From: Rhodocyclaceae bacterium
GTDB lineage: Bacteria; Pseudomonadota; Gammaproteobacteria; Burkholderiales; Rhodocyclaceae
Direction: 5' to 3'
Assembly (NCBI GenBank): GCA_013791905.1
Contig: VMSX01000030.1
Span: 290,741 to 354,740, forward strand
Length of the DNA: 64,000 nucleotides
Shown here: in pieces, positions 1-64,000 of the stretch
Position numbering within the stretch: position 1 is the first letter of the stretch
How the letters are laid out: the number at the start of each line of letters is the position of its first letter
Position numbers and translations under genes: made by a program
The notes under the pieces: generated by a model
Databases searched by the model: none
Seen by the model: the letters and a program-made list of their open reading frames with translations, nothing else
Told to the model about the DNA's origin: nothing

Positions 1-114
1 CACGATTTCCACGACGAACATGAGCGCATTGATGCCAAGCAGCCAGCGCAGGGTGCTCGCTTCCGCGGTCGCGGCAGCGGCAGCGCAGCTACAGGAGTTT
101 TCGCAGTCGGTCAT
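1..114 (-). CDS. N-terminus of a cation diffusion facilitator-like transporter (partial)
   Basis: Only the first 38 codons are inside the window; the gene runs off the left edge. The start is the ATG at 112-114. The protein opens with a Cys-rich stretch (MTDCENSCSC), an Ala-rich linker, then a hydrophobic segment (LRWLLGINALMFVVEIV) that resembles the first membrane helix of CDF-family divalent metal exporters, several of which carry a short metal-binding Cys N-terminus. The family call rests on this short stretch only. It could be another small membrane protein with a metal-binding head. Confidence 0.5.
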   Translation of the reverse strand, partial: MTDCENSCSCAAAAATAEASTLRWLLGINALMFVVEIV

Positions 115-131
115 TGCTGGGGCTTGGATTT

Positions 132-176
132 AAAAGTCGGCGCTGGTGGGACGGCGTGCCCCGCATGTGGTACGGC
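132..176 (+). repeat. Dispersed repeat, long copy (intergenic)
   Basis: Copy of the dispersed repeat whose core reads AAAGTCGGCGCTGG followed by a GGGACGG-like segment. This copy also has the second module, with GTGCCCCGCATG and GGTACGG. It lies between the CDF gene and the broken MazF-like gene. Its first 24 bases are identical to the copy inside purL at 21556-21579. Confidence 0.85.
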
Positions 177-241
177 CCTACTGCCCCTCGACGGCCCGGT
201 AATGCGCCTGCACCGGTTCCATCACGGCGTAGCTGCCGCAA

Positions 242-327
242 TCATGCAGGGCGACGCTTGCTGGCGGACATATCCGTGAAAGGGAAAGGAAAGGCACCAG
301 AACGATGTCACCGGAGCGGAACGTCAT
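242..327 (-). pseudogene. Broken MazF/PemK-family toxin remnant
   Basis: The ATG at 325-327 overlaps the end of the DUF2281 antitoxin gene, as expected for a toxin in an antitoxin-toxin operon. It opens MTFRSGDIVLVPF, the N-terminal motif of MazF/PemK endoribonucleases. The next family motif (PFTDMSASKRRPA) is present but in another frame. A pentanucleotide run of TTTCC-type units lies exactly at the switch, pointing to slippage. A stop follows RRPA and the rest of the roughly 110-residue protein is missing. It is almost certainly non-functional. Confidence 0.75.
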
Positions 328-508
328 TCCAGACCTCGTCGTCGGCGTTGTCCCACACATGCGAGAGTGAAACTGTTTGGGCGTTCTGCCAATCGTTGAA
401 TTCTCCGCGCTCGCGTGCTTGTAGGAAGCGGACGAAATCGAGCGCTTCCCTTGCCAGTGATTCGGGCAAGGTGCCGGCAATGCGGGCGATTTGTTCGGCG
501 ATGGTCAC
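308..508 (-). CDS. DUF2281-like antitoxin (66 aa)
   Basis: Small protein of the DUF2281 type: an N-terminal MTIAEQIARIAGTLPESL helix and a DFVRFLQARE motif, then an acidic tail ending near VWNDVPLR. Such proteins usually neutralise MazF/PemK or VapC toxins. The GTG start at 508 has AGGAG eight bases upstream and overlaps the stop of the MmeI-like gene (505), so both are probably co-transcribed. The downstream toxin is frameshifted and truncated, leaving this antitoxin without a working partner. Confidence 0.65.
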   Translation of the reverse strand: MTIAEQIARIAGTLPESLAREALDFVRFLQARERGEFNDWQNAQTVSLSHVWDNADDEVWNDVPLR

Positions 509-3339
509 GGTTTTTCTCCTGTAGATGGGGCCGCACGCGCCAAGTTTAGAGCAAGAAGCCGGCGCAGAATTTCTTCGTCCGACATTGCCGGCGTGTAATC
601 GTTCCAGCCGTAGGCGGTGGCGACGGCCGCGTCGAGCGCCTTGTGGGCGTTATCGAGCCAGGCTGGGCGGACATTGTAGAGATTGGTCAGCGTGCGCTTT
701 TTCAAATCGGCTTCGTGACCGGTCCTGGCGACGATGCGGTCGGGGTAACCGGGGACGATCTCGGGGATGTGTTCCGTCCATTCCGGCGGGTTGAGCCAGT
801 TTTCGCGGAGTTCGTTTAGGTGGTGAGCGGCGGTTGAGATAGCCTCGATATTCCCTCCGTTCGGAAAGGGGTACGGATCGAAACATTTCGAAGTCGTATA
901 GACGGGGTCGTTGCCTACGCCGAGCCTCCCTCCAGCGGCAATGGCCCAGACAACGTGGAAACGCGACGATAGCAGACCGAACATTTCGTCATCTTCGCGC
1001 GGAATCACGACGAGCTTATGTTCGGCAGCAACACTGGCCGGCAGCCAGACAAAAACACGATGTTTCGCCGTTTCAACAGTCACAATGAAACGCGAAAGAC
1101 TGTGCAACTTAGAGCGAAGTTCCGGTCGCGATCTTCCATGTCTCCACCAGAACTCTGCGCGACTTTTTTCGCGATTCCCAATCCGCACAGGTCTGACGTG
1201 TTTCATCACATAATCAAACGGCGCTTCGTAAAGAGCAGCCTCCTCCTCAAGCATCGTCGGGCCAAAGTCGACCACCCATCGGTCGGCGAACCGCGCCGTG
1301 ACATCGGCACCGTTAAAAATTGGTCGAAGCACATCGCTGTTGGGAAGGCCGTTGGGATTCGGCATTCTGAGCCACGCACGGGCAAGATCACCTGATATAC
1401 GGAATTCGCCCGCCAAACATATTCCAAAATACGTCCAGCCACGATTCGGCGACAACGGCTTGGCTTGCGTCACATCAACCAGCGCGCGCTCCGCGCTGCT
1501 CGCCTTGAGATCGGAAAAAATCTCATCCACTTCTTGTCCGTCAAGGCGAGCCTGTTGGCCATCACCAAAACAGACCAACGACACTCGCACATCTGCACCG
1601 TCATTGACCCACGGCTCGTCGCCCCACGCCTCGAAAATCGGTGCAATCTGCAATACTCGCTCCAATACCCGACGGTTTGTTGCCTGACGTATTGAGTTGG
1701 TCGCAACCAGCCCCACCCCCTTGCACGCGCCCGCCTCAATCTGCGCTCGCGCTTTCTCGAACCAGTAGGTCACCAAATCGGCACCGCCCGGTACGCGGCC
1801 TTCGTAGCACTTGCGCAGCGCCGTCACATAGTCGTCGCCGAGTTCGCCGCGCATTTTTTTGTCGCCGAGAAACGGCGGATTGCCCACAATCGCATCGCAT
1901 TCCGGCCATTCGGCCTCAAGCGCCGTCCCGCCAGCGCCGACTTTTATCAGCGCGTCGCGGTTCTCGATGGTGTCGAGTGGTTTGAGGATCGGCTGGGCGG
2001 AAACCGGGTAGCCGTTCCGCAGCATCCATTGAATCTCGCCAATCCAGACGGTGACACGGGCCAGTTCGGCGGCGTAGGGGTCAAGTTCGATGCCCAGCAC
2101 GTTGACGGGAGAGACTTCGATGCTCACCTGCCGATGCAGGCCAAGCGCTTCGGCTTCGACGTTGGCGCGACGTTCCAGGTCTTTCAGTGCCTTGAGCGCG
2201 AGATAAAGAAAATTGCCGCTGCCGCAGGCGGGGTCGAGCACGCGGTAATTGCGCAGGCGTTCGAGGTGGTGCTGGAAGATCGCGGTGGCGTCTTTGTGGG
2301 CCTTGTCGTTCTGCTTCTTCGACTTGTTCAGCTTGGCGGTGATTGCCGCCATGGCGGCCTGCCATTCCAGCGTGAGCGGACGCACGATCACCGGATCGAT
2401 CAGACGCATGATGGTGGCCGGATCGGTGTAATGCGCACCGAGTTGGGAACGCTTGGCGGGGTTGAGGCCGCGCTCGAACAGCGTGCCGAAGATCGAAGGG
2501 TCGATGTTGCGCCAGTCCATTTCGGCGGCATGCTGCAAGGCGGCGATGTCCTCGCGGGTTAGCGGCGGCACGGCTATGGTCTGGAACAGCCCGCCATTGA
2601 ACCAGGCGATGGTTTCGTCGCCATAGTCGCCACCGTTCTGCATGGCGACGAACAAGGCGGTGAGCCGGTTTGTGGCACGCGCCGGGTCGGCGGCGGCCTT
2701 GGTCAGCAAACCGGTGAAAACGCCGCGCGGCAGCAGATTCTCGTCCTCGGCGAACATGCAGAACAGGCACTGGATGAGGAAGTGCGCGACCTGTTGAGGA
2801 AAATGAGGCGCTTCCTGCCCGCGCTTGCGCAGGGTTTCGGCCAGTGCGCCGAATTTGCCGGCGGCCTCTTCGGTGATGGCGGCAAGCGATTTGACCGGCC
2901 GCAATTTCTCGGGATCGGTGAACACCCAGCGCAGGATTTGCAGGTTTTCCGGCTGGCCGATGTCGGCGATAGTGATGGTGCGCGGCTGGTCGGGATAGCC
3001 GGTGAAGGCGGTATGAATCTCGATGCGTTCGCGGTCGCTAACCACCAGCAGAGGCGGATTCTCCAGTTCCAGCGCGTAGTCGGTGAGTTGCTTGAGCGCG
3101 GCTCGCAGGTCGCGTCCCGGCCGCTTGTTTTCCCAGCCGAAATGGCCGCGCTTCCAGACATCGGCCCAGCCGTCACCACCGCTGGCCTTGCCGGCGCCGC
3201 GCTCGAAACAGTAGCTGCCCGAATCGCGCGGCTTATCGACACCGAGCAGATCGCACAGGTCGTCGAAGTGTCCTTGCGCCCCGGCGCGTTCGGAAAGCGG
3301 GTTGTCTTTCCAGCGGGCGATGAACTGTGCAGGTATCAT
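505..3339 (-). CDS. MmeI-like type IIL restriction-modification enzyme
   Basis: Single-chain restriction endonuclease and adenine methyltransferase of the MmeI class. An N-terminal nuclease domain carries D-x(n)-ExK (ADVWKRGHFGWENK, residues ~60-72). A helical spacer follows, then an N6-adenine methylase with motif I DPACGSGNF (~369) and motif IV NPPF (~487), then a target-recognition region and C-terminal helices. The length (~944 aa) is normal for the family. I prefer the ATG at 3339 (MIPAQFIARW), which matches family N-termini, over the GTG at 3354. The gene contains an in-frame copy of the dispersed repeat (KVGAGGT) just before motif IV. It is flanked by two decayed toxin-antitoxin modules. 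As one enzyme cuts and methylates, no separate partner is needed. Confidence 0.85.
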   Translation of the reverse strand: MIPAQFIARWKDNPLSERAGAQGHFDDLCDLLGVDKPRDSGSYCFERGAGKASGGDGWADVWKRGHFGWENKRPGRDLRAALKQLTDYALELENPPLLVVSDRERIEIHTAFTGYPDQPRTITIADIGQPENLQILRWVFTDPEKLRPVKSLAAITEEAAGKFGALAETLRKRGQEAPHFPQQVAHFLIQCLFCMFAEDENLLPRGVFTGLLTKAAADPARATNRLTALFVAMQNGGDYGDETIAWFNGGLFQTIAVPPLTREDIAALQHAAEMDWRNIDPSIFGTLFERGLNPAKRSQLGAHYTDPATIMRLIDPVIVRPLTLEWQAAMAAITAKLNKSKKQNDKAHKDATAIFQHHLERLRNYRVLDPACGSGNFLYLALKALKDLERRANVEAEALGLHRQVSIEVSPVNVLGIELDPYAAELARVTVWIGEIQWMLRNGYPVSAQPILKPLDTIENRDALIKVGAGGTALEAEWPECDAIVGNPPFLGDKKMRGELGDDYVTALRKCYEGRVPGGADLVTYWFEKARAQIEAGACKGVGLVATNSIRQATNRRVLERVLQIAPIFEAWGDEPWVNDGADVRVSLVCFGDGQQARLDGQEVDEIFSDLKASSAERALVDVTQAKPLSPNRGWTYFGICLAGEFRISGDLARAWLRMPNPNGLPNSDVLRPIFNGADVTARFADRWVVDFGPTMLEEEAALYEAPFDYVMKHVRPVRIGNREKSRAEFWWRHGRSRPELRSKLHSLSRFIVTVETAKHRVFVWLPASVAAEHKLVVIPREDDEMFGLLSSRFHVVWAIAAGGRLGVGNDPVYTTSKCFDPYPFPNGGNIEAISTAAHHLNELRENWLNPPEWTEHIPEIVPGYPDRIVARTGHEADLKKRTLTNLYNVRPAWLDNAHKALDAAVATAYGWNDYTPAMSDEEILRRLLALNLARAAPSTGEKP
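1921..1945 (-). repeat. Dispersed repeat copy inside the MmeI-like gene
   Basis: Core-length copy (25 bp, no second module) read in frame as K-V-G-A-G-G-T between the catalytic motifs I and IV of the methylase. It matches the long copy at 3356 over the whole core. Confidence 0.8.
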
Positions 3340-3355
3340 GACGGCATTCTGCACG

Positions 3356-3424
3356 AAAGTCGGCGCTGGCGGGACGGAGTGCCCCGAAGCGGGTATGAAA
3401 TGCCCCGCATGAGGTACGGCGCGA
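3356..3424 (+). repeat. Dispersed repeat, longest copy
   Basis: Most complete copy: the core, then GTGCCCCGAAGCGGG, then a second GCCCCGCATG...GGTACGGCG module. It fills the gap between the MmeI-like gene and brnA, in the place where the promoter of the restriction gene would be expected. Confidence 0.85.
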
Positions 3425-3441
3425 ACATCCGCGCTGCTTGC

Positions 3442-3708
3442 TTAACGAGTGTGCAACTTCTCCTGTAGCCAGACCTTGATCAAGGACTGGTAGGGAACAT
3501 CGCGGGCATTGGCAGCTGCCTTGATCGAGTCGAGCAGATGCTGGGGCAGACGCAGCGAAATCGTCTTGGTCGTGGGTTTCAGGTTCGGCAGAACGACACG
3601 CTGCGCCTTCGACCAATCGAGATAGTCCGCCGAATCATGCGATTCCCAAAAAGCGCGCTCCTCGGTCTCGTTGGCGAATTGCGGAGTTTTTTTAGTCGAT
3701 TTGTTCAT
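3442..3708 (-). CDS. brnA: BrnA-family antitoxin (88 aa)
   Basis: CopG/BrnA-type antitoxin. It shows the family pattern of an acidic N-terminal region (ETEERAFWESHDSADYLDW), LKPTTKTISLRLP, and a C-terminal ribbon-helix-helix ending in RDVPYQSLIKVWLQEKL. BrnA binds and represses its own promoter and neutralises the RNase BrnT. The ATG at 3708 overlaps the tail of a BrnT remnant, which is the normal brnT-brnA overlap. BrnT itself is missing apart from its last residues, so this is an orphan antitoxin. Confidence 0.8.
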   Translation of the reverse strand: MNKSTKKTPQFANETEERAFWESHDSADYLDWSKAQRVVLPNLKPTTKTISLRLPQHLLDSIKAAANARDVPYQSLIKVWLQEKLHTR

Positions 3709-3760
3709 AAATCGTTTGCTCCTTGCGGTGCATGGCGCGCGGCGCAAAATAAATCGGCCG
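3692..3760 (-). pseudogene. C-terminal remnant of a BrnT-like toxin
   Basis: Twenty-two codons, RPIYFAPRAMHRKE then QTIYEQID and a stop, resemble the C-terminus of BrnT toxins (R-I-I-S-A-R-x-A-x-x-x-E-x-x-x-Y-E). The reading frame overlaps the start of brnA in the manner of a brnTA operon. Upstream the sequence runs straight into the leader of moaA on the other strand, so about three quarters of the toxin have been deleted. Confidence 0.6.
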
Positions 3761-3797
3761 GCGGGAGGTCAAATGAAGTTTCCGGGATAATAGCGCC

Positions 3798-4814
3798 ATG
3801 AACTCTTTGCCTCCACTTCTCGACAAACTCGGCCGCCCGGTGCGCGACCTGCGTATCTCGGTCACCGACCGCTGCAACTTCCGCTGCGTGTATTGCATGC
3901 CGAAGACGGTGTTTGGCCGCGACTATCCGTTTTTGCCGCGTCAGGGCCTGCTCTCCTTCGAGGAAATTACCCGTGTGGCAAGGGTTTTCGCAGCCCGTGG
4001 GGTGAAGAAGGTTCGCCTGACCGGTGGCGAGCCGATGTTGCGGCATGGCATCGACAAGCTGATCGGCATGCTGGCGGAGATTCCCGACCTCGAAATCACC
4101 CTGACCACCAATGGTTCGCTGCTGCCGCAAAAGTCGGCGCTGCTGCGCGCTGCCGGCCTCCAGCGCGTCACGGTTAGCCTGGATGCGCTGGACGATGCGA
4201 TTTTCAAGCGCATGAACGATGTCGATTTTCCGGTCGCCAAGGTGCTGGATGGCATTGCGGTCGCCGCTGCCGCCGGACTCGGGCCGATCAAGGTCAACAT
4301 GGTGGTCAAGCGCGGCGTCAACGACCACGAGATTCTGGCCCTGGCCAGCCACTTCCGGGGCTCGGGCCACATCCTGCGCTTCATCGAGTACATGGATGTC
4401 GGCAGCAGCAACGGCTGGAAGCTCGACGAGGTCGTGCCGTCTGCCGAGGTGGTGCGCCGCATCGACACCGAGTTTCCGCTCGAACCCATCGACGCGAACT
4501 ATCCCGGCGAAGTCGCCCAGCGCTGGCGCTACAAGGATGGCGCCGGCGAGATCGGCGTGATTTCGTCTGTGACGCGGGCATTTTGCGACACCTGCACGCG
4601 CATCCGGCTGTCCACCGAGGGCAAGCTCTATACCTGCCTGTTTGCCCAGTCCGGTCACGACCTGCGCGACCTGATCCGCGCCGGCAAGAGCGATGCCGAA
4701 CTGGATGCCGCCATCGCCGGCATCTGGCAGGCGCGGGATGATCGTTATTCGCAGTTGCGCATGGCGGCAACGCCGCATCTGCAGAAGATCGAGATGTCCT
4801 ACATCGGTGGCTGA
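3798..4814 (+). CDS. moaA: GTP 3',8-cyclase (molybdenum cofactor biosynthesis protein A)
   Basis: Radical-SAM enzyme that, with MoaC, converts GTP to cyclic pyranopterin monophosphate, the first step of molybdopterin synthesis. The N-terminal cluster motif CNFRCVYC (C26, C30, C33) and the C-terminal substrate-binding cluster motif CDTC...C (C263, C266, C280) are intact, as is the C-terminal GG needed for activity. The 338-residue length is typical. It is followed after two bases by mobA, and this window holds two molybdoenzymes (type II enzyme at 34 kb, YedY1 at 61 kb) that need the product. Confidence 0.97.
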
Positions 4815-4816
4815 CC

Positions 4817-4849
4817 GTGGCTGACGCCGGGCCGCCCCAAGGAAGCCAC
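4817..4849 (+). repeat. Conserved-loop hairpin, copy 1
   Basis: The arms GTGGCT (4817-4822) and AGCCAC (4844-4849) are complementary and enclose the 15-nt core GCCGGGCCGCCCCAA (4826-4840). The same core occurs at 26016-26030 and, on the other strand with one substitution, at 31179-31193, each time with different complementary arms. It starts two bases after moaA and includes the GTG that opens the mobA frame. A G/C-rich inverted stretch (4890-4925) follows. Confidence 0.75.
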
Positions 4850-5497
4850 AGCCAGCGACCCGGAGCAGGCGCAGCCTGCGAACACCCGTCACCCCCGCCT
4901 GGGCGGGGGCTGGGGGGTGGGGGTACTGTCACCGGGCTGATCCTCGCCGGTGGCGAAGGCCGGCGCATGGGCGGCGCCGACAAGGGTCTGCTGACATTTC
5001 AGGGGCGTCCGCTGGTGGCGCATGTGCTGGCGCGCCTGACGCCGCAGGTCGCTGGCTTGCTGATCAGCGCCAACCGCAACCTCGATGAATATCGCGCCTT
5101 TGGCCCGGCGGTGCTGCCCGATGCCACGGACGAGCGCCTGGGCCCGCTGGCTGGTCTGCAGGCAGGACTCGCCGCCTGCCCCACGCCCTGGCTGGTCACC
5201 TGCCCCTGCGACTGCCCAGATCTACCGACTGATCTGGTTGCGCGCCTGTTGTCAGCAGCAGAAGAACAGGGATCGGGCACGTTGCTGGCAGTGGCGGCCA
5301 CGACCGACGGACTGCAACCGGCATTCCAGCTCTGTCACCGCGAATTGCTGCCACGGCTTGATGCCTATCTTGCAGCCGGTGGCCGCAAACTCACGACGTG
5401 GTGCAAGGAACAAGACGCCATAGAAGTCATGTTCCCTGACCCGAAGGCCTTCGCCAACCTGAACTCCCCAGCCGATCTTGCCGCCCCGGCGGGCTGA
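4817..5497 (+). CDS. mobA: Molybdenum cofactor guanylyltransferase
   Basis: Transfers GMP from GTP to molybdopterin to make the MGD form used by DMSO-reductase-family enzymes. The nucleotidyltransferase signature VTGLILAGGEGRRMGGADKG starts about residue 37, and the later CPCDCPDLP segment corresponds to the metal-binding region. The only in-frame start upstream of the signature is the GTG at 4817, so the first ~36 residues are encoded by a hairpin repeat and G-rich sequence. Either the mature protein has this odd extension or translation begins at a non-standard codon near 4925. It is probably translated together with moaA. Confidence 0.9.
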   Translation: MADAGPPQGSHSQRPGAGAACEHPSPPPGRGLGGGGTVTGLILAGGEGRRMGGADKGLLTFQGRPLVAHVLARLTPQVAGLLISANRNLDEYRAFGPAVLPDATDERLGPLAGLQAGLAACPTPWLVTCPCDCPDLPTDLVARLLSAAEEQGSGTLLAVAATTDGLQPAFQLCHRELLPRLDAYLAAGGRKLTTWCKEQDAIEVMFPDPKAFANLNSPADLAAPAG

Positions 5498-5507
5498 GTT
5501 CCTGTCG

Positions 5508-6623
5508 TCAGTTCACCGTCTGCAATCCCAGACGTGGCTTCGGGCGTTTTTGCCAGAGCACGGACAGCCTGACTTCGATATGGCGATAGAACAGGATGGC
5601 CGCCAGATTGCTCGCGCCCCAGGCCACCACGATGCCCAGGGCATTCAGCATCGGGTTGTGCGGCGCCAGGTGATGGAAAGCGGCGTTGATCAGCAGGCAG
5701 ACCGGAAAATGCACCAGAAACAGTGCGTAGGAGGTGCGGCTGAGGCTGGCCAGCACCGTGCTGCCATTATTCATGCTGCTCCGCATGTGCAGATGGGCCA
5801 ATCCCAGCGTGAGTGCGACGACTAGCGCCACGGCGATGCGCGGACGGAAATCGAACATCAACGTCGCCATGCCGATCAAGGCAACCAGCGACAGGAACCA
5901 GTAGGGCCGCGCCGACTGTACCGCCCAACTGCTGCCGACGCCCAGCGCATAGGCACCGAAGAAGTACAGGGCGGTGGCATCCCAGGCATCGCGCTGGTTG
6001 AAGAAGAACAGCGATGCGAACGCGACCATCGCAATCAGCAGCGGCCCGACAAAGTCGGCGTGACCGGAGGAAATCCCCGTGGGACTGGCGGTACGGCGCT
6101 GCAACCGTGCCGCAATCCACATCAGCGCGACCATCAGCGCATACAGTTGAAAATCTATGGCGATGTACCAAACACCCGCCGACAGCGCCTCAAAATCGAG
6201 CAGGTCATGCAACAGGAACAGATGAGCGAAGAACTGCCCGAGGTCGGGCGCTGCGCCGATCGAGTCATGGACCATCAACTGCCGCGCCAGCGCCGCACTG
6301 ACCATTGCCAGCAACAGCGCAACGGCATAGGGGCCCACCAGCCGCAGATAGCGCTGGATGATCAAGGAAAACGGCGACCTGTCGAGCGGCAAGCCCCGCG
6401 GCGACAGGCTCTGGGCGGCAAGATAGCCAGCGACAGCGAGGAATGCCGCAACGGCGTACCGGCCATATTCGGCCAGCCAACTCTGCCCTGCGCTCAGCAA
6501 TGGCGAAGCGGTCGCGGCAACGTCGCTCATCGGCCCGAACCAGGCCAGGTGATGCAGCACAATCAACTGCGCGGCAACTGCTTTGATGGTGTCGATTAGC
6601 GGCACCCGGGAACTGCTATGCAC
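5508..6623 (-). CDS. Membrane acyltransferase, acyltransferase-3 family
   Basis: About ten hydrophobic segments across 371 residues, with the family's N-terminal block (LIDTIKAVAAQLIVLHHLAWF) carrying the conserved His of the RxxA-H acyltransferase region and a second typical block around LSRTSYALFLVHFP. Such proteins O-acetylate or acylate envelope sugars or lipids at the inner membrane; the substrate cannot be read from the sequence. The start overlaps the stop of relA by eight bases, so it is probably expressed from the relA transcript. Confidence 0.8.
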   Translation of the reverse strand: MHSSSRVPLIDTIKAVAAQLIVLHHLAWFGPMSDVAATASPLLSAGQSWLAEYGRYAVAAFLAVAGYLAAQSLSPRGLPLDRSPFSLIIQRYLRLVGPYAVALLLAMVSAALARQLMVHDSIGAAPDLGQFFAHLFLLHDLLDFEALSAGVWYIAIDFQLYALMVALMWIAARLQRRTASPTGISSGHADFVGPLLIAMVAFASLFFFNQRDAWDATALYFFGAYALGVGSSWAVQSARPYWFLSLVALIGMATLMFDFRPRIAVALVVALTLGLAHLHMRSSMNNGSTVLASLSRTSYALFLVHFPVCLLINAAFHHLAPHNPMLNALGIVVAWGASNLAAILFYRHIEVRLSVLWQKRPKPRLGLQTVN

Positions 6624-8814
6624 GCTGCACGCTCGAAACTCCGGGGACTTCGCCCAACACGGTAAGAATGCGCTGCAACTGGGCAGAACTGCCCAGTTCG
6701 ACGGTAAACGCCATGCGCGCCACGCCTACCTTGGATTGCGTCTTCACTGCCGTGACATTTATTTTTTCCTTCGACAGCACATCGGAAATGTCGCGCAGCA
6801 GACCCTGACGATCTGTTGCTTCCACGTAAATATCGCAGGAATAAATGCTCTCGTGCTTGCCGCCCCATTGCGCGTCGATGACCCGTTCCGGATTGCGCGC
6901 GACCATGTTGCGGAAATTGGGACATTCGATCCGATGCACCGAAACGCCTCGCCCACGAGTGACAAAACCGGCGATGACATCGGGCGGTACTGGCTTGCAG
7001 CAGCTGCCCAGTTGCGTCAGCAACTTGTCCATGCCGACTACCAGAATCTGGCCGCTGCTGCCGGGCTCCGCCTTGGCGGCATGCGTCTGGATCTCGGGTT
7101 CGAGCTCGGTCGGTGCCGTTTCGCCGCGCAAGGCAACCTGAATCGCCCGCATGCCCACCTCGCCGCGCGCAGCGGCAAGGAACAAATCATTGGCATGCTT
7201 GAAACCGAGCTTGTGCGCCAGGTCCTCGTGATTGGCTTGCGACGCCCCATCACGCTGCAATTCACGCAGCACGAAGGCGCGCCCTTCCGTCAGCATCTGC
7301 GCTTCCTGCTGGGCGGCAAACCAGGCCTTGACCTTCGTGCGGGCGCGCGCGGTCGCCAGATAGCCCTGCGTCGCCGACAGCCAGTCGCGCGACGGCCCGC
7401 CGCTCTTGGCGACGGTGATCTCGACCTGCTGACCGCTGTGCAACGGGGTATTGAGCGGCACCAGATGACCGTCGACCTTCGCGCCGCGACAGCGGTGGCC
7501 CAAGTCGGTATGCACGCGATAGGCGAAATCGATCGGCGTCGCGCCCTTGGCGAGATCGATGACGCGGCCCTGCGGCGTCATCACGTAAATGGTGTCGTCG
7601 AGCGCGGCACGCTTGAACTGCTCGACCCACACCGCCGAGTCGGTGATCTCGTCGCGCCACGACAAGAGCTGCCGCAGCCAGGCAATCTTGTCGTCATACG
7701 CCGAATCGGCCTTGGCCGACGTGCCTGATTCCTTGTAGCGCCAGTGGGCGGCAACACCCATCTCGGCGTGCTGGTGCATCTCCTGGGTGCGAATCTGCAC
7801 CTCGAGCGCCCGCCCCGCCTCGTCCATCACGGCGGTATGCAGCGAGCGGTAATGGTTGCCTTTGGGGTGGGAGATGTAATCGTCGAACTCACCATGGATC
7901 GGCTGCCACAGGGCATGCACGATGCCGAGTGCCGTGTAGCAATCGCGCACCGAGTCGAGGATGATGCGCAGTGCCCGAACGTCATACACCTGATCGAACT
8001 CAAGATGCTTCTGGCGCATCTTGCTCCAGATGCTGTAGATGTGCTTGGGCCGGCCATGCACTTCGGCGTGGGTAACGCCCGATTTCGCCAGTTCTTCCTT
8101 CAGTTGCGCGATCGCCGTGGTGATAAAGGACTCGCGCTCCAGGCGCTTTTCGTCGAGCATTTTGGCGATGCGCTTGTAGGTCGCCGGATCGACAAAACGG
8201 AACGACAGGTCCTCGATCTCCCACTTGATCTGCCAGACGCCGAGCCGGTTGGCGAGCGGCGCATAGATCTGCTGGCTTTCGCGCGCGATGTCGGCGCGCT
8301 CCGGCGTGTCGTGGTCGGCGTACCAGCGCAGCGTCTGGGTGCGCGAGGCCAGCCGCACCAGCACGACGCGGATGTCGGCGGCCAGCGCCATGAGCATCTT
8401 GCGCATGATCTCGGCCTGCGCCTGCACGCCCTGGGCGCTCTGCGCGGTGGCCAGCGTCAGTGGCCGAAGATGTTTCAAGCGATGGAGTCCATCGACCAGA
8501 TCGGCTACCGCAACGCCCCAACGAGCGGCAATGGTTTCACGGGAATTCTTCAGATGGTCGGGGGCGGCAAACAGCAGCGCCGCCAGACGGCTGTCGATGT
8601 CGAGATTAAGCGAAGCGAGAATCAGTGTCGTGCCGAGCGCATGGCCGAACGCCGTCTCGCCAGTACCGATTTTCGACTCGCCATACAATTCGCGGGCATA
8701 GCCGATGGCCTCCACCAGCCGGTCGACGCCTTCGTCCGCAAGCCCGGCGGCAAGGTGGCTCAGGCTAGCTTCATCGATACCTGAATCGGGCAGGGAGTGG
8801 ACAACAGAAACCAT
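6616..8814 (-). CDS. relA: (p)ppGpp synthetase RelA
   Basis: Long RSH protein, 732 residues: degenerate hydrolase domain, synthetase domain, TGS domain and C-terminal ACT domain. In the hydrolase region the HD motif of SpoT is replaced (LFAAPDHLKN), so hydrolysis is not expected. The synthetase has YSIWSKMRQK, the EFDD motif that marks RelA-type enzymes (residues near GEFDDYISHPKGNHYRSLH) and EVQIRT. The TGS block (DDTIYVMTPQGRVIDLAKGA) and the ACT end are intact. It makes the alarmone on starved ribosomes. Confidence 0.95.
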   Translation of the reverse strand: MVSVVHSLPDSGIDEASLSHLAAGLADEGVDRLVEAIGYARELYGESKIGTGETAFGHALGTTLILASLNLDIDSRLAALLFAAPDHLKNSRETIAARWGVAVADLVDGLHRLKHLRPLTLATAQSAQGVQAQAEIMRKMLMALAADIRVVLVRLASRTQTLRWYADHDTPERADIARESQQIYAPLANRLGVWQIKWEIEDLSFRFVDPATYKRIAKMLDEKRLERESFITTAIAQLKEELAKSGVTHAEVHGRPKHIYSIWSKMRQKHLEFDQVYDVRALRIILDSVRDCYTALGIVHALWQPIHGEFDDYISHPKGNHYRSLHTAVMDEAGRALEVQIRTQEMHQHAEMGVAAHWRYKESGTSAKADSAYDDKIAWLRQLLSWRDEITDSAVWVEQFKRAALDDTIYVMTPQGRVIDLAKGATPIDFAYRVHTDLGHRCRGAKVDGHLVPLNTPLHSGQQVEITVAKSGGPSRDWLSATQGYLATARARTKVKAWFAAQQEAQMLTEGRAFVLRELQRDGASQANHEDLAHKLGFKHANDLFLAAARGEVGMRAIQVALRGETAPTELEPEIQTHAAKAEPGSSGQILVVGMDKLLTQLGSCCKPVPPDVIAGFVTRGRGVSVHRIECPNFRNMVARNPERVIDAQWGGKHESIYSCDIYVEATDRQGLLRDISDVLSKEKINVTAVKTQSKVGVARMAFTVELGSSAQLQRILTVLGEVPGVSSVQRA

Positions 8815-8831
8815 GGGGAAGGAGGGTACCG

Positions 8832-9344
8832 TCAGTCAGGTTCGGCCAGAATTGACCGAATCGTTTCTATCGTCATGAGCAGAGTCATCGGCTGCAAAGG
8901 AGATTCCACGAAGCCGCGTGAAAGATAGAACTGCCTGGCCTGGTCGGAAATAGCATGAACCAATAGGGCGAAAACACCGGCATCACCAGCGACATTGACC
9001 GCCCGCAGCATGGCATCGCGCAGCAAAGCCTGCCCGATTCCCTGATTGTGGTGGTGTTTGTCGACAGCCAGCCGACCGAGCAACAGGACTGGCAACGGAT
9101 CAGGCATGTTGCGCCGCATCGCCTTGAGTGCCGCCGCATGGCTGATCGCACCGGCCGACAGGCTGTAGTAGCCAATGACGGTCGCGCCGACACACAACAC
9201 GAAACAGCGCGAAGCGCCAGACGCATGGTTCTTGAATGCGCGTTTTTTGAGCCATTCATTCAGGGACCACTCGCCGCTATCGAAATTCGCCAGTTCATGA
9301 TCGGCCGCGATAGGCGCGGGCGGCATGAAATCCAACGTGGTCAT
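8832..9344 (-). CDS. GNAT-family toxin (TacT/AtaT-like)
   Basis: N-acetyltransferase of the type that acetylates aminoacyl-tRNA. It has the toxin-family features FDSGEWSLNEWLKKRA, CFVLCVGATVIGYYSLS, the acetyl-CoA loop LLGRLAVDKHHHNQGIGQAL and the late catalytic Tyr in RQFYLSRGF. The length (~170 aa) is normal. The ATG at 9344 overlaps the antitoxin stop (ATGA type), which I prefer to the GTG at 9353. It pairs with the DUF1778-type antitoxin just upstream, so this is the only complete toxin-antitoxin module I recognise in the window. Confidence 0.88.
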   Translation of the reverse strand: MTTLDFMPPAPIAADHELANFDSGEWSLNEWLKKRAFKNHASGASRCFVLCVGATVIGYYSLSAGAISHAAALKAMRRNMPDPLPVLLLGRLAVDKHHHNQGIGQALLRDAMLRAVNVAGDAGVFALLVHAISDQARQFYLSRGFVESPLQPMTLLMTIETIRSILAEPD

Positions 9345-9628
9345 TTTTCCCACGGTGCTTTCGTTTTGAGCAAGCGGCGCAGTTTGTCGGTCGGCGGCAA
9401 GGGATGATCGAGCAGCGCCTGAAATTTGGCAAAGGTGCCCGCATCAACCGTGAAGAATGCCTGGTCGAGCAGAACATCCTCCGCCTCGCGACAGGCGGCT
9501 TCCAGCATGAAATCCGACCGGCTACGGCCCAGACGATCCGCGGCCTGATCGATGAGATCTCGCTGCCTGGCCTTGGCGCGGATATTGATGGAAACGGAAA
9601 CCGCTTCTTTGGTTTGTGCGTGTAGCAT
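9341..9628 (-). CDS. DUF1778 antitoxin (TacA-like)
   Basis: Ribbon-helix-helix antitoxin of 95 residues. The DNA-binding part reads SVSINIRAKARQRDLIDQAA then LGRSRSDFMLEAA, and the C-terminal part (FFTVDAGTFAKFQALLDHPL) is the usual toxin-wrapping segment. I chose the ATG at 9628, seven bases after AAGGAG, over the ATG at 9634, which is too close to the Shine-Dalgarno. It overlaps the GNAT toxin gene and probably autoregulates through the palindromes at 9641-9670. Confidence 0.88.
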   Translation of the reverse strand: MLHAQTKEAVSVSINIRAKARQRDLIDQAADRLGRSRSDFMLEAACREAEDVLLDQAFFTVDAGTFAKFQALLDHPLPPTDKLRRLLKTKAPWEK

Positions 9629-9640
9629 GGTCATACTCCT

Positions 9641-9670
9641 TGTATGGATTACGAGCATACATTATTGTAT
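9641..9670 (-). promoter_or_regulatory. Probable operator of the GNAT toxin-antitoxin operon
   Basis: Two overlapping inverted repeats lie just upstream of the antitoxin Shine-Dalgarno: TGTATG/CATACA (9641-9646 and 9656-9661, nine-base spacer) and ATACA-TTAT-TGTAT (9657-9670). The AT-rich palindromes are where an RHH antitoxin would bind to repress its own operon. Confidence 0.6.
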
Positions 9671-9791
9671 AGAACATCGCAACACAATCGAAAAGTGTCA
9701 CGCAATCCGCGTGTAAATTGTCGAAGCTTGTGCCAGAGTTAAAAAACGCGGGTAGCTTTGGAAAATACGATTTCGAAACACCAGTCACGCC

Positions 9792-12257
9792 ATGCTCACA
9801 CACACTCCCTTGCCGCCGGACGTTCTGTTCACCCCGTGCGACCCGGCCGCCATCGACTTCACCGATACCGCGGCCCTGCCCGATCTCGATGCAGCGCAAA
9901 TCCACCCACGCGCCATTGAGGCCTTGCATCTCGGGCTTGATGTCAAACACAAGGGCTACAACCTGTTCGTGCTGGGCGACCCGGGCAGTGGACGGCACGC
10001 CATCATCAAGCAATTGCTCGAAGCCGAGCGCAAGAGCGGCACCGCGCCGGCAGACTGGTGTTACGTCAACAACTTTGCCGCGGCAACGCGACCCCGCCTG
10101 TTGCGGCTGCCTTGCGGCCGTGGCACCCGCCTACACGACGCCATGGAGCGTTTTGTCGATGAACTGGGCACGACCATCGGCGCGGTCTTCGACAGCGACG
10201 AATATCGCCAACACATCGAATCCCTGCAGGAGGAAGAGAAAAATCGCGAAGAAGCGGCCATGCGCCAACTGGGGCAGGCTTCCGGCGAGAAAGGCGTCGC
10301 CCTGCTGCACACGCCGCATGGCTTCATCTTTTCGCCCCTGAAGGACGGCGAGGAAACGCTCTCGCCAGAGGAATTCGAGAAATTGCCGGAGGACCGGCAG
10401 CAGGAACTCGGCCGGGTGATGGAAGAGTTCCATGAAAAACTGCACCAGTTGATGAAAGAATTTCCGCGCTGGCGGCGGGAAACGCAAAACAAACTCAAGG
10501 CTGCCGGCCGGGATGCACTCAAACTCGCCGTGGATCACATGATCGACGAGCTCCGCCCCGACTATGCCGACCTGCCCGAAGTCACCGCCTATCTCGACGC
10601 GGTCATGCAGGACATCGTCGAAAGCAGCGAAGCCCTGCGCGAATCGACCAAGAGCGACGAGGATGCGGAAACCACCTTCTATACCGGCACCATCTCGATC
10701 CAGCGTTACCGGGTCAACCTGCTGGTGGAAAACGCGGCGACCGGCGAGCGCCCCGTCGTGTACGAAGACCACCCGACCCTGCAGAACCTGGTCGGGCGCA
10801 TCGAGCATCTGGTGCACATGGGCACGCTGGTCAGCAACTTCACGCTGATCAAGGCAGGTGCCCTGCACCGCGCCAATGGCGGCTTCCTGATCCTCGATGC
10901 CATGAAAGTATTGAGCCAGCCCTATGCCTGGGAAGGTCTCAAGCGTACTTTGAAGGCGGGTGAGATCCGCATCGAATCGCTGGCCGAGCTGATCGGCCTG
11001 TCCAGCACCACCCAGATGGAGCCGCAACCGGTGCCGCTCGATGTCAAGGTGGTGCTGATCGGCGAGCGCCTTATCTACTTTCTGCTTGCCGAGCTTGATC
11101 CAGACTTCGCGGCGCTGTTCAAGATCAATGCCGACATGGCGAGCGAGATCGAGCGCAACCCGGAAAACACCGCGCACTACGCGCGACTGATCGCCACGCT
11201 GGCCCGCCGTGCCGGCTTGCGCCCCTTGTCCGCCGCCGCCGTGGCGCGGCTCATCGAACATGCCGCCCGGCTGGCGAACGATGCCCAGCGTCTGACCACC
11301 CAGACCCAGCCGCTCGACAACCTGATGCACGAGGCCGAACACTTTGCGGCGCAGGCCAATGCCGCCTGCATCGAACGCGAGCATCTCGAAAAAGCACTGG
11401 AAGCCCATCGGCACCGCCACGAACGCCTGCGCCAGCGCTATCAGGAAGAAATCCTGCGCGGGCAGCTGCTGATCGATTCGGCGGGACTGCATATCGGGCA
11501 GATCAACGGCCTGGCCGTGGTGCCGCTGGGTGAAAGCAGTTTCGCGCATCCGGTGCGCATCACCGCGACAGTGCGCATGGGCGAAGGCGAAGTGATCGAC
11601 ATCGAACGCGAGGTCGAACTCGGCGGCCCGATTCACTCCAAGGGCGTGCTGATCCTGTCCTCGTTCCTCTCCGCCCGCTTTGGCTGGGCCGTGCCGCTTT
11701 CGCTCAAGGCCAGCCTGGTGTTCGAGCAGTCCTACGGCGGCGTCGAGGGCGACAGCGCCTCGCTGGCCGAACTGGCCGCCCTGCTCTCCGCCCTGTCAGG
11801 CATCCCGATCCGGCAGTCGCTGGCGGTGACCGGCTCGGTCAATCAGTTCGGCGTGGTGCAGGCAGTCGGCGGCATCAACGAGAAGATCGAGGGGTTCTTC
11901 GACATTTGCGCCGCGCGCGGCCTGTCCGGCGAACAGGGCGTCGTGATTCCCGCCACCAACGTCTGCCATCTGATGCTGCGCGAGGAGGTCGTCGCAGCGG
12001 TGCGCGCGGGACGTTTCCAGATCTGGGCGGTCGACAGCATCGACGCCGCGATGGAACTGCTGACCGGCCTGCCCGCCGGAAAGCCCGACGACAAGGGCGA
12101 GATCCCCCCCGGTTCGGTCAATTACCAGATTGCCGTGCAACTCGCCGAACTGGCGAAGATGCACCAGGAATTCGGCAACCCGAAGCCACCGTCCCGGCAA
12201 AGCAAAAAGGCCAAGCCTTCTCCACCGCCGACAAAGAAACCACCGGCGCCGGGATGA
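9792..12257 (+). CDS. Lon-family ATP-dependent protease (LonB/YcbZ-type)
   Basis: 821-residue AAA+ protease without the Lon N-domain. The Walker A-like GDPGSGRHAI is near residue 57. A long charged helical insertion follows (~130-230), then NGGFLILDAMKVL as the Walker B region, then a C-terminal Lon protease domain with catalytic Ser in EGDSASLAEL (~654) and Lys in GGINEKIEGFF (~698). Homologues such as E. coli YcbZ are poorly characterised and are distinct from Lon itself. The Pro/Lys-rich tail (last ~35 residues) looks disordered. It converges on the P-type ATPase gene with only eight bases between stops. Confidence 0.9.
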   Translation: MLTHTPLPPDVLFTPCDPAAIDFTDTAALPDLDAAQIHPRAIEALHLGLDVKHKGYNLFVLGDPGSGRHAIIKQLLEAERKSGTAPADWCYVNNFAAATRPRLLRLPCGRGTRLHDAMERFVDELGTTIGAVFDSDEYRQHIESLQEEEKNREEAAMRQLGQASGEKGVALLHTPHGFIFSPLKDGEETLSPEEFEKLPEDRQQELGRVMEEFHEKLHQLMKEFPRWRRETQNKLKAAGRDALKLAVDHMIDELRPDYADLPEVTAYLDAVMQDIVESSEALRESTKSDEDAETTFYTGTISIQRYRVNLLVENAATGERPVVYEDHPTLQNLVGRIEHLVHMGTLVSNFTLIKAGALHRANGGFLILDAMKVLSQPYAWEGLKRTLKAGEIRIESLAELIGLSSTTQMEPQPVPLDVKVVLIGERLIYFLLAELDPDFAALFKINADMASEIERNPENTAHYARLIATLARRAGLRPLSAAAVARLIEHAARLANDAQRLTTQTQPLDNLMHEAEHFAAQANAACIEREHLEKALEAHRHRHERLRQRYQEEILRGQLLIDSAGLHIGQINGLAVVPLGESSFAHPVRITATVRMGEGEVIDIEREVELGGPIHSKGVLILSSFLSARFGWAVPLSLKASLVFEQSYGGVEGDSASLAELAALLSALSGIPIRQSLAVTGSVNQFGVVQAVGGINEKIEGFFDICAARGLSGEQGVVIPATNVCHLMLREEVVAAVRAGRFQIWAVDSIDAAMELLTGLPAGKPDDKGEIPPGSVNYQIAVQLAELAKMHQEFGNPKPPSRQSKKAKPSPPPTKKPPAPG

Positions 12258-12265
12258 CGACTCAA

Positions 12266-14959
12266 TCAACGCTGCACGATCCGCCGCCGCAACCATTTGC
12301 GGGTTTCTTCGGCCACCCCCAGCAGCAGGACAAACGGCAAAGCGAAGAGCCAGACATCGATTGATAGCGGCGCAGTGCCGAACAGGCGATTGCCCCACGG
12401 GGTGTAAACGATGGCCAGCAACAGGCCGCCCTCGACGGCGAGTCCGGCCAGCAACAAACGATTCTCAAACAAGGGAAAGTGCCAGGCGGGCAGCAACGGA
12501 TGCCGGCAGACGAAGACATTGACCATCTGCGCCAGCACGATGGCGACAAGGCAGGCGGTCGTCGCTGCAAGATAGGCCGGATATAGCGGATCGCCGATCA
12601 CAGGTATCTGGCCATATTGCCAGCCGCTGGCACCGAGGACGAAGAAGAATGCCGCCAGCGCGCCCAGCGCCTCGAGCGGACCGAGGAACAGGTAGGCACG
12701 CGCCAGCAATGGCCATGACAGCAGCCGCTCATGGCGCGGGCGCGGCGGTCGGTGCATCACGTCGGCGTGCGGACGTTCGGCGCCCAGCGCCAGTGCCGGC
12801 AGCATGTCGGTACCCAGATCGACCGCGAGGATCTGGATCACGGTGAGCGGCAGCGGAATGCGGAACAGCACGAAAGCCAGGTAGGGAACGATCTGCGGGA
12901 TGTTCGAGGTCAGGATGTAGGTGAGGAACTTGCGGATGTTCTCGAACACCGCGCGGCCTTCCTCGATGGCATTGACGATGGTGGCGAAATGGTCGTCGAG
13001 CAGCACGATGTCGGCCGCCTCGCGCGCGACATCGGTGCCAGACAAGCCCATGGCAATGCCGATGTCCGCCGTCTTCAGCGCCGGTGCGTCATTGACGCCG
13101 TCACCGGTTACCGCGACGATCTCGCCTTTGCGCTGCAGGGCCTGGACGATGAGCATCTTCTGCTCGGCGCTGACACGCGCGAAGAGGATTTCCGGTGCAT
13201 CAAGCGCCAGTTGCAGATGGGCTGCATCCATTTTCCGCACTTGCTCGCCGGTGATCACCACCGGGTCAGGGGAACGCACCACATCGACTTCGCGCGCCAG
13301 TGCCACTGCCGTGTGTGGGTGGTCGCCGGTGACCATGATGACGCGAATGCCGGCTTCATGGCAGCGTGCGACTGCCCCATGCACGTCAGGACGCGGCGGA
13401 TCTTCGAGGCCGACCAGTCCGCACAGTTCCAGGCCATCTTCGCTTGGCTCACCGGCTTCGGCAGCAATGGGCTTCCAGGCCAACGCCAGCACGCGCAGGC
13501 CACGGTGGGTCAGGTCTTCGTGGGCACGGTGGAAGACTTCCTGCGCTGTCGCATCGAAAGTCCGCAGGCTGTCGCCATCGAGCCAGGTCGCGCACAACGG
13601 CAAGACGGTCTCGGGCGCCCCCTTGCACCACAGAAACCCCTCACTCCCAGCTTCCCGCGTGATGACGGACATGCGCTGCCGTTCGGCGTCAAACGGAATT
13701 TCACTCGCGCGTGGGCCGAGTTCGGGAATGGCCCCGGCGAATTGCCACAGGGCAATTTCCATCGGGTCGCCGCTGGGCACGCAACTCCCCTCTGCACCCT
13801 CCGGAAACTTGAGGTCATGGCAGAAGCGGGCGACGGCGCGCAAGCGCAGGTCATCGGCGCGCGGCCAGCGGTCCGCCGCGAGGTGGTGTCGCCCACCGAC
13901 GAACAGTTCGCGCACCGTCATGCGATTCTGCGTCAGCGTGCCGGTCTTGTCGGTCAGGATGACCGTTGCGCTGCCGAGCGTTTCGACCGCCGGCAGATGA
14001 CGCACCAGCGCATTACGCTTGGCCATGCGCTGCGTTGCCAAGGCCAGGGAGAGCGTCACCGTCGGCAACAGCCCCTCCGGCACATTGGCAACAATGATGC
14101 CGATGGCGAACATGAAATTGACCCAGAACGGCAGGCCGATGGCTTGGCCGATGGCAAAGAACAGGATGCCCAGACCCAGCGCAAGCATGGCAACCAGCCG
14201 CGACACGCGACGGATCTCGCACTGCAAGGGCGATTCGACTTCACCCGCAGTCTGGGCCAGGTGCGCAATGCGGCCGAACTCGGTGTGCATGCCGGTGGCG
14301 TAAACGACAGCGCTGCATTCGCCCCCGACAATCAGCGTGCCGGCCAGCACCAGGCTGCGCGCGGCCAGCGGGTCCGCGGTCGAATCGGCAACAACTTCGG
14401 CGCTGCGCACCATGGGCTTCGACTCGCCGGTCAGCGTGGCGAGGCTCACGCGCAGCCCCCAACTCTCGATCAGGCGGCAGTCCGCCGGCACCTTGACGCC
14501 TTCGGCCAGCAGCACCAGATCGCCGGGGACCAGTTCGGTTGCCGGCACTTCGAGTGCGCGTCCGTCGCGCCGCACCTGCACCTGCTGCGGCAACAACTGG
14601 CGCAACGCCGCCAGCGCCTGTTCGGCACGATAGCTCTGCCAGAAGGAAAAACAGCCATTGACGACAATCACGCCGACGATGGCCAAGCCCAGTTCAGCCA
14701 TGCCCTGACCTGGCTCGAAGTGCGCCGCCAGAAAGGCCAAGCCTGCCGCCAGCCAGAGAATGAGGGCAAAGAAATGGCTGAATTCGCGCAGCAGCGTCAG
14801 CCACAGGGGTTCCCGGGCAACAGCCTCGACCCGGTTGAAACCGAATTCCTTCAGACGCCTGCGTACCTCAGCTGCAGACAAGCCCTGTGTGCCGCTGCGC
14901 AACGCGACCAGCGCCACCTCGGGCGTCTGTTGGGCAATGCTCATGCCGGGATAATTCAT
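12266..14959 (-). CDS. P-type cation-transporting ATPase, type II (Na,K-ATPase-like)
   Basis: 897 residues with the complete P-type set: the actuator TGES motif (LATLTGESKP), phosphorylation site DKTGTLT (D337), nucleotide-binding KGAPE, and hinge TGDGVNDAPAL. The M4 motif VANVPEGLLPTVT and the M6 stretch ILAVDLGTDMLPAL closely resemble those of animal Na+,K+-ATPases rather than heavy-metal pumps, so Na+ or another monovalent ion, or Ca2+, is the likely substrate. No metal-binding head is present. Start could be the ATG at 14959 or 14944; no clear ribosome site decides it. Confidence 0.88.
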   Translation of the reverse strand: MNYPGMSIAQQTPEVALVALRSGTQGLSAAEVRRRLKEFGFNRVEAVAREPLWLTLLREFSHFFALILWLAAGLAFLAAHFEPGQGMAELGLAIVGVIVVNGCFSFWQSYRAEQALAALRQLLPQQVQVRRDGRALEVPATELVPGDLVLLAEGVKVPADCRLIESWGLRVSLATLTGESKPMVRSAEVVADSTADPLAARSLVLAGTLIVGGECSAVVYATGMHTEFGRIAHLAQTAGEVESPLQCEIRRVSRLVAMLALGLGILFFAIGQAIGLPFWVNFMFAIGIIVANVPEGLLPTVTLSLALATQRMAKRNALVRHLPAVETLGSATVILTDKTGTLTQNRMTVRELFVGGRHHLAADRWPRADDLRLRAVARFCHDLKFPEGAEGSCVPSGDPMEIALWQFAGAIPELGPRASEIPFDAERQRMSVITREAGSEGFLWCKGAPETVLPLCATWLDGDSLRTFDATAQEVFHRAHEDLTHRGLRVLALAWKPIAAEAGEPSEDGLELCGLVGLEDPPRPDVHGAVARCHEAGIRVIMVTGDHPHTAVALAREVDVVRSPDPVVITGEQVRKMDAAHLQLALDAPEILFARVSAEQKMLIVQALQRKGEIVAVTGDGVNDAPALKTADIGIAMGLSGTDVAREAADIVLLDDHFATIVNAIEEGRAVFENIRKFLTYILTSNIPQIVPYLAFVLFRIPLPLTVIQILAVDLGTDMLPALALGAERPHADVMHRPPRPRHERLLSWPLLARAYLFLGPLEALGALAAFFFVLGASGWQYGQIPVIGDPLYPAYLAATTACLVAIVLAQMVNVFVCRHPLLPAWHFPLFENRLLLAGLAVEGGLLLAIVYTPWGNRLFGTAPLSIDVWLFALPFVLLLGVAEETRKWLRRRIVQR

Positions 14960-15205
14960 GGTCGCAAAACCCGCGTCGGCTATTCGCTAGCAAGTCCTCT
15001 GCTTCATGATAGTCAAACTCGCTCAGATCACCATGCGGAGCGGAGCAGCAAGCCTCCGGACAGTTCCACCGGCTAGCCAACCCGGTTCAGCCAGACGCAG
15101 CCATTAAATTCTGTTGGGGAGTTCACCCGCGAACTACAAACCCATGCATTGCTGCTCGACGGCTCATACAATATTCATCCCATCTCCATTGCATACCAGC
15201 CAGCC

Positions 15206-16018
15206 ATGATCCCAGCCGACCTTGCAGCCCTTGAAACCGTTGTCCGCACTGCGGCGCGCGAAGAATTGCTCGAGCGCTTTCGCCACACCACACGCCACGA
15301 GAAGGCAGACGGCAGTTGGTTGACCGAAGCCGACCTGGCGATGCAGTCGCGCCTGAAGTCGGCGCTGGCAGAACGGCACCCCGGGATCGCCTTGCTCGGC
15401 GAAGAAATGACTGCGGCGGAACAGCAACGGCTGCTGGTCGAGGCCGGCGTAGCGCCTGGCGATGAAGACAGCGGGCTGTGGATTCTCGATCCACTTGACG
15501 GCACCAGCAACTTCGCCGCCGGCATCCCGCTGTTTTCCGTTTCGCTGGCACTGATGCGCCAGGGCCGCATCGAAGCCGGCATCGTTTTCGACCCGATTCA
15601 TGATGAATCCTTCGCCGCCCTGCGCGGCCACGGCGCCACGCTCAACGGCGCAGCACTGCGCGCCGCGGCGCCCGGCATCCCGCTCGCCAAGGCCACGGCC
15701 TGCATCGACTTCAAGCGCCTGCCCGCCGCGCTGGCCGCGCGCATCGCTGCGACACCACCCTACTCATCGCAGCGCTCGATCGGCTCGGTGGCGCTCGACT
15801 GGTGTTGGGTGGCGGCGGGCCGCTTCCATCTTTACCTGCAGGGTCGCCAAAGCCTATGGGACTATGCCGCCGGCAGCCTGATCCTCGCAGAGGCCGGCGG
15901 CCATGCCGACACCCTCGACGGCCGCCCCGCGCAACTGGACCTCGTGCCGCGCTCAGCCGTCTGCGCAGCCGACCGACGGCTGTTCGAGCAATGGCTCGAC
16001 TACCTGCGGGCAAGCTGA
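15206..16018 (+). CDS. Inositol monophosphatase family protein
   Basis: Mg2+-dependent phosphatase of the IMPase/CysQ/FIG superfamily. Metal-binding motifs are visible: GEE (ALLGEEMTA), WILDPLDGTSNFA, and the C-terminal GSVALDWCWVAAGRF...WDYAAG. I use the ATG at 15206 (MIPADLAALE), which matches family starts; the frame is open to 15149 but that stretch looks non-coding and holds a TACAAT-like -10. The substrate (inositol phosphate, PAP or fructose bisphosphate) cannot be decided. A copy of the dispersed repeat lies in frame (K-S-A-L-A-E-R). Confidence 0.88.
   Translation: MIPADLAALETVVRTAAREELLERFRHTTRHEKADGSWLTEADLAMQSRLKSALAERHPGIALLGEEMTAAEQQRLLVEAGVAPGDEDSGLWILDPLDGTSNFAAGIPLFSVSLALMRQGRIEAGIVFDPIHDESFAALRGHGATLNGAALRAAAPGIPLAKATACIDFKRLPAALAARIAATPPYSSQRSIGSVALDWCWVAAGRFHLYLQGRQSLWDYAAGSLILAEAGGHADTLDGRPAQLDLVPRSAVCAADRRLFEQWLDYLRAS
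15356..15377 (+). repeat. Dispersed repeat copy inside the IMPase-like gene
   Basis: Twenty of 22 bases match the repeat core; it is read in frame as K-S-A-L-A-E-R. Because the residues also fit the protein family, descent from the repeat is less sure here than for the intergenic copies. Confidence 0.5.
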
Positions 16019-16254
16019 ACCCCTCTCCCGGCAGCGGCTTTGCGTTCCATCAGAGCCACAAAACAGGGTTGGATTCATCCATGGCAGTTTCCAGTCGAGG
16101 TGGCAACAGGGTACTTCCGGTCACAACCGTACAGCCTGAAGGCTTCGCTTGAACGCCTCGAAATTAGCCCAATGGCCGTTTAAATAGTTAACTTGGGTTA
16201 GCTATACGCATTTTTGTTAGTTTGTTGAAAAGCTCGGCCTTACCGCGAAGCAAT

Positions 16255-17595
16255 TTACTTTTTACTGATGCCAACAGAATGTAAATGGATTTTTTCCCCA
16301 AGTTTTCTTTTAGAAATGCTATCGATATTTTCACGCGAATGCGATGCTACTTCAGTAGTTGGGTTGATTTCTATACATTTTGCATAGGCTACTTTCGCTG
16401 CATCATTTTCATTGAGACAAGATAATGCAACAGCGTAGTTATGCCATATTGACTGATCATATGGATTAATCTCTACGGCAGCCTTGAGCATCTCCTTTGC
16501 TCCGGAATACTTCCCCTCTTGAAGTAACCTCACCCCAAGTGTCGACTCAGGTTCATCTGGCCCCCACCATTTTGCAAGTGTGCTGAGGTAAATATTTCTC
16601 CAATAGCCAGATTGATTTACACATTTCCAAATGGACTTTGTCCCGAATGAAATGACACAGGTCAGGAGATTTAACATACCTTCAATAAGATGCCTCCTAC
16701 TTCTTCTCGCTGCTATTGGTAACAACATCATCGAAAGACGCATATCTAGACACGCTGCTTTACATGACTTTCCGAGAAAACGATAGGCCACTCCCAAGTA
16801 CCTAAGTACCTCAGGGTAATTAATCCCTCTTGTCTGCCTTGCTCGCTCAAGGTGATAAACAGCCTGCTTGTAGTCACCTGTGTTAACAAGAGCTCTACCA
16901 AAATAGAATTCAACCAACCAACCGCAGGCCCCCTCTTTAATTGCAGTCCTCATTTCTGCAAGTGAATGGTCATGCTCTCCAGACTGGCTCCAAGAGGTGG
17001 CCATGAGGAGATGCCAATATGGGTCTGCTCGAAGCCTTGAGGATAATCTGAAATATTTCCGGGCTCGCACATGATCACCTGCTATATCAGCGAGGATTCC
17101 CAACGCATCAATAAATACTGCCTTCTTAGGAGCGAGGGCTGCTCCTTTGTTTGCAATCCGCCTTACATGTTCGATGCTTTTATGTAATTGTCGATTTGGA
17201 TTTGACTCGGACTGCCAGTCCATAAAAGAAAGTCTCATAGTTTGAGAAATAGCGAGAAGTGCTAAGGCTTCAGTATCCTTGGGGTTCGCTTGAATTGCTT
17301 TGGCTAACCGATTCTCAAGGTCAGAGCAGGTCCCTTTCTGATGTATCTCATGCTTGATAGCTTCTATGTATGGATTACCAAGACCAGCCCTACTTAGGAG
17401 CGTTGCGAAGGTATCAAGCTGTCCAGCAACTTCTTCACTTTGCCTTTCAGAATCTACATAGCTCCAAAGTCCACCGATTACTCCCATGATGGCCAGACTG
17501 GATCCTGCAATAAAGGCTTCACCAGAAATTATTCCGCCAACACCACCCAAGATTAGAAAGAGACTAATCAAATACTGTTTAGATTTTCTTCGCAT
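16255..17595 (-). CDS. Membrane-anchored TPR protein of unknown function
   Basis: 446 residues. The N-terminus holds a basic start and two hydrophobic helices (about 9-27 and 29-46), followed by a cytoplasmic or periplasmic domain of helical repeats. At least two clear TPR-like units are visible (YFGRALVNTGDYKQAVYHLE and IWHNYAVALSCLNENDAAKV). The gene is visibly richer in A/T than its neighbours, with many AAA/ATT-type codons, suggesting horizontal acquisition. No enzymatic motif is seen. It sits alone, with 236 bp of gene-free sequence on one side and ~400 bp on the other. Confidence 0.65.
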   Translation of the reverse strand: MRRKSKQYLISLFLILGGVGGIISGEAFIAGSSLAIMGVIGGLWSYVDSERQSEEVAGQLDTFATLLSRAGLGNPYIEAIKHEIHQKGTCSDLENRLAKAIQANPKDTEALALLAISQTMRLSFMDWQSESNPNRQLHKSIEHVRRIANKGAALAPKKAVFIDALGILADIAGDHVRARKYFRLSSRLRADPYWHLLMATSWSQSGEHDHSLAEMRTAIKEGACGWLVEFYFGRALVNTGDYKQAVYHLERARQTRGINYPEVLRYLGVAYRFLGKSCKAACLDMRLSMMLLPIAARRSRRHLIEGMLNLLTCVISFGTKSIWKCVNQSGYWRNIYLSTLAKWWGPDEPESTLGVRLLQEGKYSGAKEMLKAAVEINPYDQSIWHNYAVALSCLNENDAAKVAYAKCIEINPTTEVASHSRENIDSISKRKLGEKIHLHSVGISKK

Positions 17596-17992
17596 GAATG
17601 GGAGAGGCGTGCCTATCTGATAGGACGAATACTGCTTGGATATGTTGGGTCACAGGGTCTCGGCTATCGTAACGATACCGCTTGCTTCGCCAAGGTGTGG
17701 AGGGAAACCAATGATATCCGTTTCCCACAATATGCAAATATTGACTGTGAGTGCGGCCTTGTCAGATGAATAGCCCAGCGACCGTTACGGGTCGAACTGA
17801 GATGGTCGGCAACCTGGTTGGATGGCCTATGGGCACGCCACGATTGAACTCCGCAGAATGCCTAGCGGCGGTCATTCACGGCATGCGGATACCACTATTG
17901 AAGCGGTGGCGGATGAACCCTGTATCCACGTCTTCCCAGCCTGCCGATCCTTCAGTCGCCCGCGCTCTTTGGCCCGGGCAAGCGATTCGCGG
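17596..17992. other. Gene-free stretch downstream of purL
   Basis: About 400 bases between the TPR gene and the end of purL. Frames are broken by stops and I recognise no protein, RNA or strong terminator. It may be degraded flanking sequence of the AT-rich insertion. Confidence 0.5.
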
Positions 17993-20900
17993 CTAGCCGA
18001 CCCACATCCGCGCGTTGCGGAACATCCTCATCCACGGCGAATCCTCACCCAGCCCGGTCGGATGCCAGGACATCTGCGCCGTGCGGAAGACGCGTTCGGG
18101 GTGCGGCATCATGATGGTGAAGCGGCCGTCCGGCGTGGTCACGCCGGTGATGCCGTCGGGGGAGCCGTTGGGATTGAACGGATAGGTCGTGGCCGCCGCG
18201 CCGCGATTGTCGATGTAGCGCAGTGCGATGTCAGGACAGGTTGGGGCGGCAAACACGGCACGTCCCTCGCCGTGCGACACGACCACCGGCAGCTTGGAGC
18301 CGGCCATGCCGGCAAAGAAGATCGACGGTGAAGGGGGAATTTCCACCATCGCAAAGCGTGCTTCGAACTGTTCAGAGCGGTTGCGATGAAAGGTCGGCCA
18401 TGAGCCTGCGCCGGGAATGATGGTTGCCAGGTTGCTCATCATCTGGCAACCGTTGCAGACACCCAGCGCGAAAGTGTCGGAACGCGCGAAGAAGGCGGCG
18501 AACGCGTCCTTGAGTTCGGGATGGAAGAGGACGGACTTGGCCCAGCCCTGCCCGGCGCCCAGTACGTCGCCGTAGGAAAAGCCGCCACAGGCGGCGAGGC
18601 CCTTGAAATCGGCCAGTTGCACGCGGCCGGCCATCAGGTCGGACATGTGGACATCTACGCAAGCGAAGCCGGCGCGGTCGAAGGCGGCGGCCATCTCGAC
18701 CTCGCCATTGACGCCCTGTTCCCGGAGAATTGCCATGCGCGGCCGATTGCCGCCGATTGAGAATGCCGCAGCCGGGTTCTCGTTCGGGTCGAAGGTCAGT
18801 TGCAATGACAAACCCGGATCGCCGGCATCGAGCAGGGCATCGAACTCCTCCTGCGCGCAGACCGGGTCGTCGCGCAGCCTGGCCACCTGATAACTCACCT
18901 CGCTCCAGACGCGTTGCAGCTCGGCACGCCGTACCGCCAGCGCCGACTTTGCGTTGCGCCAGATGCGGATCTCGTCGGCATTGTTGAGCGTGCCGATGAC
19001 GTGGGTGCAGGCACCCAGCCCCGCGTCACGCAGCGTCTGCAGCACGGCATCGCGGTCGGCGCGACGCACCTGGATCACCGCGCCGAGTTCCTCATTGAAC
19101 AGCGCTTTGATCATGCGGTCGTGCATGCGGCCGCCGAGCAGTTCGGGTTTCTTCTCGATGCCATCGACGTCGTTCATCTGCGGGTCGTAGCAGAGCGCGT
19201 CGAGGTTGAGCGAAACACCCTGATGGCCCGCGAAGCTCATTTCGCATACCGTGGCGAACAGGCCGCCGTCGGCACGGTCGTGGTAAGCGAGGATCTGCGG
19301 CCGCAGGCTCTGGATGGCGGTGAAGAAAGCCTTGAGCAACGCGGCATCGGCATCCGGCGGCACATCGCCGCTCTGCCCGAACACCTGCGCCAGCGCCGAA
19401 CCGCCGAGGCGATTCTGGCCGGCGCCGAGGTCGATCAGGATCAGTTCGCTATCGTGACCGGGACCGACGTCCGCATCGGCTTGCAGTTGCGGTGTCAGCG
19501 TCCGGCGGATGTCGACACAGGGCGCAAAGGCGGTGACGATCAGCGACAGCGGCGCGGTGACCATCTTGGTCTGGCCGGCCTCTTCCCATTTTGTGCGCAT
19601 CGACAGCGAATCCTTGCCGACCGGGATCGAAACGCCCAGCGCCGGACAGAATTCGAGGCCGACGGCCTTGACGGTGTCGAACAGCGCGGCGTCTTCGGTG
19701 CTGGGTCCGGCGGCCGACGCGCCATGGCCGGAAGCGGCCATCCAGTTGGCCGAAAGCTTCACCATGCCCAGGCCATCCACCGTGGCGGCGGCCAGGTTGG
19801 TCAGCGCCTCGCCGACCGCCATGCGTCCCGAAGCCGGGGCATTCAGCAGGGCCAGCGGCGTGCGCTCGCCCATGGCAAAGCACTCGCCGAGATTCGTGTC
19901 GTAGCCCATCGCCGTCACGGCCACATCGGCGACCGGCGTCTGCCACGGCCCGACCATCTGGTCGCGCGCCGTCATGCCGCCCACCGAACGGTCGCCGATG
20001 GTGATGAGGAAATTCTTCGATGCCACGGCGGGCAAGCGCATCACACGCAAGGCCGCCTCCCTGATGTCGATGGCCGCAAGGTCGAGCGCCGGCATGCTGA
20101 CGGTCTTGCGCGCGGCATTGCGATGCACGCGCGGCGGCTTGCCGAGCAGCACTTCCATCGGCATGTCGACGGGCAGGTTGCCGAAATGATCGTCCGCGAC
20201 GACGAGCTGGCGTTCCTCGGTCGCCGTGCCGATCACGGCATGCGGGCAGCGCTCGCGCTCGCACAGCGCCGCGAATTCGGCCAGCCGTTGCGGGGCGATG
20301 GCCAGCACATAGCGTTCCTGCGACTCGTTACACCAGATTTCGCGCGGCGCCATGCCCGGTTCCTCGTTGGGCACGGCGCGCAGGTCGAAGCGTGCGCCGC
20401 GGCCGGCATCGTTGGCGAGTTCCGGCATGGCATTCGATATGCCGCCGGCACCGACGTCATGGATGGCGAGAATGGGATTGTCGTCACTCATCTGCCAGCA
20501 GCGGTCGATGACTTCCTGCGCACGGCGTTGCATCTCGGGGTTGCCGCGCTGCACCGAGGCAAAGTCGAGATCGGCGGCATTGGTGCCGGTGGCCATCGAG
20601 GATGCCGCGCCGCCGCCCAGACCGATCAGCATGCCGGGGCCGCCGAGCTGGATCAGCAGGGTGCCGGCCGGAAAATGTTCCTTGAAACATTGCCGCGCGG
20701 CAATGTTGCCGACGCCGCCGGCGACCATGATCGGCTTGTGATAGCCGCGCATCTCGCCGTCGAATTCCTGCTCGAAGGTGCGGAAATAACCGGCCAGGTT
20801 GGGCCGGCCGAATTCGTTGTTGAAGGCCGCTGCGCCAATCGGCCCTTCGATCATGATGTCGAGCGCGGAGGCAATGCGGTCGGGCTTGCCGTAGGCGGAT

Positions 20901-21916
20901 TCCCAGGGTTGTGCGTAGCCCGGAATCTTCAGGTCGGAGACGGAAAAGCCGGACAGCCCCGCCTTCGGCTTGGAACCGCGCCCGGTCGCGCCTTCGTCGC
21001 GGATCTCGCCGCCCGAGCCGGTGGCGGCGCCGGGAAAGGGTGAAATGGCGGTCGGGTGATTGTGGGTTTCTACCTTGGCGAGGATGTGCGTCAGGTCTTC
21101 GACATAGCCATAGCCGCCGTCAGACTGTGCGTTGAAGCGCTTGATCAGTGCGCCCTCGATCACGGACGCGTTGTCGGAATAGGCCACCACCGTGCCTTCC
21201 GGGTGCGCCTGGTGCGACGCGCGGATCATGCCGAACAGCGTTTGCGTCTGGTCGACGCCGTCGATGGTCCACGAGGCGTTGAAGATCTTGTGGCGGCAGT
21301 GTTCGGAGTTGGCCTGGGCGAACATCATCAGTTCGACGTCGGTCGGGTTGCGCCCGATCTTGCTGAAGTTTTCGACGAGATAGTCGATCTCGTCCTCCGA
21401 CAAGGCCAGCCCAAGTTCGCCGTTGGCGCGCACCAGTGCCGCGCGCCCGCCGGCAATGACATCCACGGCGGTCAGCGGTTGCGGGGCAACATGGTGGAAT
21501 AAAGCATCTGCGGCGTCGATGGAAGCGAGCACCGATTCGGTCATGCGGTCGTGGAGCCGTCCCACCAGCGCCGACTTTTCTCCACCGTTGAAGTGATAGG
21601 CAATGCCGCGCTCGATACGATGGACGGCGGCAAAGCCGCAGTTGTGCGCGATGTCGGTCGCCTTCGAGGCCCACGGCGAAATCGTGCCGAGGCGCGGCGT
21701 CACCAGCATCAACTGCCCCGCGGGCGCGGGCGGCAACTCAGCTGGAATTCCCAGCAGATCCTTGAGTCGTGTTTGTTCAACGTCGCCGAGAGGTGCAGCG
21801 GTCTCGATGAAATACCAGTGTTCGGCGATCAGCGGAACCCCGACCAGTTCGGCCAAACGGGCAAGACGGGAAGCGGAAAAGGCGGCGGTGCCGCGAAGCT
21901 TGAGAATGTCGGCCAT
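17993..21916 (-). CDS. purL: Phosphoribosylformylglycinamidine synthase
   Basis: Large single-chain FGAM synthase (1307 residues), fourth step of purine synthesis: FGAR + Gln + ATP to FGAM. Domain order: N-terminal PurS-like region, linker, tandem AIRS-type synthetase domains, and C-terminal class I glutaminase. Visible landmarks include [10 protein letters not shown], the glycine-rich ATP region [17 protein letters not shown], the glutaminase nucleophile in [12 protein letters not shown], and the terminal MPHPERVFR. Two copies of the dispersed repeat lie in frame ([11 protein letters not shown] and [11 protein letters not shown]). The gene is complete, with no frameshift seen. Confidence 0.97.
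18923..18950 (-). repeat. Dispersed repeat copy inside purL (3' part)
   Basis: Matches the intergenic copy at 132 at 26 of 28 positions, including the GTGCC after the core. It is read in the purL frame as K-S-A-L-A-V-R-R-A. Confidence 0.75.
21556..21579 (-). repeat. Dispersed repeat copy inside purL (5' part)
   Basis: Twenty-four bases identical to the start of the intergenic copy at 132-155. It is read in frame as K-S-A-L-V-G-R, directly before the conserved LHDRM segment of PurL. Confidence 0.8.
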
Positions 21917-22031
21917 GTCGGGTCTGGAATTGGGGGGAAATGAGGGGGAACAGCTAGGCCAAAATTATACCCGCCGCTTGATTCCGGGCGGCAGGGCCCA
22001 TACTTGTCAGCATCAATCAATGGAGTCATCA

Positions 22032-22895
22032 ATGTCACAACACGCATACGACGTCACGGTTGCCGATTTCGACCAGAAAGTGCTGGCCGCTTCACAGCAG
22101 GCACCGGTCTTGGTCGATTTCTGGGCGCCCTGGTGCCAGCCCTGCACCATCCTCAAGCCCATCCTCGAAAAACTGGCGGCCGAACTGGGCGGCCAGTTCA
22201 TCCTCGCCAAGGTCAATTCGGACGAAAACCAGGAACTCGCGGCACGTTACGGGGTGCGCGGCATTCCGGCCGTGAAGGCCTTTGTCGATGGCCAACTGGT
22301 CGATGAATTTACCGGTGCTCTGCCCGAGGCACAGATTCGCGAGTTTCTCGGCCGACTGATGCCCTCGCCGGCCGAGCCGCTGAGGAAAGATGCGCTGGCG
22401 GCCTACGCGCTCGGCGACCTGGATGCCGCCCGCAAGATCATGGCCGAAGCGATCAACCTCGACCCGAAAAACGACAACGCTTATCTTGATTTTGTCGAGA
22501 TGAGCCTGGCTGCCAATGCCCTCGATGAGGCACGCGAATTGCTGGACGTCATCGCCGACCGGGCGAGCGACACCGCGCGGGTCGCCTCGCTGCAAGCGCA
22601 GTTGCAACTGGCCGTGGCGGGTGGCGGGGCCGACGTCGCCGCCTTGCAGGCCGAAGTGGCGGACAAGCCGGACGCTCTGGAGGCCCGCCTGCAACTGGCC
22701 AACGCCCTGGCGGTCGCGCAGGACTATCGTGGCGCATTCGAGCAGCTCATCGAAATCGTCCGCCGCGACCGCAGCTGGAATGAAGAGGCCGGCCGCAAGA
22801 CCATGCTGACCCTGTTCAACCTGCTCGCCGCCCAGCCGCAGTTCGGCGATCTGGTGCGCGAGTTCCGCGTCATGCTGTCAAGAACGCTGAACTGA
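22032..22895 (+). CDS. cnoX: Thioredoxin-like chaperedoxin (CnoX/YbbN family)
   Basis: 287 residues: an N-terminal thioredoxin fold with active site WAPWCQPC (C35, C38), then four TPR-like helical repeats. E. coli CnoX holds bleach-damaged proteins and forms mixed disulfides; here, unlike the E. coli protein, the full CxxC is present, so oxidoreductase activity is possible. The ATG at 22032 follows GGAG (22022-22025) at a proper distance; the in-frame ATG at 22020 overlaps that site and is less likely. It is followed after five bases by a spermidine-synthase-like gene. Confidence 0.9.
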   Translation: MSQHAYDVTVADFDQKVLAASQQAPVLVDFWAPWCQPCTILKPILEKLAAELGGQFILAKVNSDENQELAARYGVRGIPAVKAFVDGQLVDEFTGALPEAQIREFLGRLMPSPAEPLRKDALAAYALGDLDAARKIMAEAINLDPKNDNAYLDFVEMSLAANALDEARELLDVIADRASDTARVASLQAQLQLAVAGGGADVAALQAEVADKPDALEARLQLANALAVAQDYRGAFEQLIEIVRRDRSWNEEAGRKTMLTLFNLLAAQPQFGDLVREFRVMLSRTLN

Positions 22896-22900
22896 GCCTC

Positions 22901-23656
22901 GTGGAAATCCAGGTCAGCGAATCCGCCGGGGTGCGTTACCTGCACTTCGGGTCCATCTGGGTTCAGGGCGCGATGCGCGTGGCGCGTCCCTGGAACCTGG
23001 AGCTCGACTACACCCGCGAGATGATGGCGGCATTGCTGCTGCGCCCCGCCGCCGGCTGGCCGCGCTCGGTATTGCAGATCGGCCTGGGAACCGCCTCGCT
23101 GACCAAGTTCCTGCACCGCCACCGGCCGGCCGCGAAACTGACCGTGGTGGAAATCGAACCCGCCGTGGTCGCGACGGCGCGCCAGTATTTCAAGTTGCCG
23201 GACGAGGGTGAGGGCGAACGCCTGCAAGTTGTCATCGGCGATGGTGCGGACTTTGTTGCCGCCAGCCAGAAGCGCTATGACCTGATCCTCGTCGACGGCT
23301 TCGACGCGGATGCCCGCACCGGCATGCTCGACTCCCTGCCTTTTTATCTCAACTGCAAGGCCCGCCTGACGCCTTCCGGCCTCATGGTGGTCAATTTGCT
23401 GACCCTGCGGCGCAAGGTGCGCGACTCGCTGGAGCGCATCAGTGAAGCCTTCGATGGCCGCACACTGCCCTTCCCGCCCTGTGCCAGTGGCAATGTCGTG
23501 GCTTTTGCGGCTGGGGAGACTCCCGTGCGTTGCCATATCGACGCCCTGGAAACCCGCGCCAGAACGCTGAAGGAGAATACCGGGCTCGACCTGCAGCCCA
23601 CTCTTACCCGCCTGGGAGCCTCAAGGAGTTGTCCGGGCGGCAGGGTCAGGTTTTAG
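22901..23656 (+). CDS. Spermidine synthase-like methyltransferase-fold protein
   Basis: Rossmann-fold protein of the SpeE-like class, 251 residues, GTG start. Motifs: nucleotide loop VLQIGLGTASLTKFL, acidic loop VVEIEPAVV, GDGADFV and ILVDGFDAD. The N-terminal beta-domain of true spermidine synthases is shortened, and the catalytic DxxD pattern of aminopropyltransferases is not obvious, so polyamine synthesis is uncertain. The last 36 bases overlap the convergent gene at 23621-24508. Confidence 0.7.
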   Translation: MEIQVSESAGVRYLHFGSIWVQGAMRVARPWNLELDYTREMMAALLLRPAAGWPRSVLQIGLGTASLTKFLHRHRPAAKLTVVEIEPAVVATARQYFKLPDEGEGERLQVVIGDGADFVAASQKRYDLILVDGFDADARTGMLDSLPFYLNCKARLTPSGLMVVNLLTLRRKVRDSLERISEAFDGRTLPFPPCASGNVVAFAAGETPVRCHIDALETRARTLKENTGLDLQPTLTRLGASRSCPGGRVRF

Positions 23657-24508
23657 TGCCGACACCGCCATGATCCACGGCTCCTGCCGCTGGCCGATGG
23701 CGAGGGTGGCGGCGTAGCGTGGTTCCTCATCCTCGACCTGATTGCGGGGCCGTGTCTGCAGTTGTTCCAGCACCGGGCGCAGCGCGAAGGGCACATTGAT
23801 CCGACTGGCGGATACGTCATCGATATAACCGGCAAACCGTTGCTGCTTGTCGCGGGTCAGCAGACGCGGCCGCAGCGTGCCATTGATGATCATGAAACGT
23901 GTGGTGTCAGGGTAGCGGGCGCGCAGAGTTGCGAGGTCGCGACCGGCGTCGATGGCGAAAAGACGGCTGCTCGACAGTTCTTCGTGCTGCCATGCCTCCT
24001 GCGCGCGTTTGGCGCGATTGGCGAATTCCTGGCTGTCGGCGTTGACGGCGGCCGCTGCCGCGTGGCGCGCGGCGTTTTCTTCGGCCTGCTGCAGTGCCGC
24101 CTGCCAGTCCGGACCGGCCAGTTCCAGCACGATCAGCACTTCGCGCGGCTGCTGGCGTTCATAGCGCCGCCGCGTTTCCTGGCCGGCCGGGTCGGCGCGT
24201 GTTTCGAAGCCCAGTGCGGCCATGCGTTCGGCATCGAGCCACGCGGGCACGCCACCGCCGCCATAATTGGAATATTGCGATTTACCATCGGCGTCTGCGA
24301 CGCGCCAGGCGAGCCGCAGCGCCAGGCCGCTGTTCTCGGCCATCCGGTAGCCGCGATAGGGCAGCACAAGTTCCCGTTCGGTGAGGAGGAGCTGGCTCTC
24401 CGGCTCACCCGCACGGTTCCACCAGGCACCGCCGAGCGCCACCGCATTGGTCAGCAGGATCAGCCCGATGCCGGCTGCCAGCGTCCATCCGCGCGACCAG
24501 GTCTTCAT
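23621..24508 (-). CDS. GDYXXLXY/DUF4824-like protein with N-terminal membrane anchor
   Basis: 295-residue protein with one N-terminal hydrophobic helix (about 9-27) and a mostly polar remainder rich in Ala/Arg/Glu. It pairs with the DUF2157 membrane protein: its ATG at 24508 overlaps the DUF2157 stop by four bases. DUF2157 and DUF4824-like (GDYXXLXY) proteins commonly occur as such a pair; no function is known. The frame is open to 24844, but that part is a shadow of the upstream gene. Confidence 0.65.
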   Translation of the reverse strand: MKTWSRGWTLAAGIGLILLTNAVALGGAWWNRAGEPESQLLLTERELVLPYRGYRMAENSGLALRLAWRVADADGKSQYSNYGGGGVPAWLDAERMAALGFETRADPAGQETRRRYERQQPREVLIVLELAGPDWQAALQQAEENAARHAAAAAVNADSQEFANRAKRAQEAWQHEELSSSRLFAIDAGRDLATLRARYPDTTRFMIINGTLRPRLLTRDKQQRFAGYIDDVSASRINVPFALRPVLEQLQTRPRNQVEDEEPRYAATLAIGQRQEPWIMAVSALKPDPAARTTP

Positions 24509-25596
24509 GCGCCCTCCCCGTCGACGTGCGGGCGCAGCGCGCCACGCAGGCGCTTGAGCACCAGCAGGATGAGGATCGCCGCCAGCCCGAGCACCAGGAA
24601 GAACAGGTACTTCGGCATGATCTGCCACCACCAGTCGAAAAACTTGGTGTAGAGGAAGATGATGAAGAAGACGATCCCGGTGTTGACCATTTCCGTCCAG
24701 TTGCGCCGGGCGCCCAGCCAAATCGCCAGCGCACTGCCGATGAAACCGGCCAGTTGATAGCCGCCTTCGATCAGGTCGGGATCGAGGTCGAAATGGCTGC
24801 CTTGGCCCCAATGGCCGAGCACCAACATGGGAATGAAAATGCACAGCAGGCCGAAGACTCGGTAGATCGACTCGAAGCCGCTGAAACGGGCATGCGGAAT
24901 GAATTGCGGCAGCGCCAGCAATAGCGCCGCGACGGGAAAGAAGTTTTCCGGCCGCTCGCCGGCATGCAGCCAGTAGATGCCGCCCCAGGCGCCGACGCGC
25001 GCCGACACCCAGGCAATGATGCAGCAGATGCCGACCGCCAGCAGCAGGCGCAAGTCGCAGGCATAGGCCAGCAGGAAGGCCATCGCCGCCCAGGGTAGCA
25101 ATGCCCGGTCGGTGGGCGTGATGTTCCAGATCTGGCCGAGCATGGAGATGTTGAGCACGAAGCAGGCGAACGCCACCAGTGCTGCCAGCTTGGTGAAGTA
25201 GCCGCTGGCGTCGCGCCCCTGCAGCCAGACCGTGAGGACGAGGCTGGCCAGTGAGCTGCCGATCAGGATGGCGACCTGCGCCGTCTCGTTGAAGTAGCCC
25301 CAGAATTGATAGAAGAGCAGGAACACGCTGGTCGCCAGGGCCAGCGCACCGAGAAAGGACGCGACGCGCATGCCCAGCGACAGTTGCCTGGCGCGCGTGT
25401 CGCGATCGATGTCGAATTCGCCGGCATAACCGGCCAGCAGTTGCTCATGGTGCGCTTTGACGGCATCACGCTGCGTGGCGTCGAGCACGAGCACGCCATC
25501 CGCTTCGAGCCGCCGCAACTCGGCGCGAAAGCTGCGAATCTCGTCGGCCCGCTGTTGGGCGGCGTGGCGCGAGGGGGAACGAACGGGGGAATGCAT
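24505..25596 (-). CDS. DUF2157 membrane protein
   Basis: 363 residues: an N-terminal soluble helical part (about 1-75), then about ten hydrophobic segments ending in a short basic/acidic tail (LRGALRPHVDGEGA). This arrangement is that of DUF2157 proteins. Function unknown; probably an inner-membrane partner of the downstream DUF4824-like protein. Confidence 0.75.
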   Translation of the reverse strand: MHSPVRSPSRHAAQQRADEIRSFRAELRRLEADGVLVLDATQRDAVKAHHEQLLAGYAGEFDIDRDTRARQLSLGMRVASFLGALALATSVFLLFYQFWGYFNETAQVAILIGSSLASLVLTVWLQGRDASGYFTKLAALVAFACFVLNISMLGQIWNITPTDRALLPWAAMAFLLAYACDLRLLLAVGICCIIAWVSARVGAWGGIYWLHAGERPENFFPVAALLLALPQFIPHARFSGFESIYRVFGLLCIFIPMLVLGHWGQGSHFDLDPDLIEGGYQLAGFIGSALAIWLGARRNWTEMVNTGIVFFIIFLYTKFFDWWWQIMPKYLFFLVLGLAAILILLVLKRLRGALRPHVDGEGA

Positions 25597-25660
25597 GGCG
25601 CGTCATTATGCCGTGTTTGTTATGATTCGAGCCCATTTCGCAGCACGACGGAGCGTCAGC

Positions 25661-26008
25661 ATGATCCGCATCTACGGCATCAAGAATTGCGATAGCGTGA
25701 AGAAGGCCCTGACCTGGTGCCAGGCGCACGACATCGACTATGAATTCCACGATTACAAGAAACAGGGCGTGCCGCGTGACCGGCTGGTCGAGTGGTGCCG
25801 CAACGCCGGCTGGAAAACCCTGCTGAACACCAAAGGCTCCACCTGGCGCAAGCTAACCCCCGAGCAGCAAGCCGTTTCCACGCAGAGCCAGGCGGTGGCA
25901 GCGATGGTCGAGCACCCGAGCGTGATCCGCCGGCCACTGATCGAAACGCCTGACGGGAAATTACTGGTCGGTTTCGATCCGACCCTGTTTGAAAGCTTCG
26001 TACGATGA
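25661..26008 (+). CDS. ArsC-family reductase-like protein (YffB-type)
   Basis: 115-residue thioredoxin-fold protein. It opens MIRIYGIKNCDSVKKAL with a single Cys in the position of the ArsC/Spx catalytic Cys (CDS rather than CxxC) and contains the family's KGSTWRKL and IRRPLIE blocks, typical of YffB rather than true arsenate reductases. GGAG at 25650-25653 sets the ATG at 25661. The longer open frame upstream is non-coding. Its stop codon forms part of the hairpin repeat at 26007. Confidence 0.85.
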   Translation: MIRIYGIKNCDSVKKALTWCQAHDIDYEFHDYKKQGVPRDRLVEWCRNAGWKTLLNTKGSTWRKLTPEQQAVSTQSQAVAAMVEHPSVIRRPLIETPDGKLLVGFDPTLFESFVR

Positions 26009-26039
26009 GAAACACGCCGGGCCGCCCCAAGTGTTTCTC
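26007..26039 (+). repeat. Conserved-loop hairpin, copy 2
   Basis: Perfect nine-base arms GAGAAACAC (26007-26015) and GTGTTTCTC (26031-26039) around the 15-nt core GCCGGGCCGCCCCAA (26016-26030). The 5' arm begins inside the TGA stop of the ArsC-like gene. A further G/C stem (CCCCCT/GGGGGG, 26043-26055) follows. It lies in the short gap before hslO. Confidence 0.85.
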
Positions 26040-26129
26040 CGCCCCCTGGGGGGAGAACGTCGCGCAGCGGCGTTTTGCGAGTTGGGCAGCAAGCTGCCCA
26101 TCCCTGCTTACCCCGTTGCGGGGGGGGAT

Positions 26130-27017
26130 ATGCTGATGGATAGTGTCCGTCGTTTCCTGTTTGAAGATTTGGATATCCGCGGCGCCATGGTGTCGCTCGG
26201 CAACGCCTGGCACGAGATGAGCGCCGGCCGTGACGATCCGCCGGCCGTCCAGGCCCTACTGGGCGAACTAACAGCGGTCACCACGCTGATCGCCGGCAAC
26301 CTCAAGACACCCGGCCGGCTCGGCTGCCAGTTGCGCGGGCATGGGCTGGTATCGCTGCTGCTGGTCGATTGCGACGAGCAACTGCAGCTGCGCGGAACGG
26401 CACGGCATGCTGACGCCGTCCACCTATCACGCGGCGCTCCGGCTGACGCCGTACCCGCTGCGGGGCATTTCATCCCGCCAGCGCCGACTTTTGCCGAACT
26501 GCTCGGCGACGGCCAGTTGACCCTCATGCTGCAAACCGGCCGCGGCGACCCTTACCAGAGCGTCGTGCCACTTGTCGGCGACAGCCTGAAAGCAGTGTTC
26601 GAACATTACCTCGTCCAGTCCGAGCAGCAACCCGCGTGGCTGTTCCTCACCGCCGACGACCAGTTTGCCGGCGGCCTGTTTCTGCAAAAACTGCCGGATG
26701 CCGACACGAAGGACCCGGATGGCTGGAACCGCCTCATGCATCTGGCCGCCACGCTCAAGCCGGCGGAGCTGCGGGAATCGCCCGCCAAGCTGCTGATGAT
26801 TCTGTTTCCGGAAGAAAACATCCGCCTGTTCGACCCGCGCCCGGTGCGTTACCACTGCCCGCGCGACGAGGAGAAGGTGCTGGCAATGCTGAAAAGCATG
26901 GGCCGCGCCGAAATCGAAGCGGCACTGGCCGAGCAGGGAGAGCTGGCCATCGAGGACGAGATCTGCCGCCACAGTTATCGCTATGGCAGGGAGATCGTAC
27001 CCCGGCTTTTTGACTGA
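26130..27017 (+). CDS. hslO: Hsp33-family redox chaperone with altered zinc centre
   Basis: Hsp33 holds unfolding proteins during oxidative heat stress and is switched on by release of Zn from four Cys. Family signatures are clear: MDSVRRFLFEDLDIRGAMVSL, LQLRGTAR, ELLGDGQLTLML, PYQSVVPL and YLVQSEQQPAWLFL. Two oddities stand out. Between LRGTARH and FAELLGDG there are ~20 extra residues encoded by an inverted copy of the dispersed repeat. In the C-terminal switch only two of four Cys remain (RYHCPRD and EDEIC instead of CxC and CxxC). Start is the ATG at 26130 or 26136; the frame is open to 25989 but that part is repeat sequence. Confidence 0.88.
   Translation: MLMDSVRRFLFEDLDIRGAMVSLGNAWHEMSAGRDDPPAVQALLGELTAVTTLIAGNLKTPGRLGCQLRGHGLVSLLLVDCDEQLQLRGTARHADAVHLSRGAPADAVPAAGHFIPPAPTFAELLGDGQLTLMLQTGRGDPYQSVVPLVGDSLKAVFEHYLVQSEQQPAWLFLTADDQFAGGLFLQKLPDADTKDPDGWNRLMHLAATLKPAELRESPAKLLMILFPEENIRLFDPRPVRYHCPRDEEKVLAMLKSMGRAEIEAALAEQGELAIEDEICRHSYRYGREIVPRLFD
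26447..26492 (-). repeat. Dispersed repeat, long copy inserted in hslO
   Basis: Reads on the minus strand: the core AAAAGTCGGCGCTGGCGGGA, then GAAATGCCCCGCA and GGGTACGGCG, matching the second module of the 3356 copy. Antisense to hslO but in frame, it encodes V-P-A-A-G-H-F-I-P-P-A-P-T-F. It coincides with the extra loop of this HslO relative to the family. Confidence 0.8.
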
Positions 27018-27089
27018 AGTTGCGTGGATTGGCGAGCGATATTAATTCATATTTATTCTGCGCACGACGAAGGCAAACCAGACTCGGGG

Positions 27090-28202
27090 TTAGCCATTTT
27101 CAGGTTTGATCACACCAATAAATTTCAAATAAACAAACGTATAAATCGAAGCCGCCAAAACAATGCTCAGGTACGAGAATCCGAGCAGAAAGACCGATTG
27201 GTAGTAATTGACGTGGCTATACACCGCCAATACTTCGATACCGACCAGGACGCAAACCAAGCCCCACTGGCTCGGATAAAAATCCGGCTTGGTGAATTGA
27301 TGACGAAACCAATCCTTGAAGGCAAGCGAGCAAAGCAAAATCCAAAATATCGCAAGCGAAAACAGGATCACCACCGAAGCGAAAGCGAGAGAGGAAATAT
27401 CGATACCGAGCGACTTATTGGTGTATTCCGCAATCTTGTAGATCGAGATGGCGAATAAGCAATTTATCGGTACGACTATAAAATGCGCCGGTTTCAGAGG
27501 TTCAGCAATGCTTGCCCCGTGCATCATCTGTGATACCAAAAGGTAGGTTCCTTTGATTCCGTAAATGAATAGGCCAATGCTGATGGCAATCAAGGTAAGA
27601 ATACTGGCAGCCTTGGTGACTTGAACGTCTGTAGCCGCCATGGTGATGCCCGCTCCGGCCAGCGCAACCATGCCCCAGGCAAAGACATCAAGTAGCCAGT
27701 TATAGGTAAAGGTGACACTTTTCCCCTCGCGGAAGAGCCAGGTTTTGCCGAGAGACACTGAAATGGTCACAAGTGCCAGAAATAGCAAGGCAAAGGGGTA
27801 AATGCCATATCCCACTAAAGTCGGCACATCTTTTGAGAAATCCGGAAAAAAGAAAGCAACAGGGCCGAGCAAAACATTAACGGTCATGCCCAGTGCCACG
27901 ATGGGAGAAAAAATACCAATATTCGAACCAGCATCAGACAAAAACTCGCTGAGCTGATCTCCGTCTTGTGACCATTGAACGAATTCCAGAGAAATCTTTA
28001 TAACCAGAAAGAAGTGCAACAAAGTACTCAGCAACATTACCGCTACAAGAAATAGACTCCCAGGATCGAACCGGTTAAGCAAATCATTGATGGTGATCAG
28101 TTTCTCAACGTGCGGAAACGTGAATTGCATCAACACAAATGGCATGAGCGCTACACCGCCAGAAGCCAATGCAGATTGAAATCTTAAAGGAGTGAATTTC
28201 AT
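27090..28202 (-). CDS. Polytopic membrane protein, family not assigned
   Basis: 370 residues with about ten hydrophobic helices and short loops, no signal for ATP use or catalytic Cys/His clusters. The even helix spacing and length resemble transporters of the TDT/SLAC1 size class, but I do not recognise the family with confidence. It lies on the same strand as the DsrE-like gene (146 bp upstream of it), at the edge of the sulfur cluster, so movement of a sulfur or selenium compound is a possible role. Codon use is somewhat richer in A/T than neighbours. Confidence 0.55.
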   Translation of the reverse strand: MKFTPLRFQSALASGGVALMPFVLMQFTFPHVEKLITINDLLNRFDPGSLFLVAVMLLSTLLHFFLVIKISLEFVQWSQDGDQLSEFLSDAGSNIGIFSPIVALGMTVNVLLGPVAFFFPDFSKDVPTLVGYGIYPFALLFLALVTISVSLGKTWLFREGKSVTFTYNWLLDVFAWGMVALAGAGITMAATDVQVTKAASILTLIAISIGLFIYGIKGTYLLVSQMMHGASIAEPLKPAHFIVVPINCLFAISIYKIAEYTNKSLGIDISSLAFASVVILFSLAIFWILLCSLAFKDWFRHQFTKPDFYPSQWGLVCVLVGIEVLAVYSHVNYYQSVFLLGFSYLSIVLAASIYTFVYLKFIGVIKPENG

Positions 28203-28350
28203 TGCGGGCTACCTCGATAATCCAGCGAGTTTCACCGAACGGCAGATCACTGGTGATACTGGCAATCCAGTGGAGGCCTAAATTTCGGTAAAGGTGATGC
28301 CAGCGACCCTCATTGGATAGATGAACGCTGGTTTTTATCGTTGCGTTTCC

Positions 28351-28704
28351 TTAGAACACCAGGACCTTGTCGGCCTCAATCGTCCACTCGGTGAGTTGCG
28401 CCATGGTTCCGCGCTTCGCCCCCTTGACCAGACTGGCTTCATCCAGGCCACGCGCATCCATGCAAGTGCCACAGACACCGATCTCGACGTTTTTGCGCGC
28501 AACCATCCCCAACATGTCTCCGGCGTTGTAATAGCCTGCGGGTACTTTTTGCCCGGTGCGGGCACAGGCAGCAGCATCGCCAATAAGGAACACGCGAACT
28601 GTTTCGCCGTCATGTTTGGCCAGCGCAGTCGCCAGGCGCAAACCGTTGTAGCTGCGTTCCGTACCGTAGGGTGCATCGTTAAGAATGAATAATGTATTTG
28701 CCAT
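28351..28704 (-). CDS. DsrE-family protein
   Basis: 117 residues, DsrE/DsrF-like fold: MANTLFILNDAPYGTERSYNGLRLA at the start (shown in part), VRVFLIGDAA, and Cys residues in VGVCGTCMDARG-like sequence (GVCGTCMDARGL), where related proteins carry the sulfur-binding Cys. These small proteins carry or transfer persulfide sulfur. A strong GGAGGAAA lies seven bases before the ATG. It is transcribed divergently from the ArsR-rhodanese gene across the palindrome at 28823-28838, so it is probably controlled by that regulator. Confidence 0.85.
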   Translation of the reverse strand: MANTLFILNDAPYGTERSYNGLRLATALAKHDGETVRVFLIGDAAACARTGQKVPAGYYNAGDMLGMVARKNVEIGVCGTCMDARGLDEASLVKGAKRGTMAQLTEWTIEADKVLVF

Positions 28705-28822
28705 GTTAACTTTCCTCCGTTCTTGATAATCAATTGCAAGTCGTCGAACTTGCGAAACACGCCAATGACCCCTTTTTCACGAAGGGGAATGCCTTGCGTC
28801 CGGCACTCTTGTGATCCAATAG

Positions 28823-28838
28823 TCTAACGATTGTTAGA
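28823..28838. promoter_or_regulatory. ArsR-type operator between dsrE-like and arsR-rhodanese genes
   Basis: Perfect inverted repeat TCTAAC-GATT-GTTAGA in an AT-rich divergent intergenic region. Winged-helix ArsR dimers bind such 6-4-6 dyads. A nearly identical site (one mismatch) stands before the arsR remnant at 29680-29695, which supports it as the binding site of this regulator family. Confidence 0.7.
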
Positions 28839-28932
28839 TTATTATTGAGCTGCCCAATAAACTTGTCAATGGATATTTACCGAACCACCGCGTCTGATTG
28901 ACAGAATCGCACTTGCCACATAGATTTCGTCC

Positions 28933-29607
28933 ATGGACAAATCACGACGTATCAAGGATCTGCTGTATGAACAGGTCGCCCGCATCGGCAAAGCCTCAAG
29001 TAGCCCGAAACGGCTGGAATTGATCGAACTGCTCTGTCAGGGCGAAAAAACCGTGGAGGGACTGGCGCACGATGCTTCCATCAGCATGAAATTGGCTAGC
29101 GCACATCTACGGGTACTGCGCTCGGCAAATCTGGTAGAGAGCGATAAACAAGGAAAGAATGTCATATACCGGATCGCCAATCGTGCGGTGGTGGAATTCT
29201 GGATATCGATCCGTTCTCTCGCTGAAGATCGCCTGGTAGAACTAAAAATGGCTCTGACGCAATTGACCAGCCACCCGAAGGAACTTTCGCCACAAGATCG
29301 CGAGTCGCTGGTTAAACTCGCCAAAAAGGGCGATGTGGTGGTGCTCGATGTACGTCCCACATCGGAATATGAAGCGGCGCACCTACCCTATGCGCAGTCA
29401 ATGCCAATCGAAGAGCTGAAATCGCGCCTGGCCGAATTACCGCACGGGAAAACAATCGTTGCCTATTGTCGTGGGCCGTATTGCCTGATGGCGGTCGATG
29501 CTGTGCAACTACTCAAACAGCAGGGGTTTGATGCGATTCACCTGCCAGAAGGGGTTGCAGAGTGGGGGATGGCACCTGTACGAACGATCATCGGAATAAC
29601 GTCCTAA
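28933..29607 (+). CDS. ArsR-family regulator fused to a rhodanese domain
   Basis: 224 residues. Residues ~1-95: winged helix-turn-helix of the ArsR type (SPKRLELIELLCQGEKTVEGLA; LASAHLRVLRSANLVE). Residues ~115-215: rhodanese with VVLDVRPTSEYEAAHLPYA and active-site loop CRGPYC, giving two Cys that could form a di- or polysulfide. Fusion of sensor and DNA-binding domains suggests a sulfane-sulfur-responsive repressor. Paralogous to the gene at 33275 and to the remnant at 29704. After the stop comes AGGCGCCT plus eight T, a weak terminator. Confidence 0.88.
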   Translation: MDKSRRIKDLLYEQVARIGKASSSPKRLELIELLCQGEKTVEGLAHDASISMKLASAHLRVLRSANLVESDKQGKNVIYRIANRAVVEFWISIRSLAEDRLVELKMALTQLTSHPKELSPQDRESLVKLAKKGDVVVLDVRPTSEYEAAHLPYAQSMPIEELKSRLAELPHGKTIVAYCRGPYCLMAVDAVQLLKQQGFDAIHLPEGVAEWGMAPVRTIIGITS

Positions 29608-29679
29608 GAATCAGGCGCCTTTTTTTTCTACCCTAGAGTTCAATCAAAGGGCCTCAGACTCATTTTCATTGACTTTCAT

Positions 29680-29695
29680 TCTAACGATCTTTAGA
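29680..29695 (+). promoter_or_regulatory. ArsR-type operator before the arsR remnant
   Basis: TCTAAC-GATC-TTTAGA, differing by one arm base and one spacer base from the operator at 28823-28838. It lies nine bases before the ATG of the truncated regulator, so the site survives although its gene does not. Confidence 0.6.
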
Positions 29696-29703
29696 TTGTA
29701 TGC

Positions 29704-29871
29704 ATGCGAAAGCGCCTGTATGACCTGGTCGCACGCATCGGCAAGGTCGCGGATGACCGGAAACGCGTCAATTTCCTCGAACTGCCGTCCCGCCAGCGCC
29801 GACTTTTTCAGTACAGACGTTCGATGCAAAGACCGAAGTATTGTCGCAACGTGATAATCGCCACACAGTAA
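29704..29871 (+). pseudogene. Truncated third ArsR-rhodanese regulator
   Basis: The start reads MRKRLYDLVARIGKVADD then RKRVNFLEL, aligning with MDKSRRIKDLLYEQVARIGKASSSPKRLELIEL of the intact paralogue (shown in parts). Homology ends exactly where a copy of the dispersed repeat begins (29784-29807). The frame then continues through unrelated sequence to a stop at 29869. The rest of the winged helix and all of the rhodanese domain are missing. Confidence 0.75.
29784..29807 (-). repeat. Dispersed repeat copy at the break of the arsR remnant
   Basis: Exact copy of the core (AAAAGTCGGCGCTGG then CGGGACGGC on the minus strand). It abuts the last recognisable codons of the truncated regulator. 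Confidence 0.85.
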
Positions 29872-29957
29872 GACTCCACCTCAACGGAAATTTAGTCCAA
29901 TAAAACGGGGCCAGTTCCCCTCCTCCTGATTGCGTCGTTCATCGAAAGGAAAACACC

Positions 29958-31124
29958 ATGAAACCAGGCCTATCTACCCGGTGTGTCCATGCGGGAGAAC
30001 TTGAGGATGCCCATGGCTCGCCACACACGCCAACCTACACGACGACCACCTTCAAATTCAATTCCACCGCCGACCTGCTCGACGTGGTGGATGGCAGAAA
30101 ACCCGGCAGTCTCTACACGCGCTACGGTCTCAACCCAACCGTCGCCAGCATCGAGCAGAAGCTCGCGAGCCTAGAAGGCGCGGAAGCCGCATGGGCTTTT
30201 TGTTCCGGCATGGCGGCCGAGACAGCACTTTTCCTCACGCATGGGCGCAAGGGCATCGTCTGCCTCGGCGACGCTTACGGCGGCACACTGGAACTACTTG
30301 CCACCCAGTTGCCACTGCTGGGTATCCCGACACATTTACTGCTCGGCAGCGATATGAGCCGTCTCGACGAAGTCATGTCGCAAGGTGTCGGCCTGGTGTT
30401 CTTCGAGACGCCGACCAATCCGGCTTTGGAAATATTGGACATCCATGCAATCGCCAAACTGTCTCATGCCAACGGCGCTCTGGTCGCGGTCGACAGCACT
30501 TTTGCCTCGCCTGTGAATCAGACACCATTGGCGCTCGGCGCGGATTTTGTTATCCACTCCTGCACCAAATATCTCGGCGGGCACTCGGACCTCACCGCCG
30601 GAGCTCTGATGGGATCGACGGAATTGCTGGCGCCGGTATGGAACTGGCGCAAGAATCTCGGTACGACAATCGCCCCGGAAATTGCCGCGCTACTGGCACG
30701 CAGCATCCGCACCCTGCCGGTGCGCGTACGCCAGCAGAACGCCACGGCACAAGCAGTCGCCGAAGCAATGATGCGGCACCCGCGCATCGCCCGCGTGCTC
30801 TACCCCGGTCTGCCCGACTTCCCCGGCCACGCCCTGGCGAAAAAGCAAATGGCTGGCTTCGGCGGCATGCTGAGCATAGAAGTAAAAGGCAATGGCGAGG
30901 ATGCCACGCGCGTCGCGGACCGGCTCAAGCTGTTTGCGCTGGCACCCAGCCTGGGCGGCGTCGAAAGCCTGGTCACCCAGCCCTGTACCACGACTCACCA
31001 CGGCCTTACACCGGAGGAACGCACCCGACGCGGCATTTCGGACGCCCTGTTGCGGTTGTCCATCGGCCTTGAAGATGCCGACGATCTGATCGCCGATCTG
31101 AACCAGGCACTGGAATATGAATAG
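29958..31124 (+). CDS. Cys/Met-metabolism PLP enzyme (methionine gamma-lyase/cystathionine lyase type)
   Basis: 388 residues of the trans-sulfuration fold-type I PLP family. Landmarks: YTRYGLNPT near the N-terminus, the aromatic stacking loop, TPTNPALEILDI, and the PLP-binding Lys in HSCTKYLGGHSD. AAAGGAAAA precedes the ATG. Candidate reactions are elimination of methanethiol or H2S from Met, Cys or cystathionine. Direct association with a cysteine desulfurase and sulfur-sensing regulators favours a catabolic, sulfide-releasing lyase over MetB-type synthesis, but the sequence alone does not settle this. Confidence 0.85.
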   Translation: MKPGLSTRCVHAGELEDAHGSPHTPTYTTTTFKFNSTADLLDVVDGRKPGSLYTRYGLNPTVASIEQKLASLEGAEAAWAFCSGMAAETALFLTHGRKGIVCLGDAYGGTLELLATQLPLLGIPTHLLLGSDMSRLDEVMSQGVGLVFFETPTNPALEILDIHAIAKLSHANGALVAVDSTFASPVNQTPLALGADFVIHSCTKYLGGHSDLTAGALMGSTELLAPVWNWRKNLGTTIAPEIAALLARSIRTLPVRVRQQNATAQAVAEAMMRHPRIARVLYPGLPDFPGHALAKKQMAGFGGMLSIEVKGNGEDATRVADRLKLFALAPSLGGVESLVTQPCTTTHHGLTPEERTRRGISDALLRLSIGLEDADDLIADLNQALEYE

Positions 31125-31169
31125 CCCCCCACGCTCACAAAAACGGTTCGCTGCCCCCACAGGGTGGCG

Positions 31170-31202
31170 CATGCCTTCTTGGGACGGCCCGGCGAAGGCA
31201 TG
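31170..31202 (-). repeat. Conserved-loop hairpin, copy 3 (spans the nifS-like start codon)
   Basis: Perfect nine-base arms CATGCCTTC (31170-31178) and GAAGGCATG (31194-31202) around TTGGGACGGCCCGGC, the reverse complement of the 15-nt core with one substitution. The ATG of the cysteine desulfurase is the last three bases of the 3' arm, so a folded mRNA would bury the start codon. TTCGCTGCCCCC lies on the outer side. Confidence 0.85.
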
Positions 31203-32351
31203 AATTTCCCCATTTACCTCGACTACAACGCGACCACGCCGGTAGCACCGGAAGTGGCCGCCGTCATTCGCCCCTGGCTGGAGCAACACTTTGGCAACCC
31301 GTCGTCTTCCCATGTCTATGGGCAGCAAGCTCGCCAGGCCGTTGCGCAGGCCCGCAACCACGTCGCCGCGCTGATCGGTTCTGACGACGCGGAAATCGTC
31401 TTTACCGGCGGCGCCACGGAGGCCAACAATCTGGCGCTGCTCGGAGTGGCCCGTGCATACCATGCGCTCGGTGACAAGAAACGCCATCTGGTCATCAGTG
31501 CGATCGAGCATCCGGCGGTGATGCAGCCGGCCCTGCATCTGCGGGAACTGGGCTGGGAAGTCACCGTCTTGCCGGTCGATAGCGCCGGGCGTGTTGCAGT
31601 AAAGGACCTGGCTGCCGTCCTGCGCCCCGACACGGCTCTGGTATCCGTGATGCACGCCAACAACGAGGTCGGCACGCTACAGCCGCTCACCGAGATCGCC
31701 GCACTGGCGCGGGCCAACGGCACACTAGTGCATACCGATGCCGCCCAGTCGGCCGGCAAGTTATCCGTCAATGTCGATGCGCTCGGCATTGATTTGCTGA
31801 CGCTCGCGTTCCACAAGTTTTATGGCCCCAAGGGGATCGGCGCGCTTTACGTGCGACGTGGCACGCCGCTCAAGCCGATCCTCTTTGGCGCTGATCAGGA
31901 ACACGGCCAACGCCCCGGCACAGAAAACGTCGCCCTGATAGTCGGCGCTGGCGAGACGGCGCGACTGGCACGTGAGCGTCTGCCAGGAGCGACACAGCAT
32001 CTCGCGAGCGTACGTGACGAACTGCACCGTCGCCTTGCTGGCGCAGTGCCGGGGCTCATGCTCAATGGCCATCCCGATCATCGGTTGCCGAATACGCTGC
32101 ATGTCTCGTTCCCCGGCGTTTCCGGGCGTGAGTTGCTGGCTGCCGTAGCCGATGAGATTGCCGCGTCGGTGGGCTCCGCCTGCCATTCCGAAGCCGATGC
32201 CGTCAGTGGTGTCCTCGCGGCCATGGGTTGCAATGCCGCGCGGGCACGCGGCGCCGTGCGGTTGTCGGTAGGGCTTGCCACAAGCGAACAAGATGTTATC
32301 CACGCAAGTTCGGCTCTCGCCGATGCCTGGAAAAAGCTGTCGATACGCTGA
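31200..32351 (+). CDS. Cysteine desulfurase (NifS/IscS-like)
   Basis: Removes sulfur from cysteine as an enzyme-bound persulfide. The start MNFPIYLDYNATTPVAPE matches NifS/IscS N-termini, so I use the ATG at 31200 and not the upstream in-frame start at 31164, which lies in a repeat. PLP Lys is in AFHKFYGPKG and the catalytic Cys in VGSACHSEADAVSGVL; 383 residues. No iscU, iscA or nifU is adjacent, so it is not part of a standard cluster-assembly operon. It likely feeds sulfur (or selenium) chemistry of the surrounding cluster. Contains a repeat-like segment (I-V-G-A-G-E-T). Confidence 0.88.
   Translation: MNFPIYLDYNATTPVAPEVAAVIRPWLEQHFGNPSSSHVYGQQARQAVAQARNHVAALIGSDDAEIVFTGGATEANNLALLGVARAYHALGDKKRHLVISAIEHPAVMQPALHLRELGWEVTVLPVDSAGRVAVKDLAAVLRPDTALVSVMHANNEVGTLQPLTEIAALARANGTLVHTDAAQSAGKLSVNVDALGIDLLTLAFHKFYGPKGIGALYVRRGTPLKPILFGADQEHGQRPGTENVALIVGAGETARLARERLPGATQHLASVRDELHRRLAGAVPGLMLNGHPDHRLPNTLHVSFPGVSGRELLAAVADEIAASVGSACHSEADAVSGVLAAMGCNAARARGAVRLSVGLATSEQDVIHASSALADAWKKLSIR
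31940..31961 (+). repeat. Dispersed repeat copy inside the cysteine desulfurase gene
   Basis: Twenty-one of 22 bases match the repeat core; read in frame as V-G-A-G-E-T. The encoded residues are compatible with the NifS family, so convergence cannot be excluded. Confidence 0.5.
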
Positions 32352-32372
32352 CAACAGGGCTTCCAGCCCGGG

Positions 32373-33044
32373 ATGTCGTCGTTTGAACATGCCATGATGG
32401 CTAACGCATCAAGTTACGATGCCTGGTACCGAACGTCACGCGGGCGCTGGATCGGCGAAACCGAATATCGACTGCTGTACCACCAAATGGCGCCCCGTCC
32501 CGGCGAAACCATCCTCGACGTCGGCTGCGGCACCGGCTATTTCAGCCGGCGCTTTGCGCACGACGGCCATTTCGTCGCGGGTCTCGATCTCGACCCTGCC
32601 GTCGCTGCATTTGCACACGCCAGCATGCACCCCCCGCTCCCCTGCGTCGTGGCTGACATGACGGCCTTGCCGTTCGCCGACCGCAGCTTCGACTGCACAA
32701 TTTCGGTGACAGCCCTGTGTTTTGTCGCAGACGAGCTCAAGGCACTGAAAGAAATTATCCGTGTGGCGCGCCGGCGCTTTGCCCTGGGCCTGCTCAACCG
32801 CGCAAGCCTTCTCCACCTCGTCAAGCGCGGCAGCACAGGCAGCTACGCCGGCGCCCGCTGGCATAATCCCTCTGCCATTGCGGCCATGCTGAGCGATCTT
32901 CCCGTTGAAGACGTAGCCGTAGCTACTGCGATATTTGTGCCGTGGGGCGGAACGCTTGCACAGGCGTTGGAAAGAATCGCCCCCAACAACCTGCCGTGGG
33001 GGAGTTTCATCGCCGTAAGCGGCAGCATTACGCCAAAAACCTGA
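32373..33044 (+). CDS. Class I SAM-dependent methyltransferase
   Basis: 223 residues with motif I ILDVGCGTGYFSRRFA, acidic loop LDLDP, and VADMTALPFADRSFD, typical of Methyltransf_11 proteins. It follows the cysteine desulfurase by 21 bases on the same strand. The substrate is unknown; in this sulfur context, methylation of a thiol, selenide or small metabolite is a fair guess but not shown by sequence. Alternative starts are ATGs at 32394/32397. Confidence 0.8.
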   Translation: MSSFEHAMMANASSYDAWYRTSRGRWIGETEYRLLYHQMAPRPGETILDVGCGTGYFSRRFAHDGHFVAGLDLDPAVAAFAHASMHPPLPCVVADMTALPFADRSFDCTISVTALCFVADELKALKEIIRVARRRFALGLLNRASLLHLVKRGSTGSYAGARWHNPSAIAAMLSDLPVEDVAVATAIFVPWGGTLAQALERIAPNNLPWGSFIAVSGSITPKT

Positions 33045-33274
33045 TACTTGAGCCGTTTACTTGCACTATGCGAGACACCTCGCTTGACGTGCATATCCCT
33101 TCTACGTGACCTGTGAATGGTCGTTTTCGGCGGGTTTCGGAAGATGTTGATCGCGAGAGCGAAGATCCTGCGCATACCCAAACAACCCCACGCAATGAAG
33201 TTTCTAAATTAGTCAAGATACTGTCTAATACCATTTCACTACCAATCACGCATCTCATTTGGGATTTTCATTCA

Positions 33275-33931
33275 ATGCATAAGCGAAAAATAAAAGACCT
33301 CCTGTATGAACAGGTATCTTTTGTAGGCAAGGCGCTTTCGAGCCCAAAACGGCTCGAGTTGCTTGAAGTGCTTGTGCAGGGTGAGAAAACGGTCGACACA
33401 TTGGCTAAAGATGTCGACATCAACATCAAGCTGGCAAGTTCGCACCTCAAGGTTCTCAAAGAATCTCGCCTGATCAAGTCTCGAAGGGAAGGCAAGTTCA
33501 CTTTTTATAGCCTAAGCGGTGCTGACGTCAGCAGACTGTGGGTATCCATTTACTCGGTCGCCGCTGAATATCGATTGGAATTGCAGGCGGTTATGGAAAA
33601 AATAGCCGCCGCCCCCGAGAAACTGACACCTGAAACCCGTCAAGGTTTACTCGACAGAGCCCAGCATGGTGATATTTTGGTCTTGGATGTTCGTCCGGCA
33701 GCAGAGTACGAAGCCGGCCATTTACCGCACGCACGCTCGATGCCCATGCAGGAATTAGAGCAGAGGCTTGCGGAACTTCCCATGGATAAAGAGATAGTTG
33801 CTTACTGCCGGGGCCCGTTTTGCCTGTTTTCAAACGAAGCTGTCGATTTGTTGCGAAAGCATGGCTATCGTGCCGAAAAAATTGGCGATGGCGTTGCGGA
33901 ATGGGCTGCGGCAGGACTGCCACTTGAATGA
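33275..33931 (+). CDS. ArsR-family regulator fused to a rhodanese domain (paralogue 2)
   Basis: 218 residues, same architecture as the gene at 28933: winged helix (SPKRLELLEVLVQGEKTVDTLA; ASSHLKVLKESRLIKS) and rhodanese (ILVLDVRPAAEYEAGHLPHA; loop CRGPFC). The start MHKRKIKDLLYEQV matches its paralogue, so the long upstream open frame is not coding. The promoter region (33205-33240) is AT-rich with TCTAAATTAG and GTCTAATAC, weaker relatives of the TCTAAC operator. It directly precedes the molybdoenzyme operon (182 bp) and is a candidate regulator of it. Confidence 0.88.
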   Translation: MHKRKIKDLLYEQVSFVGKALSSPKRLELLEVLVQGEKTVDTLAKDVDINIKLASSHLKVLKESRLIKSRREGKFTFYSLSGADVSRLWVSIYSVAAEYRLELQAVMEKIAAAPEKLTPETRQGLLDRAQHGDILVLDVRPAAEYEAGHLPHARSMPMQELEQRLAELPMDKEIVAYCRGPFCLFSNEAVDLLRKHGYRAEKIGDGVAEWAAAGLPLE

Positions 33932-33977
33932 CACCTCCCTGCCAGCCGTATTCCTTAGGGAAATAGAATAGTCTGAT

Positions 33978-34055
33978 ATTCGCACATTCGTAAATTCGTG
34001 CGAATGTTGATGTACATCAAAGTGAACAAGAATTCTCGTACCTAGAATGGCCATA
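33978..34055 (+). promoter_or_regulatory. Class II FNR/CRP-type promoter plus upstream dyad for the molybdoenzyme operon
   Basis: A perfect FNR-type box TTGATGTACATCAA is at 34007-34020 and a -10-like TAGAAT at 34043-34048. With transcription starting near 34055, the box is centred at -41.5, the standard class II FNR position. Immediately upstream is a second perfect dyad, ATTCGCAC/GTGCGAAT (33978-33985 and 33998-34005), a candidate site for another regulator such as the adjacent ArsR-rhodanese protein. Confidence 0.8.
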
Positions 34056-34113
34056 TTAAAGGCAAGGTTTCTATATTGCTTTTTATTCCCTGGCTATTCA
34101 TGTGAGGTACAGA

Positions 34114-36861
34114 ATGAAACAACCAAACGACGAAAACGGCCGCCGCAAATTTCTTCAGATGTCAGGTGCGGTATTTGCCAGCATGACTGTTCCAACCGGC
34201 GTGTCGGCATTCTCGAAGATTCAGCCTAACTACGATCCTCTCAAAGAGTATCCCTATCGTGGCTGGGAGGATCTCTACCGTAAGGAATGGACGTGGGATT
34301 CGGTAGGCTTTACTACACACTCGAACGGTTGCGTCGCAGGTTGTGCATGGAAGGTATACGTCAAGAACGGCATTCCGATGCGCGACGAGCAGGTCAGCGA
34401 ATATCCGCAACTGCCCGGCATTCCCGACATGAATCCGCGTGGTTGCGCGAAGGGTGCCGTGTATTGCTCATGGGTTAAGCAGCCCGACTTTCTCAAGTAC
34501 CCGCTGAAGCGCGTGGGGGAACGCGGCGAGCGCAAGTGGAAGCGTATTTCCTGGGACGAAGCGCTGACCGAAATCGCCGACAAGGTGATCGATACCACGC
34601 TCAAGCACGGCCCCGGCAACATCTGCATTCCGAAGCGCCCCTTCGCGGTCATCAGCAACAACGGCTACACGCGCTTGGCGAACCTGCTGGGCGCGATCAA
34701 GCCCGATGTCTCCTCTATGACCGGCGACCTTTATCCCGGCATTCAGACGGTGAGGATGCCGGCGCGCGCCGTGTCCACCTTCGACGACTGGTTCACGTCC
34801 GACCTGATCCTGATGTGGCACAAGAACCCCATCGTCACGCGCCAGCCCGATGCGCACTTTCTGATGGAAGCGCGCTACAACGGGGCGCGCCTGGTTAACA
34901 TCTCGGCGGACTACAACCCTTCCTCGGTGCACGCCGACCTGTTCGTGCCGGTCAAAATGGGTACGGACTCCTACCTCGCCGCGGCAATTGTCAACCAGTT
35001 GCTCGCCGGCAAGCACTACAAGGCCGACTACCTGAAAGAGCAGACGGACTTGCCTTTCCTGGTGCGCGTCGACAACGGCAAGTTCCTGCGCGAGAAGGAC
35101 TTCAAGGCGGACGGTAGCGTAGAGATTTTCTACGTCTGGGACACCAAAACCGGCAAGGCGGTGCCGGCGCCCGGCAGCATGGGCAGCAAGGACAAGACGC
35201 TGAAGCTCGGCGCTGTCGCTCCGGCGCTGGAGGGTAGCTTCGAAGCAGAGGGCATCAAGGTGACGACGGTTTTCGAGCGCCTGAAAACAGAGATGGCTCC
35301 CTACACACCCGAGGCTACCCAGTCCGAAACCGGCATACATCCTTCCGTGGTGCGCAAGCTCACCGGCTGGATCGCGGAATGCAAGGCCCTGCGCATTCTC
35401 GACGGCTACAACAACCAGAAACACATGGACGGCTTCCAGTGTGGCCGCCTGAAGATTCTCATCCTGACCCTGATCGGCCACCACGGCACCACCGGCTCGA
35501 TTGACACCACCTACGAAGGCTGGCGGCTGGAGGGGTCCACCGAAATGCAGCAAGTGAAGGGCAAGAACGGGCGCAGCGTCTCCATGGTGCTGGCGCAGTG
35601 GGTGTGGGGCGAGCAGTACCGGCGCACCAAGGCCTACTACGACGATGCCCAGTTGAAGTCGCAGCTCGGCTTCGGTGTCGACGACATGGAGGCCTTGCGC
35701 AAGGAATCCGAAGCCAAGGGCTGGATGCCGAAGTGGCAGTCGATCAAGAATCCGGTGGTCTATATCAACGCCGGCATCAACATCTTCGCCACCTCCAACG
35801 GCTATCAACATTTGGCCGAGAATTTCCTCAAGCGCTGCGAACTGCTCGTCAACGTGGATTTTCGAATGAACTCGGGATGCATGTATGCCGACATCGTGTT
35901 ACCTGCAGCGCCAGAGCAACAGAAACTGGATATCCGGGAAACCTCGGTAACGCGCTTCATCCACGCATTCGGGCAGCCGATCAAGCCCATGTATGAGCGC
36001 AAGACCGATTGGCAAATAGTCGTGGCGCTTGGCAAGAAGATTCAGGAACGGGCCAAGGCGCGTGGCATTTCTCGGGTGGACGATCCGGAGATCAAGAGCC
36101 ACATCGACTTCGACACCGTCTATGACGAACTCACCATGAACGGTGCGATCGACACGGATGAGAAAGCCTTGCGCTTTGTCATGGAGAAATCCAAGGCGCT
36201 GGGGCCCGGCAGTTACGAAGAGGCAATGAAGAATGGTTTCGTCGCCGTGAGCGCGTCAGCTGGCAAGACTTCGTCGATTCCGAAGGACAAACCCTACCGC
36301 CCCTTCACGGTGAACGTGACCGACAAGAAGCCCTACGGCACACTCACCGGCCGCTTGCAGTTCTATGTGGACCACGAATGGTTCCAGCGTTTCGGCGCGA
36401 CACTGCCGACGCCGCAGATGAAAGGCGGTGGTCACCTGGGACCGAAGAAGTACCCCTTCAAAGCCAACTCGCCGCATACCCGCTGGGGCATCCATTCCTG
36501 GTGCCGCAACGAGACGTGGCTGCTGCGCCATCAGCGCGGCGAACCGGATGTCTGCCTCAGCCCGAAAGTGATGGCGAGTAAAGGGATCAAGGATGGCGAC
36601 AAGGTGCGGGTATTCAATGGGCAGGGCGAGTTCTTCGCCATGGCCAAGGTGGCCCCCTCCTTACCAGATGATCAGGTCTTTTCCGAGCACGGCTGGGAGC
36701 AGTACCTGTACAAAAACATGACCCACTACAACATGATCGGGGCGGAGTTGATCAACCCCCTGGAACTGGTGGGCGGCTACGGCCACATCAAGTATGCGTC
36801 CGGCGGCTTCAACCCAAACCGCATTTTTTGCGAAACGACGGTCGACGTCGAGAAAGCTTGA
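34114..36861 (+). CDS. Type II DMSO-reductase-family catalytic subunit (periplasmic, Mo-bisMGD)
   Basis: 915 residues. A Tat signal ([19 protein letters not shown]) exports it folded. The FS0 [4Fe-4S] ligands follow the His-Cys3 pattern of the NarG/Ser/Ddh/Ebd branch (HSNGCVAGC, then NPRGC). The TGDLYPG segment lies where this branch supplies an Asp ligand to Mo. ATG at 34114 follows GAGG by six bases. The subfamily includes selenate, chlorate and perchlorate reductases, dimethylsulfide dehydrogenase, ethylbenzene dehydrogenase and related hydroxylases. Operon order ABDC is that of ser/clr/ddh loci. No chlorite dismutase is present, and the substrate is unresolved. Confidence 0.92.
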
Positions 36862-36871
36862 GGAACCGATC

Positions 36872-37846
36872 ATGAGACAGTTGGCCTACGTATTCGATCT
36901 GAACAAGTGCATCGGGTGCCATACGTGCACCATGGCCTGCAAGCAATTGTGGACCAATCGTGGCGGGCGCGAGTACATGTACTGGAATAACGTGGAAACC
37001 CATCCCGGCAAGGGTTATCCAAAGAATTGGGAGAAAAAGGGCGGTGGCTTCAAAGATGGGGTACTGCTGACGGACGGCAAGATTCCGCCGCGGGAGGATT
37101 ATGGCGGCACATGGGAATACAACCTCGAAGAGGTGTTGCTGCAAGGCAAAGGCAACCAGGTCGTACCTCACGAGAAGCCCACCTGGGGTCCGAACTGGGA
37201 CGAGGACGAGGGCGAGGGAGTGTTCCCCAACAATCACTACTTCTACGTGCCGCGCATCTGCAACCATTGTTCCAACCCGGCCTGCCTCGCCGCCTGTCCA
37301 AGCAAGGCAATCTACAAGCGGCCCGAGGACGGTCTCGTCGTCATCGACCAGGAACGCTGCCGCGGCTACCGTTACTGTGTCAAGGCCTGTCCCTATGGCA
37401 AGGTGTATTTCAATTTGCAAACCCAGAAATCCGAGAAATGCATCGGCTGTTACCCTCGGGTCGAGAAGGGAACTCCTCCGGCCTGCGTCGCGCAATGCGT
37501 TGGCAAGATTCGCTTCGTGGGCTATCGCGACGACAAGGATGGGCCGATCTACAAACTGGTCGAGCAGTGGAAAGTGGCGCTACCGTTGCATGCTGAATAT
37601 GGAACGCAACCAAACGTTTTTTACGTGCCACCAATGAATACCACGCCGCTTGTTTTTGAAGAGGATGGCCGCTTGGGTGACAAGCCGCGAATTCCACTGG
37701 CAGATCTGGAAGCCATGTTTGGCCCTGATGTCAAACCGGCGCTGGAAACCCTCGGACGCGAGATGCAGAAGCGTCGGCAGGCCCAACCGTCCGAGCTTAC
37801 CGAACTTCTGATCGGCTACACGAATAAAGACAGGTATCGGCTATGA
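36872..37846 (+). CDS. Type II molybdoenzyme beta subunit (four Fe-S clusters)
   Basis: 324 residues, electron-transfer partner of the catalytic subunit. Cys motifs: CIGCHTCTMAC near the start, CNHCSNPACLAACP, CRGYRYCVKACPYGK and CIGCYPRVEKGTPPACVAQC, giving three [4Fe-4S] and one [3Fe-4S] cluster; Tyr in CRGYRYC marks the [3Fe-4S] site. It has no signal peptide and is expected to be carried out with the Tat-exported alpha subunit. GAGG precedes its ATG, and its stop overlaps the chaperone start (ATGA). Confidence 0.95.
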   Translation: MRQLAYVFDLNKCIGCHTCTMACKQLWTNRGGREYMYWNNVETHPGKGYPKNWEKKGGGFKDGVLLTDGKIPPREDYGGTWEYNLEEVLLQGKGNQVVPHEKPTWGPNWDEDEGEGVFPNNHYFYVPRICNHCSNPACLAACPSKAIYKRPEDGLVVIDQERCRGYRYCVKACPYGKVYFNLQTQKSEKCIGCYPRVEKGTPPACVAQCVGKIRFVGYRDDKDGPIYKLVEQWKVALPLHAEYGTQPNVFYVPPMNTTPLVFEEDGRLGDKPRIPLADLEAMFGPDVKPALETLGREMQKRRQAQPSELTELLIGYTNKDRYRL

Positions 37847-38403
37847 GCGAGCCTACTGTGAATGCGGGCACCTTGGCTGGTGCCTACCTGACGATGGCAC
37901 AGCTTTTCTCCTATCCAAATCCGGAGAGCTGGAAGCTTCTTACCGAGCGCGGGCTCATCGATCCCGAGATCAGCGCACAGGCCTTGGAAGCGGAGTATCT
38001 GGCCGCCTTCGAGATTGGGCGCGATAAACCTCCAGTGCCGCTATTCGAGGGCATGCATCGTGGAGATCTTGGGCGCGAAGGAATCTTCGAGGACTTGCTG
38101 CGCTTTTACGAGTTCTTCGACGTGAAGCTCTCGGAGACCGATCGGGAGTACCCCGATCATCTGACAACCGAGTTGGAGTTTTTGGCGTGGCTTTGTATGC
38201 AGGAACAAACAGCGCAGCAAGCAGGTGGTGAAACGGAATCCTTACGCCATGCGGCACGGGATTTTCTCACCAGGCACCTCGCTGCTTGGTTGCCGGAGTT
38301 CCGTCGCAAACTGGAAGCAACGGATACCGTTTATGCACAGTACGTGGCTGCTCTTGCCGAACTGGTGGAAACCCACACCGGCCAACTCGGCTGCGCATCC
38401 TAA
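37843..38403 (+). CDS. TorD-like molybdoenzyme assembly chaperone
   Basis: 186-residue all-helical protein of the TorD/DmsD/NarJ type: [15 protein letters not shown] at the N-terminus and an acidic central stretch ([19 protein letters not shown]). It would hold the catalytic subunit until cofactor insertion is complete and proofread Tat export. Its place between beta and gamma genes is the ABDC order of serABDC and ddhABDC. Starts at the ATGA overlap with the beta gene. Confidence 0.88.
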
Positions 38404-38419
38404 GAATCGGGAGGCACAC

Positions 38420-39130
38420 ATGAAGACAAGCAACTTTATAAAACAATTGGCCGTATTCGGAACAGTCGCTGCGATGACAGGATTCTCAGCCATCACGGTA
38501 CAGGCAGCACCAGCGGCCAAGACTATTCGTGTTCTGACCACGACGGGCGTGGACGCCACAATGCCCGATGCGGCAATCTGGAAAAAAGCGCCGGCAACCC
38601 AAGTCAACTTGCAGCCCGCTTTCCCCGGGCACGGGTCCATCGTCGGTATCCCCGCCACAACCCAACTTGTCGCCCAGGCGGTACGAACGGGTGATCGCAT
38701 ATTCATCAAGCTGGTTTGGAGCGATTCCACCGTCAATACTGAAATAAAAGACACGGCACAGTTTGTCGATGGTGCGGCAGTGCAGTTCCCGGTCAATGGG
38801 AAAGCGACCACTATATCCTTCATGGGTGATGCACAAAATCCGGTAAATGTCTGGCATTGGCGTGCTGATGGCCGCACAGAAAACCTCATGGCACGCGGTT
38901 TCGGCACCGCCATGGCTGTACCTTTCGAAGGATTGCGCAGTGCATCGGTTCGCACCGATAGCGGATGGGCGGTAGTGCTCACTCGTCCTTTACGGGTAAA
39001 AAAGAATGAGGGCGCAAGTCTGCAAAATCGCAAGACGGTACCCATTGCCTTCGCCGCTTGGGATGGCGCCAACCAGGAGCGCGACGGACTGAAGGCGGTG
39101 ACCTTGGAGTGGTGGCAGCTGCAATTTTGA
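38420..39130 (+). CDS. Type II molybdoenzyme gamma subunit (heme b, ethylbenzene-dehydrogenase-related)
   Basis: 236 residues with a Sec signal peptide (hydrophobic segment ending about VQAAPA). The mature part matches the soluble periplasmic heme b subunits of the SerC/DdhC/EbdC/ClrC family, including [14 protein letters not shown], whose Met is a candidate heme ligand, and WAVVLTRPL near the end. It passes electrons between the beta subunit and a periplasmic cytochrome. GGGAGG lies seven bases before the ATG. An imperfect stem-loop (ATCCCG/GCGGGAT, near 39143-39165) follows the stop. Confidence 0.9.
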
Positions 39131-39471
39131 AAACGCTAGCCATCCCGGCTTGTTGAAGCGGGATTGTGGTGCGAGACGGCGAGATGATCTATCCCGCCGT
39201 CCGTTACCACGTAGCGGTCACCTCTCAGCGGAACAGCGATCAGTTTCGTCCAGCAAAGGTGGCGCGTCAGCATCAATGTGGCATTGGCCGCTCTGGCCGA
39301 TTATGAGCCACAACTATCGACGATGGGCGAAGGGATAAGATAAACCCGCTGTGTATCGCGCTCACCTTTGAAGCTCGATGTCTTAGAGAGACTGGCGATG
39401 CAAGGCAAGAACGCCTACCCCCGACTGACCATGTGCGTCAACCCCACAAGTAGAAACCTCACAAACATAGT

Positions 39472-39496
39472 ATAAATTTCCCGAACGGGAATTTAT
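39472..39496. promoter_or_regulatory. Palindromic operator at the start of the hipB remnant
   Basis: Near-perfect palindrome: ATAAATTTCCCG, AA, CGGGAATTTAT (one bulged T). It contains a TATAAA-type -10 and ends in the ATG of the HipB-like fragment, so it is probably an autoregulatory operator that outlived its gene. The rest of the 550-bp gap between the molybdoenzyme operon and fic (39131-39682) shows no other gene. Confidence 0.65.
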
Positions 39497-39602
39497 GCGG
39501 ACTATGGCCACTATTCAATCACTCCAGCAACTCGGCAGTGTGCCTCGTGTCGCACGAAAGCCGATCGAGCTGACCCAACCACAGTTGGCCTTGGCGGCGT
39601 GA
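39495..39602 (+). pseudogene. Truncated HipB-like Xre antitoxin/regulator
   Basis: 35 codons: MATIQSLQQLGSVPRVARK then LTQPQLALAA and a stop. This matches the first half of the helix-turn-helix of HipB-type proteins (usually ...RKxxGLTQxQLALAAGVG). The recognition helix and the rest are gone and no hipA kinase follows. Confidence 0.65.
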
Positions 39603-39682
39603 TCAACTTAGGCGGATTGTCTTCCTCTGCCAATGCGGGCAACTACCACGGCGCATGAGCCAAGTCATTCCCGAGGGCGACA

Positions 39683-40807
39683 CTACTCCGGCAGAGCATT
39701 CAGTTCATAGCTGGTACTGCGCCCGCCCGCATCAGTTTTCCGCAGTACACCGCGCGTCAGCAAATCGTTGATGTCACGCAACGCAGTGTCCGGGGAACAC
39801 TTGGCGATAGCGGCCCACTTGCTGCTGGTGAGCTTGCCTTCGAAGCCATCAAGCAGCTTGTTGAGCAACTTCACTTGTCGCTCATTCAGCGGCAGCGTGG
39901 CCCAGCGCTGCCAGAAGCGCACTTTGGTCAGCACAGCGTCGAGAGTGATCTGCGCCTGATCGACGGCGCGATGCAGAGTATCAAGGAACCAGGCCAGCCA
40001 TTCCGTGACATCCATTGACCGCTTCTGCGTTCGCTCCAGGATGTCGTAGTAGGCCTCGCGCTCGCGCTGGATCTGCGCCGACAGGCTATAGAAGCGTTGC
40101 GGGCTACCGTCTGCGCGCACCAGCAGCAAATCGCCGATGGCACGGGCGATACGGCCATTGCCGTCGTCGAATGGGTGCAAGGTAACGAGCCACAGATGGC
40201 CAAGCCCTGCTTTGATCAGCAGCGGCTCGTTTGGCGTACCGTTGACCCAATCGAGGAATCGGCCCGTTTCCGCTTCTAGACGATCTGCTGGCGGTGCCTC
40301 GAAATGCACACGCTGGCGGCTGATGGGGCCAGATACGACCTGCATCGGGCCGCTGGCATCGTCACGCCAGGTGGCGACGTTGAGCTTGGATAGACCTGAG
40401 TAGCCGGTTGGAAACAGCGCGGCGTGCCAACCAAACAAGCGCTCCCTGGTCACCGGCGCGTTGCTGTTGGCGGTGGCGTCAATCACCATCTCGACCACGC
40501 CTTCGACGTGACGATCCACCGGGGCCAAAGCGCCGATGTCCACACCCAGACGACGGGCGATGGACGATCGCACGGATTCGACATTCAGGGTCTCGCCCTC
40601 GATCTCGCTGGTCTTGACCACATCCTCGGTAAGTGCGGACAAGCTGGCCTGATCGCGCAGCGCCATGCCCACGTCCGCCAGACGCCCCATCAACAAACCC
40701 TGGGCGCGACTGACCTCGGCCATGGGCCCAGCCAGCGCTGCCAGATCAAAACGCCAGTTCGGCCAGTCGTTGGCCTGCCAGATGTATTTGTAATCACCGC
40801 TATTCAT
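39683..40807 (-). CDS. Fic-family protein (AMP-transferase type)
   Basis: 374 residues. The N-terminal inhibitory helix motif TSEIEGE ([S/T]xxxE[G/N], about 66-72) places it in class II, autoinhibited by its own Glu. The Fic core is complete: HPFDDGNGRIARAIGDLLL, with catalytic His and the phosphate-binding GNGR. A C-terminal winged-helix-like region (VLRKTDAGGRSTSYEL) follows. Class II Fic proteins usually AMPylate targets or de-AMPylate; the target is unknown. Four decamer sites overlap its start, suggesting autoregulation through the C-terminal winged helix. Confidence 0.88.
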   Translation of the reverse strand: MNSGDYKYIWQANDWPNWRFDLAALAGPMAEVSRAQGLLMGRLADVGMALRDQASLSALTEDVVKTSEIEGETLNVESVRSSIARRLGVDIGALAPVDRHVEGVVEMVIDATANSNAPVTRERLFGWHAALFPTGYSGLSKLNVATWRDDASGPMQVVSGPISRQRVHFEAPPADRLEAETGRFLDWVNGTPNEPLLIKAGLGHLWLVTLHPFDDGNGRIARAIGDLLLVRADGSPQRFYSLSAQIQREREAYYDILERTQKRSMDVTEWLAWFLDTLHRAVDQAQITLDAVLTKVRFWQRWATLPLNERQVKLLNKLLDGFEGKLTSSKWAAIAKCSPDTALRDINDLLTRGVLRKTDAGGRSTSYELNALPE

Positions 40808-40869
40808 GCGGAGATTGTGAACTACATTCTCCGCATGTGCAAGTTATTCTCCGCATATTATGCGGAGAT
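40806..40869. promoter_or_regulatory. Four-decamer operator upstream of fic
   Basis: The decamer ATGCGGAGA(A/T) occurs four times: 40806-40815, 40860-40869, and inverted at 40827-40836 and 40847-40856. They form two inverted pairs; the inner pair makes a near-continuous palindrome at 40847-40869. The first copy contains the fic start codon. Confidence 0.75.
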
Positions 40870-40926
40870 ATAGGCTGTCATTCGCCGCAGCACGGAGTGA
40901 AAACCCCCACTGTGTATCATTGCCGC

Positions 40927-41427
40927 ATGCGCTTCCTGCCGATCCTGCTGTTCCTGCTGTTTCCTGTGCTGGCCCACGCCTTCGATGGCCTGGTGACCGC
41001 CGTCACCGACGGTGACACCCTGATCGTCACCGATGCCGCGCGGCAGCGGCACCCCATCCGCCTGACGGGCATCGATGCGCCCGACAAATATCAGACTTTC
41101 GGCAAGCAATCCCACACCAGCCTGAGCGCCATCACCTTCAACCGCAACGTGGAGGTGATCGGCTCAAAACGCGACGCCCAGGGCCGGCTGATCGCCCGGG
41201 TGATGGTGGCCGATCCCAACTGCAATATGCCCGAATGCCTCAAGATTCACGATGCCGGGCTGGTGCAGGTCATGTCGGGGATGGCGTGGCAGCGCCAGCA
41301 ATACGTGAATGAGCTGACCCTGCAGGAACGGGAGGCCTACGCGGCGGCGGAATTCAATGCCAAGATCAGGCGGCTGGGGCTCTGGGCCGACGTGAATCCG
41401 GTGCCGCCGTGGCTATGGCGACGCTGA
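40927..41427 (+). CDS. Secreted thermonuclease-family nuclease
   Basis: 166 residues with a signal peptide (MRFLPILLFLLFPVLAHA) and a staphylococcal-nuclease fold: DGDTLIV, then RLTGIDAPD, then the later Arg/Glu-containing segments, ending LGLWADVNPVPPWLWRR. The expected catalytic Arg-Asp-Arg set is partly visible. It would degrade extracellular or periplasmic DNA/RNA. The start is the ATG at 40927; the longer frame runs into the fic operator. Confidence 0.82.
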   Translation: MRFLPILLFLLFPVLAHAFDGLVTAVTDGDTLIVTDAARQRHPIRLTGIDAPDKYQTFGKQSHTSLSAITFNRNVEVIGSKRDAQGRLIARVMVADPNCNMPECLKIHDAGLVQVMSGMAWQRQQYVNELTLQEREAYAAAEFNAKIRRLGLWADVNPVPPWLWRR

Positions 41428-41448
41428 ACCATCACTTGTGAAGACACC

Positions 41449-42120
41449 ATGACTATTGAATTGACGCCCCATGAAGCCCGTGTCATCGGCTGCCTGATCG
41501 AAAAGGAAATCACCACGCCGGAGCAGTATCCGCTGTCCCTCAACGCGCTGACCAACGCCTGCAACCAGAAAAGCAACCGCGATCCCGTGCTGGATCTCGA
41601 CGAAGCCACCGTCCAGCAGACCGCCGACCAGCTCATCAAAAAATACCTGGTCAGCACACAGACCGGCTATGGCAGCCGCGTCACCAAATACCAGCACCGC
41701 TTTTGCAATACGGAATACGGCAACCTGAAGTTCTCGCCGCAGGAACTCGGCATCGTCTGCGAACTGCTGCTGCGCGGCCCGCAGACACCCGGCGAGTTGC
41801 GCAGCCGCGCCAGCCGCCTGTGCCCGCTCAAGGACGTGAGCGAGGTCGATGCCGCCCTGCATAGCCTGGCAGAGCGGGAGGATGGCCCGTTTGTCGTCCA
41901 GTTGCCCCGAGAGCCCGGCAAGCGCGAGTCGCGCCACGCCCATCTGTTCAGCGGGGAGGTCGCCGGCGCGGCGGATGACGAACATCAGGAAGAAGTTCCT
42001 GTCAGTCGGACCGGAGCCAGCACGCATCTGGAACAGCGCGTGGCGAACCTGGAAGCCGAAGTGGCCGAACTGAAAGAACTGCTCGCCACCATGGCGCAGG
42101 CCGGTGGAAATCAGGATTGA
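41449..42120 (+). CDS. yceH: YceH family protein (DUF480)
   Basis: 223 residues: two winged-helix domains with the family hallmark [20 protein letters not shown] and [15 protein letters not shown], plus a C-terminal coiled coil ([20 protein letters not shown]). YceH proteins are conserved and of unknown function. It lies 21 bases after the nuclease gene on the same strand. Confidence 0.9.
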
Positions 42121-42163
42121 TGCGAAAGTGAATCGCCGGGACAAGGGCAGCAAATAAACGTCC

Positions 42164-42210
42164 TTGACGGGTGTTCATTCGATCACTATGATGGTGATCG
42201 TTGGAACACC
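42164..42210 (+). promoter_or_regulatory. Sigma70 promoter covered by a nested palindromic operator (lexA-like/umuDC operon)
   Basis: TTGACG (42164-42169) and TATGAT (42187-42192) are separated by exactly 17 bases. The promoter is overlapped by two concentric inverted repeats: outer GGTGTTC/GAACACC (42170-42176 and 42204-42210) and inner CGATCAC/GTGATCG (42180-42186 and 42194-42200). This is not the usual CTGT-N8-ACAG box of proteobacterial LexA, so the adjacent LexA-like protein probably reads a different sequence. Confidence 0.85.
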
Positions 42211-42230
42211 ACATTGACCGGAGTTTCCCC

Positions 42231-42830
42231 ATGCCACCCGCAGATACCGCACGCGACAGCGACTACCTCAGCCGTCTGCGCGACTACTACGTCGAAGCCA
42301 AGCGCATTCCGTCCCACCAACGCATCGCCGCCCTGATGGGCTTTGCCTCAAAGACGGCCGCCAAAAAGCTCCTCGCCCGCCTCGAAAGCGCCGGCTTTCT
42401 CGAACGCACGCCCGACGACGACGCCTGGATGCCGGCCGCCCGCTTCTTCGAGCGCCCACTGGCCGATGTTGCCGTGCGTGCCGGCGCGCCAGACATGATC
42501 GACGGCATGGGCGGCGAACCCTTCCTCGTCGACCAGTACCTCGTGCGCCAGCCTTCCCGCACCGTCATGGTGCCGGTCAAGGGCGATTCAATGATCGATG
42601 CCGGCATCCACGAGGGCGACGTCGTTGTCGTTGAACGCACCAAGGCCGCTAGGGCCGGCGATTTCGTCATCGCCATCGTCGACAACGAATTCACCCTCAA
42701 GGAGTTGGGACTGGAGCGCGGACGTTTCATCCTCAAGCCCCACAACCCCGCCTACCCGATCATCCGGCCCCAGAGCGAACTCGAAATCTACGGCGTCGTC
42801 ACCGGCCTCGTCCGGCGTTACCGGGGCTGA
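42231..42830 (+). CDS. LexA-like repressor (HTH + S24 peptidase)
   Basis: 199 residues. N-terminal winged helix (RIPSHQRIAALMGFASKTAA), a self-cleavage Ala-Gly bond in VRAGAPDM, and the S24 Ser-Lys dyad in GDSMIDAGIHEGDVVVVE and NEFTLKELG. It should cleave itself when RecA is activated and release the downstream umuD and umuC. CGGAG precedes the ATG at 42231. With its HTH it is a repressor rather than a UmuD; it is likely a cassette-specific LexA distinct from the chromosomal one. Confidence 0.9.
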   Translation: MPPADTARDSDYLSRLRDYYVEAKRIPSHQRIAALMGFASKTAAKKLLARLESAGFLERTPDDDAWMPAARFFERPLADVAVRAGAPDMIDGMGGEPFLVDQYLVRQPSRTVMVPVKGDSMIDAGIHEGDVVVVERTKAARAGDFVIAIVDNEFTLKELGLERGRFILKPHNPAYPIIRPQSELEIYGVVTGLVRRYRG

Positions 42831-42832
42831 CC

Positions 42833-43297
42833 ATGGCTTGCTTGCACAAACCGGGGCAACTGCCTCGGCGCGGCACCGGCTTCCCCGCGTTTCCGGAAGA
42901 AGGCGTGATTCCCCGCGGCTGCCCCGTCCTGGCGCGCCCGGTGCCGGCCGGCTTCCCCTCCCCCGCGGCCGACTTCGTCGAGGAACGCCTGAGCCTCGAC
43001 GCACACCTGATCGAGCATCGCGAGGCCACCTTCTTTGTCCGGGTGGCCGGCCATTCGATGACCGGCTTCGGCATCCACGATGGCGATCTGCTGGTGGTGG
43101 ATCGGGCGCTCGACCCCGCCGACCGCAGCGTCGTGATTGCCGTCGTCGATGGCGCATTCACCGTCAAGCAGCTCTGCCTGCTGCAGGATGGCGTGCTGCT
43201 GCGTTCCGGCAGCGCCGGTCATGGCGACATCCTGGTTTCCGGCGATCAGGAACTGACGATCTGGGGCGTGGTGCGCTGGAGCATCCATAAGGTGTAG
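42833..43297 (+). CDS. umuD: UmuD-like polymerase V accessory protein
   Basis: 154 residues, S24 family without HTH. Cleavage site Ala-Gly in [16 protein letters not shown], catalytic Ser in [13 protein letters not shown] and Lys in DGAFTVKQL. After RecA-assisted cleavage UmuD' would join UmuC to form Pol V. It starts two bases after the lexA-like stop and ends two bases before umuC. Confidence 0.92.
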
Positions 43298-43299
43298 CC

Positions 43300-44565
43300 A
43301 TGCCTGTTGCATTGGTGGATGGCAACAACTTCTACGTTTCCTGCGAGCGGGTGTTCGACCCGAAGCTGGAAAATGTTCCCGTCGTGGTGCTGTCCAACAA
43401 CGATGGCTGCGCCGTGGCCCGCAGCGCCGAGGTCAAGGCGCTCGGCGTCAAGATGGGTACGCCCTGGTTCCAGATGCGCGAGCTGGCCGTGCAACACGGC
43501 ATCGTCGCCCTTTCCAGCAACTACGCGCTCTACGCCGACATGAGCAACCGCATGATGCAGGTGCTGGCGCAGTTTTCGCCGGATCAGGAAATCTACAGCA
43601 TCGACGAATGCTTCCTCGGCCTCGATGGCTTTCAGCACCATGACCTGATCGACTACGGGCAGCAGATTCGCCAGCGGGTGAAACGCTGGGTCGGCCTTCC
43701 CGTCTGCGTCGGCATCGCCGCAAGCAAGACGCTCGCCAAGCTGGCCAACCACTGTGCCAAGAAGAACCTGGCCGGACATGACGGGGTCTGCGATTTCACC
43801 CGCCTGAGTGAAGCCGAGCAGGCAAAACTTTTCTCCGGCATCGACGTCGGCGAAATCTGGGGCGTTGGCCGTCAGTTGACCCGCAAGCTGGGCGAGTTGG
43901 GCATCACCAGCGTGGAAGCCTTGCGGCAGGCTGACCCGCGGACCATGAAGGCGCGCTTCTCCGTGGTGCTGGAACGCACGATTGCCGAACTGAACGGCAT
44001 GGCCTGCATGACACTGGAAGAAGCCGCGCCGAACAAGCAGCAGATCATCTCCTCGCGTTCCTTCGGCGCTTATGTCTACGCCATCGAGGCACTCGGTGAG
44101 GCGGTGGCCAGCTATATCGCCATTGCGGCGGAGAAGCTCAGATCACAAGGGTCGCTCGCCGGCATGGTGCAGGTGTATATCCGCACCAACCCGCACAAGA
44201 CGGATCGCCCGCAATACCAGCGCGGCCTGACCATTCCCCTGCCCGAGGCCAGCGACGACACCCTGCGGCTGACCCGCGCCGCACTCTGGGGCCTCAAGCG
44301 CATCTACCGCCCCGGCTTTGCCTACCAGAAAGCCGGCGTCGCCCTGCTGAACCTGAGTGCGGCCGCAACACCGCAGTTGAATCTCTTTTCGCAAACAAAA
44401 GACAACACCCGGCTGATGCAGGTGATGGACCGGATCAACGGCATCTGGGGCCGGGGAACGCTGCGCTCGGCAGCGGAAGGCATCGAGAAAGGCTGGAAGA
44501 TGAAGCGGGAGCGGGTATCACCGGGCTACACCTCCTGCTGGAGCCAATTGCCGGTCGTGTCCTGA
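43300..44565 (+). CDS. umuC: UmuC, Y-family DNA polymerase V catalytic subunit
   Basis: 421 residues: [18 protein letters not shown] with the first catalytic Asp, the SIDECFLGL motif (S-I-D-E), the helix-hairpin-helix [12 protein letters not shown], and the C-terminal UmuC/DUF4113 region. Length is normal. It performs error-prone bypass synthesis and is co-transcribed with its repressor and umuD, so damage should induce all three. Confidence 0.95.
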
Positions 44566-44585
44566 ACCTGTGCGCTGCAAGCGGT

Positions 44586-45563
44586 TCAGGCGTCTGCCGC
44601 AGCAAGATGCTGTTGCAGGACGGGGCCGACATCCTGTGCCGTGCGCAACTCGCGCAAGGCGAGGAATAGTTTGTCGGCCTGGGGATAGCTCCGCCGCATG
44701 AGCCCCAGCCATTGCTTGAGGCGCCCGGGGGATTGGGTCGGCAACACCTTGTTCTGCACCTGCGCCCAGAAATCGCCGATCATTCCACTCACCATGTGCC
44801 AATCGGCAAGCGCATCGCCAGCCGCACCGGCTCGGATGCGCCGCGCCAGCAGGGGATCGGCCACCGCGCCACGTCCCAGCATGACGTCGGCACAGCCGGT
44901 GGCCTGGCGAATCGCGTGATAGTCGGCCAGGGTCCAGACCTCGCCGTTGGCGATGACCGGAATCCGCAACGCGGCCTGGATCGCGGCAACCGCCTGCCAG
45001 CGGGCGGGCGGGCGATAACCATCCTCCTTGGTGCGCGCATGAACGACGAGTTCCTGGATGCCGCCGGCCTCGAGGGCGCGTGCGCAATCGAGCGCCCTGC
45101 TGGTGTCGCTGATGCCGAGGCGCATCTTGGCCGTGAGCGGGATAGCCACTGGAATCGCCGCGCGCACCGTCGTGGCAATGCGCCGCAGGAGTTCGGGTTC
45201 GTTGAGCAGCGATGCGCCACCCCGGTTGCGATTGATCAGCGGCGTGGGGCAGCCAAAGTTGAGATCGATGCCGGCGGGATTCAATTTGGCCACATGCGCC
45301 GCATTGGCCGCCAGCAGCTCGGGGTCGGAGCCAAGAAACTGGATGCGCACCGGCGTGCCGGCGCGGGTGCGCGACGAGTTCAGGAGTTCCGGGCTGATGC
45401 GCGTAAAGGCCGAATGCGGCAACAGCGTGGTGCTGACCCGGACGAATTCGGTGACGCACCAGTCGTAACCACCGGCCCGCGTGAGCACATCGCGCAGAAC
45501 GTCGTCGGCCAGCCCCTCCATCGGAGCGAGAATCAGACGCGGCGAGATCTGGCTGCTAGGCAT
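44586..45563 (-). CDS. dusC: tRNA-dihydrouridine(16) synthase
   Basis: FMN enzyme reducing uridine in the tRNA D-loop. 325 residues: LILAPMEGLADDVLRDVL, TEFVRVSTTLLP (typical of DusC), catalytic Cys in LNFGCPTPLINRNRGG, and the FMN phosphate-binding ANGEVW and MLGRGA. The DusC-type N-terminus and the ELLNSSRT segment distinguish it from DusA/DusB. Convergent with umuC, 20 bases between stops. Confidence 0.93.
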   Translation of the reverse strand: MPSSQISPRLILAPMEGLADDVLRDVLTRAGGYDWCVTEFVRVSTTLLPHSAFTRISPELLNSSRTRAGTPVRIQFLGSDPELLAANAAHVAKLNPAGIDLNFGCPTPLINRNRGGASLLNEPELLRRIATTVRAAIPVAIPLTAKMRLGISDTSRALDCARALEAGGIQELVVHARTKEDGYRPPARWQAVAAIQAALRIPVIANGEVWTLADYHAIRQATGCADVMLGRGAVADPLLARRIRAGAAGDALADWHMVSGMIGDFWAQVQNKVLPTQSPGRLKQWLGLMRRSYPQADKLFLALRELRTAQDVGPVLQQHLAAADA

Positions 45564-45711
45564 AAGGGGAAACCAAAGGGATACATTGAACTGTGACGTG
45601 ACAATTGCATTTCAGGTTCATTGCTTTCAGACACCTGAACTATTGCTCATCGCCATAACGTCGGCATTATGCCGGACGCGCCTTGGCAGACACGTAGAAT
45701 GCGCAATCACA

Positions 45712-47193
45712 ATGGATGAACATGCCGCTCTCGACGTTATTGCCGTTCGTGCAATAGAAACCCAGGACCGGGCCCGGGCCGTATGGTCCGATGCCGAACG
45801 CAGTTGGGCCAGCCGCGCCGCTGCCGGGGTGGTTGGCGAAAAGGCCGCTGCCGACGTCTTTGTGGCGAAGCGTGCCGCCCTGGTGGTGGAACGCCTTGAC
45901 GAGCGCAACCGGGCGCTGCTGGCTGCGCTGCGCGGGATGCGCTGGCAGGCCTGGCAGGGCTGGCTGTTTGTCTTGGTGGCGTTTGTGCTGGGCTTCATGA
46001 TTGACCGCATGACCAGCAGCAATCGCGTCGATCTGCTGGCACCGCCCGTGCTTGCCCTGCTGGTCTGGAACCTTGCCGTTTATCTGGCATTGCTGATCAG
46101 CCCATTCTTCCGTGCTAACCAGTCCGCTGCGCCGGGGTCATTGAGAAAATTGGTCTTGCGACTGGTGGGTCTGGTGCCCTGGCGCGGCGCTTTGCGTCCT
46201 GTTGCGCAGAGCTCTGATGCCAATGTGGCGCTCGCCAGCAATGCCATGATCGTCAAGGCCTGGCTCGCGCTGGCGATGCCACTCCATGCCGCCAGGATTG
46301 GCCGCATCCTGCATGCGGCGGCGGCGGCGCTGGCGCTCGGCGTGATTGTCGGCCTCTATGCCCGCGGCCTCGCCCTTGAATTCCGGGCCACCTGGGAAAG
46401 CACTTTCCTCGATGCCCAGGCGGTCCATGCTTTGCTCGCCGTCATCCTGGCGCCCGGTGCTTGGTTGACCGGCATCGCGCTGCCCGATGCGGCCCACCTC
46501 CATTCGATACAGGCGCCGGCCAGCGAGAATGCTGCTGCCTGGCTGCATCTGTTTGCGGCCAGTGTCCTGTTGATCGTGCTGCTGCCGCGCATCGCGCTGG
46601 CAGCCCGCGCCGGTTATCGCGAATGGCAACTGGCCCGGCAGTTTCCGCTGTCGCTCAATGAGCCCTATTTTCAGCATCTGCTGCGCGGCTTTCGTGGCGG
46701 GCCGGTACGCGTGCGCGTCGTCCCGTTCAGCTACACGATTCCGGAAGCGGCGCAGACCGGGCTGGAATCAATCGTGGCACGTGCGTTCGGTGGCAGCGCC
46801 GCACTGGTGATCGAACCGCCCCTGCACTGGGACGACGATGCCAGCGCCCTGCAGCGCATGGCCGCGAGCGGGCAAGGACCGATCATCGCCCTGTTCAACC
46901 TCACGGCGACGCCAGAGGAAGAGGTGCACGGCCCGCTGGTCGACGCCTTCAAGACGTACTTTCATGCCGGGCATACCCTGATAGCTGTTGTCGATGCATC
47001 AGGTTTCCTCGCGCGCTGGCCCGCTGAGGAAAGCCGGCAGGCCCAGCGCCGCAAAGCCTGGGATGAGCTGCTCGGCGCCCACCGCTTGCCCGTGATTCAT
47101 GCCAACCTTGTTGCCCCTGACCTGCAAGCGATTGAAACGGACATTGACGCCGCATTTGCCTCACAGGAAAAAGAGACTACGGTGATTTCATGA
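45712..47193 (+). CDS. DUF2868 membrane protein
   Basis: 493 residues. N-terminal helical part, four or five hydrophobic segments between about 85 and 300, and a C-terminal soluble domain with a Rossmann-like look (PIIALFNLTATPEEEVHG, LIAVVDASGFLARW). DUF2868 proteins are found with DUF3482 GTPases, as here, where the two genes overlap by four bases. The function of the pair is unknown; a membrane-bound GTPase module is the natural inference. Confidence 0.78.
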   Translation: MDEHAALDVIAVRAIETQDRARAVWSDAERSWASRAAAGVVGEKAAADVFVAKRAALVVERLDERNRALLAALRGMRWQAWQGWLFVLVAFVLGFMIDRMTSSNRVDLLAPPVLALLVWNLAVYLALLISPFFRANQSAAPGSLRKLVLRLVGLVPWRGALRPVAQSSDANVALASNAMIVKAWLALAMPLHAARIGRILHAAAAALALGVIVGLYARGLALEFRATWESTFLDAQAVHALLAVILAPGAWLTGIALPDAAHLHSIQAPASENAAAWLHLFAASVLLIVLLPRIALAARAGYREWQLARQFPLSLNEPYFQHLLRGFRGGPVRVRVVPFSYTIPEAAQTGLESIVARAFGGSAALVIEPPLHWDDDASALQRMAASGQGPIIALFNLTATPEEEVHGPLVDAFKTYFHAGHTLIAVVDASGFLARWPAEESRQAQRRKAWDELLGAHRLPVIHANLVAPDLQAIETDIDAAFASQEKETTVIS

Positions 47194-48698
47194 ACGACAA
47201 ACTACCGATCAATCTGTCCCTGATCGCCCACACCAACGTGGGCAAGACGACGCTGGCGCGGACGCTGCTGGGTCACGATGTGGGCGAAGTCCGCGACGAG
47301 ACGCACACGACGACCGAAGCCACGTCCTACCCGCTGGTCGACAGCCCGGAAGGCGATGTATTGCTGCTCTGGGATACGCCGGGATTCGGCAACAGCGTGC
47401 GGCTCCTGAACCGGCTCAAGCAGCAGGGGAATCCGGTGGGCTGGTTCCTCGCCGAGGTCTGGGACCGTTACCGGGACCGCCCCTTCTGGCTGACACAGGT
47501 GGCGGTGCGCAACGTGCGCGACCAGGCGGATGTGATTCTCTATCTCGTCAATGCGTCAGAGCAGCCCGAGGATGCCGGCTACCTGGCCCCCGAACTCGCC
47601 TTGCTGGAATGGGCCGCCAAACCCGTGATCGTGCTGCTCAACCAGACCGGGCAGCCCCGCCCGCCCGCTGAAGAACAGGCCGAAGTGGCCCGCTGGCGCA
47701 CTGCGCTGCAGCAGTGGCCGCAGGTAAAGAGCGTGCAGTCGCTGGACGCCTTCACGCGGTGCTGGATACAGGAATTCGTATTGTTCGCGGAAATTGGCCG
47801 CGCCCTCCCGGAAAACCGGCGCAGCGCTTTCGAAGGGCTGGCCAAGGTCTGGGAAACGCGCCGCCTGGCACAGTTCTCCGCTGCCATGGCGGCGCTCGCC
47901 CAGCCGATTGCGCGGGCAGCATGCAATCGCAGCACGCTGCCGACCAAATCATTGCTGGCCCGGCTGGGCGAGTTTCTCGGGTTTTCGCAGGATGAAGCCA
48001 AGCAGGCAATGGCCGACGCCGTGCGCGGCATGGGCGAGCCGCTGGAAAAGGAACTGCGCGAATGCACCGAGCGGCTGATCTCCATCCATGACCTCAAGGG
48101 CGGCGCCGCGGATGTCGTGCGCACCCGCCTGAGTGACGTGGCGGCCAGCAAGACGCCCATGGATCCCGGCAAGGCCGCCGCGGTACTCGGTGTGCTGTCC
48201 GGCGCACTCGGCGGACTCAAAGCCGATTTGCTGGCCGGCGGCATGACCTTTGGCGCCGGGATGCTGATTGGCGCGGTTCTGGGTGCCCTGGGCGGCGCCG
48301 GCGTGGCCCAGGGCATCAACGAAGTGCGCGGCACCACCGAAGTCACGCTGCGCTGGGACGATGCCTTTCTCGATGGCCTGGTGATCGCGGCATTGATGCG
48401 CTATCTCGCGGTGGCCCATTACGGGCGTGGGCGCGGCGCTTGGCAGGACCGGGAACATCCGCCATTCTGGTTCGCCCTTGTCTCAAAAGCCGTGGCTGAC
48501 GAAAAGCTGCGGCTGGCCAGCATCTGGAAACTCCGCGATGCGGATTGTTCCAGTGAGCGCATCGGCGCCGCGTTGACACCCGTGCTGGAGGAAATCGCAC
48601 GGGCGCTGCTGAAGAATCTTCACCCGGACGGTGAAGGAAAAACCGTTCCGGACATTTCGCCACACATGAAGAACACGGAACGAGGGAACACGGAATGA
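47190..48698 (+). CDS. DUF3482-type GTPase
   Basis: 502 residues. GTPase domain: P-loop AHTNVGKTTLARTLLG, switch II DTPGFGNSVRL, and LLNQTGQP in the place of the specificity NKxD motif (here N-Q-T-G, so nucleotide preference is uncertain). The C-terminal half holds a Gly/Ala-rich amphipathic segment (LLAGGMTFGAGMLIGAVLGALGG, given in part as GAGMLIGAVLGALGG) likely to enter membranes. Co-transcribed with the DUF2868 gene and overlapping the next small gene by four bases. Confidence 0.8.
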   Translation: MNDKLPINLSLIAHTNVGKTTLARTLLGHDVGEVRDETHTTTEATSYPLVDSPEGDVLLLWDTPGFGNSVRLLNRLKQQGNPVGWFLAEVWDRYRDRPFWLTQVAVRNVRDQADVILYLVNASEQPEDAGYLAPELALLEWAAKPVIVLLNQTGQPRPPAEEQAEVARWRTALQQWPQVKSVQSLDAFTRCWIQEFVLFAEIGRALPENRRSAFEGLAKVWETRRLAQFSAAMAALAQPIARAACNRSTLPTKSLLARLGEFLGFSQDEAKQAMADAVRGMGEPLEKELRECTERLISIHDLKGGAADVVRTRLSDVAASKTPMDPGKAAAVLGVLSGALGGLKADLLAGGMTFGAGMLIGAVLGALGGAGVAQGINEVRGTTEVTLRWDDAFLDGLVIAALMRYLAVAHYGRGRGAWQDREHPPFWFALVSKAVADEKLRLASIWKLRDADCSSERIGAALTPVLEEIARALLKNLHPDGEGKTVPDISPHMKNTERGNTE

Positions 48699-49054
48699 GC
48701 CATGCCAAGTCGCGTGAAGTCGTACTCCCCATCAAGCTCACCGCCGAACTGAGCAAAGCGCTCGAGACTTTGCGCGATGCCTGGCGGCAGGATCCCGGCA
48801 CGGTGCTGAAGGGCATCTCCTGCTCCGAATCGAAAGAGGGGCAGTTCGTCCTGATCGCGGCCGAATCGGCATTTACCACGCTGCCGGGCGCATGCGTCAT
48901 CAAGGGGATTGGCGCGGTGGAGCTTGCCGGCGCGGAGATCGAATTCGAAGCGGGCGCCAGTTCGAAGACCCTGGTCTTGCGCGATACCCCCGAAGGCTGG
49001 CGGTTTTCGGTGAAATACCTGCCGCCCATCGTGCGGGAAAGAAACCTGAAGTAA
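48695..49054 (+). CDS. Conserved small protein of unknown function (119 aa)
   Basis: Starts in a four-base overlap with the DUF3482 GTPase gene, so it is translationally coupled to it. Mixed alpha/beta composition, no signal peptide, no membrane helix, two Cys, no motif I recognise. Third member of the DUF2868/DUF3482 operon by position. Confidence 0.6.
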   Translation: MSHAKSREVVLPIKLTAELSKALETLRDAWRQDPGTVLKGISCSESKEGQFVLIAAESAFTTLPGACVIKGIGAVELAGAEIEFEAGASSKTLVLRDTPEGWRFSVKYLPPIVRERNLK

Positions 49055-49064
49055 TCTCCTTGTC

Positions 49065-49469
49065 ATGGATTACCGCTACACCATCCCCTTCGAAGAAGTT
49101 GAAATCACGGCCATCCGCGCCCAGGGGGCGGGCGGACAGAACGTCAACAAGGTATCGAATGCGGTGCATCTGCGCTTCGACATCAATGCCTCCTCGCTGC
49201 CGGAAGCGGTGCGTGAACGGCTCCTCAAGCTCGGCGATCAACGCATCAGCAAGGACGGTGTCGTCATTATCAAGGCGCAGCAGTATCGCAGCCTCGAAGG
49301 CAACCGCGCCGATGCGTTAAGACGCCTGCATGAGATGATCGACAGCATCGCTGTCCTGCCCAAGCAGCGCCGGCCCACCAAGCCCGGCCGCAATGCGATC
49401 GCGCGGCGGCTCGACAGCAAAACCCGCCATGCCACAATCAAGGCGGGCCGCGGCAAGGTGAAGGAGTGA
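49065..49469 (+). CDS. arfB: Alternative ribosome-rescue factor ArfB
   Basis: 134-residue peptidyl-tRNA hydrolase that frees stalled ribosomes. The catalytic GGQ motif is in AQGAGGQNVNKVSNAVHLRF, and the C-terminal basic tail (RRPTKPGRNAIARRLDSKTR) enters the empty mRNA channel. Length and layout match ArfB/YaeJ rather than release factors. Confidence 0.95.
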   Translation: MDYRYTIPFEEVEITAIRAQGAGGQNVNKVSNAVHLRFDINASSLPEAVRERLLKLGDQRISKDGVVIIKAQQYRSLEGNRADALRRLHEMIDSIAVLPKQRRPTKPGRNAIARRLDSKTRHATIKAGRGKVKE

Positions 49470-49537
49470 CACCGACCGAATGACGCCCGGCTGTTATCCT
49501 TGCCAGGACCACCGCTCAGCATATGAGGGTAAATGTC

Positions 49538-50503
49538 ATGTCTGCAGTAGAAACCGTACTGAATGCCGGATCGACCGGGCGGATTATTGCCGCACTGCTT
49601 GAGCCCCATGCCCGCATCTCGCCCAAATATTTCTACGATGTACGCGGGTCGGCACTGTTTGAAGACATCACGCGACTGCCCGAGTATTACCTGACGCGCA
49701 CCGAGCGCGCGGTAATGGCCACGCATGGCGCTGACATCGCACGGAAAGTCGGCGCTGGCAGGACGGCGATCGAACTGGGTGCAGGCAGTTGCGAGAAGGC
49801 CCGGGCACTGTGCGAACTGATCGAACCGGCGCGGTTTATCGCCGTCGATATTTCTGCCGAGTTCCTGCATGAGGGCGTCGCCGGATTGCGCGCGGCGTTT
49901 CCCGCGCTCGACGTGCGTGCCGTCGCCGCCGACCTGACGCAGGAAATCGTCCTGCCGGACATCCCGCGCGCACAGCGGCTGGTGTTTTATCCCGGTTCGT
50001 CGATCGGCAACTTCGCGCCGCCCGATGCCCTGAATTTGCTGGTGCGCGTGCGGCATCTGCTGGATGACGACGGCGCCCTGTTGATCGGCGTTGACCTGGT
50101 CAAGGATGTCGCCGTGCTCGAAGCCGCCTACAACGATGCCGCCAATGTCACCGCCGCCTTCAACCGCAACATACTGAGTCACATCAATCAGCTGATCGGC
50201 AGCGATTTCGATCTGCGCCAGTGGCAGCATCGGGCGTTTTTCAATGCCGCCGAGTCGCGCATCGAGATGCATCTGGAAGCGGCGGCGGATACGCTGGTGC
50301 GCTGGCCCGGCGGCGAGCGCCGCTTTGCGCGCGGTGAACGCATTCACACCGAACACAGCCACAAATACCGGCGCGAGGATTTTGTCGCCCTGCTGGCGCG
50401 TGCCGGCTTTCCGCAAGCCGAGGTGTGGACCGATGAACGCCAATGGTTCGCAGTGATCCTTGCCCGCCCCGCACAACTTCCCGACTTGAAGGAGCCGCGA
50501 TGA
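49538..50503 (+). CDS. egtD: L-histidine N(alpha)-methyltransferase EgtD
   Basis: Makes hercynine from histidine, first step of ergothioneine synthesis. 321 residues from the ATG at 49538, which has GAGGG at a good distance; the ATG at 49523 overlaps that site. Family marks: YFYDVRGSALFEDITRLPEYYLTRTE (shown in parts: YDVRGSALFEDIT, LPEYYLTRTE), IELGAGSCEKAR, and FYPGSSIGNF. A repeat-like stretch (K-V-G-A-G-R-T) precedes the SAM-binding loop. It overlaps egtB by four bases (ATGA). Confidence 0.95.
   Translation: MSAVETVLNAGSTGRIIAALLEPHARISPKYFYDVRGSALFEDITRLPEYYLTRTERAVMATHGADIARKVGAGRTAIELGAGSCEKARALCELIEPARFIAVDISAEFLHEGVAGLRAAFPALDVRAVAADLTQEIVLPDIPRAQRLVFYPGSSIGNFAPPDALNLLVRVRHLLDDDGALLIGVDLVKDVAVLEAAYNDAANVTAAFNRNILSHINQLIGSDFDLRQWQHRAFFNAAESRIEMHLEAAADTLVRWPGGERRFARGERIHTEHSHKYRREDFVALLARAGFPQAEVWTDERQWFAVILARPAQLPDLKEPR
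49745..49767 (+). repeat. Dispersed repeat copy inside egtD
   Basis: Twenty-two of 23 bases match the core; encodes K-V-G-A-G-R-T directly before the SAM-binding motif. Confidence 0.6.
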
Positions 50504-51729
50504 ACCCAGCCGAACTTGCCGACAGCTACCGCGCCGTGCGCGCGCGCTCGGTCGAACTGGCGGCGCAGCTTTCCGCCGAAGACTGCTGCGTGCAGTCGAT
50601 GTCCGAAGCCAGCCCGACGAAATGGCATCTGGCGCATACCACGTGGTTTTTCGAAACTTTTGTGCTGGAACCTCATGAGGCTGGTTTCAAGCCCTTCGAT
50701 CCGGCGTTTCGCGTGCTGTTCAACTCCTACTACAACAGCGTCGGTGAAAAGCATCCGCGCCCGCAGCGCGGATTGCTGACGCGCCCCGCGCTGGATGTCG
50801 TGCTGGCCTATCGCGCCGCCGTGGATCGACGCATGCTGGCACTGCTCGGCAATGCCGATGCAAAGCTGGCCGGCATCGTGGAACTTGGCCTGCATCATGA
50901 ACAGCAACACCAGGAACTGCTGCTGACCGACATCAAGCATCTGCTCTCGTGCAATCCCCTGTTCCCCGCCTACGCCCATCCGGTGACGCACTCCGGTGCC
51001 GTCGCGGCGCTGAGCTGGCAAGATTTCGCAGGCGGCCTGATCGAGATCGGCCATGACGGTGCCGGATTCAGCTACGACAACGAGGTGCCGCGCCATCGTG
51101 TCTACCTGCAAGCCTATCGGCTGGCGTCGCGACTGGTCACCAACGGCGAATTTGCCGCCTTCATCGCTGCCGGCGGTTATGCCGATCCGGTGCTCTGGTT
51201 GGCCGAAGGCTGGGACTGGCGGTTGGCACAGGGACGGGAACAGCCGCTGTATTGGCAGCGGGATGGCGCCGGCTGGCGTGAATTCACCCTGGGCGGCCTG
51301 CTGCCGCTTGCCCCGCAACAGCCCCTCGTGCATGTTTCACACTATGAGGCCGATGCCTATGCGCGCTGGGCCAACGCGCGCCTGCCAACCGAAGCGGAAT
51401 GGGAACATGCAGCCGCAGCCCTGCCGGTGCGCGGCAATTTTGCCGACAGCGGCGAGTTCCATCCGCGCGCCGCAAGCGGGAATGGGCTTGCGCAAATGTT
51501 CGGCGATGCCTGGGAATGGACTTCATCCAGCTATGCGCCCTACCCGGGATTTCGTCCTCCGTCGGGTGCCGTCGGCGAATACAACGGCAAATTCATGGTC
51601 AATCAATATGTGTTGCGCGGCGGCTCCTGCGCAACCCCGGAAGGCCATGTGCGCGCCAGCTACCGGAATTTCTTTCCGGCACCCGCCTGCTGGCAGTTTT
51701 CCGGTATCCGACTGGCGCGGGATGACTAG
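50500..51729 (+). CDS. egtB: Hercynine oxygenase EgtB
   Basis: 409-residue non-heme iron sulfoxide synthase joining hercynine to Cys or gamma-Glu-Cys. N-terminal DinB-like domain with the iron-binding His in SPTKWHLAHTTWFFE and HHEQQHQE; C-terminal FGE-sulfatase domain with NARLPTEAEWEHAA, FGDAWEWTSSSY and GGSCATP. GAAGGAG precedes the ATG. No egtC or egtE is adjacent; a PLP lyase elsewhere could complete the pathway. Confidence 0.95.
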   Translation: MNPAELADSYRAVRARSVELAAQLSAEDCCVQSMSEASPTKWHLAHTTWFFETFVLEPHEAGFKPFDPAFRVLFNSYYNSVGEKHPRPQRGLLTRPALDVVLAYRAAVDRRMLALLGNADAKLAGIVELGLHHEQQHQELLLTDIKHLLSCNPLFPAYAHPVTHSGAVAALSWQDFAGGLIEIGHDGAGFSYDNEVPRHRVYLQAYRLASRLVTNGEFAAFIAAGGYADPVLWLAEGWDWRLAQGREQPLYWQRDGAGWREFTLGGLLPLAPQQPLVHVSHYEADAYARWANARLPTEAEWEHAAAALPVRGNFADSGEFHPRAASGNGLAQMFGDAWEWTSSSYAPYPGFRPPSGAVGEYNGKFMVNQYVLRGGSCATPEGHVRASYRNFFPAPACWQFSGIRLARDD

Positions 51730-51819
51730 CTGGCAAGTGTCTTGATGCGTCGGCGATTAACGCCAAGCCTGCTGCGCAGTCATTGTTGACCGCGCAACCA
51801 ACACCGACGCTACAGTCAA

Positions 51820-52071
51820 TTACTGGAGCGGCTGGATTTCCAGCTCTGCATCGACACCGACAACGGTATCTAGTACCTCACCGACAATATCGATATCGGC
51901 ATCCGACCATTCCGCATCCGGGGCGAGCGATTGGGTTGTCAGGGGTGCAATATCAAAATCGACGAATTGATCGCCAATTTTGAGAACCTGCATTCCTGAC
52001 GGGTGTTCCACCAGTTCCCAGTCGTCGGGGATTTCCAGTTCGGCGCGAATCAGCACGGTCAGGCTTTTCAT
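51820..52071 (-). CDS. Small acidic protein of unknown function (83 aa)
   Basis: Acidic single-domain protein with predicted beta strands (SLTVLIRAELEIPDDWELVE). AAGGA lies about eleven bases before the ATG. First of a group of three small minus-strand genes that look like accessory or phage-derived genes. No recognised family. Confidence 0.5.
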   Translation of the reverse strand: MKSLTVLIRAELEIPDDWELVEHPSGMQVLKIGDQFVDFDIAPLTTQSLAPDAEWSDADIDIVGEVLDTVVGVDAELEIQPLQ

Positions 52072-52097
52072 GGTGGCACTATTCCTTCGACTCGGGT

Positions 52098-52334
52098 TTA
52101 CGGCTTCGCGGCGATCTGGGCGTTCAGCGTAATCCGCGCCTTGCTCTGACAGTCTGCCTTGTTGTCGGCGGAAACGCGCTTGCCAAAGGCGTCACGCGCC
52201 GCCCGACCGGCCTTGGTGGCCTCGATGCTCTTGATGCAGCGCCAACGCTTTCCTGTTTTGGTAGTGAGCTGGCGCATCTCCTCGATGGGATGATGCTTGC
52301 TGCAGTGGTAACAGTAGGCTGTATCTGTGCTCAT
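52098..52334 (-). CDS. Small zinc-ribbon-like protein (78 aa)
   Basis: N-terminal CYHC pair and a third Cys in KRWRCIKSIEATKAGR, suggesting a small zinc-binding knuckle, followed by a basic helical tail. Function unknown. Confidence 0.45.
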   Translation of the reverse strand: MSTDTAYCYHCSKHHPIEEMRQLTTKTGKRWRCIKSIEATKAGRAARDAFGKRVSADNKADCQSKARITLNAQIAAKP

Positions 52335-52359
52335 ATGTAAATGTACCTAATGAACAAGC

Positions 52360-52611
52360 TCAGGCTTTGGCGCCTGGCTTTCTACCGGGCGTTGCCGGCG
52401 GGATCGACCCGGCAATCCGGCAGAGTATGCCTTCAACCGGTTTGCCGTCGTTGAATCGAGTAACGCTGCAACGAGAGATTTCTCCGCGCTCCGACATGTC
52501 CGTCAAGGAAGTGCGAACTTTTGTCAGCGGGATTCCGGTAGCTTCGGCAATTTCAACGTCCATGCGCTGACCGTGCTTGCGGAGGTATTGCAGGATGGGG
52601 ACTGAGTGCAT
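52360..52611 (-). CDS. Small winged-helix protein (83 aa)
   Basis: Likely DNA-binding: ILQYLRKHGQRMDVEIAEAT and LTKVRTSLTDMSERGEISR form a helix-turn-helix with wing, ending in a basic Pro-rich tail (PATPGRKPGAKA). I take the ATG at 52611 because GGAG lies eight bases upstream; the frame extends to 52659 without a ribosome site. Confidence 0.6.
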   Translation of the reverse strand: MHSVPILQYLRKHGQRMDVEIAEATGIPLTKVRTSLTDMSERGEISRCSVTRFNDGKPVEGILCRIAGSIPPATPGRKPGAKA

Positions 52612-52761
52612 CTTGGGGACTCCGGAGTTAAGGTCATCGACCATGAATTGCAAATACAAATCTGGTCGAACATGGCGACTATTGCGAAATGGGTAAAGGC
52701 CAATTTCAAACTATCTGCCTGTTCCCGAACTAATACATACAGCGAATTCAAGTAAGTCAAA

Positions 52762-52783
52762 AAGCCACCCCGATGGATGGCTT
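52762..52783 (-). terminator. Rho-independent terminator (minus strand)
   Basis: On the minus strand AAGCCATCC, loop ATCG, GGGTGGCTT (one U-G pair), then TTTTTGACTT. It closes transcription from the nif-remnant promoter. A sister copy lies at 60257-60278, sharing about 40 bases including the upstream TTTCAAG and TTAAGCC. Confidence 0.8.
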
Positions 52784-53021
52784 AAGTACTTGAAACATCT
52801 GACCGCACGCCAAAATAAAACAATTGGCACGGTTGCTTCTTACACTGCTATATCGATTCGAGATTCTACCACATATTATTCCTGCTCTGTGCTCACCGAG
52901 CAGAGGCAGGTTCATCGGCCACGATAGTCGCGCCCGGCATGCGCTGTCACGGGGATAGCGGACACCCGGATTTGCGCCGGCAGGCTTGCGGGATCGGTCA
53001 TGCGTGGTGCTCATAGACTCC

Positions 53022-53350
53022 TGATCCACTCTTTTAAACCAGAGGCGTGTCGCCGCGCTCAGGATGTCGAGAATACGCTCGCGCGCCTCGGGAAACGAGG
53101 GAGTGACAGCGGGATGAATCCTGTCGCAGCGCAAGAGATGCAGACCCAGCGTGGTTTCGACAGGTGCCGACAATGCGCTGGCCGCCAACTCGAATGCGGC
53201 AGCGTCAAGCTCGACATACAGCTTGCCGCGCGGCAGGGTGCCGAGTTGGCCGCCTTCAAGTGCGGTCGGGCAGTGTGAATGCTGCATGGCAAACCTGCCG
53301 AATTCATCCGCATTGGCGATCCGGTTGCGCAGCTTGCCGAGGAGAGACAG
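53022..53350 (-). pseudogene. C-terminal remnant of NifM (parvulin-type isomerase)
   Basis: The translation GRFAMQHSHCPTALEGGQLG, then PRGKLYVELDAAAFELA, SALSAPVETTLGLHLLRCD and RIHPAVTP follows the C-terminal half of NifM (for example HSQCPTALQGG and LSAPV...LGWHLL in the Klebsiella protein). NifM is the peptidyl-prolyl isomerase that matures nitrogenase iron protein. The N-terminal half is missing; the frame is fused on its upstream side to a fragment of a different gene. No other nif gene is in the window. Confidence 0.7.
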
Positions 53351-53559
53351 CGCCGCGTGCGGAAACTCGCACATCAGCTTGGGCGCCATCGGCTTGCCGT
53401 CATTCATGGCAATGATCAGCGAGTCGCTGTCCGCCGGAATCGGCCGCCCATCTGCCACTGTGCCACTGCGCGCACATTGGCCAGTACGCCCGGCCCCAGA
53501 TAAGGAACCACCGTGCCATCGGCAATTCCCTTGATCCATTCTTCCCTGACTTCCCGCAT
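53345..53559 (-). pseudogene. Broken SIR2-like nif-associated gene (N-terminal fragment)
   Basis: The ATG at 53559 opens MREVREEWIKGIADGTVVPY then LGPGVLANV. A frameshift follows, after which GRPIPADSDSLIIAMNDGKP then MAPKLMCEFPHAA continues in another frame before the sequence passes into the NifM fragment. I recognise this N-terminal pattern from proteins with a SIR2-like fold encoded in some betaproteobacterial nif clusters, from memory. It is preceded by a sigma54/NifA-type control region. Confidence 0.55.
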
Positions 53560-53608
53560 GCCTTCGTCACCATGAAATACGACAAATGTCGTTACCAGAA
53601 GAGCATGA

Positions 53609-53678
53609 GCAATTTACGCGCCCAGCAAAACCGGGGGAATCAGGCCGTTAATTGGAGAATATTGTCAGGTTTGCGACA
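53609..53678 (-). promoter_or_regulatory. Sigma54 promoter with NifA upstream activator site
   Basis: On the minus strand GGGCGCG-TAAA-TTGC (53609-53623) has the correct GG/GC spacing of a -24/-12 promoter (two mismatches to TGGCACG-N4-TTGC). About 60 bases further upstream is TGT-N10-ACA (53663-53678), the NifA binding pattern. Together with the NifM fragment downstream this identifies a former nif operon. Confidence 0.65.
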
Positions 53679-53722
53679 AGATCGTTTCAGGGCTGCACGA
53701 TCTGTCGCTTTGCAGCCTACTT

Positions 53723-54760
53723 TCATGGCGCAGCATTGCCGTGCAACAGGTACAGTCTGTCGATTGCTGTCAGCACCTCCTCGTCAAGCTTGATCTCGCA
53801 GGCATCAAGATCTTCCGCCAGCTGTGTGACCGAGGAGGCCCCGACGATGGTGCTGGCAACGCACCAGCGTGAACGCATGAAGGCAAGGGCCAGTTGCGTG
53901 GGGGTCAGGCCATGCTCGCGCGCCAGGCTGCAATAGGCGGCAACGGCCGCGGCGACCCCCGGCTTGTCATAGCGCTGGCCGAAATTCGAGAAGGAGGTAA
54001 AGCGCCCGGCGACCCGGGGATTGTCGAGATATTTCCCGGTGAGGAGCCCAAAGGCCAGTGGCGAGTAGGCCAGCAGGCCGACGCGCTCGCGATGGCAAAC
54101 CTCGGCAAGGCCAACATCGTAGGTGCGGTTGATCAGATTGTAGGCATTCTGGATCGAGGCGACGCGCGGCAGGCCGAATTCCTCGGCATGACGCACGAAC
54201 TCCATCACGCCCCAGGGGTGCTCGTTGGACAGTCCGATGGCGCGGATTTTCCCTTCAGCCACCAGTTCGGCGAGCGCCTCAAGCTGCGCCTTGATGGGGA
54301 TGCTGTCCCGCTCATTCTCCGGATCATATTGCCAGTCGCCGAACATCGGCTGGTTGCGATCCGGCCAGTGCAATTGATAGAGATCGACATAATCGGTTTG
54401 CAGGCGGCGCAGTGAAGCGTCGAGTGCGGCACGGAGGTTGGCGCGGGTGTAATTGAGCGTACCACCGCGAATCCAGGGCATGGTTCGTGCGGGGCCGGCG
54501 ACCTTGGTTGCCACAATGACGCGTTCCCGATCCTGGCGCTTGAGCCAATTGCCAACGATGGTTTCGGTGGCGCCGTAGGTTTCTGCACGGGCGGGTACGG
54601 CATACAGCTCGGCGGTATCGATGAAGTTGATGCCACGCTCACGGGCCAGATCGAGTTGGGCATGGGCATCGGGCTCCGCCGTCTGTTCGCCAAAGGTCAT
54701 GGTGCCAAGACAGATCGGGGTGACGACGAGACTGCTGCTACCGAGAAGACGGGTTTCCAT
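53723..54760 (-). CDS. Aldo/keto reductase (Tas-like)
   Basis: 345 residues, (beta/alpha)8 NADP-dependent oxidoreductase. Catalytic tetrad visible: Asp in FIDTAELYAVPARAETYG (D, with Tyr), Lys in ATKVAG, His in YQLHWPDR. NADP end: SRWCVASTIVGASSVTQL. It resembles E. coli Tas, including the long YGATETIVGNWLKRQ loop. The ATG at 54760 follows AAGGAA; the frame extends to 54808 without a ribosome site. Substrate unknown. Confidence 0.88.
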   Translation of the reverse strand: METRLLGSSSLVVTPICLGTMTFGEQTAEPDAHAQLDLARERGINFIDTAELYAVPARAETYGATETIVGNWLKRQDRERVIVATKVAGPARTMPWIRGGTLNYTRANLRAALDASLRRLQTDYVDLYQLHWPDRNQPMFGDWQYDPENERDSIPIKAQLEALAELVAEGKIRAIGLSNEHPWGVMEFVRHAEEFGLPRVASIQNAYNLINRTYDVGLAEVCHRERVGLLAYSPLAFGLLTGKYLDNPRVAGRFTSFSNFGQRYDKPGVAAAVAAYCSLAREHGLTPTQLALAFMRSRWCVASTIVGASSVTQLAEDLDACEIKLDEEVLTAIDRLYLLHGNAAP

Positions 54761-54814
54761 GTAAGTTCCTTGTAGTACGGGCTGGCAAGCTGCCGACTTG
54801 CTCGGCAATAAAGC

Positions 54815-56047
54815 TTATCTGGGTTGAGGATTACCGGCCACCGGCTTCACCCGTGCCGCGGCCAGCTTGGCACGCACCCGCGCCTCATCCGTGGTATCGG
54901 CATTCGCGACCGCAACGCCCATTCGGCGCTTGACGAAGCTTTCGGGTTTGCCGAACAGGCGCAGGTCAGATTCGGGCACTTCCAGCGCATGGGCAATCCC
55001 CTCATAGGCGATGCCCTGCTCTGCCAATCCGCCATAAATGACCGCCGAGGCCGCCGGGCGGCGCAGCGAGGTATCGACGGGCAGCCCGAGAATGGCCCGG
55101 GCATGGAGTTCGAACTCGGAAAGTCGCTGCGAAGCGAGCGTGACTAGCCCGGTATCGTGCGGACGCGGACTGACCTCCGAGAACCAGACGGCATCGCCCT
55201 TGACGAACAATTCAACGCCAAAAATGCCACGTCCGCCCAGTGCGCTGGTGACCTTTTCCGCAACCTCACGTGCGCTTGCCAGGGCAATGGGCGACATCGG
55301 CTGGGGTTGCCAGGATTCGACATAGTCCCCAGCCACCTGCAGATGGCCAATCGGTTCGCAGAAGGAAGTTTCGACCTGGCCGGAGGCGCCGATCGCCCGG
55401 ACCGTCAATAGCGTAATTTCATAATCGAAATCGACGAAGGCCTCGACGATCACGCGGGCTTCCTTGACGCGGCCCGATTCCAGGGCATAGCGCCAGGCCG
55501 TCTCGACATCCGCTGCGCCGCGCAGAACCGACTGTCCCTTGCCGGAAGACGACATGACGGGCTTCACCACGCAGGGGTAACCGATGCCCGCGTCGATGGC
55601 CGATTGAAGTTCATCCTGCGAGTTGGCAAATGCGTAACGCGAAGTGGCGATCCCGAGTTCTTCGGCAGCCAGGCGGCGAATCCCCTCCCGGTTCATCGTC
55701 AGTTGGGCGGCGCGTGCCGTGGGAATCACTTCGGCAATGCCCTCCCGCTCGATGTCCGCCAGCACGGCAGTGGCGATGGCTTCGATCTCCGGCACCACCA
55801 GATGCGGCCGTTCGGCCTCGATCAAGGCCCGCAAGGCAACAGCATCAGTCATTGCGATGACATGCGAGCGATGCGCGACCTGCATGCCAGGCGCATTCGG
55901 ATAACGATCGACGGCGACGACTTCGACCCCGAGGCGCTGCAGGGCAATGATGACCTCCTTACCGAGTTCGCCGGCACCGAGCAGCATGACTTTGGTTGCA
56001 GAGGGACTCAACGGGGTACCGAGACGGCATAGAGGGGAGGTAGCCAT
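54815..56047 (-). CDS. purT: Formate-dependent GAR transformylase (PurT)
   Basis: ATP-grasp enzyme using formate and ATP to formylate GAR in purine synthesis. 410 residues: [20 protein letters not shown], the ATP-grasp loop [22 protein letters not shown], and metal-binding [12 protein letters not shown]. Start is the ATG at 56047 ([17 protein letters not shown]), matching PurT N-termini. Complete. Confidence 0.96.
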
Positions 56048-56152
56048 GATCTTCAGGACAGGTAGTTGGGAATGACCGGGATGGTAACGCGATTGCCGTT
56101 GCCTTGCGCTGGCAGCATCGGCCTGCCGCCACGTCACCGTAACCGCTTCAGC

Positions 56153-56593
56153 CTATTTGGCGATCCACCCAAGCAAATGATGGGTCTGCGCGTCCTGCTC
56201 GCCATTGAAATAGCGATCCAGCACGCGAACAAAGACCGATTCCGGCCCCTCCAGCACAGCGAATAGCGTCATAGAGGATTTCAGTTTCAGATCGTCGGGA
56301 AATCCCATGATTTCGCTGATGGACCTGCCTTGCAGCTCAAGCAAGGCGGCGGCACATTCACGCAGCCTTGCCCCGAGGACGGGATGCAGCAGGTATTGCC
56401 TGGCCTCTTCACGACTCTTGATGGCATAGCGTTTTGCCATCGGACTGCTGCCGAGCCCTTCTATTTGCGGGAAGACGAACCACATCCAGTGGGTTTGCTT
56501 CCGGCCATTGCGCAACTCCGCCAGCACTGCTGCGTAGATGCCCTCTTGGGCCGCCATGAAGCGGCTTAACGCAAAGGGATCGGGAGCGTTCAT
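56153..56593 (-). CDS. DUF1810 family protein
   Basis: 146 residues with the family blocks FMAAQEGIYAAVLAELRNGR, HWMWFVFPQIEGLG and the calprotectin-like helical ending. ATG at 56593 sits just after the stop of the cupin gene (56599). Function unknown. Confidence 0.85.
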   Translation of the reverse strand: MNAPDPFALSRFMAAQEGIYAAVLAELRNGRKQTHWMWFVFPQIEGLGSSPMAKRYAIKSREEARQYLLHPVLGARLRECAAALLELQGRSISEIMGFPDDLKLKSSMTLFAVLEGPESVFVRVLDRYFNGEQDAQTHHLLGWIAK

Positions 56594-56598
56594 GCCGG

Positions 56599-56949
56599 TC
56601 ACGGCGCCTGATTCGGCGGGGAATCGTCTGCGAAGTGCAAGGCCAGCCAGACGGTTGCCTCGTCCTTGGCGGTCCATTCGACACGATGGCGTCGGCGGGG
56701 CGCGATGTGCAGCCAATCGCCCGGCTGCAAAGCCCTGACTGCCGCTTCATCCGCGTAGCGGATTCCGGCCGAGCCCTTCAGCAACAAGACCCACTCGGCG
56801 TCGGATTGTTCATACCAGAACCCCGGCGGGCTGGCCTGTCCCGTCGAGACAATCCGCTCGATCCTCAGGCCAGGCTTCGCGAGCAGCGTCTCGAACTGTT
56901 CCGCGGTTTCAGTATGTGCGGGTAGTCCTGAAAAGAGATTGCCAGCCAT
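56599..56949 (-). CDS. Single-domain cupin protein
   Basis: 116 residues forming one beta-barrel: SPPGFWYEQSDAEWVLLLKG and PGDWLHIAPRRRHRVEWT carry the two cupin motifs, with His and Glu available for a metal. Similar small cupins act in stress or sugar metabolism, but no specific role can be assigned. Forms an operon with the DUF1810 gene. Confidence 0.8.
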   Translation of the reverse strand: MAGNLFSGLPAHTETAEQFETLLAKPGLRIERIVSTGQASPPGFWYEQSDAEWVLLLKGSAGIRYADEAAVRALQPGDWLHIAPRRRHRVEWTAKDEATVWLALHFADDSPPNQAP

Positions 56950-57107
56950 GCGTTGAATTCCAGTCTGGAGGGAAACATCTGTTTTGATCGTCCCATTTCA
57001 AACGCCGGTGGTCAAGCGGGATGGCCGATAGTGTCATGCAAGCCTGACGGACTTGGCTACTTTGCGTTGTGCCTTCTGAACCAGCGGAAGGCAACTGCCA
57101 GGCCAGC

Positions 57108-58979
57108 CTAAGCCGGAGCCGCCAGCACGAAGTGGGGAATGGCAATGCTGCACGGAACTGCAATGGGGTGGTGCTCGCGCTGCGAGTTAAGCCAGGCGAC
57201 GAAATCCTCGGCCGGAAGGGGTCTGGAAAAAAGATACCCCTGCCCCTCGATACAACGCATCTGCTCGAGCACAGCCTTTTCTGACGACGTTTCGATACCC
57301 TCGGCGACAATATCGAGCGAAAGGCTTTCGGCCAAAGCTACTATGGCACGAGCAATCGACTCGTTGGCCGGCAACCTTTCGATGTCACGGACGAAAGACT
57401 GGTCGATCTTCAAGCGGTCGATCGGAAATCGACGTAAATAGCTCAGGCTCGAAAAACCCGTGCCGAAGTCGTCGATGGCCAGACTGACGCCCAAAATCTT
57501 GATCTCTTCCAGCATCTGCAGCACATGGTCGACATTTTGCATCAGCACGCTCTCCGTCAATTCGAGTTCGACCAAGCGCGGGTCGATTCCATATTCGGCA
57601 AGCTGCGCTCTCAGGAATTCGGGAAAACTGTGTTGCTGAAATTGCAGCGCCGAGATATTGATCGAGATGCGCAATGGAGGCAGGCCTTGTTCCTGCCAAT
57701 CCTTCATCTGGCGGAGGGCATGCCTCAGCACCCATTCCCCAAGGGGCACGATCAGGCCGCTTTCTTCGGCAATCGGAATGAAGTGCGCGGGTGACACCAG
57801 GCCGCGTACCGGATGCTGCCACCGCACCAAGACTTCGACACCGCATATCTTCTGGTTTGCCAGTTTGACCTGGGGCTGAAAGTGCAACACCAGTTCGTCG
57901 CGGTCGATTGCCTGGCGCAACTCATTCTCCAGCGACAGGCTTGCCGGGTTGTACATCGTCGTATCGGGCGAGAACTTGCGAAAGCCGTTGCGGCCGCTGG
58001 ACTTGACCTCGTACATCGCGGCATCGGCCTTGGCCAGCAGGGCATTTACATCGACGTCATCACTGGGGTAGGTCGCGCTGCCGACGCTGACCGTGACGAC
58101 CAGGGAATGTCCCAGCAATTCGACCGGTTCACGCATCGCATTCACCACCCGCAGCGCCACCATGTCCACGTGGGCCGGATCTTCGATATCCTCCATGAGG
58201 ATCGCGAACTCGTCGCCTCCCAAGCGAGCAACCGTGTCGGCGCTCCGCGCCGAAGACTTGAGGCGATCCGCAACCGCGCGCAGCACGGCATCGCCGGCAG
58301 AGTGACCGAGCGAATCGTTGATCTGCTTGAAGCGGTCGACATCGATGAACAGTATCGCCACCAACAGTCCATTGCGCTCAGCATCGCGGCAGGCATGCTC
58401 CAGGCGATCGCCCAGCAACATGCGATTCGGAAGGCCGGTCAGATTGTCGTAGTGCGCAAGGAAATGGAGTTCGGCCTGCGTACGCTGGGTGATGATGTTG
58501 AGCAGGTCGCGGCCATTGGCAACCCCAAGGTAGTTATCTTGGCTGGTGACCATGAAGCCGGTGACCATATGTTGCATGCCGGCATCAATGACCATCTGCG
58601 CCACGTCCTCGATTCTGCAGTTTTCTTCGACGACGATGGGCTCGATGCTTTGATACTCCGGATGGGCAACCAGTTCGAGGATACTGCGGCGACCGAAGAT
58701 TTCCCGGCTGTAAGGCTTGCTGAAAAACTCGATGAAGCGCGTGCGATCCAGCAAGAAGAGCGGCCTGGCGACGGCATCGACGACCGGCAACGCATAGAGC
58801 GCAGTGTCATCCAGAAAGCGCTCCAAAACGACCTGACAGAAGTCGTCAGGACTGACAGGTTCAAGGAACTTCAACAGATGGCGCACCGTCGGCGCCGCCT
58901 GCAGCCGTCCTTCACTGATGAAAGTAAACTGGCGTTGGGGTTCGTCGCGGGTTGGTAGTCTGGGTTTCATGGATGGCAC
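57108..58979 (-). CDS. Diguanylate cyclase/phosphodiesterase (CBS-GGDEF-EAL)
   Basis: 623 residues. N-terminal tandem CBS-like region (to ~165), GGDEF domain (DNLTGLPNRM; active site RLGGDEF intact) and EAL domain (LRISINISALQFQ; IDDFGTGFSSL; VAEGIET). The signature Glu-Ala-Leu reads E-V-L (CGVEVLVRW). The metal-binding Glu is kept, so phosphodiesterase activity remains possible. It controls c-di-GMP in response to a ligand bound by the CBS part. The inner RxxD inhibitory site is not evident. Confidence 0.92.
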   Translation of the reverse strand: MPSMKPRLPTRDEPQRQFTFISEGRLQAAPTVRHLLKFLEPVSPDDFCQVVLERFLDDTALYALPVVDAVARPLFLLDRTRFIEFFSKPYSREIFGRRSILELVAHPEYQSIEPIVVEENCRIEDVAQMVIDAGMQHMVTGFMVTSQDNYLGVANGRDLLNIITQRTQAELHFLAHYDNLTGLPNRMLLGDRLEHACRDAERNGLLVAILFIDVDRFKQINDSLGHSAGDAVLRAVADRLKSSARSADTVARLGGDEFAILMEDIEDPAHVDMVALRVVNAMREPVELLGHSLVVTVSVGSATYPSDDVDVNALLAKADAAMYEVKSSGRNGFRKFSPDTTMYNPASLSLENELRQAIDRDELVLHFQPQVKLANQKICGVEVLVRWQHPVRGLVSPAHFIPIAEESGLIVPLGEWVLRHALRQMKDWQEQGLPPLRISINISALQFQQHSFPEFLRAQLAEYGIDPRLVELELTESVLMQNVDHVLQMLEEIKILGVSLAIDDFGTGFSSLSYLRRFPIDRLKIDQSFVRDIERLPANESIARAIVALAESLSLDIVAEGIETSSEKAVLEQMRCIEGQGYLFSRPLPAEDFVAWLNSQREHHPIAVPCSIAIPHFVLAAPA

Positions 58980-59183
58980 GTTCTACAAACAGCAAAGACC
59001 TACTGCCTGCCGGAAAGCGTCTCAGCGAGTTAACAGGAGCCCAAGACTACCCAACTCATGTGAAGATATTATTAAAGCCATAATTACGCTGGCGACGTGT
59101 CTCCGGTACAGTTCGGACAGCAGCATTTCAACCGGCTCGAATGTGTCTGCTGCAGCCGGGGCGATTCACCCCGGCGCAAGAAT

Positions 59184-59663
59184 TTAGCCTTGGCGGGTGC
59201 CAGCGGCCCGCCGCCAGCGGCCTTCCACCTTGAAGTGACGATCGATCTTGGGTTTGGGCATCAGCAGGTTTTGACTGCGGGCTTTTCTTGATGCTTTATG
59301 CGCAAGGATGGCAGCACTCAACTCGGCCTCGGGCAACAGGATGGGAGGGATATCATCCTTTGGGTCATAGGCGGCGAGATCGGACTTGATGGTGATAACG
59401 AGTTCTTCCGTATCGGCCTTTTTGGATTGTTTTGCCATGAGTTCCTGGGCAATCGGCGTCAGCATGAAGCCGTTTTCCGTAGCACTGATCAAGCCAAAGA
59501 CGGAGAGACGCCGAATCGCTTCGCCCAATTTCTCAACGAAAGGAATGGTGCCTTGAAGCAGATCGGCAGCCGCCACGATCTCGACCAGTTGCGCCGGCCG
59601 CCGTTTCGATGCAAGGGTGGTGGCCATCAGAATAATTACGTCTAAATCGTGAATCTGGCGCAT
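59184..59663 (-). CDS. Hypothetical protein with winged-helix-like N-terminus (159 aa)
   Basis: Residues ~1-80 (DLDVIILMATTLASKRRPAQ; LGEAIRRLSVFGLISATENG) look like a winged-helix domain; the rest is acidic and then basic. The ATG at 59663 has AAAGGT upstream; an ATG at 59702 overlapping the DUF3820 stop is the alternative. No family recognised. Confidence 0.5.
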   Translation of the reverse strand: MRQIHDLDVIILMATTLASKRRPAQLVEIVAAADLLQGTIPFVEKLGEAIRRLSVFGLISATENGFMLTPIAQELMAKQSKKADTEELVITIKSDLAAYDPKDDIPPILLPEAELSAAILAHKASRKARSQNLLMPKPKIDRHFKVEGRWRRAAGTRQG

Positions 59664-59701
59664 CGAGTGACCTTTATGAGTGAACTGTGTGAGAGATGGC
59701 A

Positions 59702-59923
59702 TCAATGACTTGATCGTTGCCGGAGTGGAATCAGAATGTCCATCAGCCCATTGTGGTCGATCTCATGCATCAAGGCCAGGAGCCTGCCAATCTCTCCCTG
59801 GGGAAAGCCTTCGCGGGCGAACCAGTTGAGGTAGTTACCTGGTAAATCGGCGATCAATCGCCCCTTGTACTTGCCAAAGGGCATTTCCCGCGTGACCAGC
59901 AATTCCAAGTCCTCGGGTTTCAT
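59702..59923 (-). CDS. DUF3820 family protein (73 aa)
   Basis: Complete small protein with the family pattern MPFGKYKGRLIADLPGNYL and NWFAREGFPQGEIG. DUF3820 proteins are related to small nuclease-associated domains; function unknown. Co-directional with the two neighbouring small genes. Confidence 0.85.
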   Translation of the reverse strand: MKPEDLELLVTREMPFGKYKGRLIADLPGNYLNWFAREGFPQGEIGRLLALMHEIDHNGLMDILIPLRQRSSH

Positions 59924-59934
59924 TGCGGGCAGGC

Positions 59935-60126
59935 TTATTGGTCAATGCCCACAACGTCATCAGCCTCGAATTCATCCGGCACAGTGCCGTCGCCAATGCC
60001 CGTGACCATGGCGGCCATACTGTCGCTCTGCTTCACGAAGTATTCCTGGCTGATTGGGTCATAGAAACGCTGGCCAAGGGCAACTTCGCTGAACTTGATA
60101 CGGAGACGGGCAGGCTGAGAGGTCAT
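59935..60126 (-). CDS. Small conserved protein of unknown function (63 aa)
   Basis: Acidic 63-residue protein (LRIKFSEVALGQRFYDPISQ, then EYFVKQSDSMA) that ends eleven bases before the DUF3820 gene. The central segment FSEVALGQRFYDP suggests a small beta-barrel fold. The 210 bases upstream (60127-60336) contain a terminator but no other convincing gene. Confidence 0.45.
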   Translation of the reverse strand: MTSQPARLRIKFSEVALGQRFYDPISQEYFVKQSDSMAAMVTGIGDGTVPDEFEADDVVGIDQ

Positions 60127-60256
60127 AAGAAATAGTATAAAAAAGTGAACATTAAGGGCAAATCAATGAAATAGCTCTGAAACTCCAGTTGGTCCTCGGG
60201 TTCCAACCTATACCAACCTCCGGACAAGCGTAGTTCCGATCTCACCGAAAAGCAAA

Positions 60257-60278
60257 AAGCCATCCTGAGGGATGGCTT
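60257..60278 (-). terminator. Rho-independent terminator (minus strand)
   Basis: Perfect nine-base stem AAGCCATCC/GGATGGCTT with a four-base loop (CTCA on the minus strand), followed on the minus strand by TTTTTGCTTTT. Sister of the terminator at 52762-52783. It would end transcripts of the small frames at 60337-60557. Confidence 0.85.
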
Positions 60279-60336
60279 AAGCGCTTGAAACTCTTGGTTC
60301 GTCAATTCTAACAAATCCGAGAAGCAACCGTGCCCT

Positions 60337-60420
60337 TTAGGTATTCGCACTAGCGCGGATCTGTTCGAGCAACCGCTTGGGCAGACCGTTCTCGCCAATC
60401 GGGTCTTCCGGTTCGGGCAT
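60337..60420 (-). CDS. Possible 27-residue peptide gene
   Basis: MPEPEDPIGENGLPKRLLEQ then IRASANT, with AAGGAAG seven bases before the ATG and a terminator just downstream. The charged helical sequence is credible as a small protein, but could equally be the tail of a decayed gene. Not recognised. Confidence 0.35.
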   Translation of the reverse strand: MPEPEDPIGENGLPKRLLEQIRASANT

Positions 60421-60446
60421 ATGCGGCTTCCTTGACCTTTAGATCA

Positions 60447-60557
60447 TCAGCCGACCCGGATATTCTTGAATTGCCAGGGATCGTCGGCGTCGATGTCCTC
60501 GGCGAACAGCCAGCCCCGCTCATCGAGCGGGGTCCAGTCACCAAAAACACCCCGCAT
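60447..60557 (-). pseudogene. Possible gene fragment upstream of the small peptide
   Basis: Open frame reading MRGVFGDWTPLDERGWLFAE then DIDADDPWQFKNIRVG. Coding-like composition (paired acidic residues, aromatic spacing) and the absence of a ribosome site suggest the C-terminal end of a lost gene. Family not identified. Confidence 0.3.
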
Positions 60558-60725
60558 TCCGGCCTGGCTATCAGCAGGAACGCCATACGCCTTGATTTAT
60601 AGACGTGAGCGTACCGAAATGGAAATGGGATCAATAGCAACATGTCATTTCAACTGCGCTGTCGGCGCTACCAGGGATTTGCCGTGGCCAGCTGCGCAGG
60701 CGCGCTGGACAGTCCGACGCATGAG

Positions 60726-60757
60726 CAAGGGCGCAGACTGTTCGGTCTGCGCCCTTG
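60726..60757 (-). terminator. Hairpin terminator downstream of mrpX
   Basis: Perfect 13-base arms CAAGGGCGCAGAC and GTCTGCGCCCTTG with a six-base loop. It lies about 30 bases after the mrpX stop in the direction of transcription. No long T run follows, so it could also act by slowing or as an mRNA stabiliser. Confidence 0.7.
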
Positions 60758-60785
60758 GATTACCCATGGCAATTGGGCCGGGAAT

Positions 60786-61037
60786 TTACTTTTTCATCTC
60801 ATCCTTGGCCATGCTGTCCTTTTTCATGCCGTCCTTGGCCATGGTTTCCTTCTTCATGCCGTCCTTGGCCATGATTTCATTCTTCATGCCGTCCTTGGCC
60901 ATAGTTTCCTTCTTCATGCCATCCTTGGCCATGCTTTCCTTGGCCATGGCGTCTTTCTTCATCATGTCGTCTGCAAGGGCGTTGCCGCCGGCAAACAGGA
61001 AAGCGACGGCAAGCAGGACTGGGGTAATTTTTAACAT
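60786..61037 (-). CDS. mrpX: Periplasmic methionine-rich peptide (hypochlorite scavenger)
   Basis: 83 residues: Sec signal peptide (to about ALA-DD) and a mature part built of roughly ten-residue repeats of the type MAKDGMKKET, with 13 Met in about 60 residues. Gene neighbours YedY1 and YedZ1 match the Azospira suillum operon in which MrpX is sacrificially oxidised by hypochlorite and then repaired. ACAAGGAG precedes the ATG. Repeats explain the near-identical 30-base units at 60800-60950. Confidence 0.88.
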   Translation of the reverse strand: MLKITPVLLAVAFLFAGGNALADDMMKKDAMAKESMAKDGMKKETMAKDGMKNEIMAKDGMKKETMAKDGMKKDSMAKDEMKK

Positions 61038-61103
61038 TGTGAACTCCTTGTTATAAGTGAACGAATGGCCGGGAGGCCTTTACATCAGGGCGTCTGCGTA
61101 CGT

Positions 61104-61880
61104 TCAGATGCCACCGAACCAGTTGTACCCCTGGTCTTCCCAAAAACCGCCGGGGTAGGTGTTGGTAACGAAAATTGCCTGGATGTGTTTCGGATTCTTG
61201 TAGCCGAGCTTGGTCGGCATGCGCAGCTTCATCGGAAAACCATACTTCGGCGGCAGCGTCGCGCCGTCATAGCTCAGGGTCAGCTGCGTTTGCGGATGCA
61301 GCGCGGTGGGCATGTCGATGCTGGTGTAATAGTCGTCGGCGCACTTGAAGCCGACGTACTTGGCGCTCGTGTCCGCGCCGATCCGGGCGAGGAAGCTGGA
61401 AAAGGTCACCCCGCCCCACTTGCCGATGGCGCTCCAGCCTTCGACGCAAATGTGGCGCGTGACCTGGTCGGTCTGGGGCAAGGCCCGCAGTTCGTCCAGC
61501 GTCCAGGCATGCTTGTCGGCCACCAGGCCGGTGACCTCGAGCCGGTAGCTGTCCGCATCGACCTGCCGGATCTTGTCTGCACCGTAATAGGCATTGAACG
61601 GAAACGGCCGCGTGATCATCGATTCGGGATAGGTGGGCGCCAATCGGCTGGGATCGAACAGCCAGGCCTGCGCCGCGTCGTTGAAGCGCGATATTTTCAT
61701 CAGCGCCTTCTCGATACCGCCTGCTTCGACCAGGGAACAACCTGTCAGCAGCGACAAACCACCCAGGGTGAGCGAACTTTGCAGGAACTTGCGCCGGGAC
61801 GGCACGTCGATACGTTGCAACGCTTCCTTGATGACGGCTGCAGCGTCGACACCTGCCAGTTTTGGAGATTTTCTGATCAT
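61104..61880 (-). CDS. yedY1: Methionine sulfoxide reductase catalytic subunit, YedY1/MsrP-like molybdoenzyme
   Basis: 258 residues of the sulfite-oxidase fold. Tat signal SRRKFLQSSLTLGGLSLLTG, Mo-ligating Cys in RHICVEGWSAIGKWGG. It is shorter than E. coli MsrP and matches the YedY1 type linked to MrpX. It would reduce Met-sulfoxide in periplasmic proteins, with electrons from the YedZ1 cytochrome. ATG at 61880 has GAGGAG eight bases upstream (the GTG at 61883 is less likely). Requires cofactor from MoaA. Confidence 0.9.
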   Translation of the reverse strand: MIRKSPKLAGVDAAAVIKEALQRIDVPSRRKFLQSSLTLGGLSLLTGCSLVEAGGIEKALMKISRFNDAAQAWLFDPSRLAPTYPESMITRPFPFNAYYGADKIRQVDADSYRLEVTGLVADKHAWTLDELRALPQTDQVTRHICVEGWSAIGKWGGVTFSSFLARIGADTSAKYVGFKCADDYYTSIDMPTALHPQTQLTLSYDGATLPPKYGFPMKLRMPTKLGYKNPKHIQAIFVTNTYPGGFWEDQGYNWFGGI

Positions 61881-61892
61881 CACAATAACTCC

Positions 61893-62489
61893 TCAGCGGC
61901 CACGAATCATGGTCAGCAAAGTGCGTGGCAGCAGCGCGACCATGGCCAGATGCACTGCAACGAAACCGACCAGTGCGGCCATGGCGAAGAAATGCACGCG
62001 CCGTGCCGTCTCATAGTCGCCGAGCAGTTCGCGCAGCAGGGGAAACTGCACCGACTTCCACAGCACCAGGCCCGACAGCACCAACAGTACGGAGTCGACC
62101 ATCACGAACAAATAGGCGAGGCGCTGCACGCTGTTGTACTGCTGCGGGTCATCGTGCGACAGCCGGCCGCGCAACGCGGTGCGCAGGTCGGTGACGATGG
62201 CGCGTGGCGACAGCGGGAAGAACTTCGTCCACAGTCGCCCGGTGCCGGCGTTCAGCAGCAGGTAGATCAGGCCATTGGCGGCGAGCAGCCACATCGCCGC
62301 GAAGTGCCATTGGATAGCGCCACCAAGCCATCCACCCAGCGTAATCTCGCTGGCAAACTTGAAGTCAAAGAAGGGGGCAGCGTTGTAGATGCGCCAGCCA
62401 CTCATGACGAGGATTACCACCGCAATCACATTCAGCCAGTGCGTCAGGCGCAGCCAGGCGGGGTGGATGGTTGGCATGCTGTCAGTCAT
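61893..62489 (-). CDS. yedZ1: Cytochrome b561-type membrane partner (YedZ1)
   Basis: 198 residues with four or five membrane helices and paired His (RLTHWLN, WHFAAMW, RRVHFFA, AVHLAM) for two b hemes. It passes electrons from the quinol pool to YedY1. The stop lies 13 bases before yedY1. GAAGGAG precedes its ATG. Confidence 0.88.
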   Translation of the reverse strand: MTDSMPTIHPAWLRLTHWLNVIAVVILVMSGWRIYNAAPFFDFKFASEITLGGWLGGAIQWHFAAMWLLAANGLIYLLLNAGTGRLWTKFFPLSPRAIVTDLRTALRGRLSHDDPQQYNSVQRLAYLFVMVDSVLLVLSGLVLWKSVQFPLLRELLGDYETARRVHFFAMAALVGFVAVHLAMVALLPRTLLTMIRGR

Positions 62490-62513
62490 GGCGTCTCCTT
62501 CACTTTGTAAAAA

Positions 62514-63323
62514 TCAGGACCCGGTGCAGTGCTGCGCGCTCACCGCCTGCAGCACGCTACCCGTGCGTTCGTCCTGCACAAATGCCACCACTTCGAGTCG
62601 CGCCCGATTCCATGCGGCAGGCAGGGTAATCTCGCGCTGCACTTTGGTGGCTCCGGCGACAAGGGGCAGCGGTCCGACCCATTCGCGCACCACATGATCG
62701 TGCGCCAGCCTCGCCCCACGGTTTTCACCCCGCGTCACGCTCGACGCCAGGCCGCTTTCCGTCACGGCCAGATAGAGCGCGGCGGGCGCGGCGCCGTCAC
62801 GGGTTGTCGCTTCGACCTGGACCGTCAGCGCACCACGGGTGGTCAAGCCGGCCTGGAGATGGATATCCGCCTTTGCCGGCAAGTCATTCACTTGGCGCAC
62901 GGTGTCACGCAGTTCGCCGCGCCAGTTGCGCGCTTCGGCGCCTGCGACGAAGAAATGGGGCGTATAGACCGTCCGCTGCCCCTTGGTACTTACCAGCCAG
63001 CTTTGCCGTGTGCTGAAGGCTTCCAGCGCGTAGGGATCTTTCCAGCCGATGTAGTCCCAATAACCGACATGCAGGGAAAGCGGCACCACCGCGGCGGTCG
63101 GGTCCAGCACCTGCCGCAAGCGGCTGAGCTGTTGGTCGGCGGGCGGACAACTGGAGCAGCCTTCCGAGGTGTACAACTCGACCAGCGCAGCCGTCCGCGG
63201 CCCGCTGCGCACCTCGCAGGCCGCGACGGCTGACAGCGATATGGCCGACAGTGCAAGCGCAAGCAGGGAAAGTTTTGCTCCCTGCAAGTGCAGTCCACGA
63301 CCTTGGGCTCGCTGCTGGTGCAT
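62514..63323 (-). CDS. DUF1223 thioredoxin-like periplasmic protein
   Basis: 269 residues: signal peptide (hydrophobic segment ending near AVA), then a thioredoxin-like fold with motif EGCSSCPPAD. DUF1223 proteins recur in oxidant-response operons. A redox role with the Met-sulfoxide system is plausible but unproven. It starts at the ATG at 63323, directly after the msrA stop. Confidence 0.82.
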   Translation of the reverse strand: MHQQRAQGRGLHLQGAKLSLLALALSAISLSAVAACEVRSGPRTAALVELYTSEGCSSCPPADQQLSRLRQVLDPTAAVVPLSLHVGYWDYIGWKDPYALEAFSTRQSWLVSTKGQRTVYTPHFFVAGAEARNWRGELRDTVRQVNDLPAKADIHLQAGLTTRGALTVQVEATTRDGAAPAALYLAVTESGLASSVTRGENRGARLAHDHVVREWVGPLPLVAGATKVQREITLPAAWNRARLEVVAFVQDERTGSVLQAVSAQHCTGS

Positions 63324-63326
63324 CAC

Positions 63327-63971
63327 TTACTTGCCACCCCAGACTTCTTTGACCCGGTTATCGCGGCCACAACTGCTGCGATAGTAGCTGTAGCGAATCG
63401 GATTCTTGATGTAGTAGTCCTGGTGGTATTCCTCGGCGGGATAAAACGCCGAAGCTGCGGCGATTTCCGTATGGATTCGCGGCAGCTTGCCGCTTTTCAG
63501 CAATGCGTCGCGACTTGCCTCGACGATCTTGCGCTCGTCCTCGTTCTGCCAATAGATGCCACTGCGATACTGCGTGCCGACATCGCAGAACTGGCGGTCC
63601 TTCACCGTCGGATCGATATGCCGCCAAAAATATTCGATCAGTTGCGGATAACTGATCTTCGTCGGGTCATAGGTGATGCGCACCGCTTCGGTATGGCCGG
63701 TGCCGCCGGCACTGACCTGCTCGTAGGTGGGGTTGCGTGTTCTGCCGGCGGTATAACCGGATTCCGTCGCGATCACGCCCGGCAACTTGTCGAAATCGGA
63801 TTCCACGCACCAGAAACAGCCGCCGGCGAGAATGGCCGTTGCTGTGGCCGCTGCAGCCGGCTTCATGGGCTCTGCAGCCTTTGTAGGCTGCGCACCCACC
63901 ACATAGCCAATGCTGCCGAACAACAGCACTGCAGCAGTTGCCAGACCGGTCAATTTCAATTTGTTTTTCAT
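63327..63971 (-). CDS. msrA: Exported peptide methionine sulfoxide reductase A
   Basis: 214 residues. The signal peptide (LATAAVLLFGSIGYVVGA) makes it periplasmic. Catalytic motif GCFWC, GYTAGRTRNPTYEQVSAGGT and the resolving-Cys tail are present. It reduces S-Met-sulfoxide and completes the operon with MrpX and YedY1. Its start lies in ACATGA, where an upstream frame ...KLPELRT may end, so the operon probably continues beyond the window. Confidence 0.93.
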   Translation of the reverse strand: MKNKLKLTGLATAAVLLFGSIGYVVGAQPTKAAEPMKPAAAATATAILAGGCFWCVESDFDKLPGVIATESGYTAGRTRNPTYEQVSAGGTGHTEAVRITYDPTKISYPQLIEYFWRHIDPTVKDRQFCDVGTQYRSGIYWQNEDERKIVEASRDALLKSGKLPRIHTEIAAASAFYPAEEYHQDYYIKNPIRYSYYRSSCGRDNRVKEVWGGK

Positions 63972-64000
63972 GTCCGCAGTTCCGGCAACTTGTCAGCACG

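Follow-up and report, generated by a model that had tools for sequence, protein, structure and literature searches.

What kind of element recurs, nearly unchanged, at about ten places in a stretch of 64,000 nucleotides from a Rhodocyclaceae bacterium (hereafter the window), both between genes and within them? The sequence-only reading of this DNA left two explanations in competition, a REP-like mobile element that tolerates landing in genes and a selected DNA motif. Of these, the selected motif is supported by the comparisons described here, and the mobile element is contradicted by the substitutional origin of the copies, by their spacing and by the different repeat that flanks the RAYT gene of this genome. 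The repeat looks like a motif that was assembled letter by letter and has been kept by selection in part of one family of environmental bacteria. In our best reading, uptake fits this motif better than chromosome organisation does, and we propose that it serves as a sequence-specific DNA-uptake signature similar to the DUS of Neisseria or the USS of Haemophilus, a function to which the genome comparisons lend a probability of roughly 0.64. The copies found in the window are as follows.

132-156, plus strand: motif copy with 1 mismatch of 23, intergenic; a 21-bp unit (152-172), whose first five bases coincide with the end of the motif, is followed by CGGC to 176.
1921-1945, minus strand: exact motif copy in an MmeI-like restriction-methylation gene (505-3354, minus), read as K-V-G-A-G-G-T.
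3355-3421, plus strand: composite copy just upstream of the MmeI-like gene, consisting of the left 19 bases of the motif (3356-3374), two 21-bp units (3375-3416) and CGGCG.
8650-8674, minus strand: degenerate motif copy with 4 mismatches of 23 (8651-8673) in a RelA/SpoT gene, additional to the ten listed previously.
15354-15378, plus strand: motif copy with 3 mismatches in an inositol monophosphatase-family gene (15149-16018), read as K-S-A-L-A-E-R.
18927-18951, minus strand: motif copy with 1 mismatch in purL (17993-21916, minus).
21555-21579, minus strand: motif copy with 1 mismatch in a purL linker that varies in length; the aligned site holds the motif in six other genera.
26447-26492, minus strand: composite copy in the Hsp33 (hslO) gene (25989-27017, plus), where an in-frame 21-bp unit (26452-26472) splits the motif.
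29783-29807, minus strand: motif copy, exact over 23 bases, intergenic.
31937-31961, plus strand: motif copy with 2 mismatches of 20 in a class-V aminotransferase (NifS/IscS-like) gene (31164-32351); it is retained in G013 at a flank identity of 76%.
49744-49768, plus strand: motif copy with 1 mismatch in a histidine-specific methyltransferase (EgtD-like) gene (49523-50503), read as K-V-G-A-G-R-T.

Alignment of 79 copies with full flanks and at most 4 mismatches, taken from 424 kb, gave the consensus RAAAGTCGGCGCTGGCGGGACGGCG, a repeat of 25 bp with abrupt edges. Only positions 14-17 are weakly conserved and the remaining ones are strong, while outside the 25 bases no column reaches 0.2 bits within 60 bases on either side. 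The repeat described from the letters is thus real, but its unit is 25 bp rather than about 22 bp, since base -1 (A or G) and base +23 (G) belong to it. All ten full copies listed by that reading were recovered at their places with a 20-mer core and up to 3 mismatches, compared with a mean of 0.02 and a maximum of 1 in dinucleotide shuffles of the window. The limit of two mismatches given for them applies to all except the copy at 15355, which has 3; the shorter 14-base match near 4129 is present, and the in-gene copies are indeed read in several frames. Across the whole genome (3.64 Mb, 30 contigs), 527 copies of the 23-mer occur at up to 3 mismatches (266 on the plus and 261 on the minus strand), far above the reversed control, which gave 0. 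The densities of 10 copies per 64 kb in the window and 57 per 360 kb in a second stretch of this genome, C1, lie near the genome-wide average (527 per 3.64 Mb). An Rfam search of the window at gathering scores returned no match to a known RNA element. Other repeats were seen in the window as well: tandem repeats with 15/30-base steps at 60754-60993, and two 39-base copies with an internal inverted repeat (52758-52796 and 60253-60291), which are 87% alike.

The copies at 132, 3356 and 26447 had been described as continuing into a second module. This module exists, but it is a separate 21-bp unit and not an extension of the motif. It contains TGCCCCG...GGTA and sits, once or twice, between the GGGA and the CGGC of the motif; the units step by 21 bp, one of them being a base shorter. 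The window holds four matches to the unit pattern at three places (152-172, 3375-3416 and 26452-26472), and C1 holds 12, one of them in unrelated coding sequence and the remainder at eight places (L031-L048), two of which have no recognisable left half of the motif. In stretches of ten other genomes, some of them short (9 kb for G008), only two unrelated matches were found. At hslO the motif is continuous in the relative G008, and in the window 21 extra in-frame bases split it, most simply explained as an insertion of the unit into the motif. As 21 bases make about two helical turns, the motif halves would keep to one face of the helix, a point of arithmetic and not functional evidence. Whether it lies within the motif or next to it, the unit can fold into a short hairpin.

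Within the genus of the window, 17 of the 18 other genomes searched contain 311-728 copies, and one, G006 (87% complete), contains none. A family survey was carried out with a relaxed frame of 14 fixed bases and 1 mismatch, for which the reversed control gave 0-12 matches per genome. By this measure 40 of 249 sampled genomes are motif-rich (at least 48 copies) and belong to 10 genera (g1, g2, g9, g11, g47, g62, g69, g70, g88 and g90); the other 209 hold at most 22 copies. Six sampled genomes inside motif-rich genera (G006, G277, G194, G124, G217 and G260) lack the motif nearly or totally. In the case of G006 this suggests loss, because a purL tree (one gene, taken without its support values) places this genome within the genus. 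Among 386 genomes from other families of the order, none was motif-dense and none exceeded 9 matches, so that in the sampled genomes the motif is confined to part of a single family. Exact copies in 117 named loci show a comparable distribution: 84 are assigned by NCBI to Rhodocyclaceae and 13 to Sterolibacteriaceae (Sulfuritalea, Sulfurisoma), together 97 of 117, and 17 have no family and 3 come from other families. Among the matches listed, all 80 exact-copy rows derive from metagenome bins.

Near-exact copies in motif-poor genomes bunch on few stretches (G123:C1 at about 1461-1502 kb, contigs C66 and C104 of G097, C50 of G096 and C34 of G339), with five of the eight copies of G123 lying within 41 kb, as if they had been acquired from the DNA of motif-rich species. 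Viral contigs yielded 81 stretches with the motif when one inner base was allowed to vary, at least 3 of them within 200 bases of a contig end. One contig of the viral collection carries five copies (L325:883-2238) at spacings of 316 bases (three times) and 385 bases (once), a pattern that suggests a tandem repeat.

The genera carry lineage dialects of one fixed-length frame. In an unseeded ranking of 9-mers, a motif 9-mer came top in six of the 11 genomes sampled, namely the genome of the window, G017, G028 (AAAGTCAGT), G154 (GAAAGTCAG), G026 (AAAGTCGGT) and G187 (AAAAGTCGG); it was second in G110 and stood behind another repeat in G002, and none was among the ten listed for G006, G016 and G064. 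Seeded PWMs share a common length and the frame AAAGTC...ACGGC, with variation in the inner and last bases: the dialects end in ACGGCA in G017 and G002, TCGGY in G026, TCAGT in G028 and TCAGY in G154. In eight genomes of six genera these PWMs find 1.7-2.6 sites per 10 kb, compared with 0-4 sites per sample for reversed PWMs. The resolved dialects do not include G064, with a weak PWM (15.1 bits, 20 sites vs 4 in the control), or G016, for which the result rests on 32 kb. In G006, nothing convincing emerged de novo, and the 64 sites obtained with a seeded PWM (vs 14 in the control) had another consensus. Dialects can also be followed at one aligned site of purL, residues 109-112, where a tblastn comparison found the motif in seven genera (g1, g2, g9, g62, g70, g88 and g90); in the g9 copy and both g90 copies the bases match those of the respective dialect. 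The linker varies in length at this site, which makes the homology of individual bases less certain.

The other purL copy, at 18931, allows the origin of a copy to be traced. Across the motif columns the alignments of all 19 relatives keep the same overall length: 13 contain no gap, and in the other 6 the gaps, of one or two bases, come in pairs that offset each other. The motif is present in six of these relatives (at most 3 differences) and missing from 13 (6 to 15 differences). At purL the motif-less orthologues do not have the same nucleotides. The corresponding protein stretch measures 32 residues in 21 of 24 rows; the other three (G005, G007 and G021), whose longest frame lies on the wrong strand, are wrong-strand translations and were left out of the reading-frame comparison. 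In the stretches compared, no orthologue of the methylase site was found, and the egtD site gave a single short, poor orthologue alignment. A wider comparison was made between G017 and G002 (400 kb each), where 52 of 83 G017 copies have an orthologous alignment; the copy is kept in 32 and absent in 20. No net length change occurs within 20 bases at 15 of the 20 absent sites. The remaining five, where the length does change, make up a larger fraction than the 16 of 239 seen among random control sites, a difference that a preference of the copies for permissive regions would predict. Together, the purL and G017/G002 length data indicate that copies form mainly by point change and not by insertion; these tests of origin and maintenance draw on purL in 19 relatives and on the G017/G002 pair.

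Once formed, copies are conserved at the positions that carry information. Between G017 and G002, identity at informative positions is 0.918 for the G017 copies (51 aligned of 83; flanks 0.838) and 0.971 for the G002 copies (34 of 53; flanks 0.835), with p=1.7e-6 and p=2.1e-12, respectively, against a random control. At degenerate positions the values are 0.775 and 0.824, and random control sites are flat at 0.882-0.887. The strong result depends on splitting off the degenerate positions, a division taken from the motif logos: with all 23 positions pooled, identity is 0.883 vs 0.854 in the flanks, a small gain that does not rise above random sites (0.886). In-gene copies show the effect as well, at 0.931 and 0.969 vs flanks of 0.852 and 0.848. 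Among intergenic copies, one direction of the comparison gives a significant excess (7 copies, p=0.016) and the other, from G017 to G002, does not (9 copies, p=0.36).

Copies are found in both orientations, and 134 of 203 (66%) in C1, the window, G017 and G002 are intragenic, according to a simple home-made gene caller and with copies overlapping a gene edge scored as intergenic. Their density per 10 kb is nevertheless higher between than within genes (5.89 vs 1.03 in C1, 3.00 vs 1.30 in the window, 6.14 vs 1.65 in G017 and 5.07 vs 0.94 in G002), that is, by a factor of 2.3-5.7. Neighbouring copies avoid one another. Gaps shorter than 1 kb are rarer than expected in C1 (2 vs 8.2, p=0.0056), G017 (6 vs 15.4, p=0.0016) and G002 (1 vs 6.4, p=0.0063), and no such depletion is seen in the window alone, with its 10 copies. 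By the coefficient of variation, spacing is more even than random in G017 (0.69, p=0.0003) and G002 (p=0.034), and not significantly so in C1 (p=0.065) or the window (p=0.70); all these p values assume uniform placement, uncorrected for genic/intergenic heterogeneity. A check for strand bias, which had been suggested from the sequence, found no link with the leading strand as defined by local GC skew in any of the four stretches (24/57 copies in C1, 6/10 in the window, 46/83 in G017 and 32/53 in G002). Raw strands are uneven in the 400-kb stretch of G002 (23 plus and 46 minus at up to 4 mismatches) and even in its whole genome (148 and 163). The three largest motif gaps in C1 and G002 contain 61 listed genes, and the 20 scanned include two transposases in G002, copper, efflux and hydrogenase-maturation genes in C1, and ordinary metabolic genes too; this only hints that the gaps are foreign DNA.

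These properties have to be weighed against other functions. An intracellular protein of chromosome organisation, repair or segregation could use the motif as its binding site, and the copies would then have been selected to spread out, as the even spacing in G017 and G002 and the depleted short gaps in three samples would suggest; the conserved informative positions and the own-stretch densities near the genome mean also agree with it. Karlin argued similarly for the USS, as cited in PMC1939737. The motif resembles KOPS, matS, Chi and parS in being a genome-wide selected DNA motif, and is unlike them in having lineage dialects and in being absent from a related species. KOPS and Chi are strand-biased, and matS and parS are regionally concentrated; the missing GC-skew bias argues against a polar segregation or recombination motif of the KOPS/Chi type, and no regional concentration of the matS or parS kind appears in the stretches examined. 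The dialects within the family, a G006 genome free of copies and the 66% placement in genes suit an essential site less well, and we consider such a role unlikely, though deserving of some weight. A selected regulatory or terminator element, with the in-gene copies as by-products, would account for the denser intergenic placement, but it is at odds with 134 of 203 copies lying in genes in both orientations and with the conservation of those in-gene copies, which makes it highly improbable.

We give almost no credence to a REP- or MITE-like mobile element of about 25 bp with insertions both in genes and between them. REP elements with RAYT transposases are short repeats present in hundreds of copies and denser between genes, and the motif resembles them in all three respects. 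Its copies are many and near-identical, a 21-bp unit has apparently been inserted into the motif at hslO, and the genome has one Y1_Tnp (RAYT-type) gene with a 3-mismatch motif copy about 0.9 kb away. However, this gene, the sole one found (L196:1147-1866), is flanked not by the motif but by a perfect 20-bp inverted repeat of a different family, GGGGTCAGACCACGGTTTTC. Orthologous motif sites differ mostly by substitution, with neither a general insertion signature nor a linked transposase, and in-gene copies are conserved at the substitution level. Copies avoid one another rather than cluster, the degenerate positions are position-specific while the informative ones are kept between species, and the dialects hold a fixed length. 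The evidence from insertion, spacing and the transposase led us to reject a REP/RAYT element.

DNA uptake is favoured because the dispersal of the copies, their occurrence in both orientations and at permissive sites, their origin by point mutation, their spacing, their dialects and their loss resemble what is seen in DUS and USS. The DUS of Neisseriaceae are described as dispersed inside and between genes, with dialects on a common frame and at permissive sites (PMC3630211). The USS of Pasteurellaceae are described as having no orientation bias and, according to some authors, even spacing, with a gradual build-up by point mutation proposed (PMC1939737), and the pilin ComN/PpdA is predicted as their receptor (PMC12616744). 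The motif is like DUS in its many dispersed copies, genic and intergenic, in its lineage dialects and in its permissive sites, and like USS in its lack of orientation bias and in accruing copies by point mutation. It differs from both in sequence, family and length, having 25 bp vs the 10-12 of DUS and a longer information-rich core than USS. It is not a member of Neisseria DUS proper, from which consensus and length differ; only GCCGTC is common to the two sequences. Motif copies are also several-fold sparser than DUS or USS.

For this uptake signature we envisage the following mechanism. Through a receptor at the cell surface, probably one of the minor type IV pilins, cells would favour double-stranded DNA that carries the 25-bp motif. 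The chosen fragments would recombine into the chromosome, and alleles nearer to the motif would slowly gain ground, in either orientation, wherever the site is permissive, as it is between genes and in the variable linkers of proteins. Divergence of the receptor would then give rise to motif dialects. Uptake as the selecting agent, a pilin that reads the motif and recombination as the driver are what we infer from the pattern of copies.

A ComEC-type domain was detected in 43 of 45 genomes tested, in carriers and non-carriers of the motif alike, the two misses being G188 (a carrier, 85% complete) and G217 (80% complete). Pilins of the ComP_DUS family (E<=0.001) occur in 37 of 40 motif-rich and 193 of 209 other family genomes and do not track the motif; the motif-free G006 has kept both the ComEC-type domain and such a pilin. 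Loss of ComEC finds no support as the cause of motif loss, as G006, G277, G194, G124 and G260 all keep it. In the genomes tested, neither the ComP_DUS family nor ComEC separates the motif-rich genomes from the others, and no receptor was identified. Two exact motif copies 2.5 kb apart flank a minor-pilin cluster (L033, C1:42353-48842; cluster at C1:42.6-44.9 kb). This cluster was considered as a receptor candidate and dropped because it reads like MSHA-type pilins.

Sequence-biased uptake of self-DNA is, to our knowledge, established only in Neisseriaceae and Pasteurellaceae, both of which are mostly host-associated. Among the open-access papers listed by our searches, none described the motif or reported uptake sequences from these bacteria, and motif fragments used as text matched only articles on plants and an enzyme. 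The kind of system is known, and the lineage, the motif and the set of dialects appear to be new. The odds lean somewhat towards a third, separately evolved system of self-DNA uptake of a Rhodocyclaceae type, with a 25-bp bipartite signature read by a pilin, dialects in up to ten genera and, in one lineage, a 21-bp unit between the halves. If this is true, a third and environmental group with dialects would offer a test of drive versus mate recognition, and there would be an independent receptor to find. The long motif and the many carrier genera would make receptor-motif coevolution computable, and frequent natural transformation would be implied in bacteria of sediment and wastewater.
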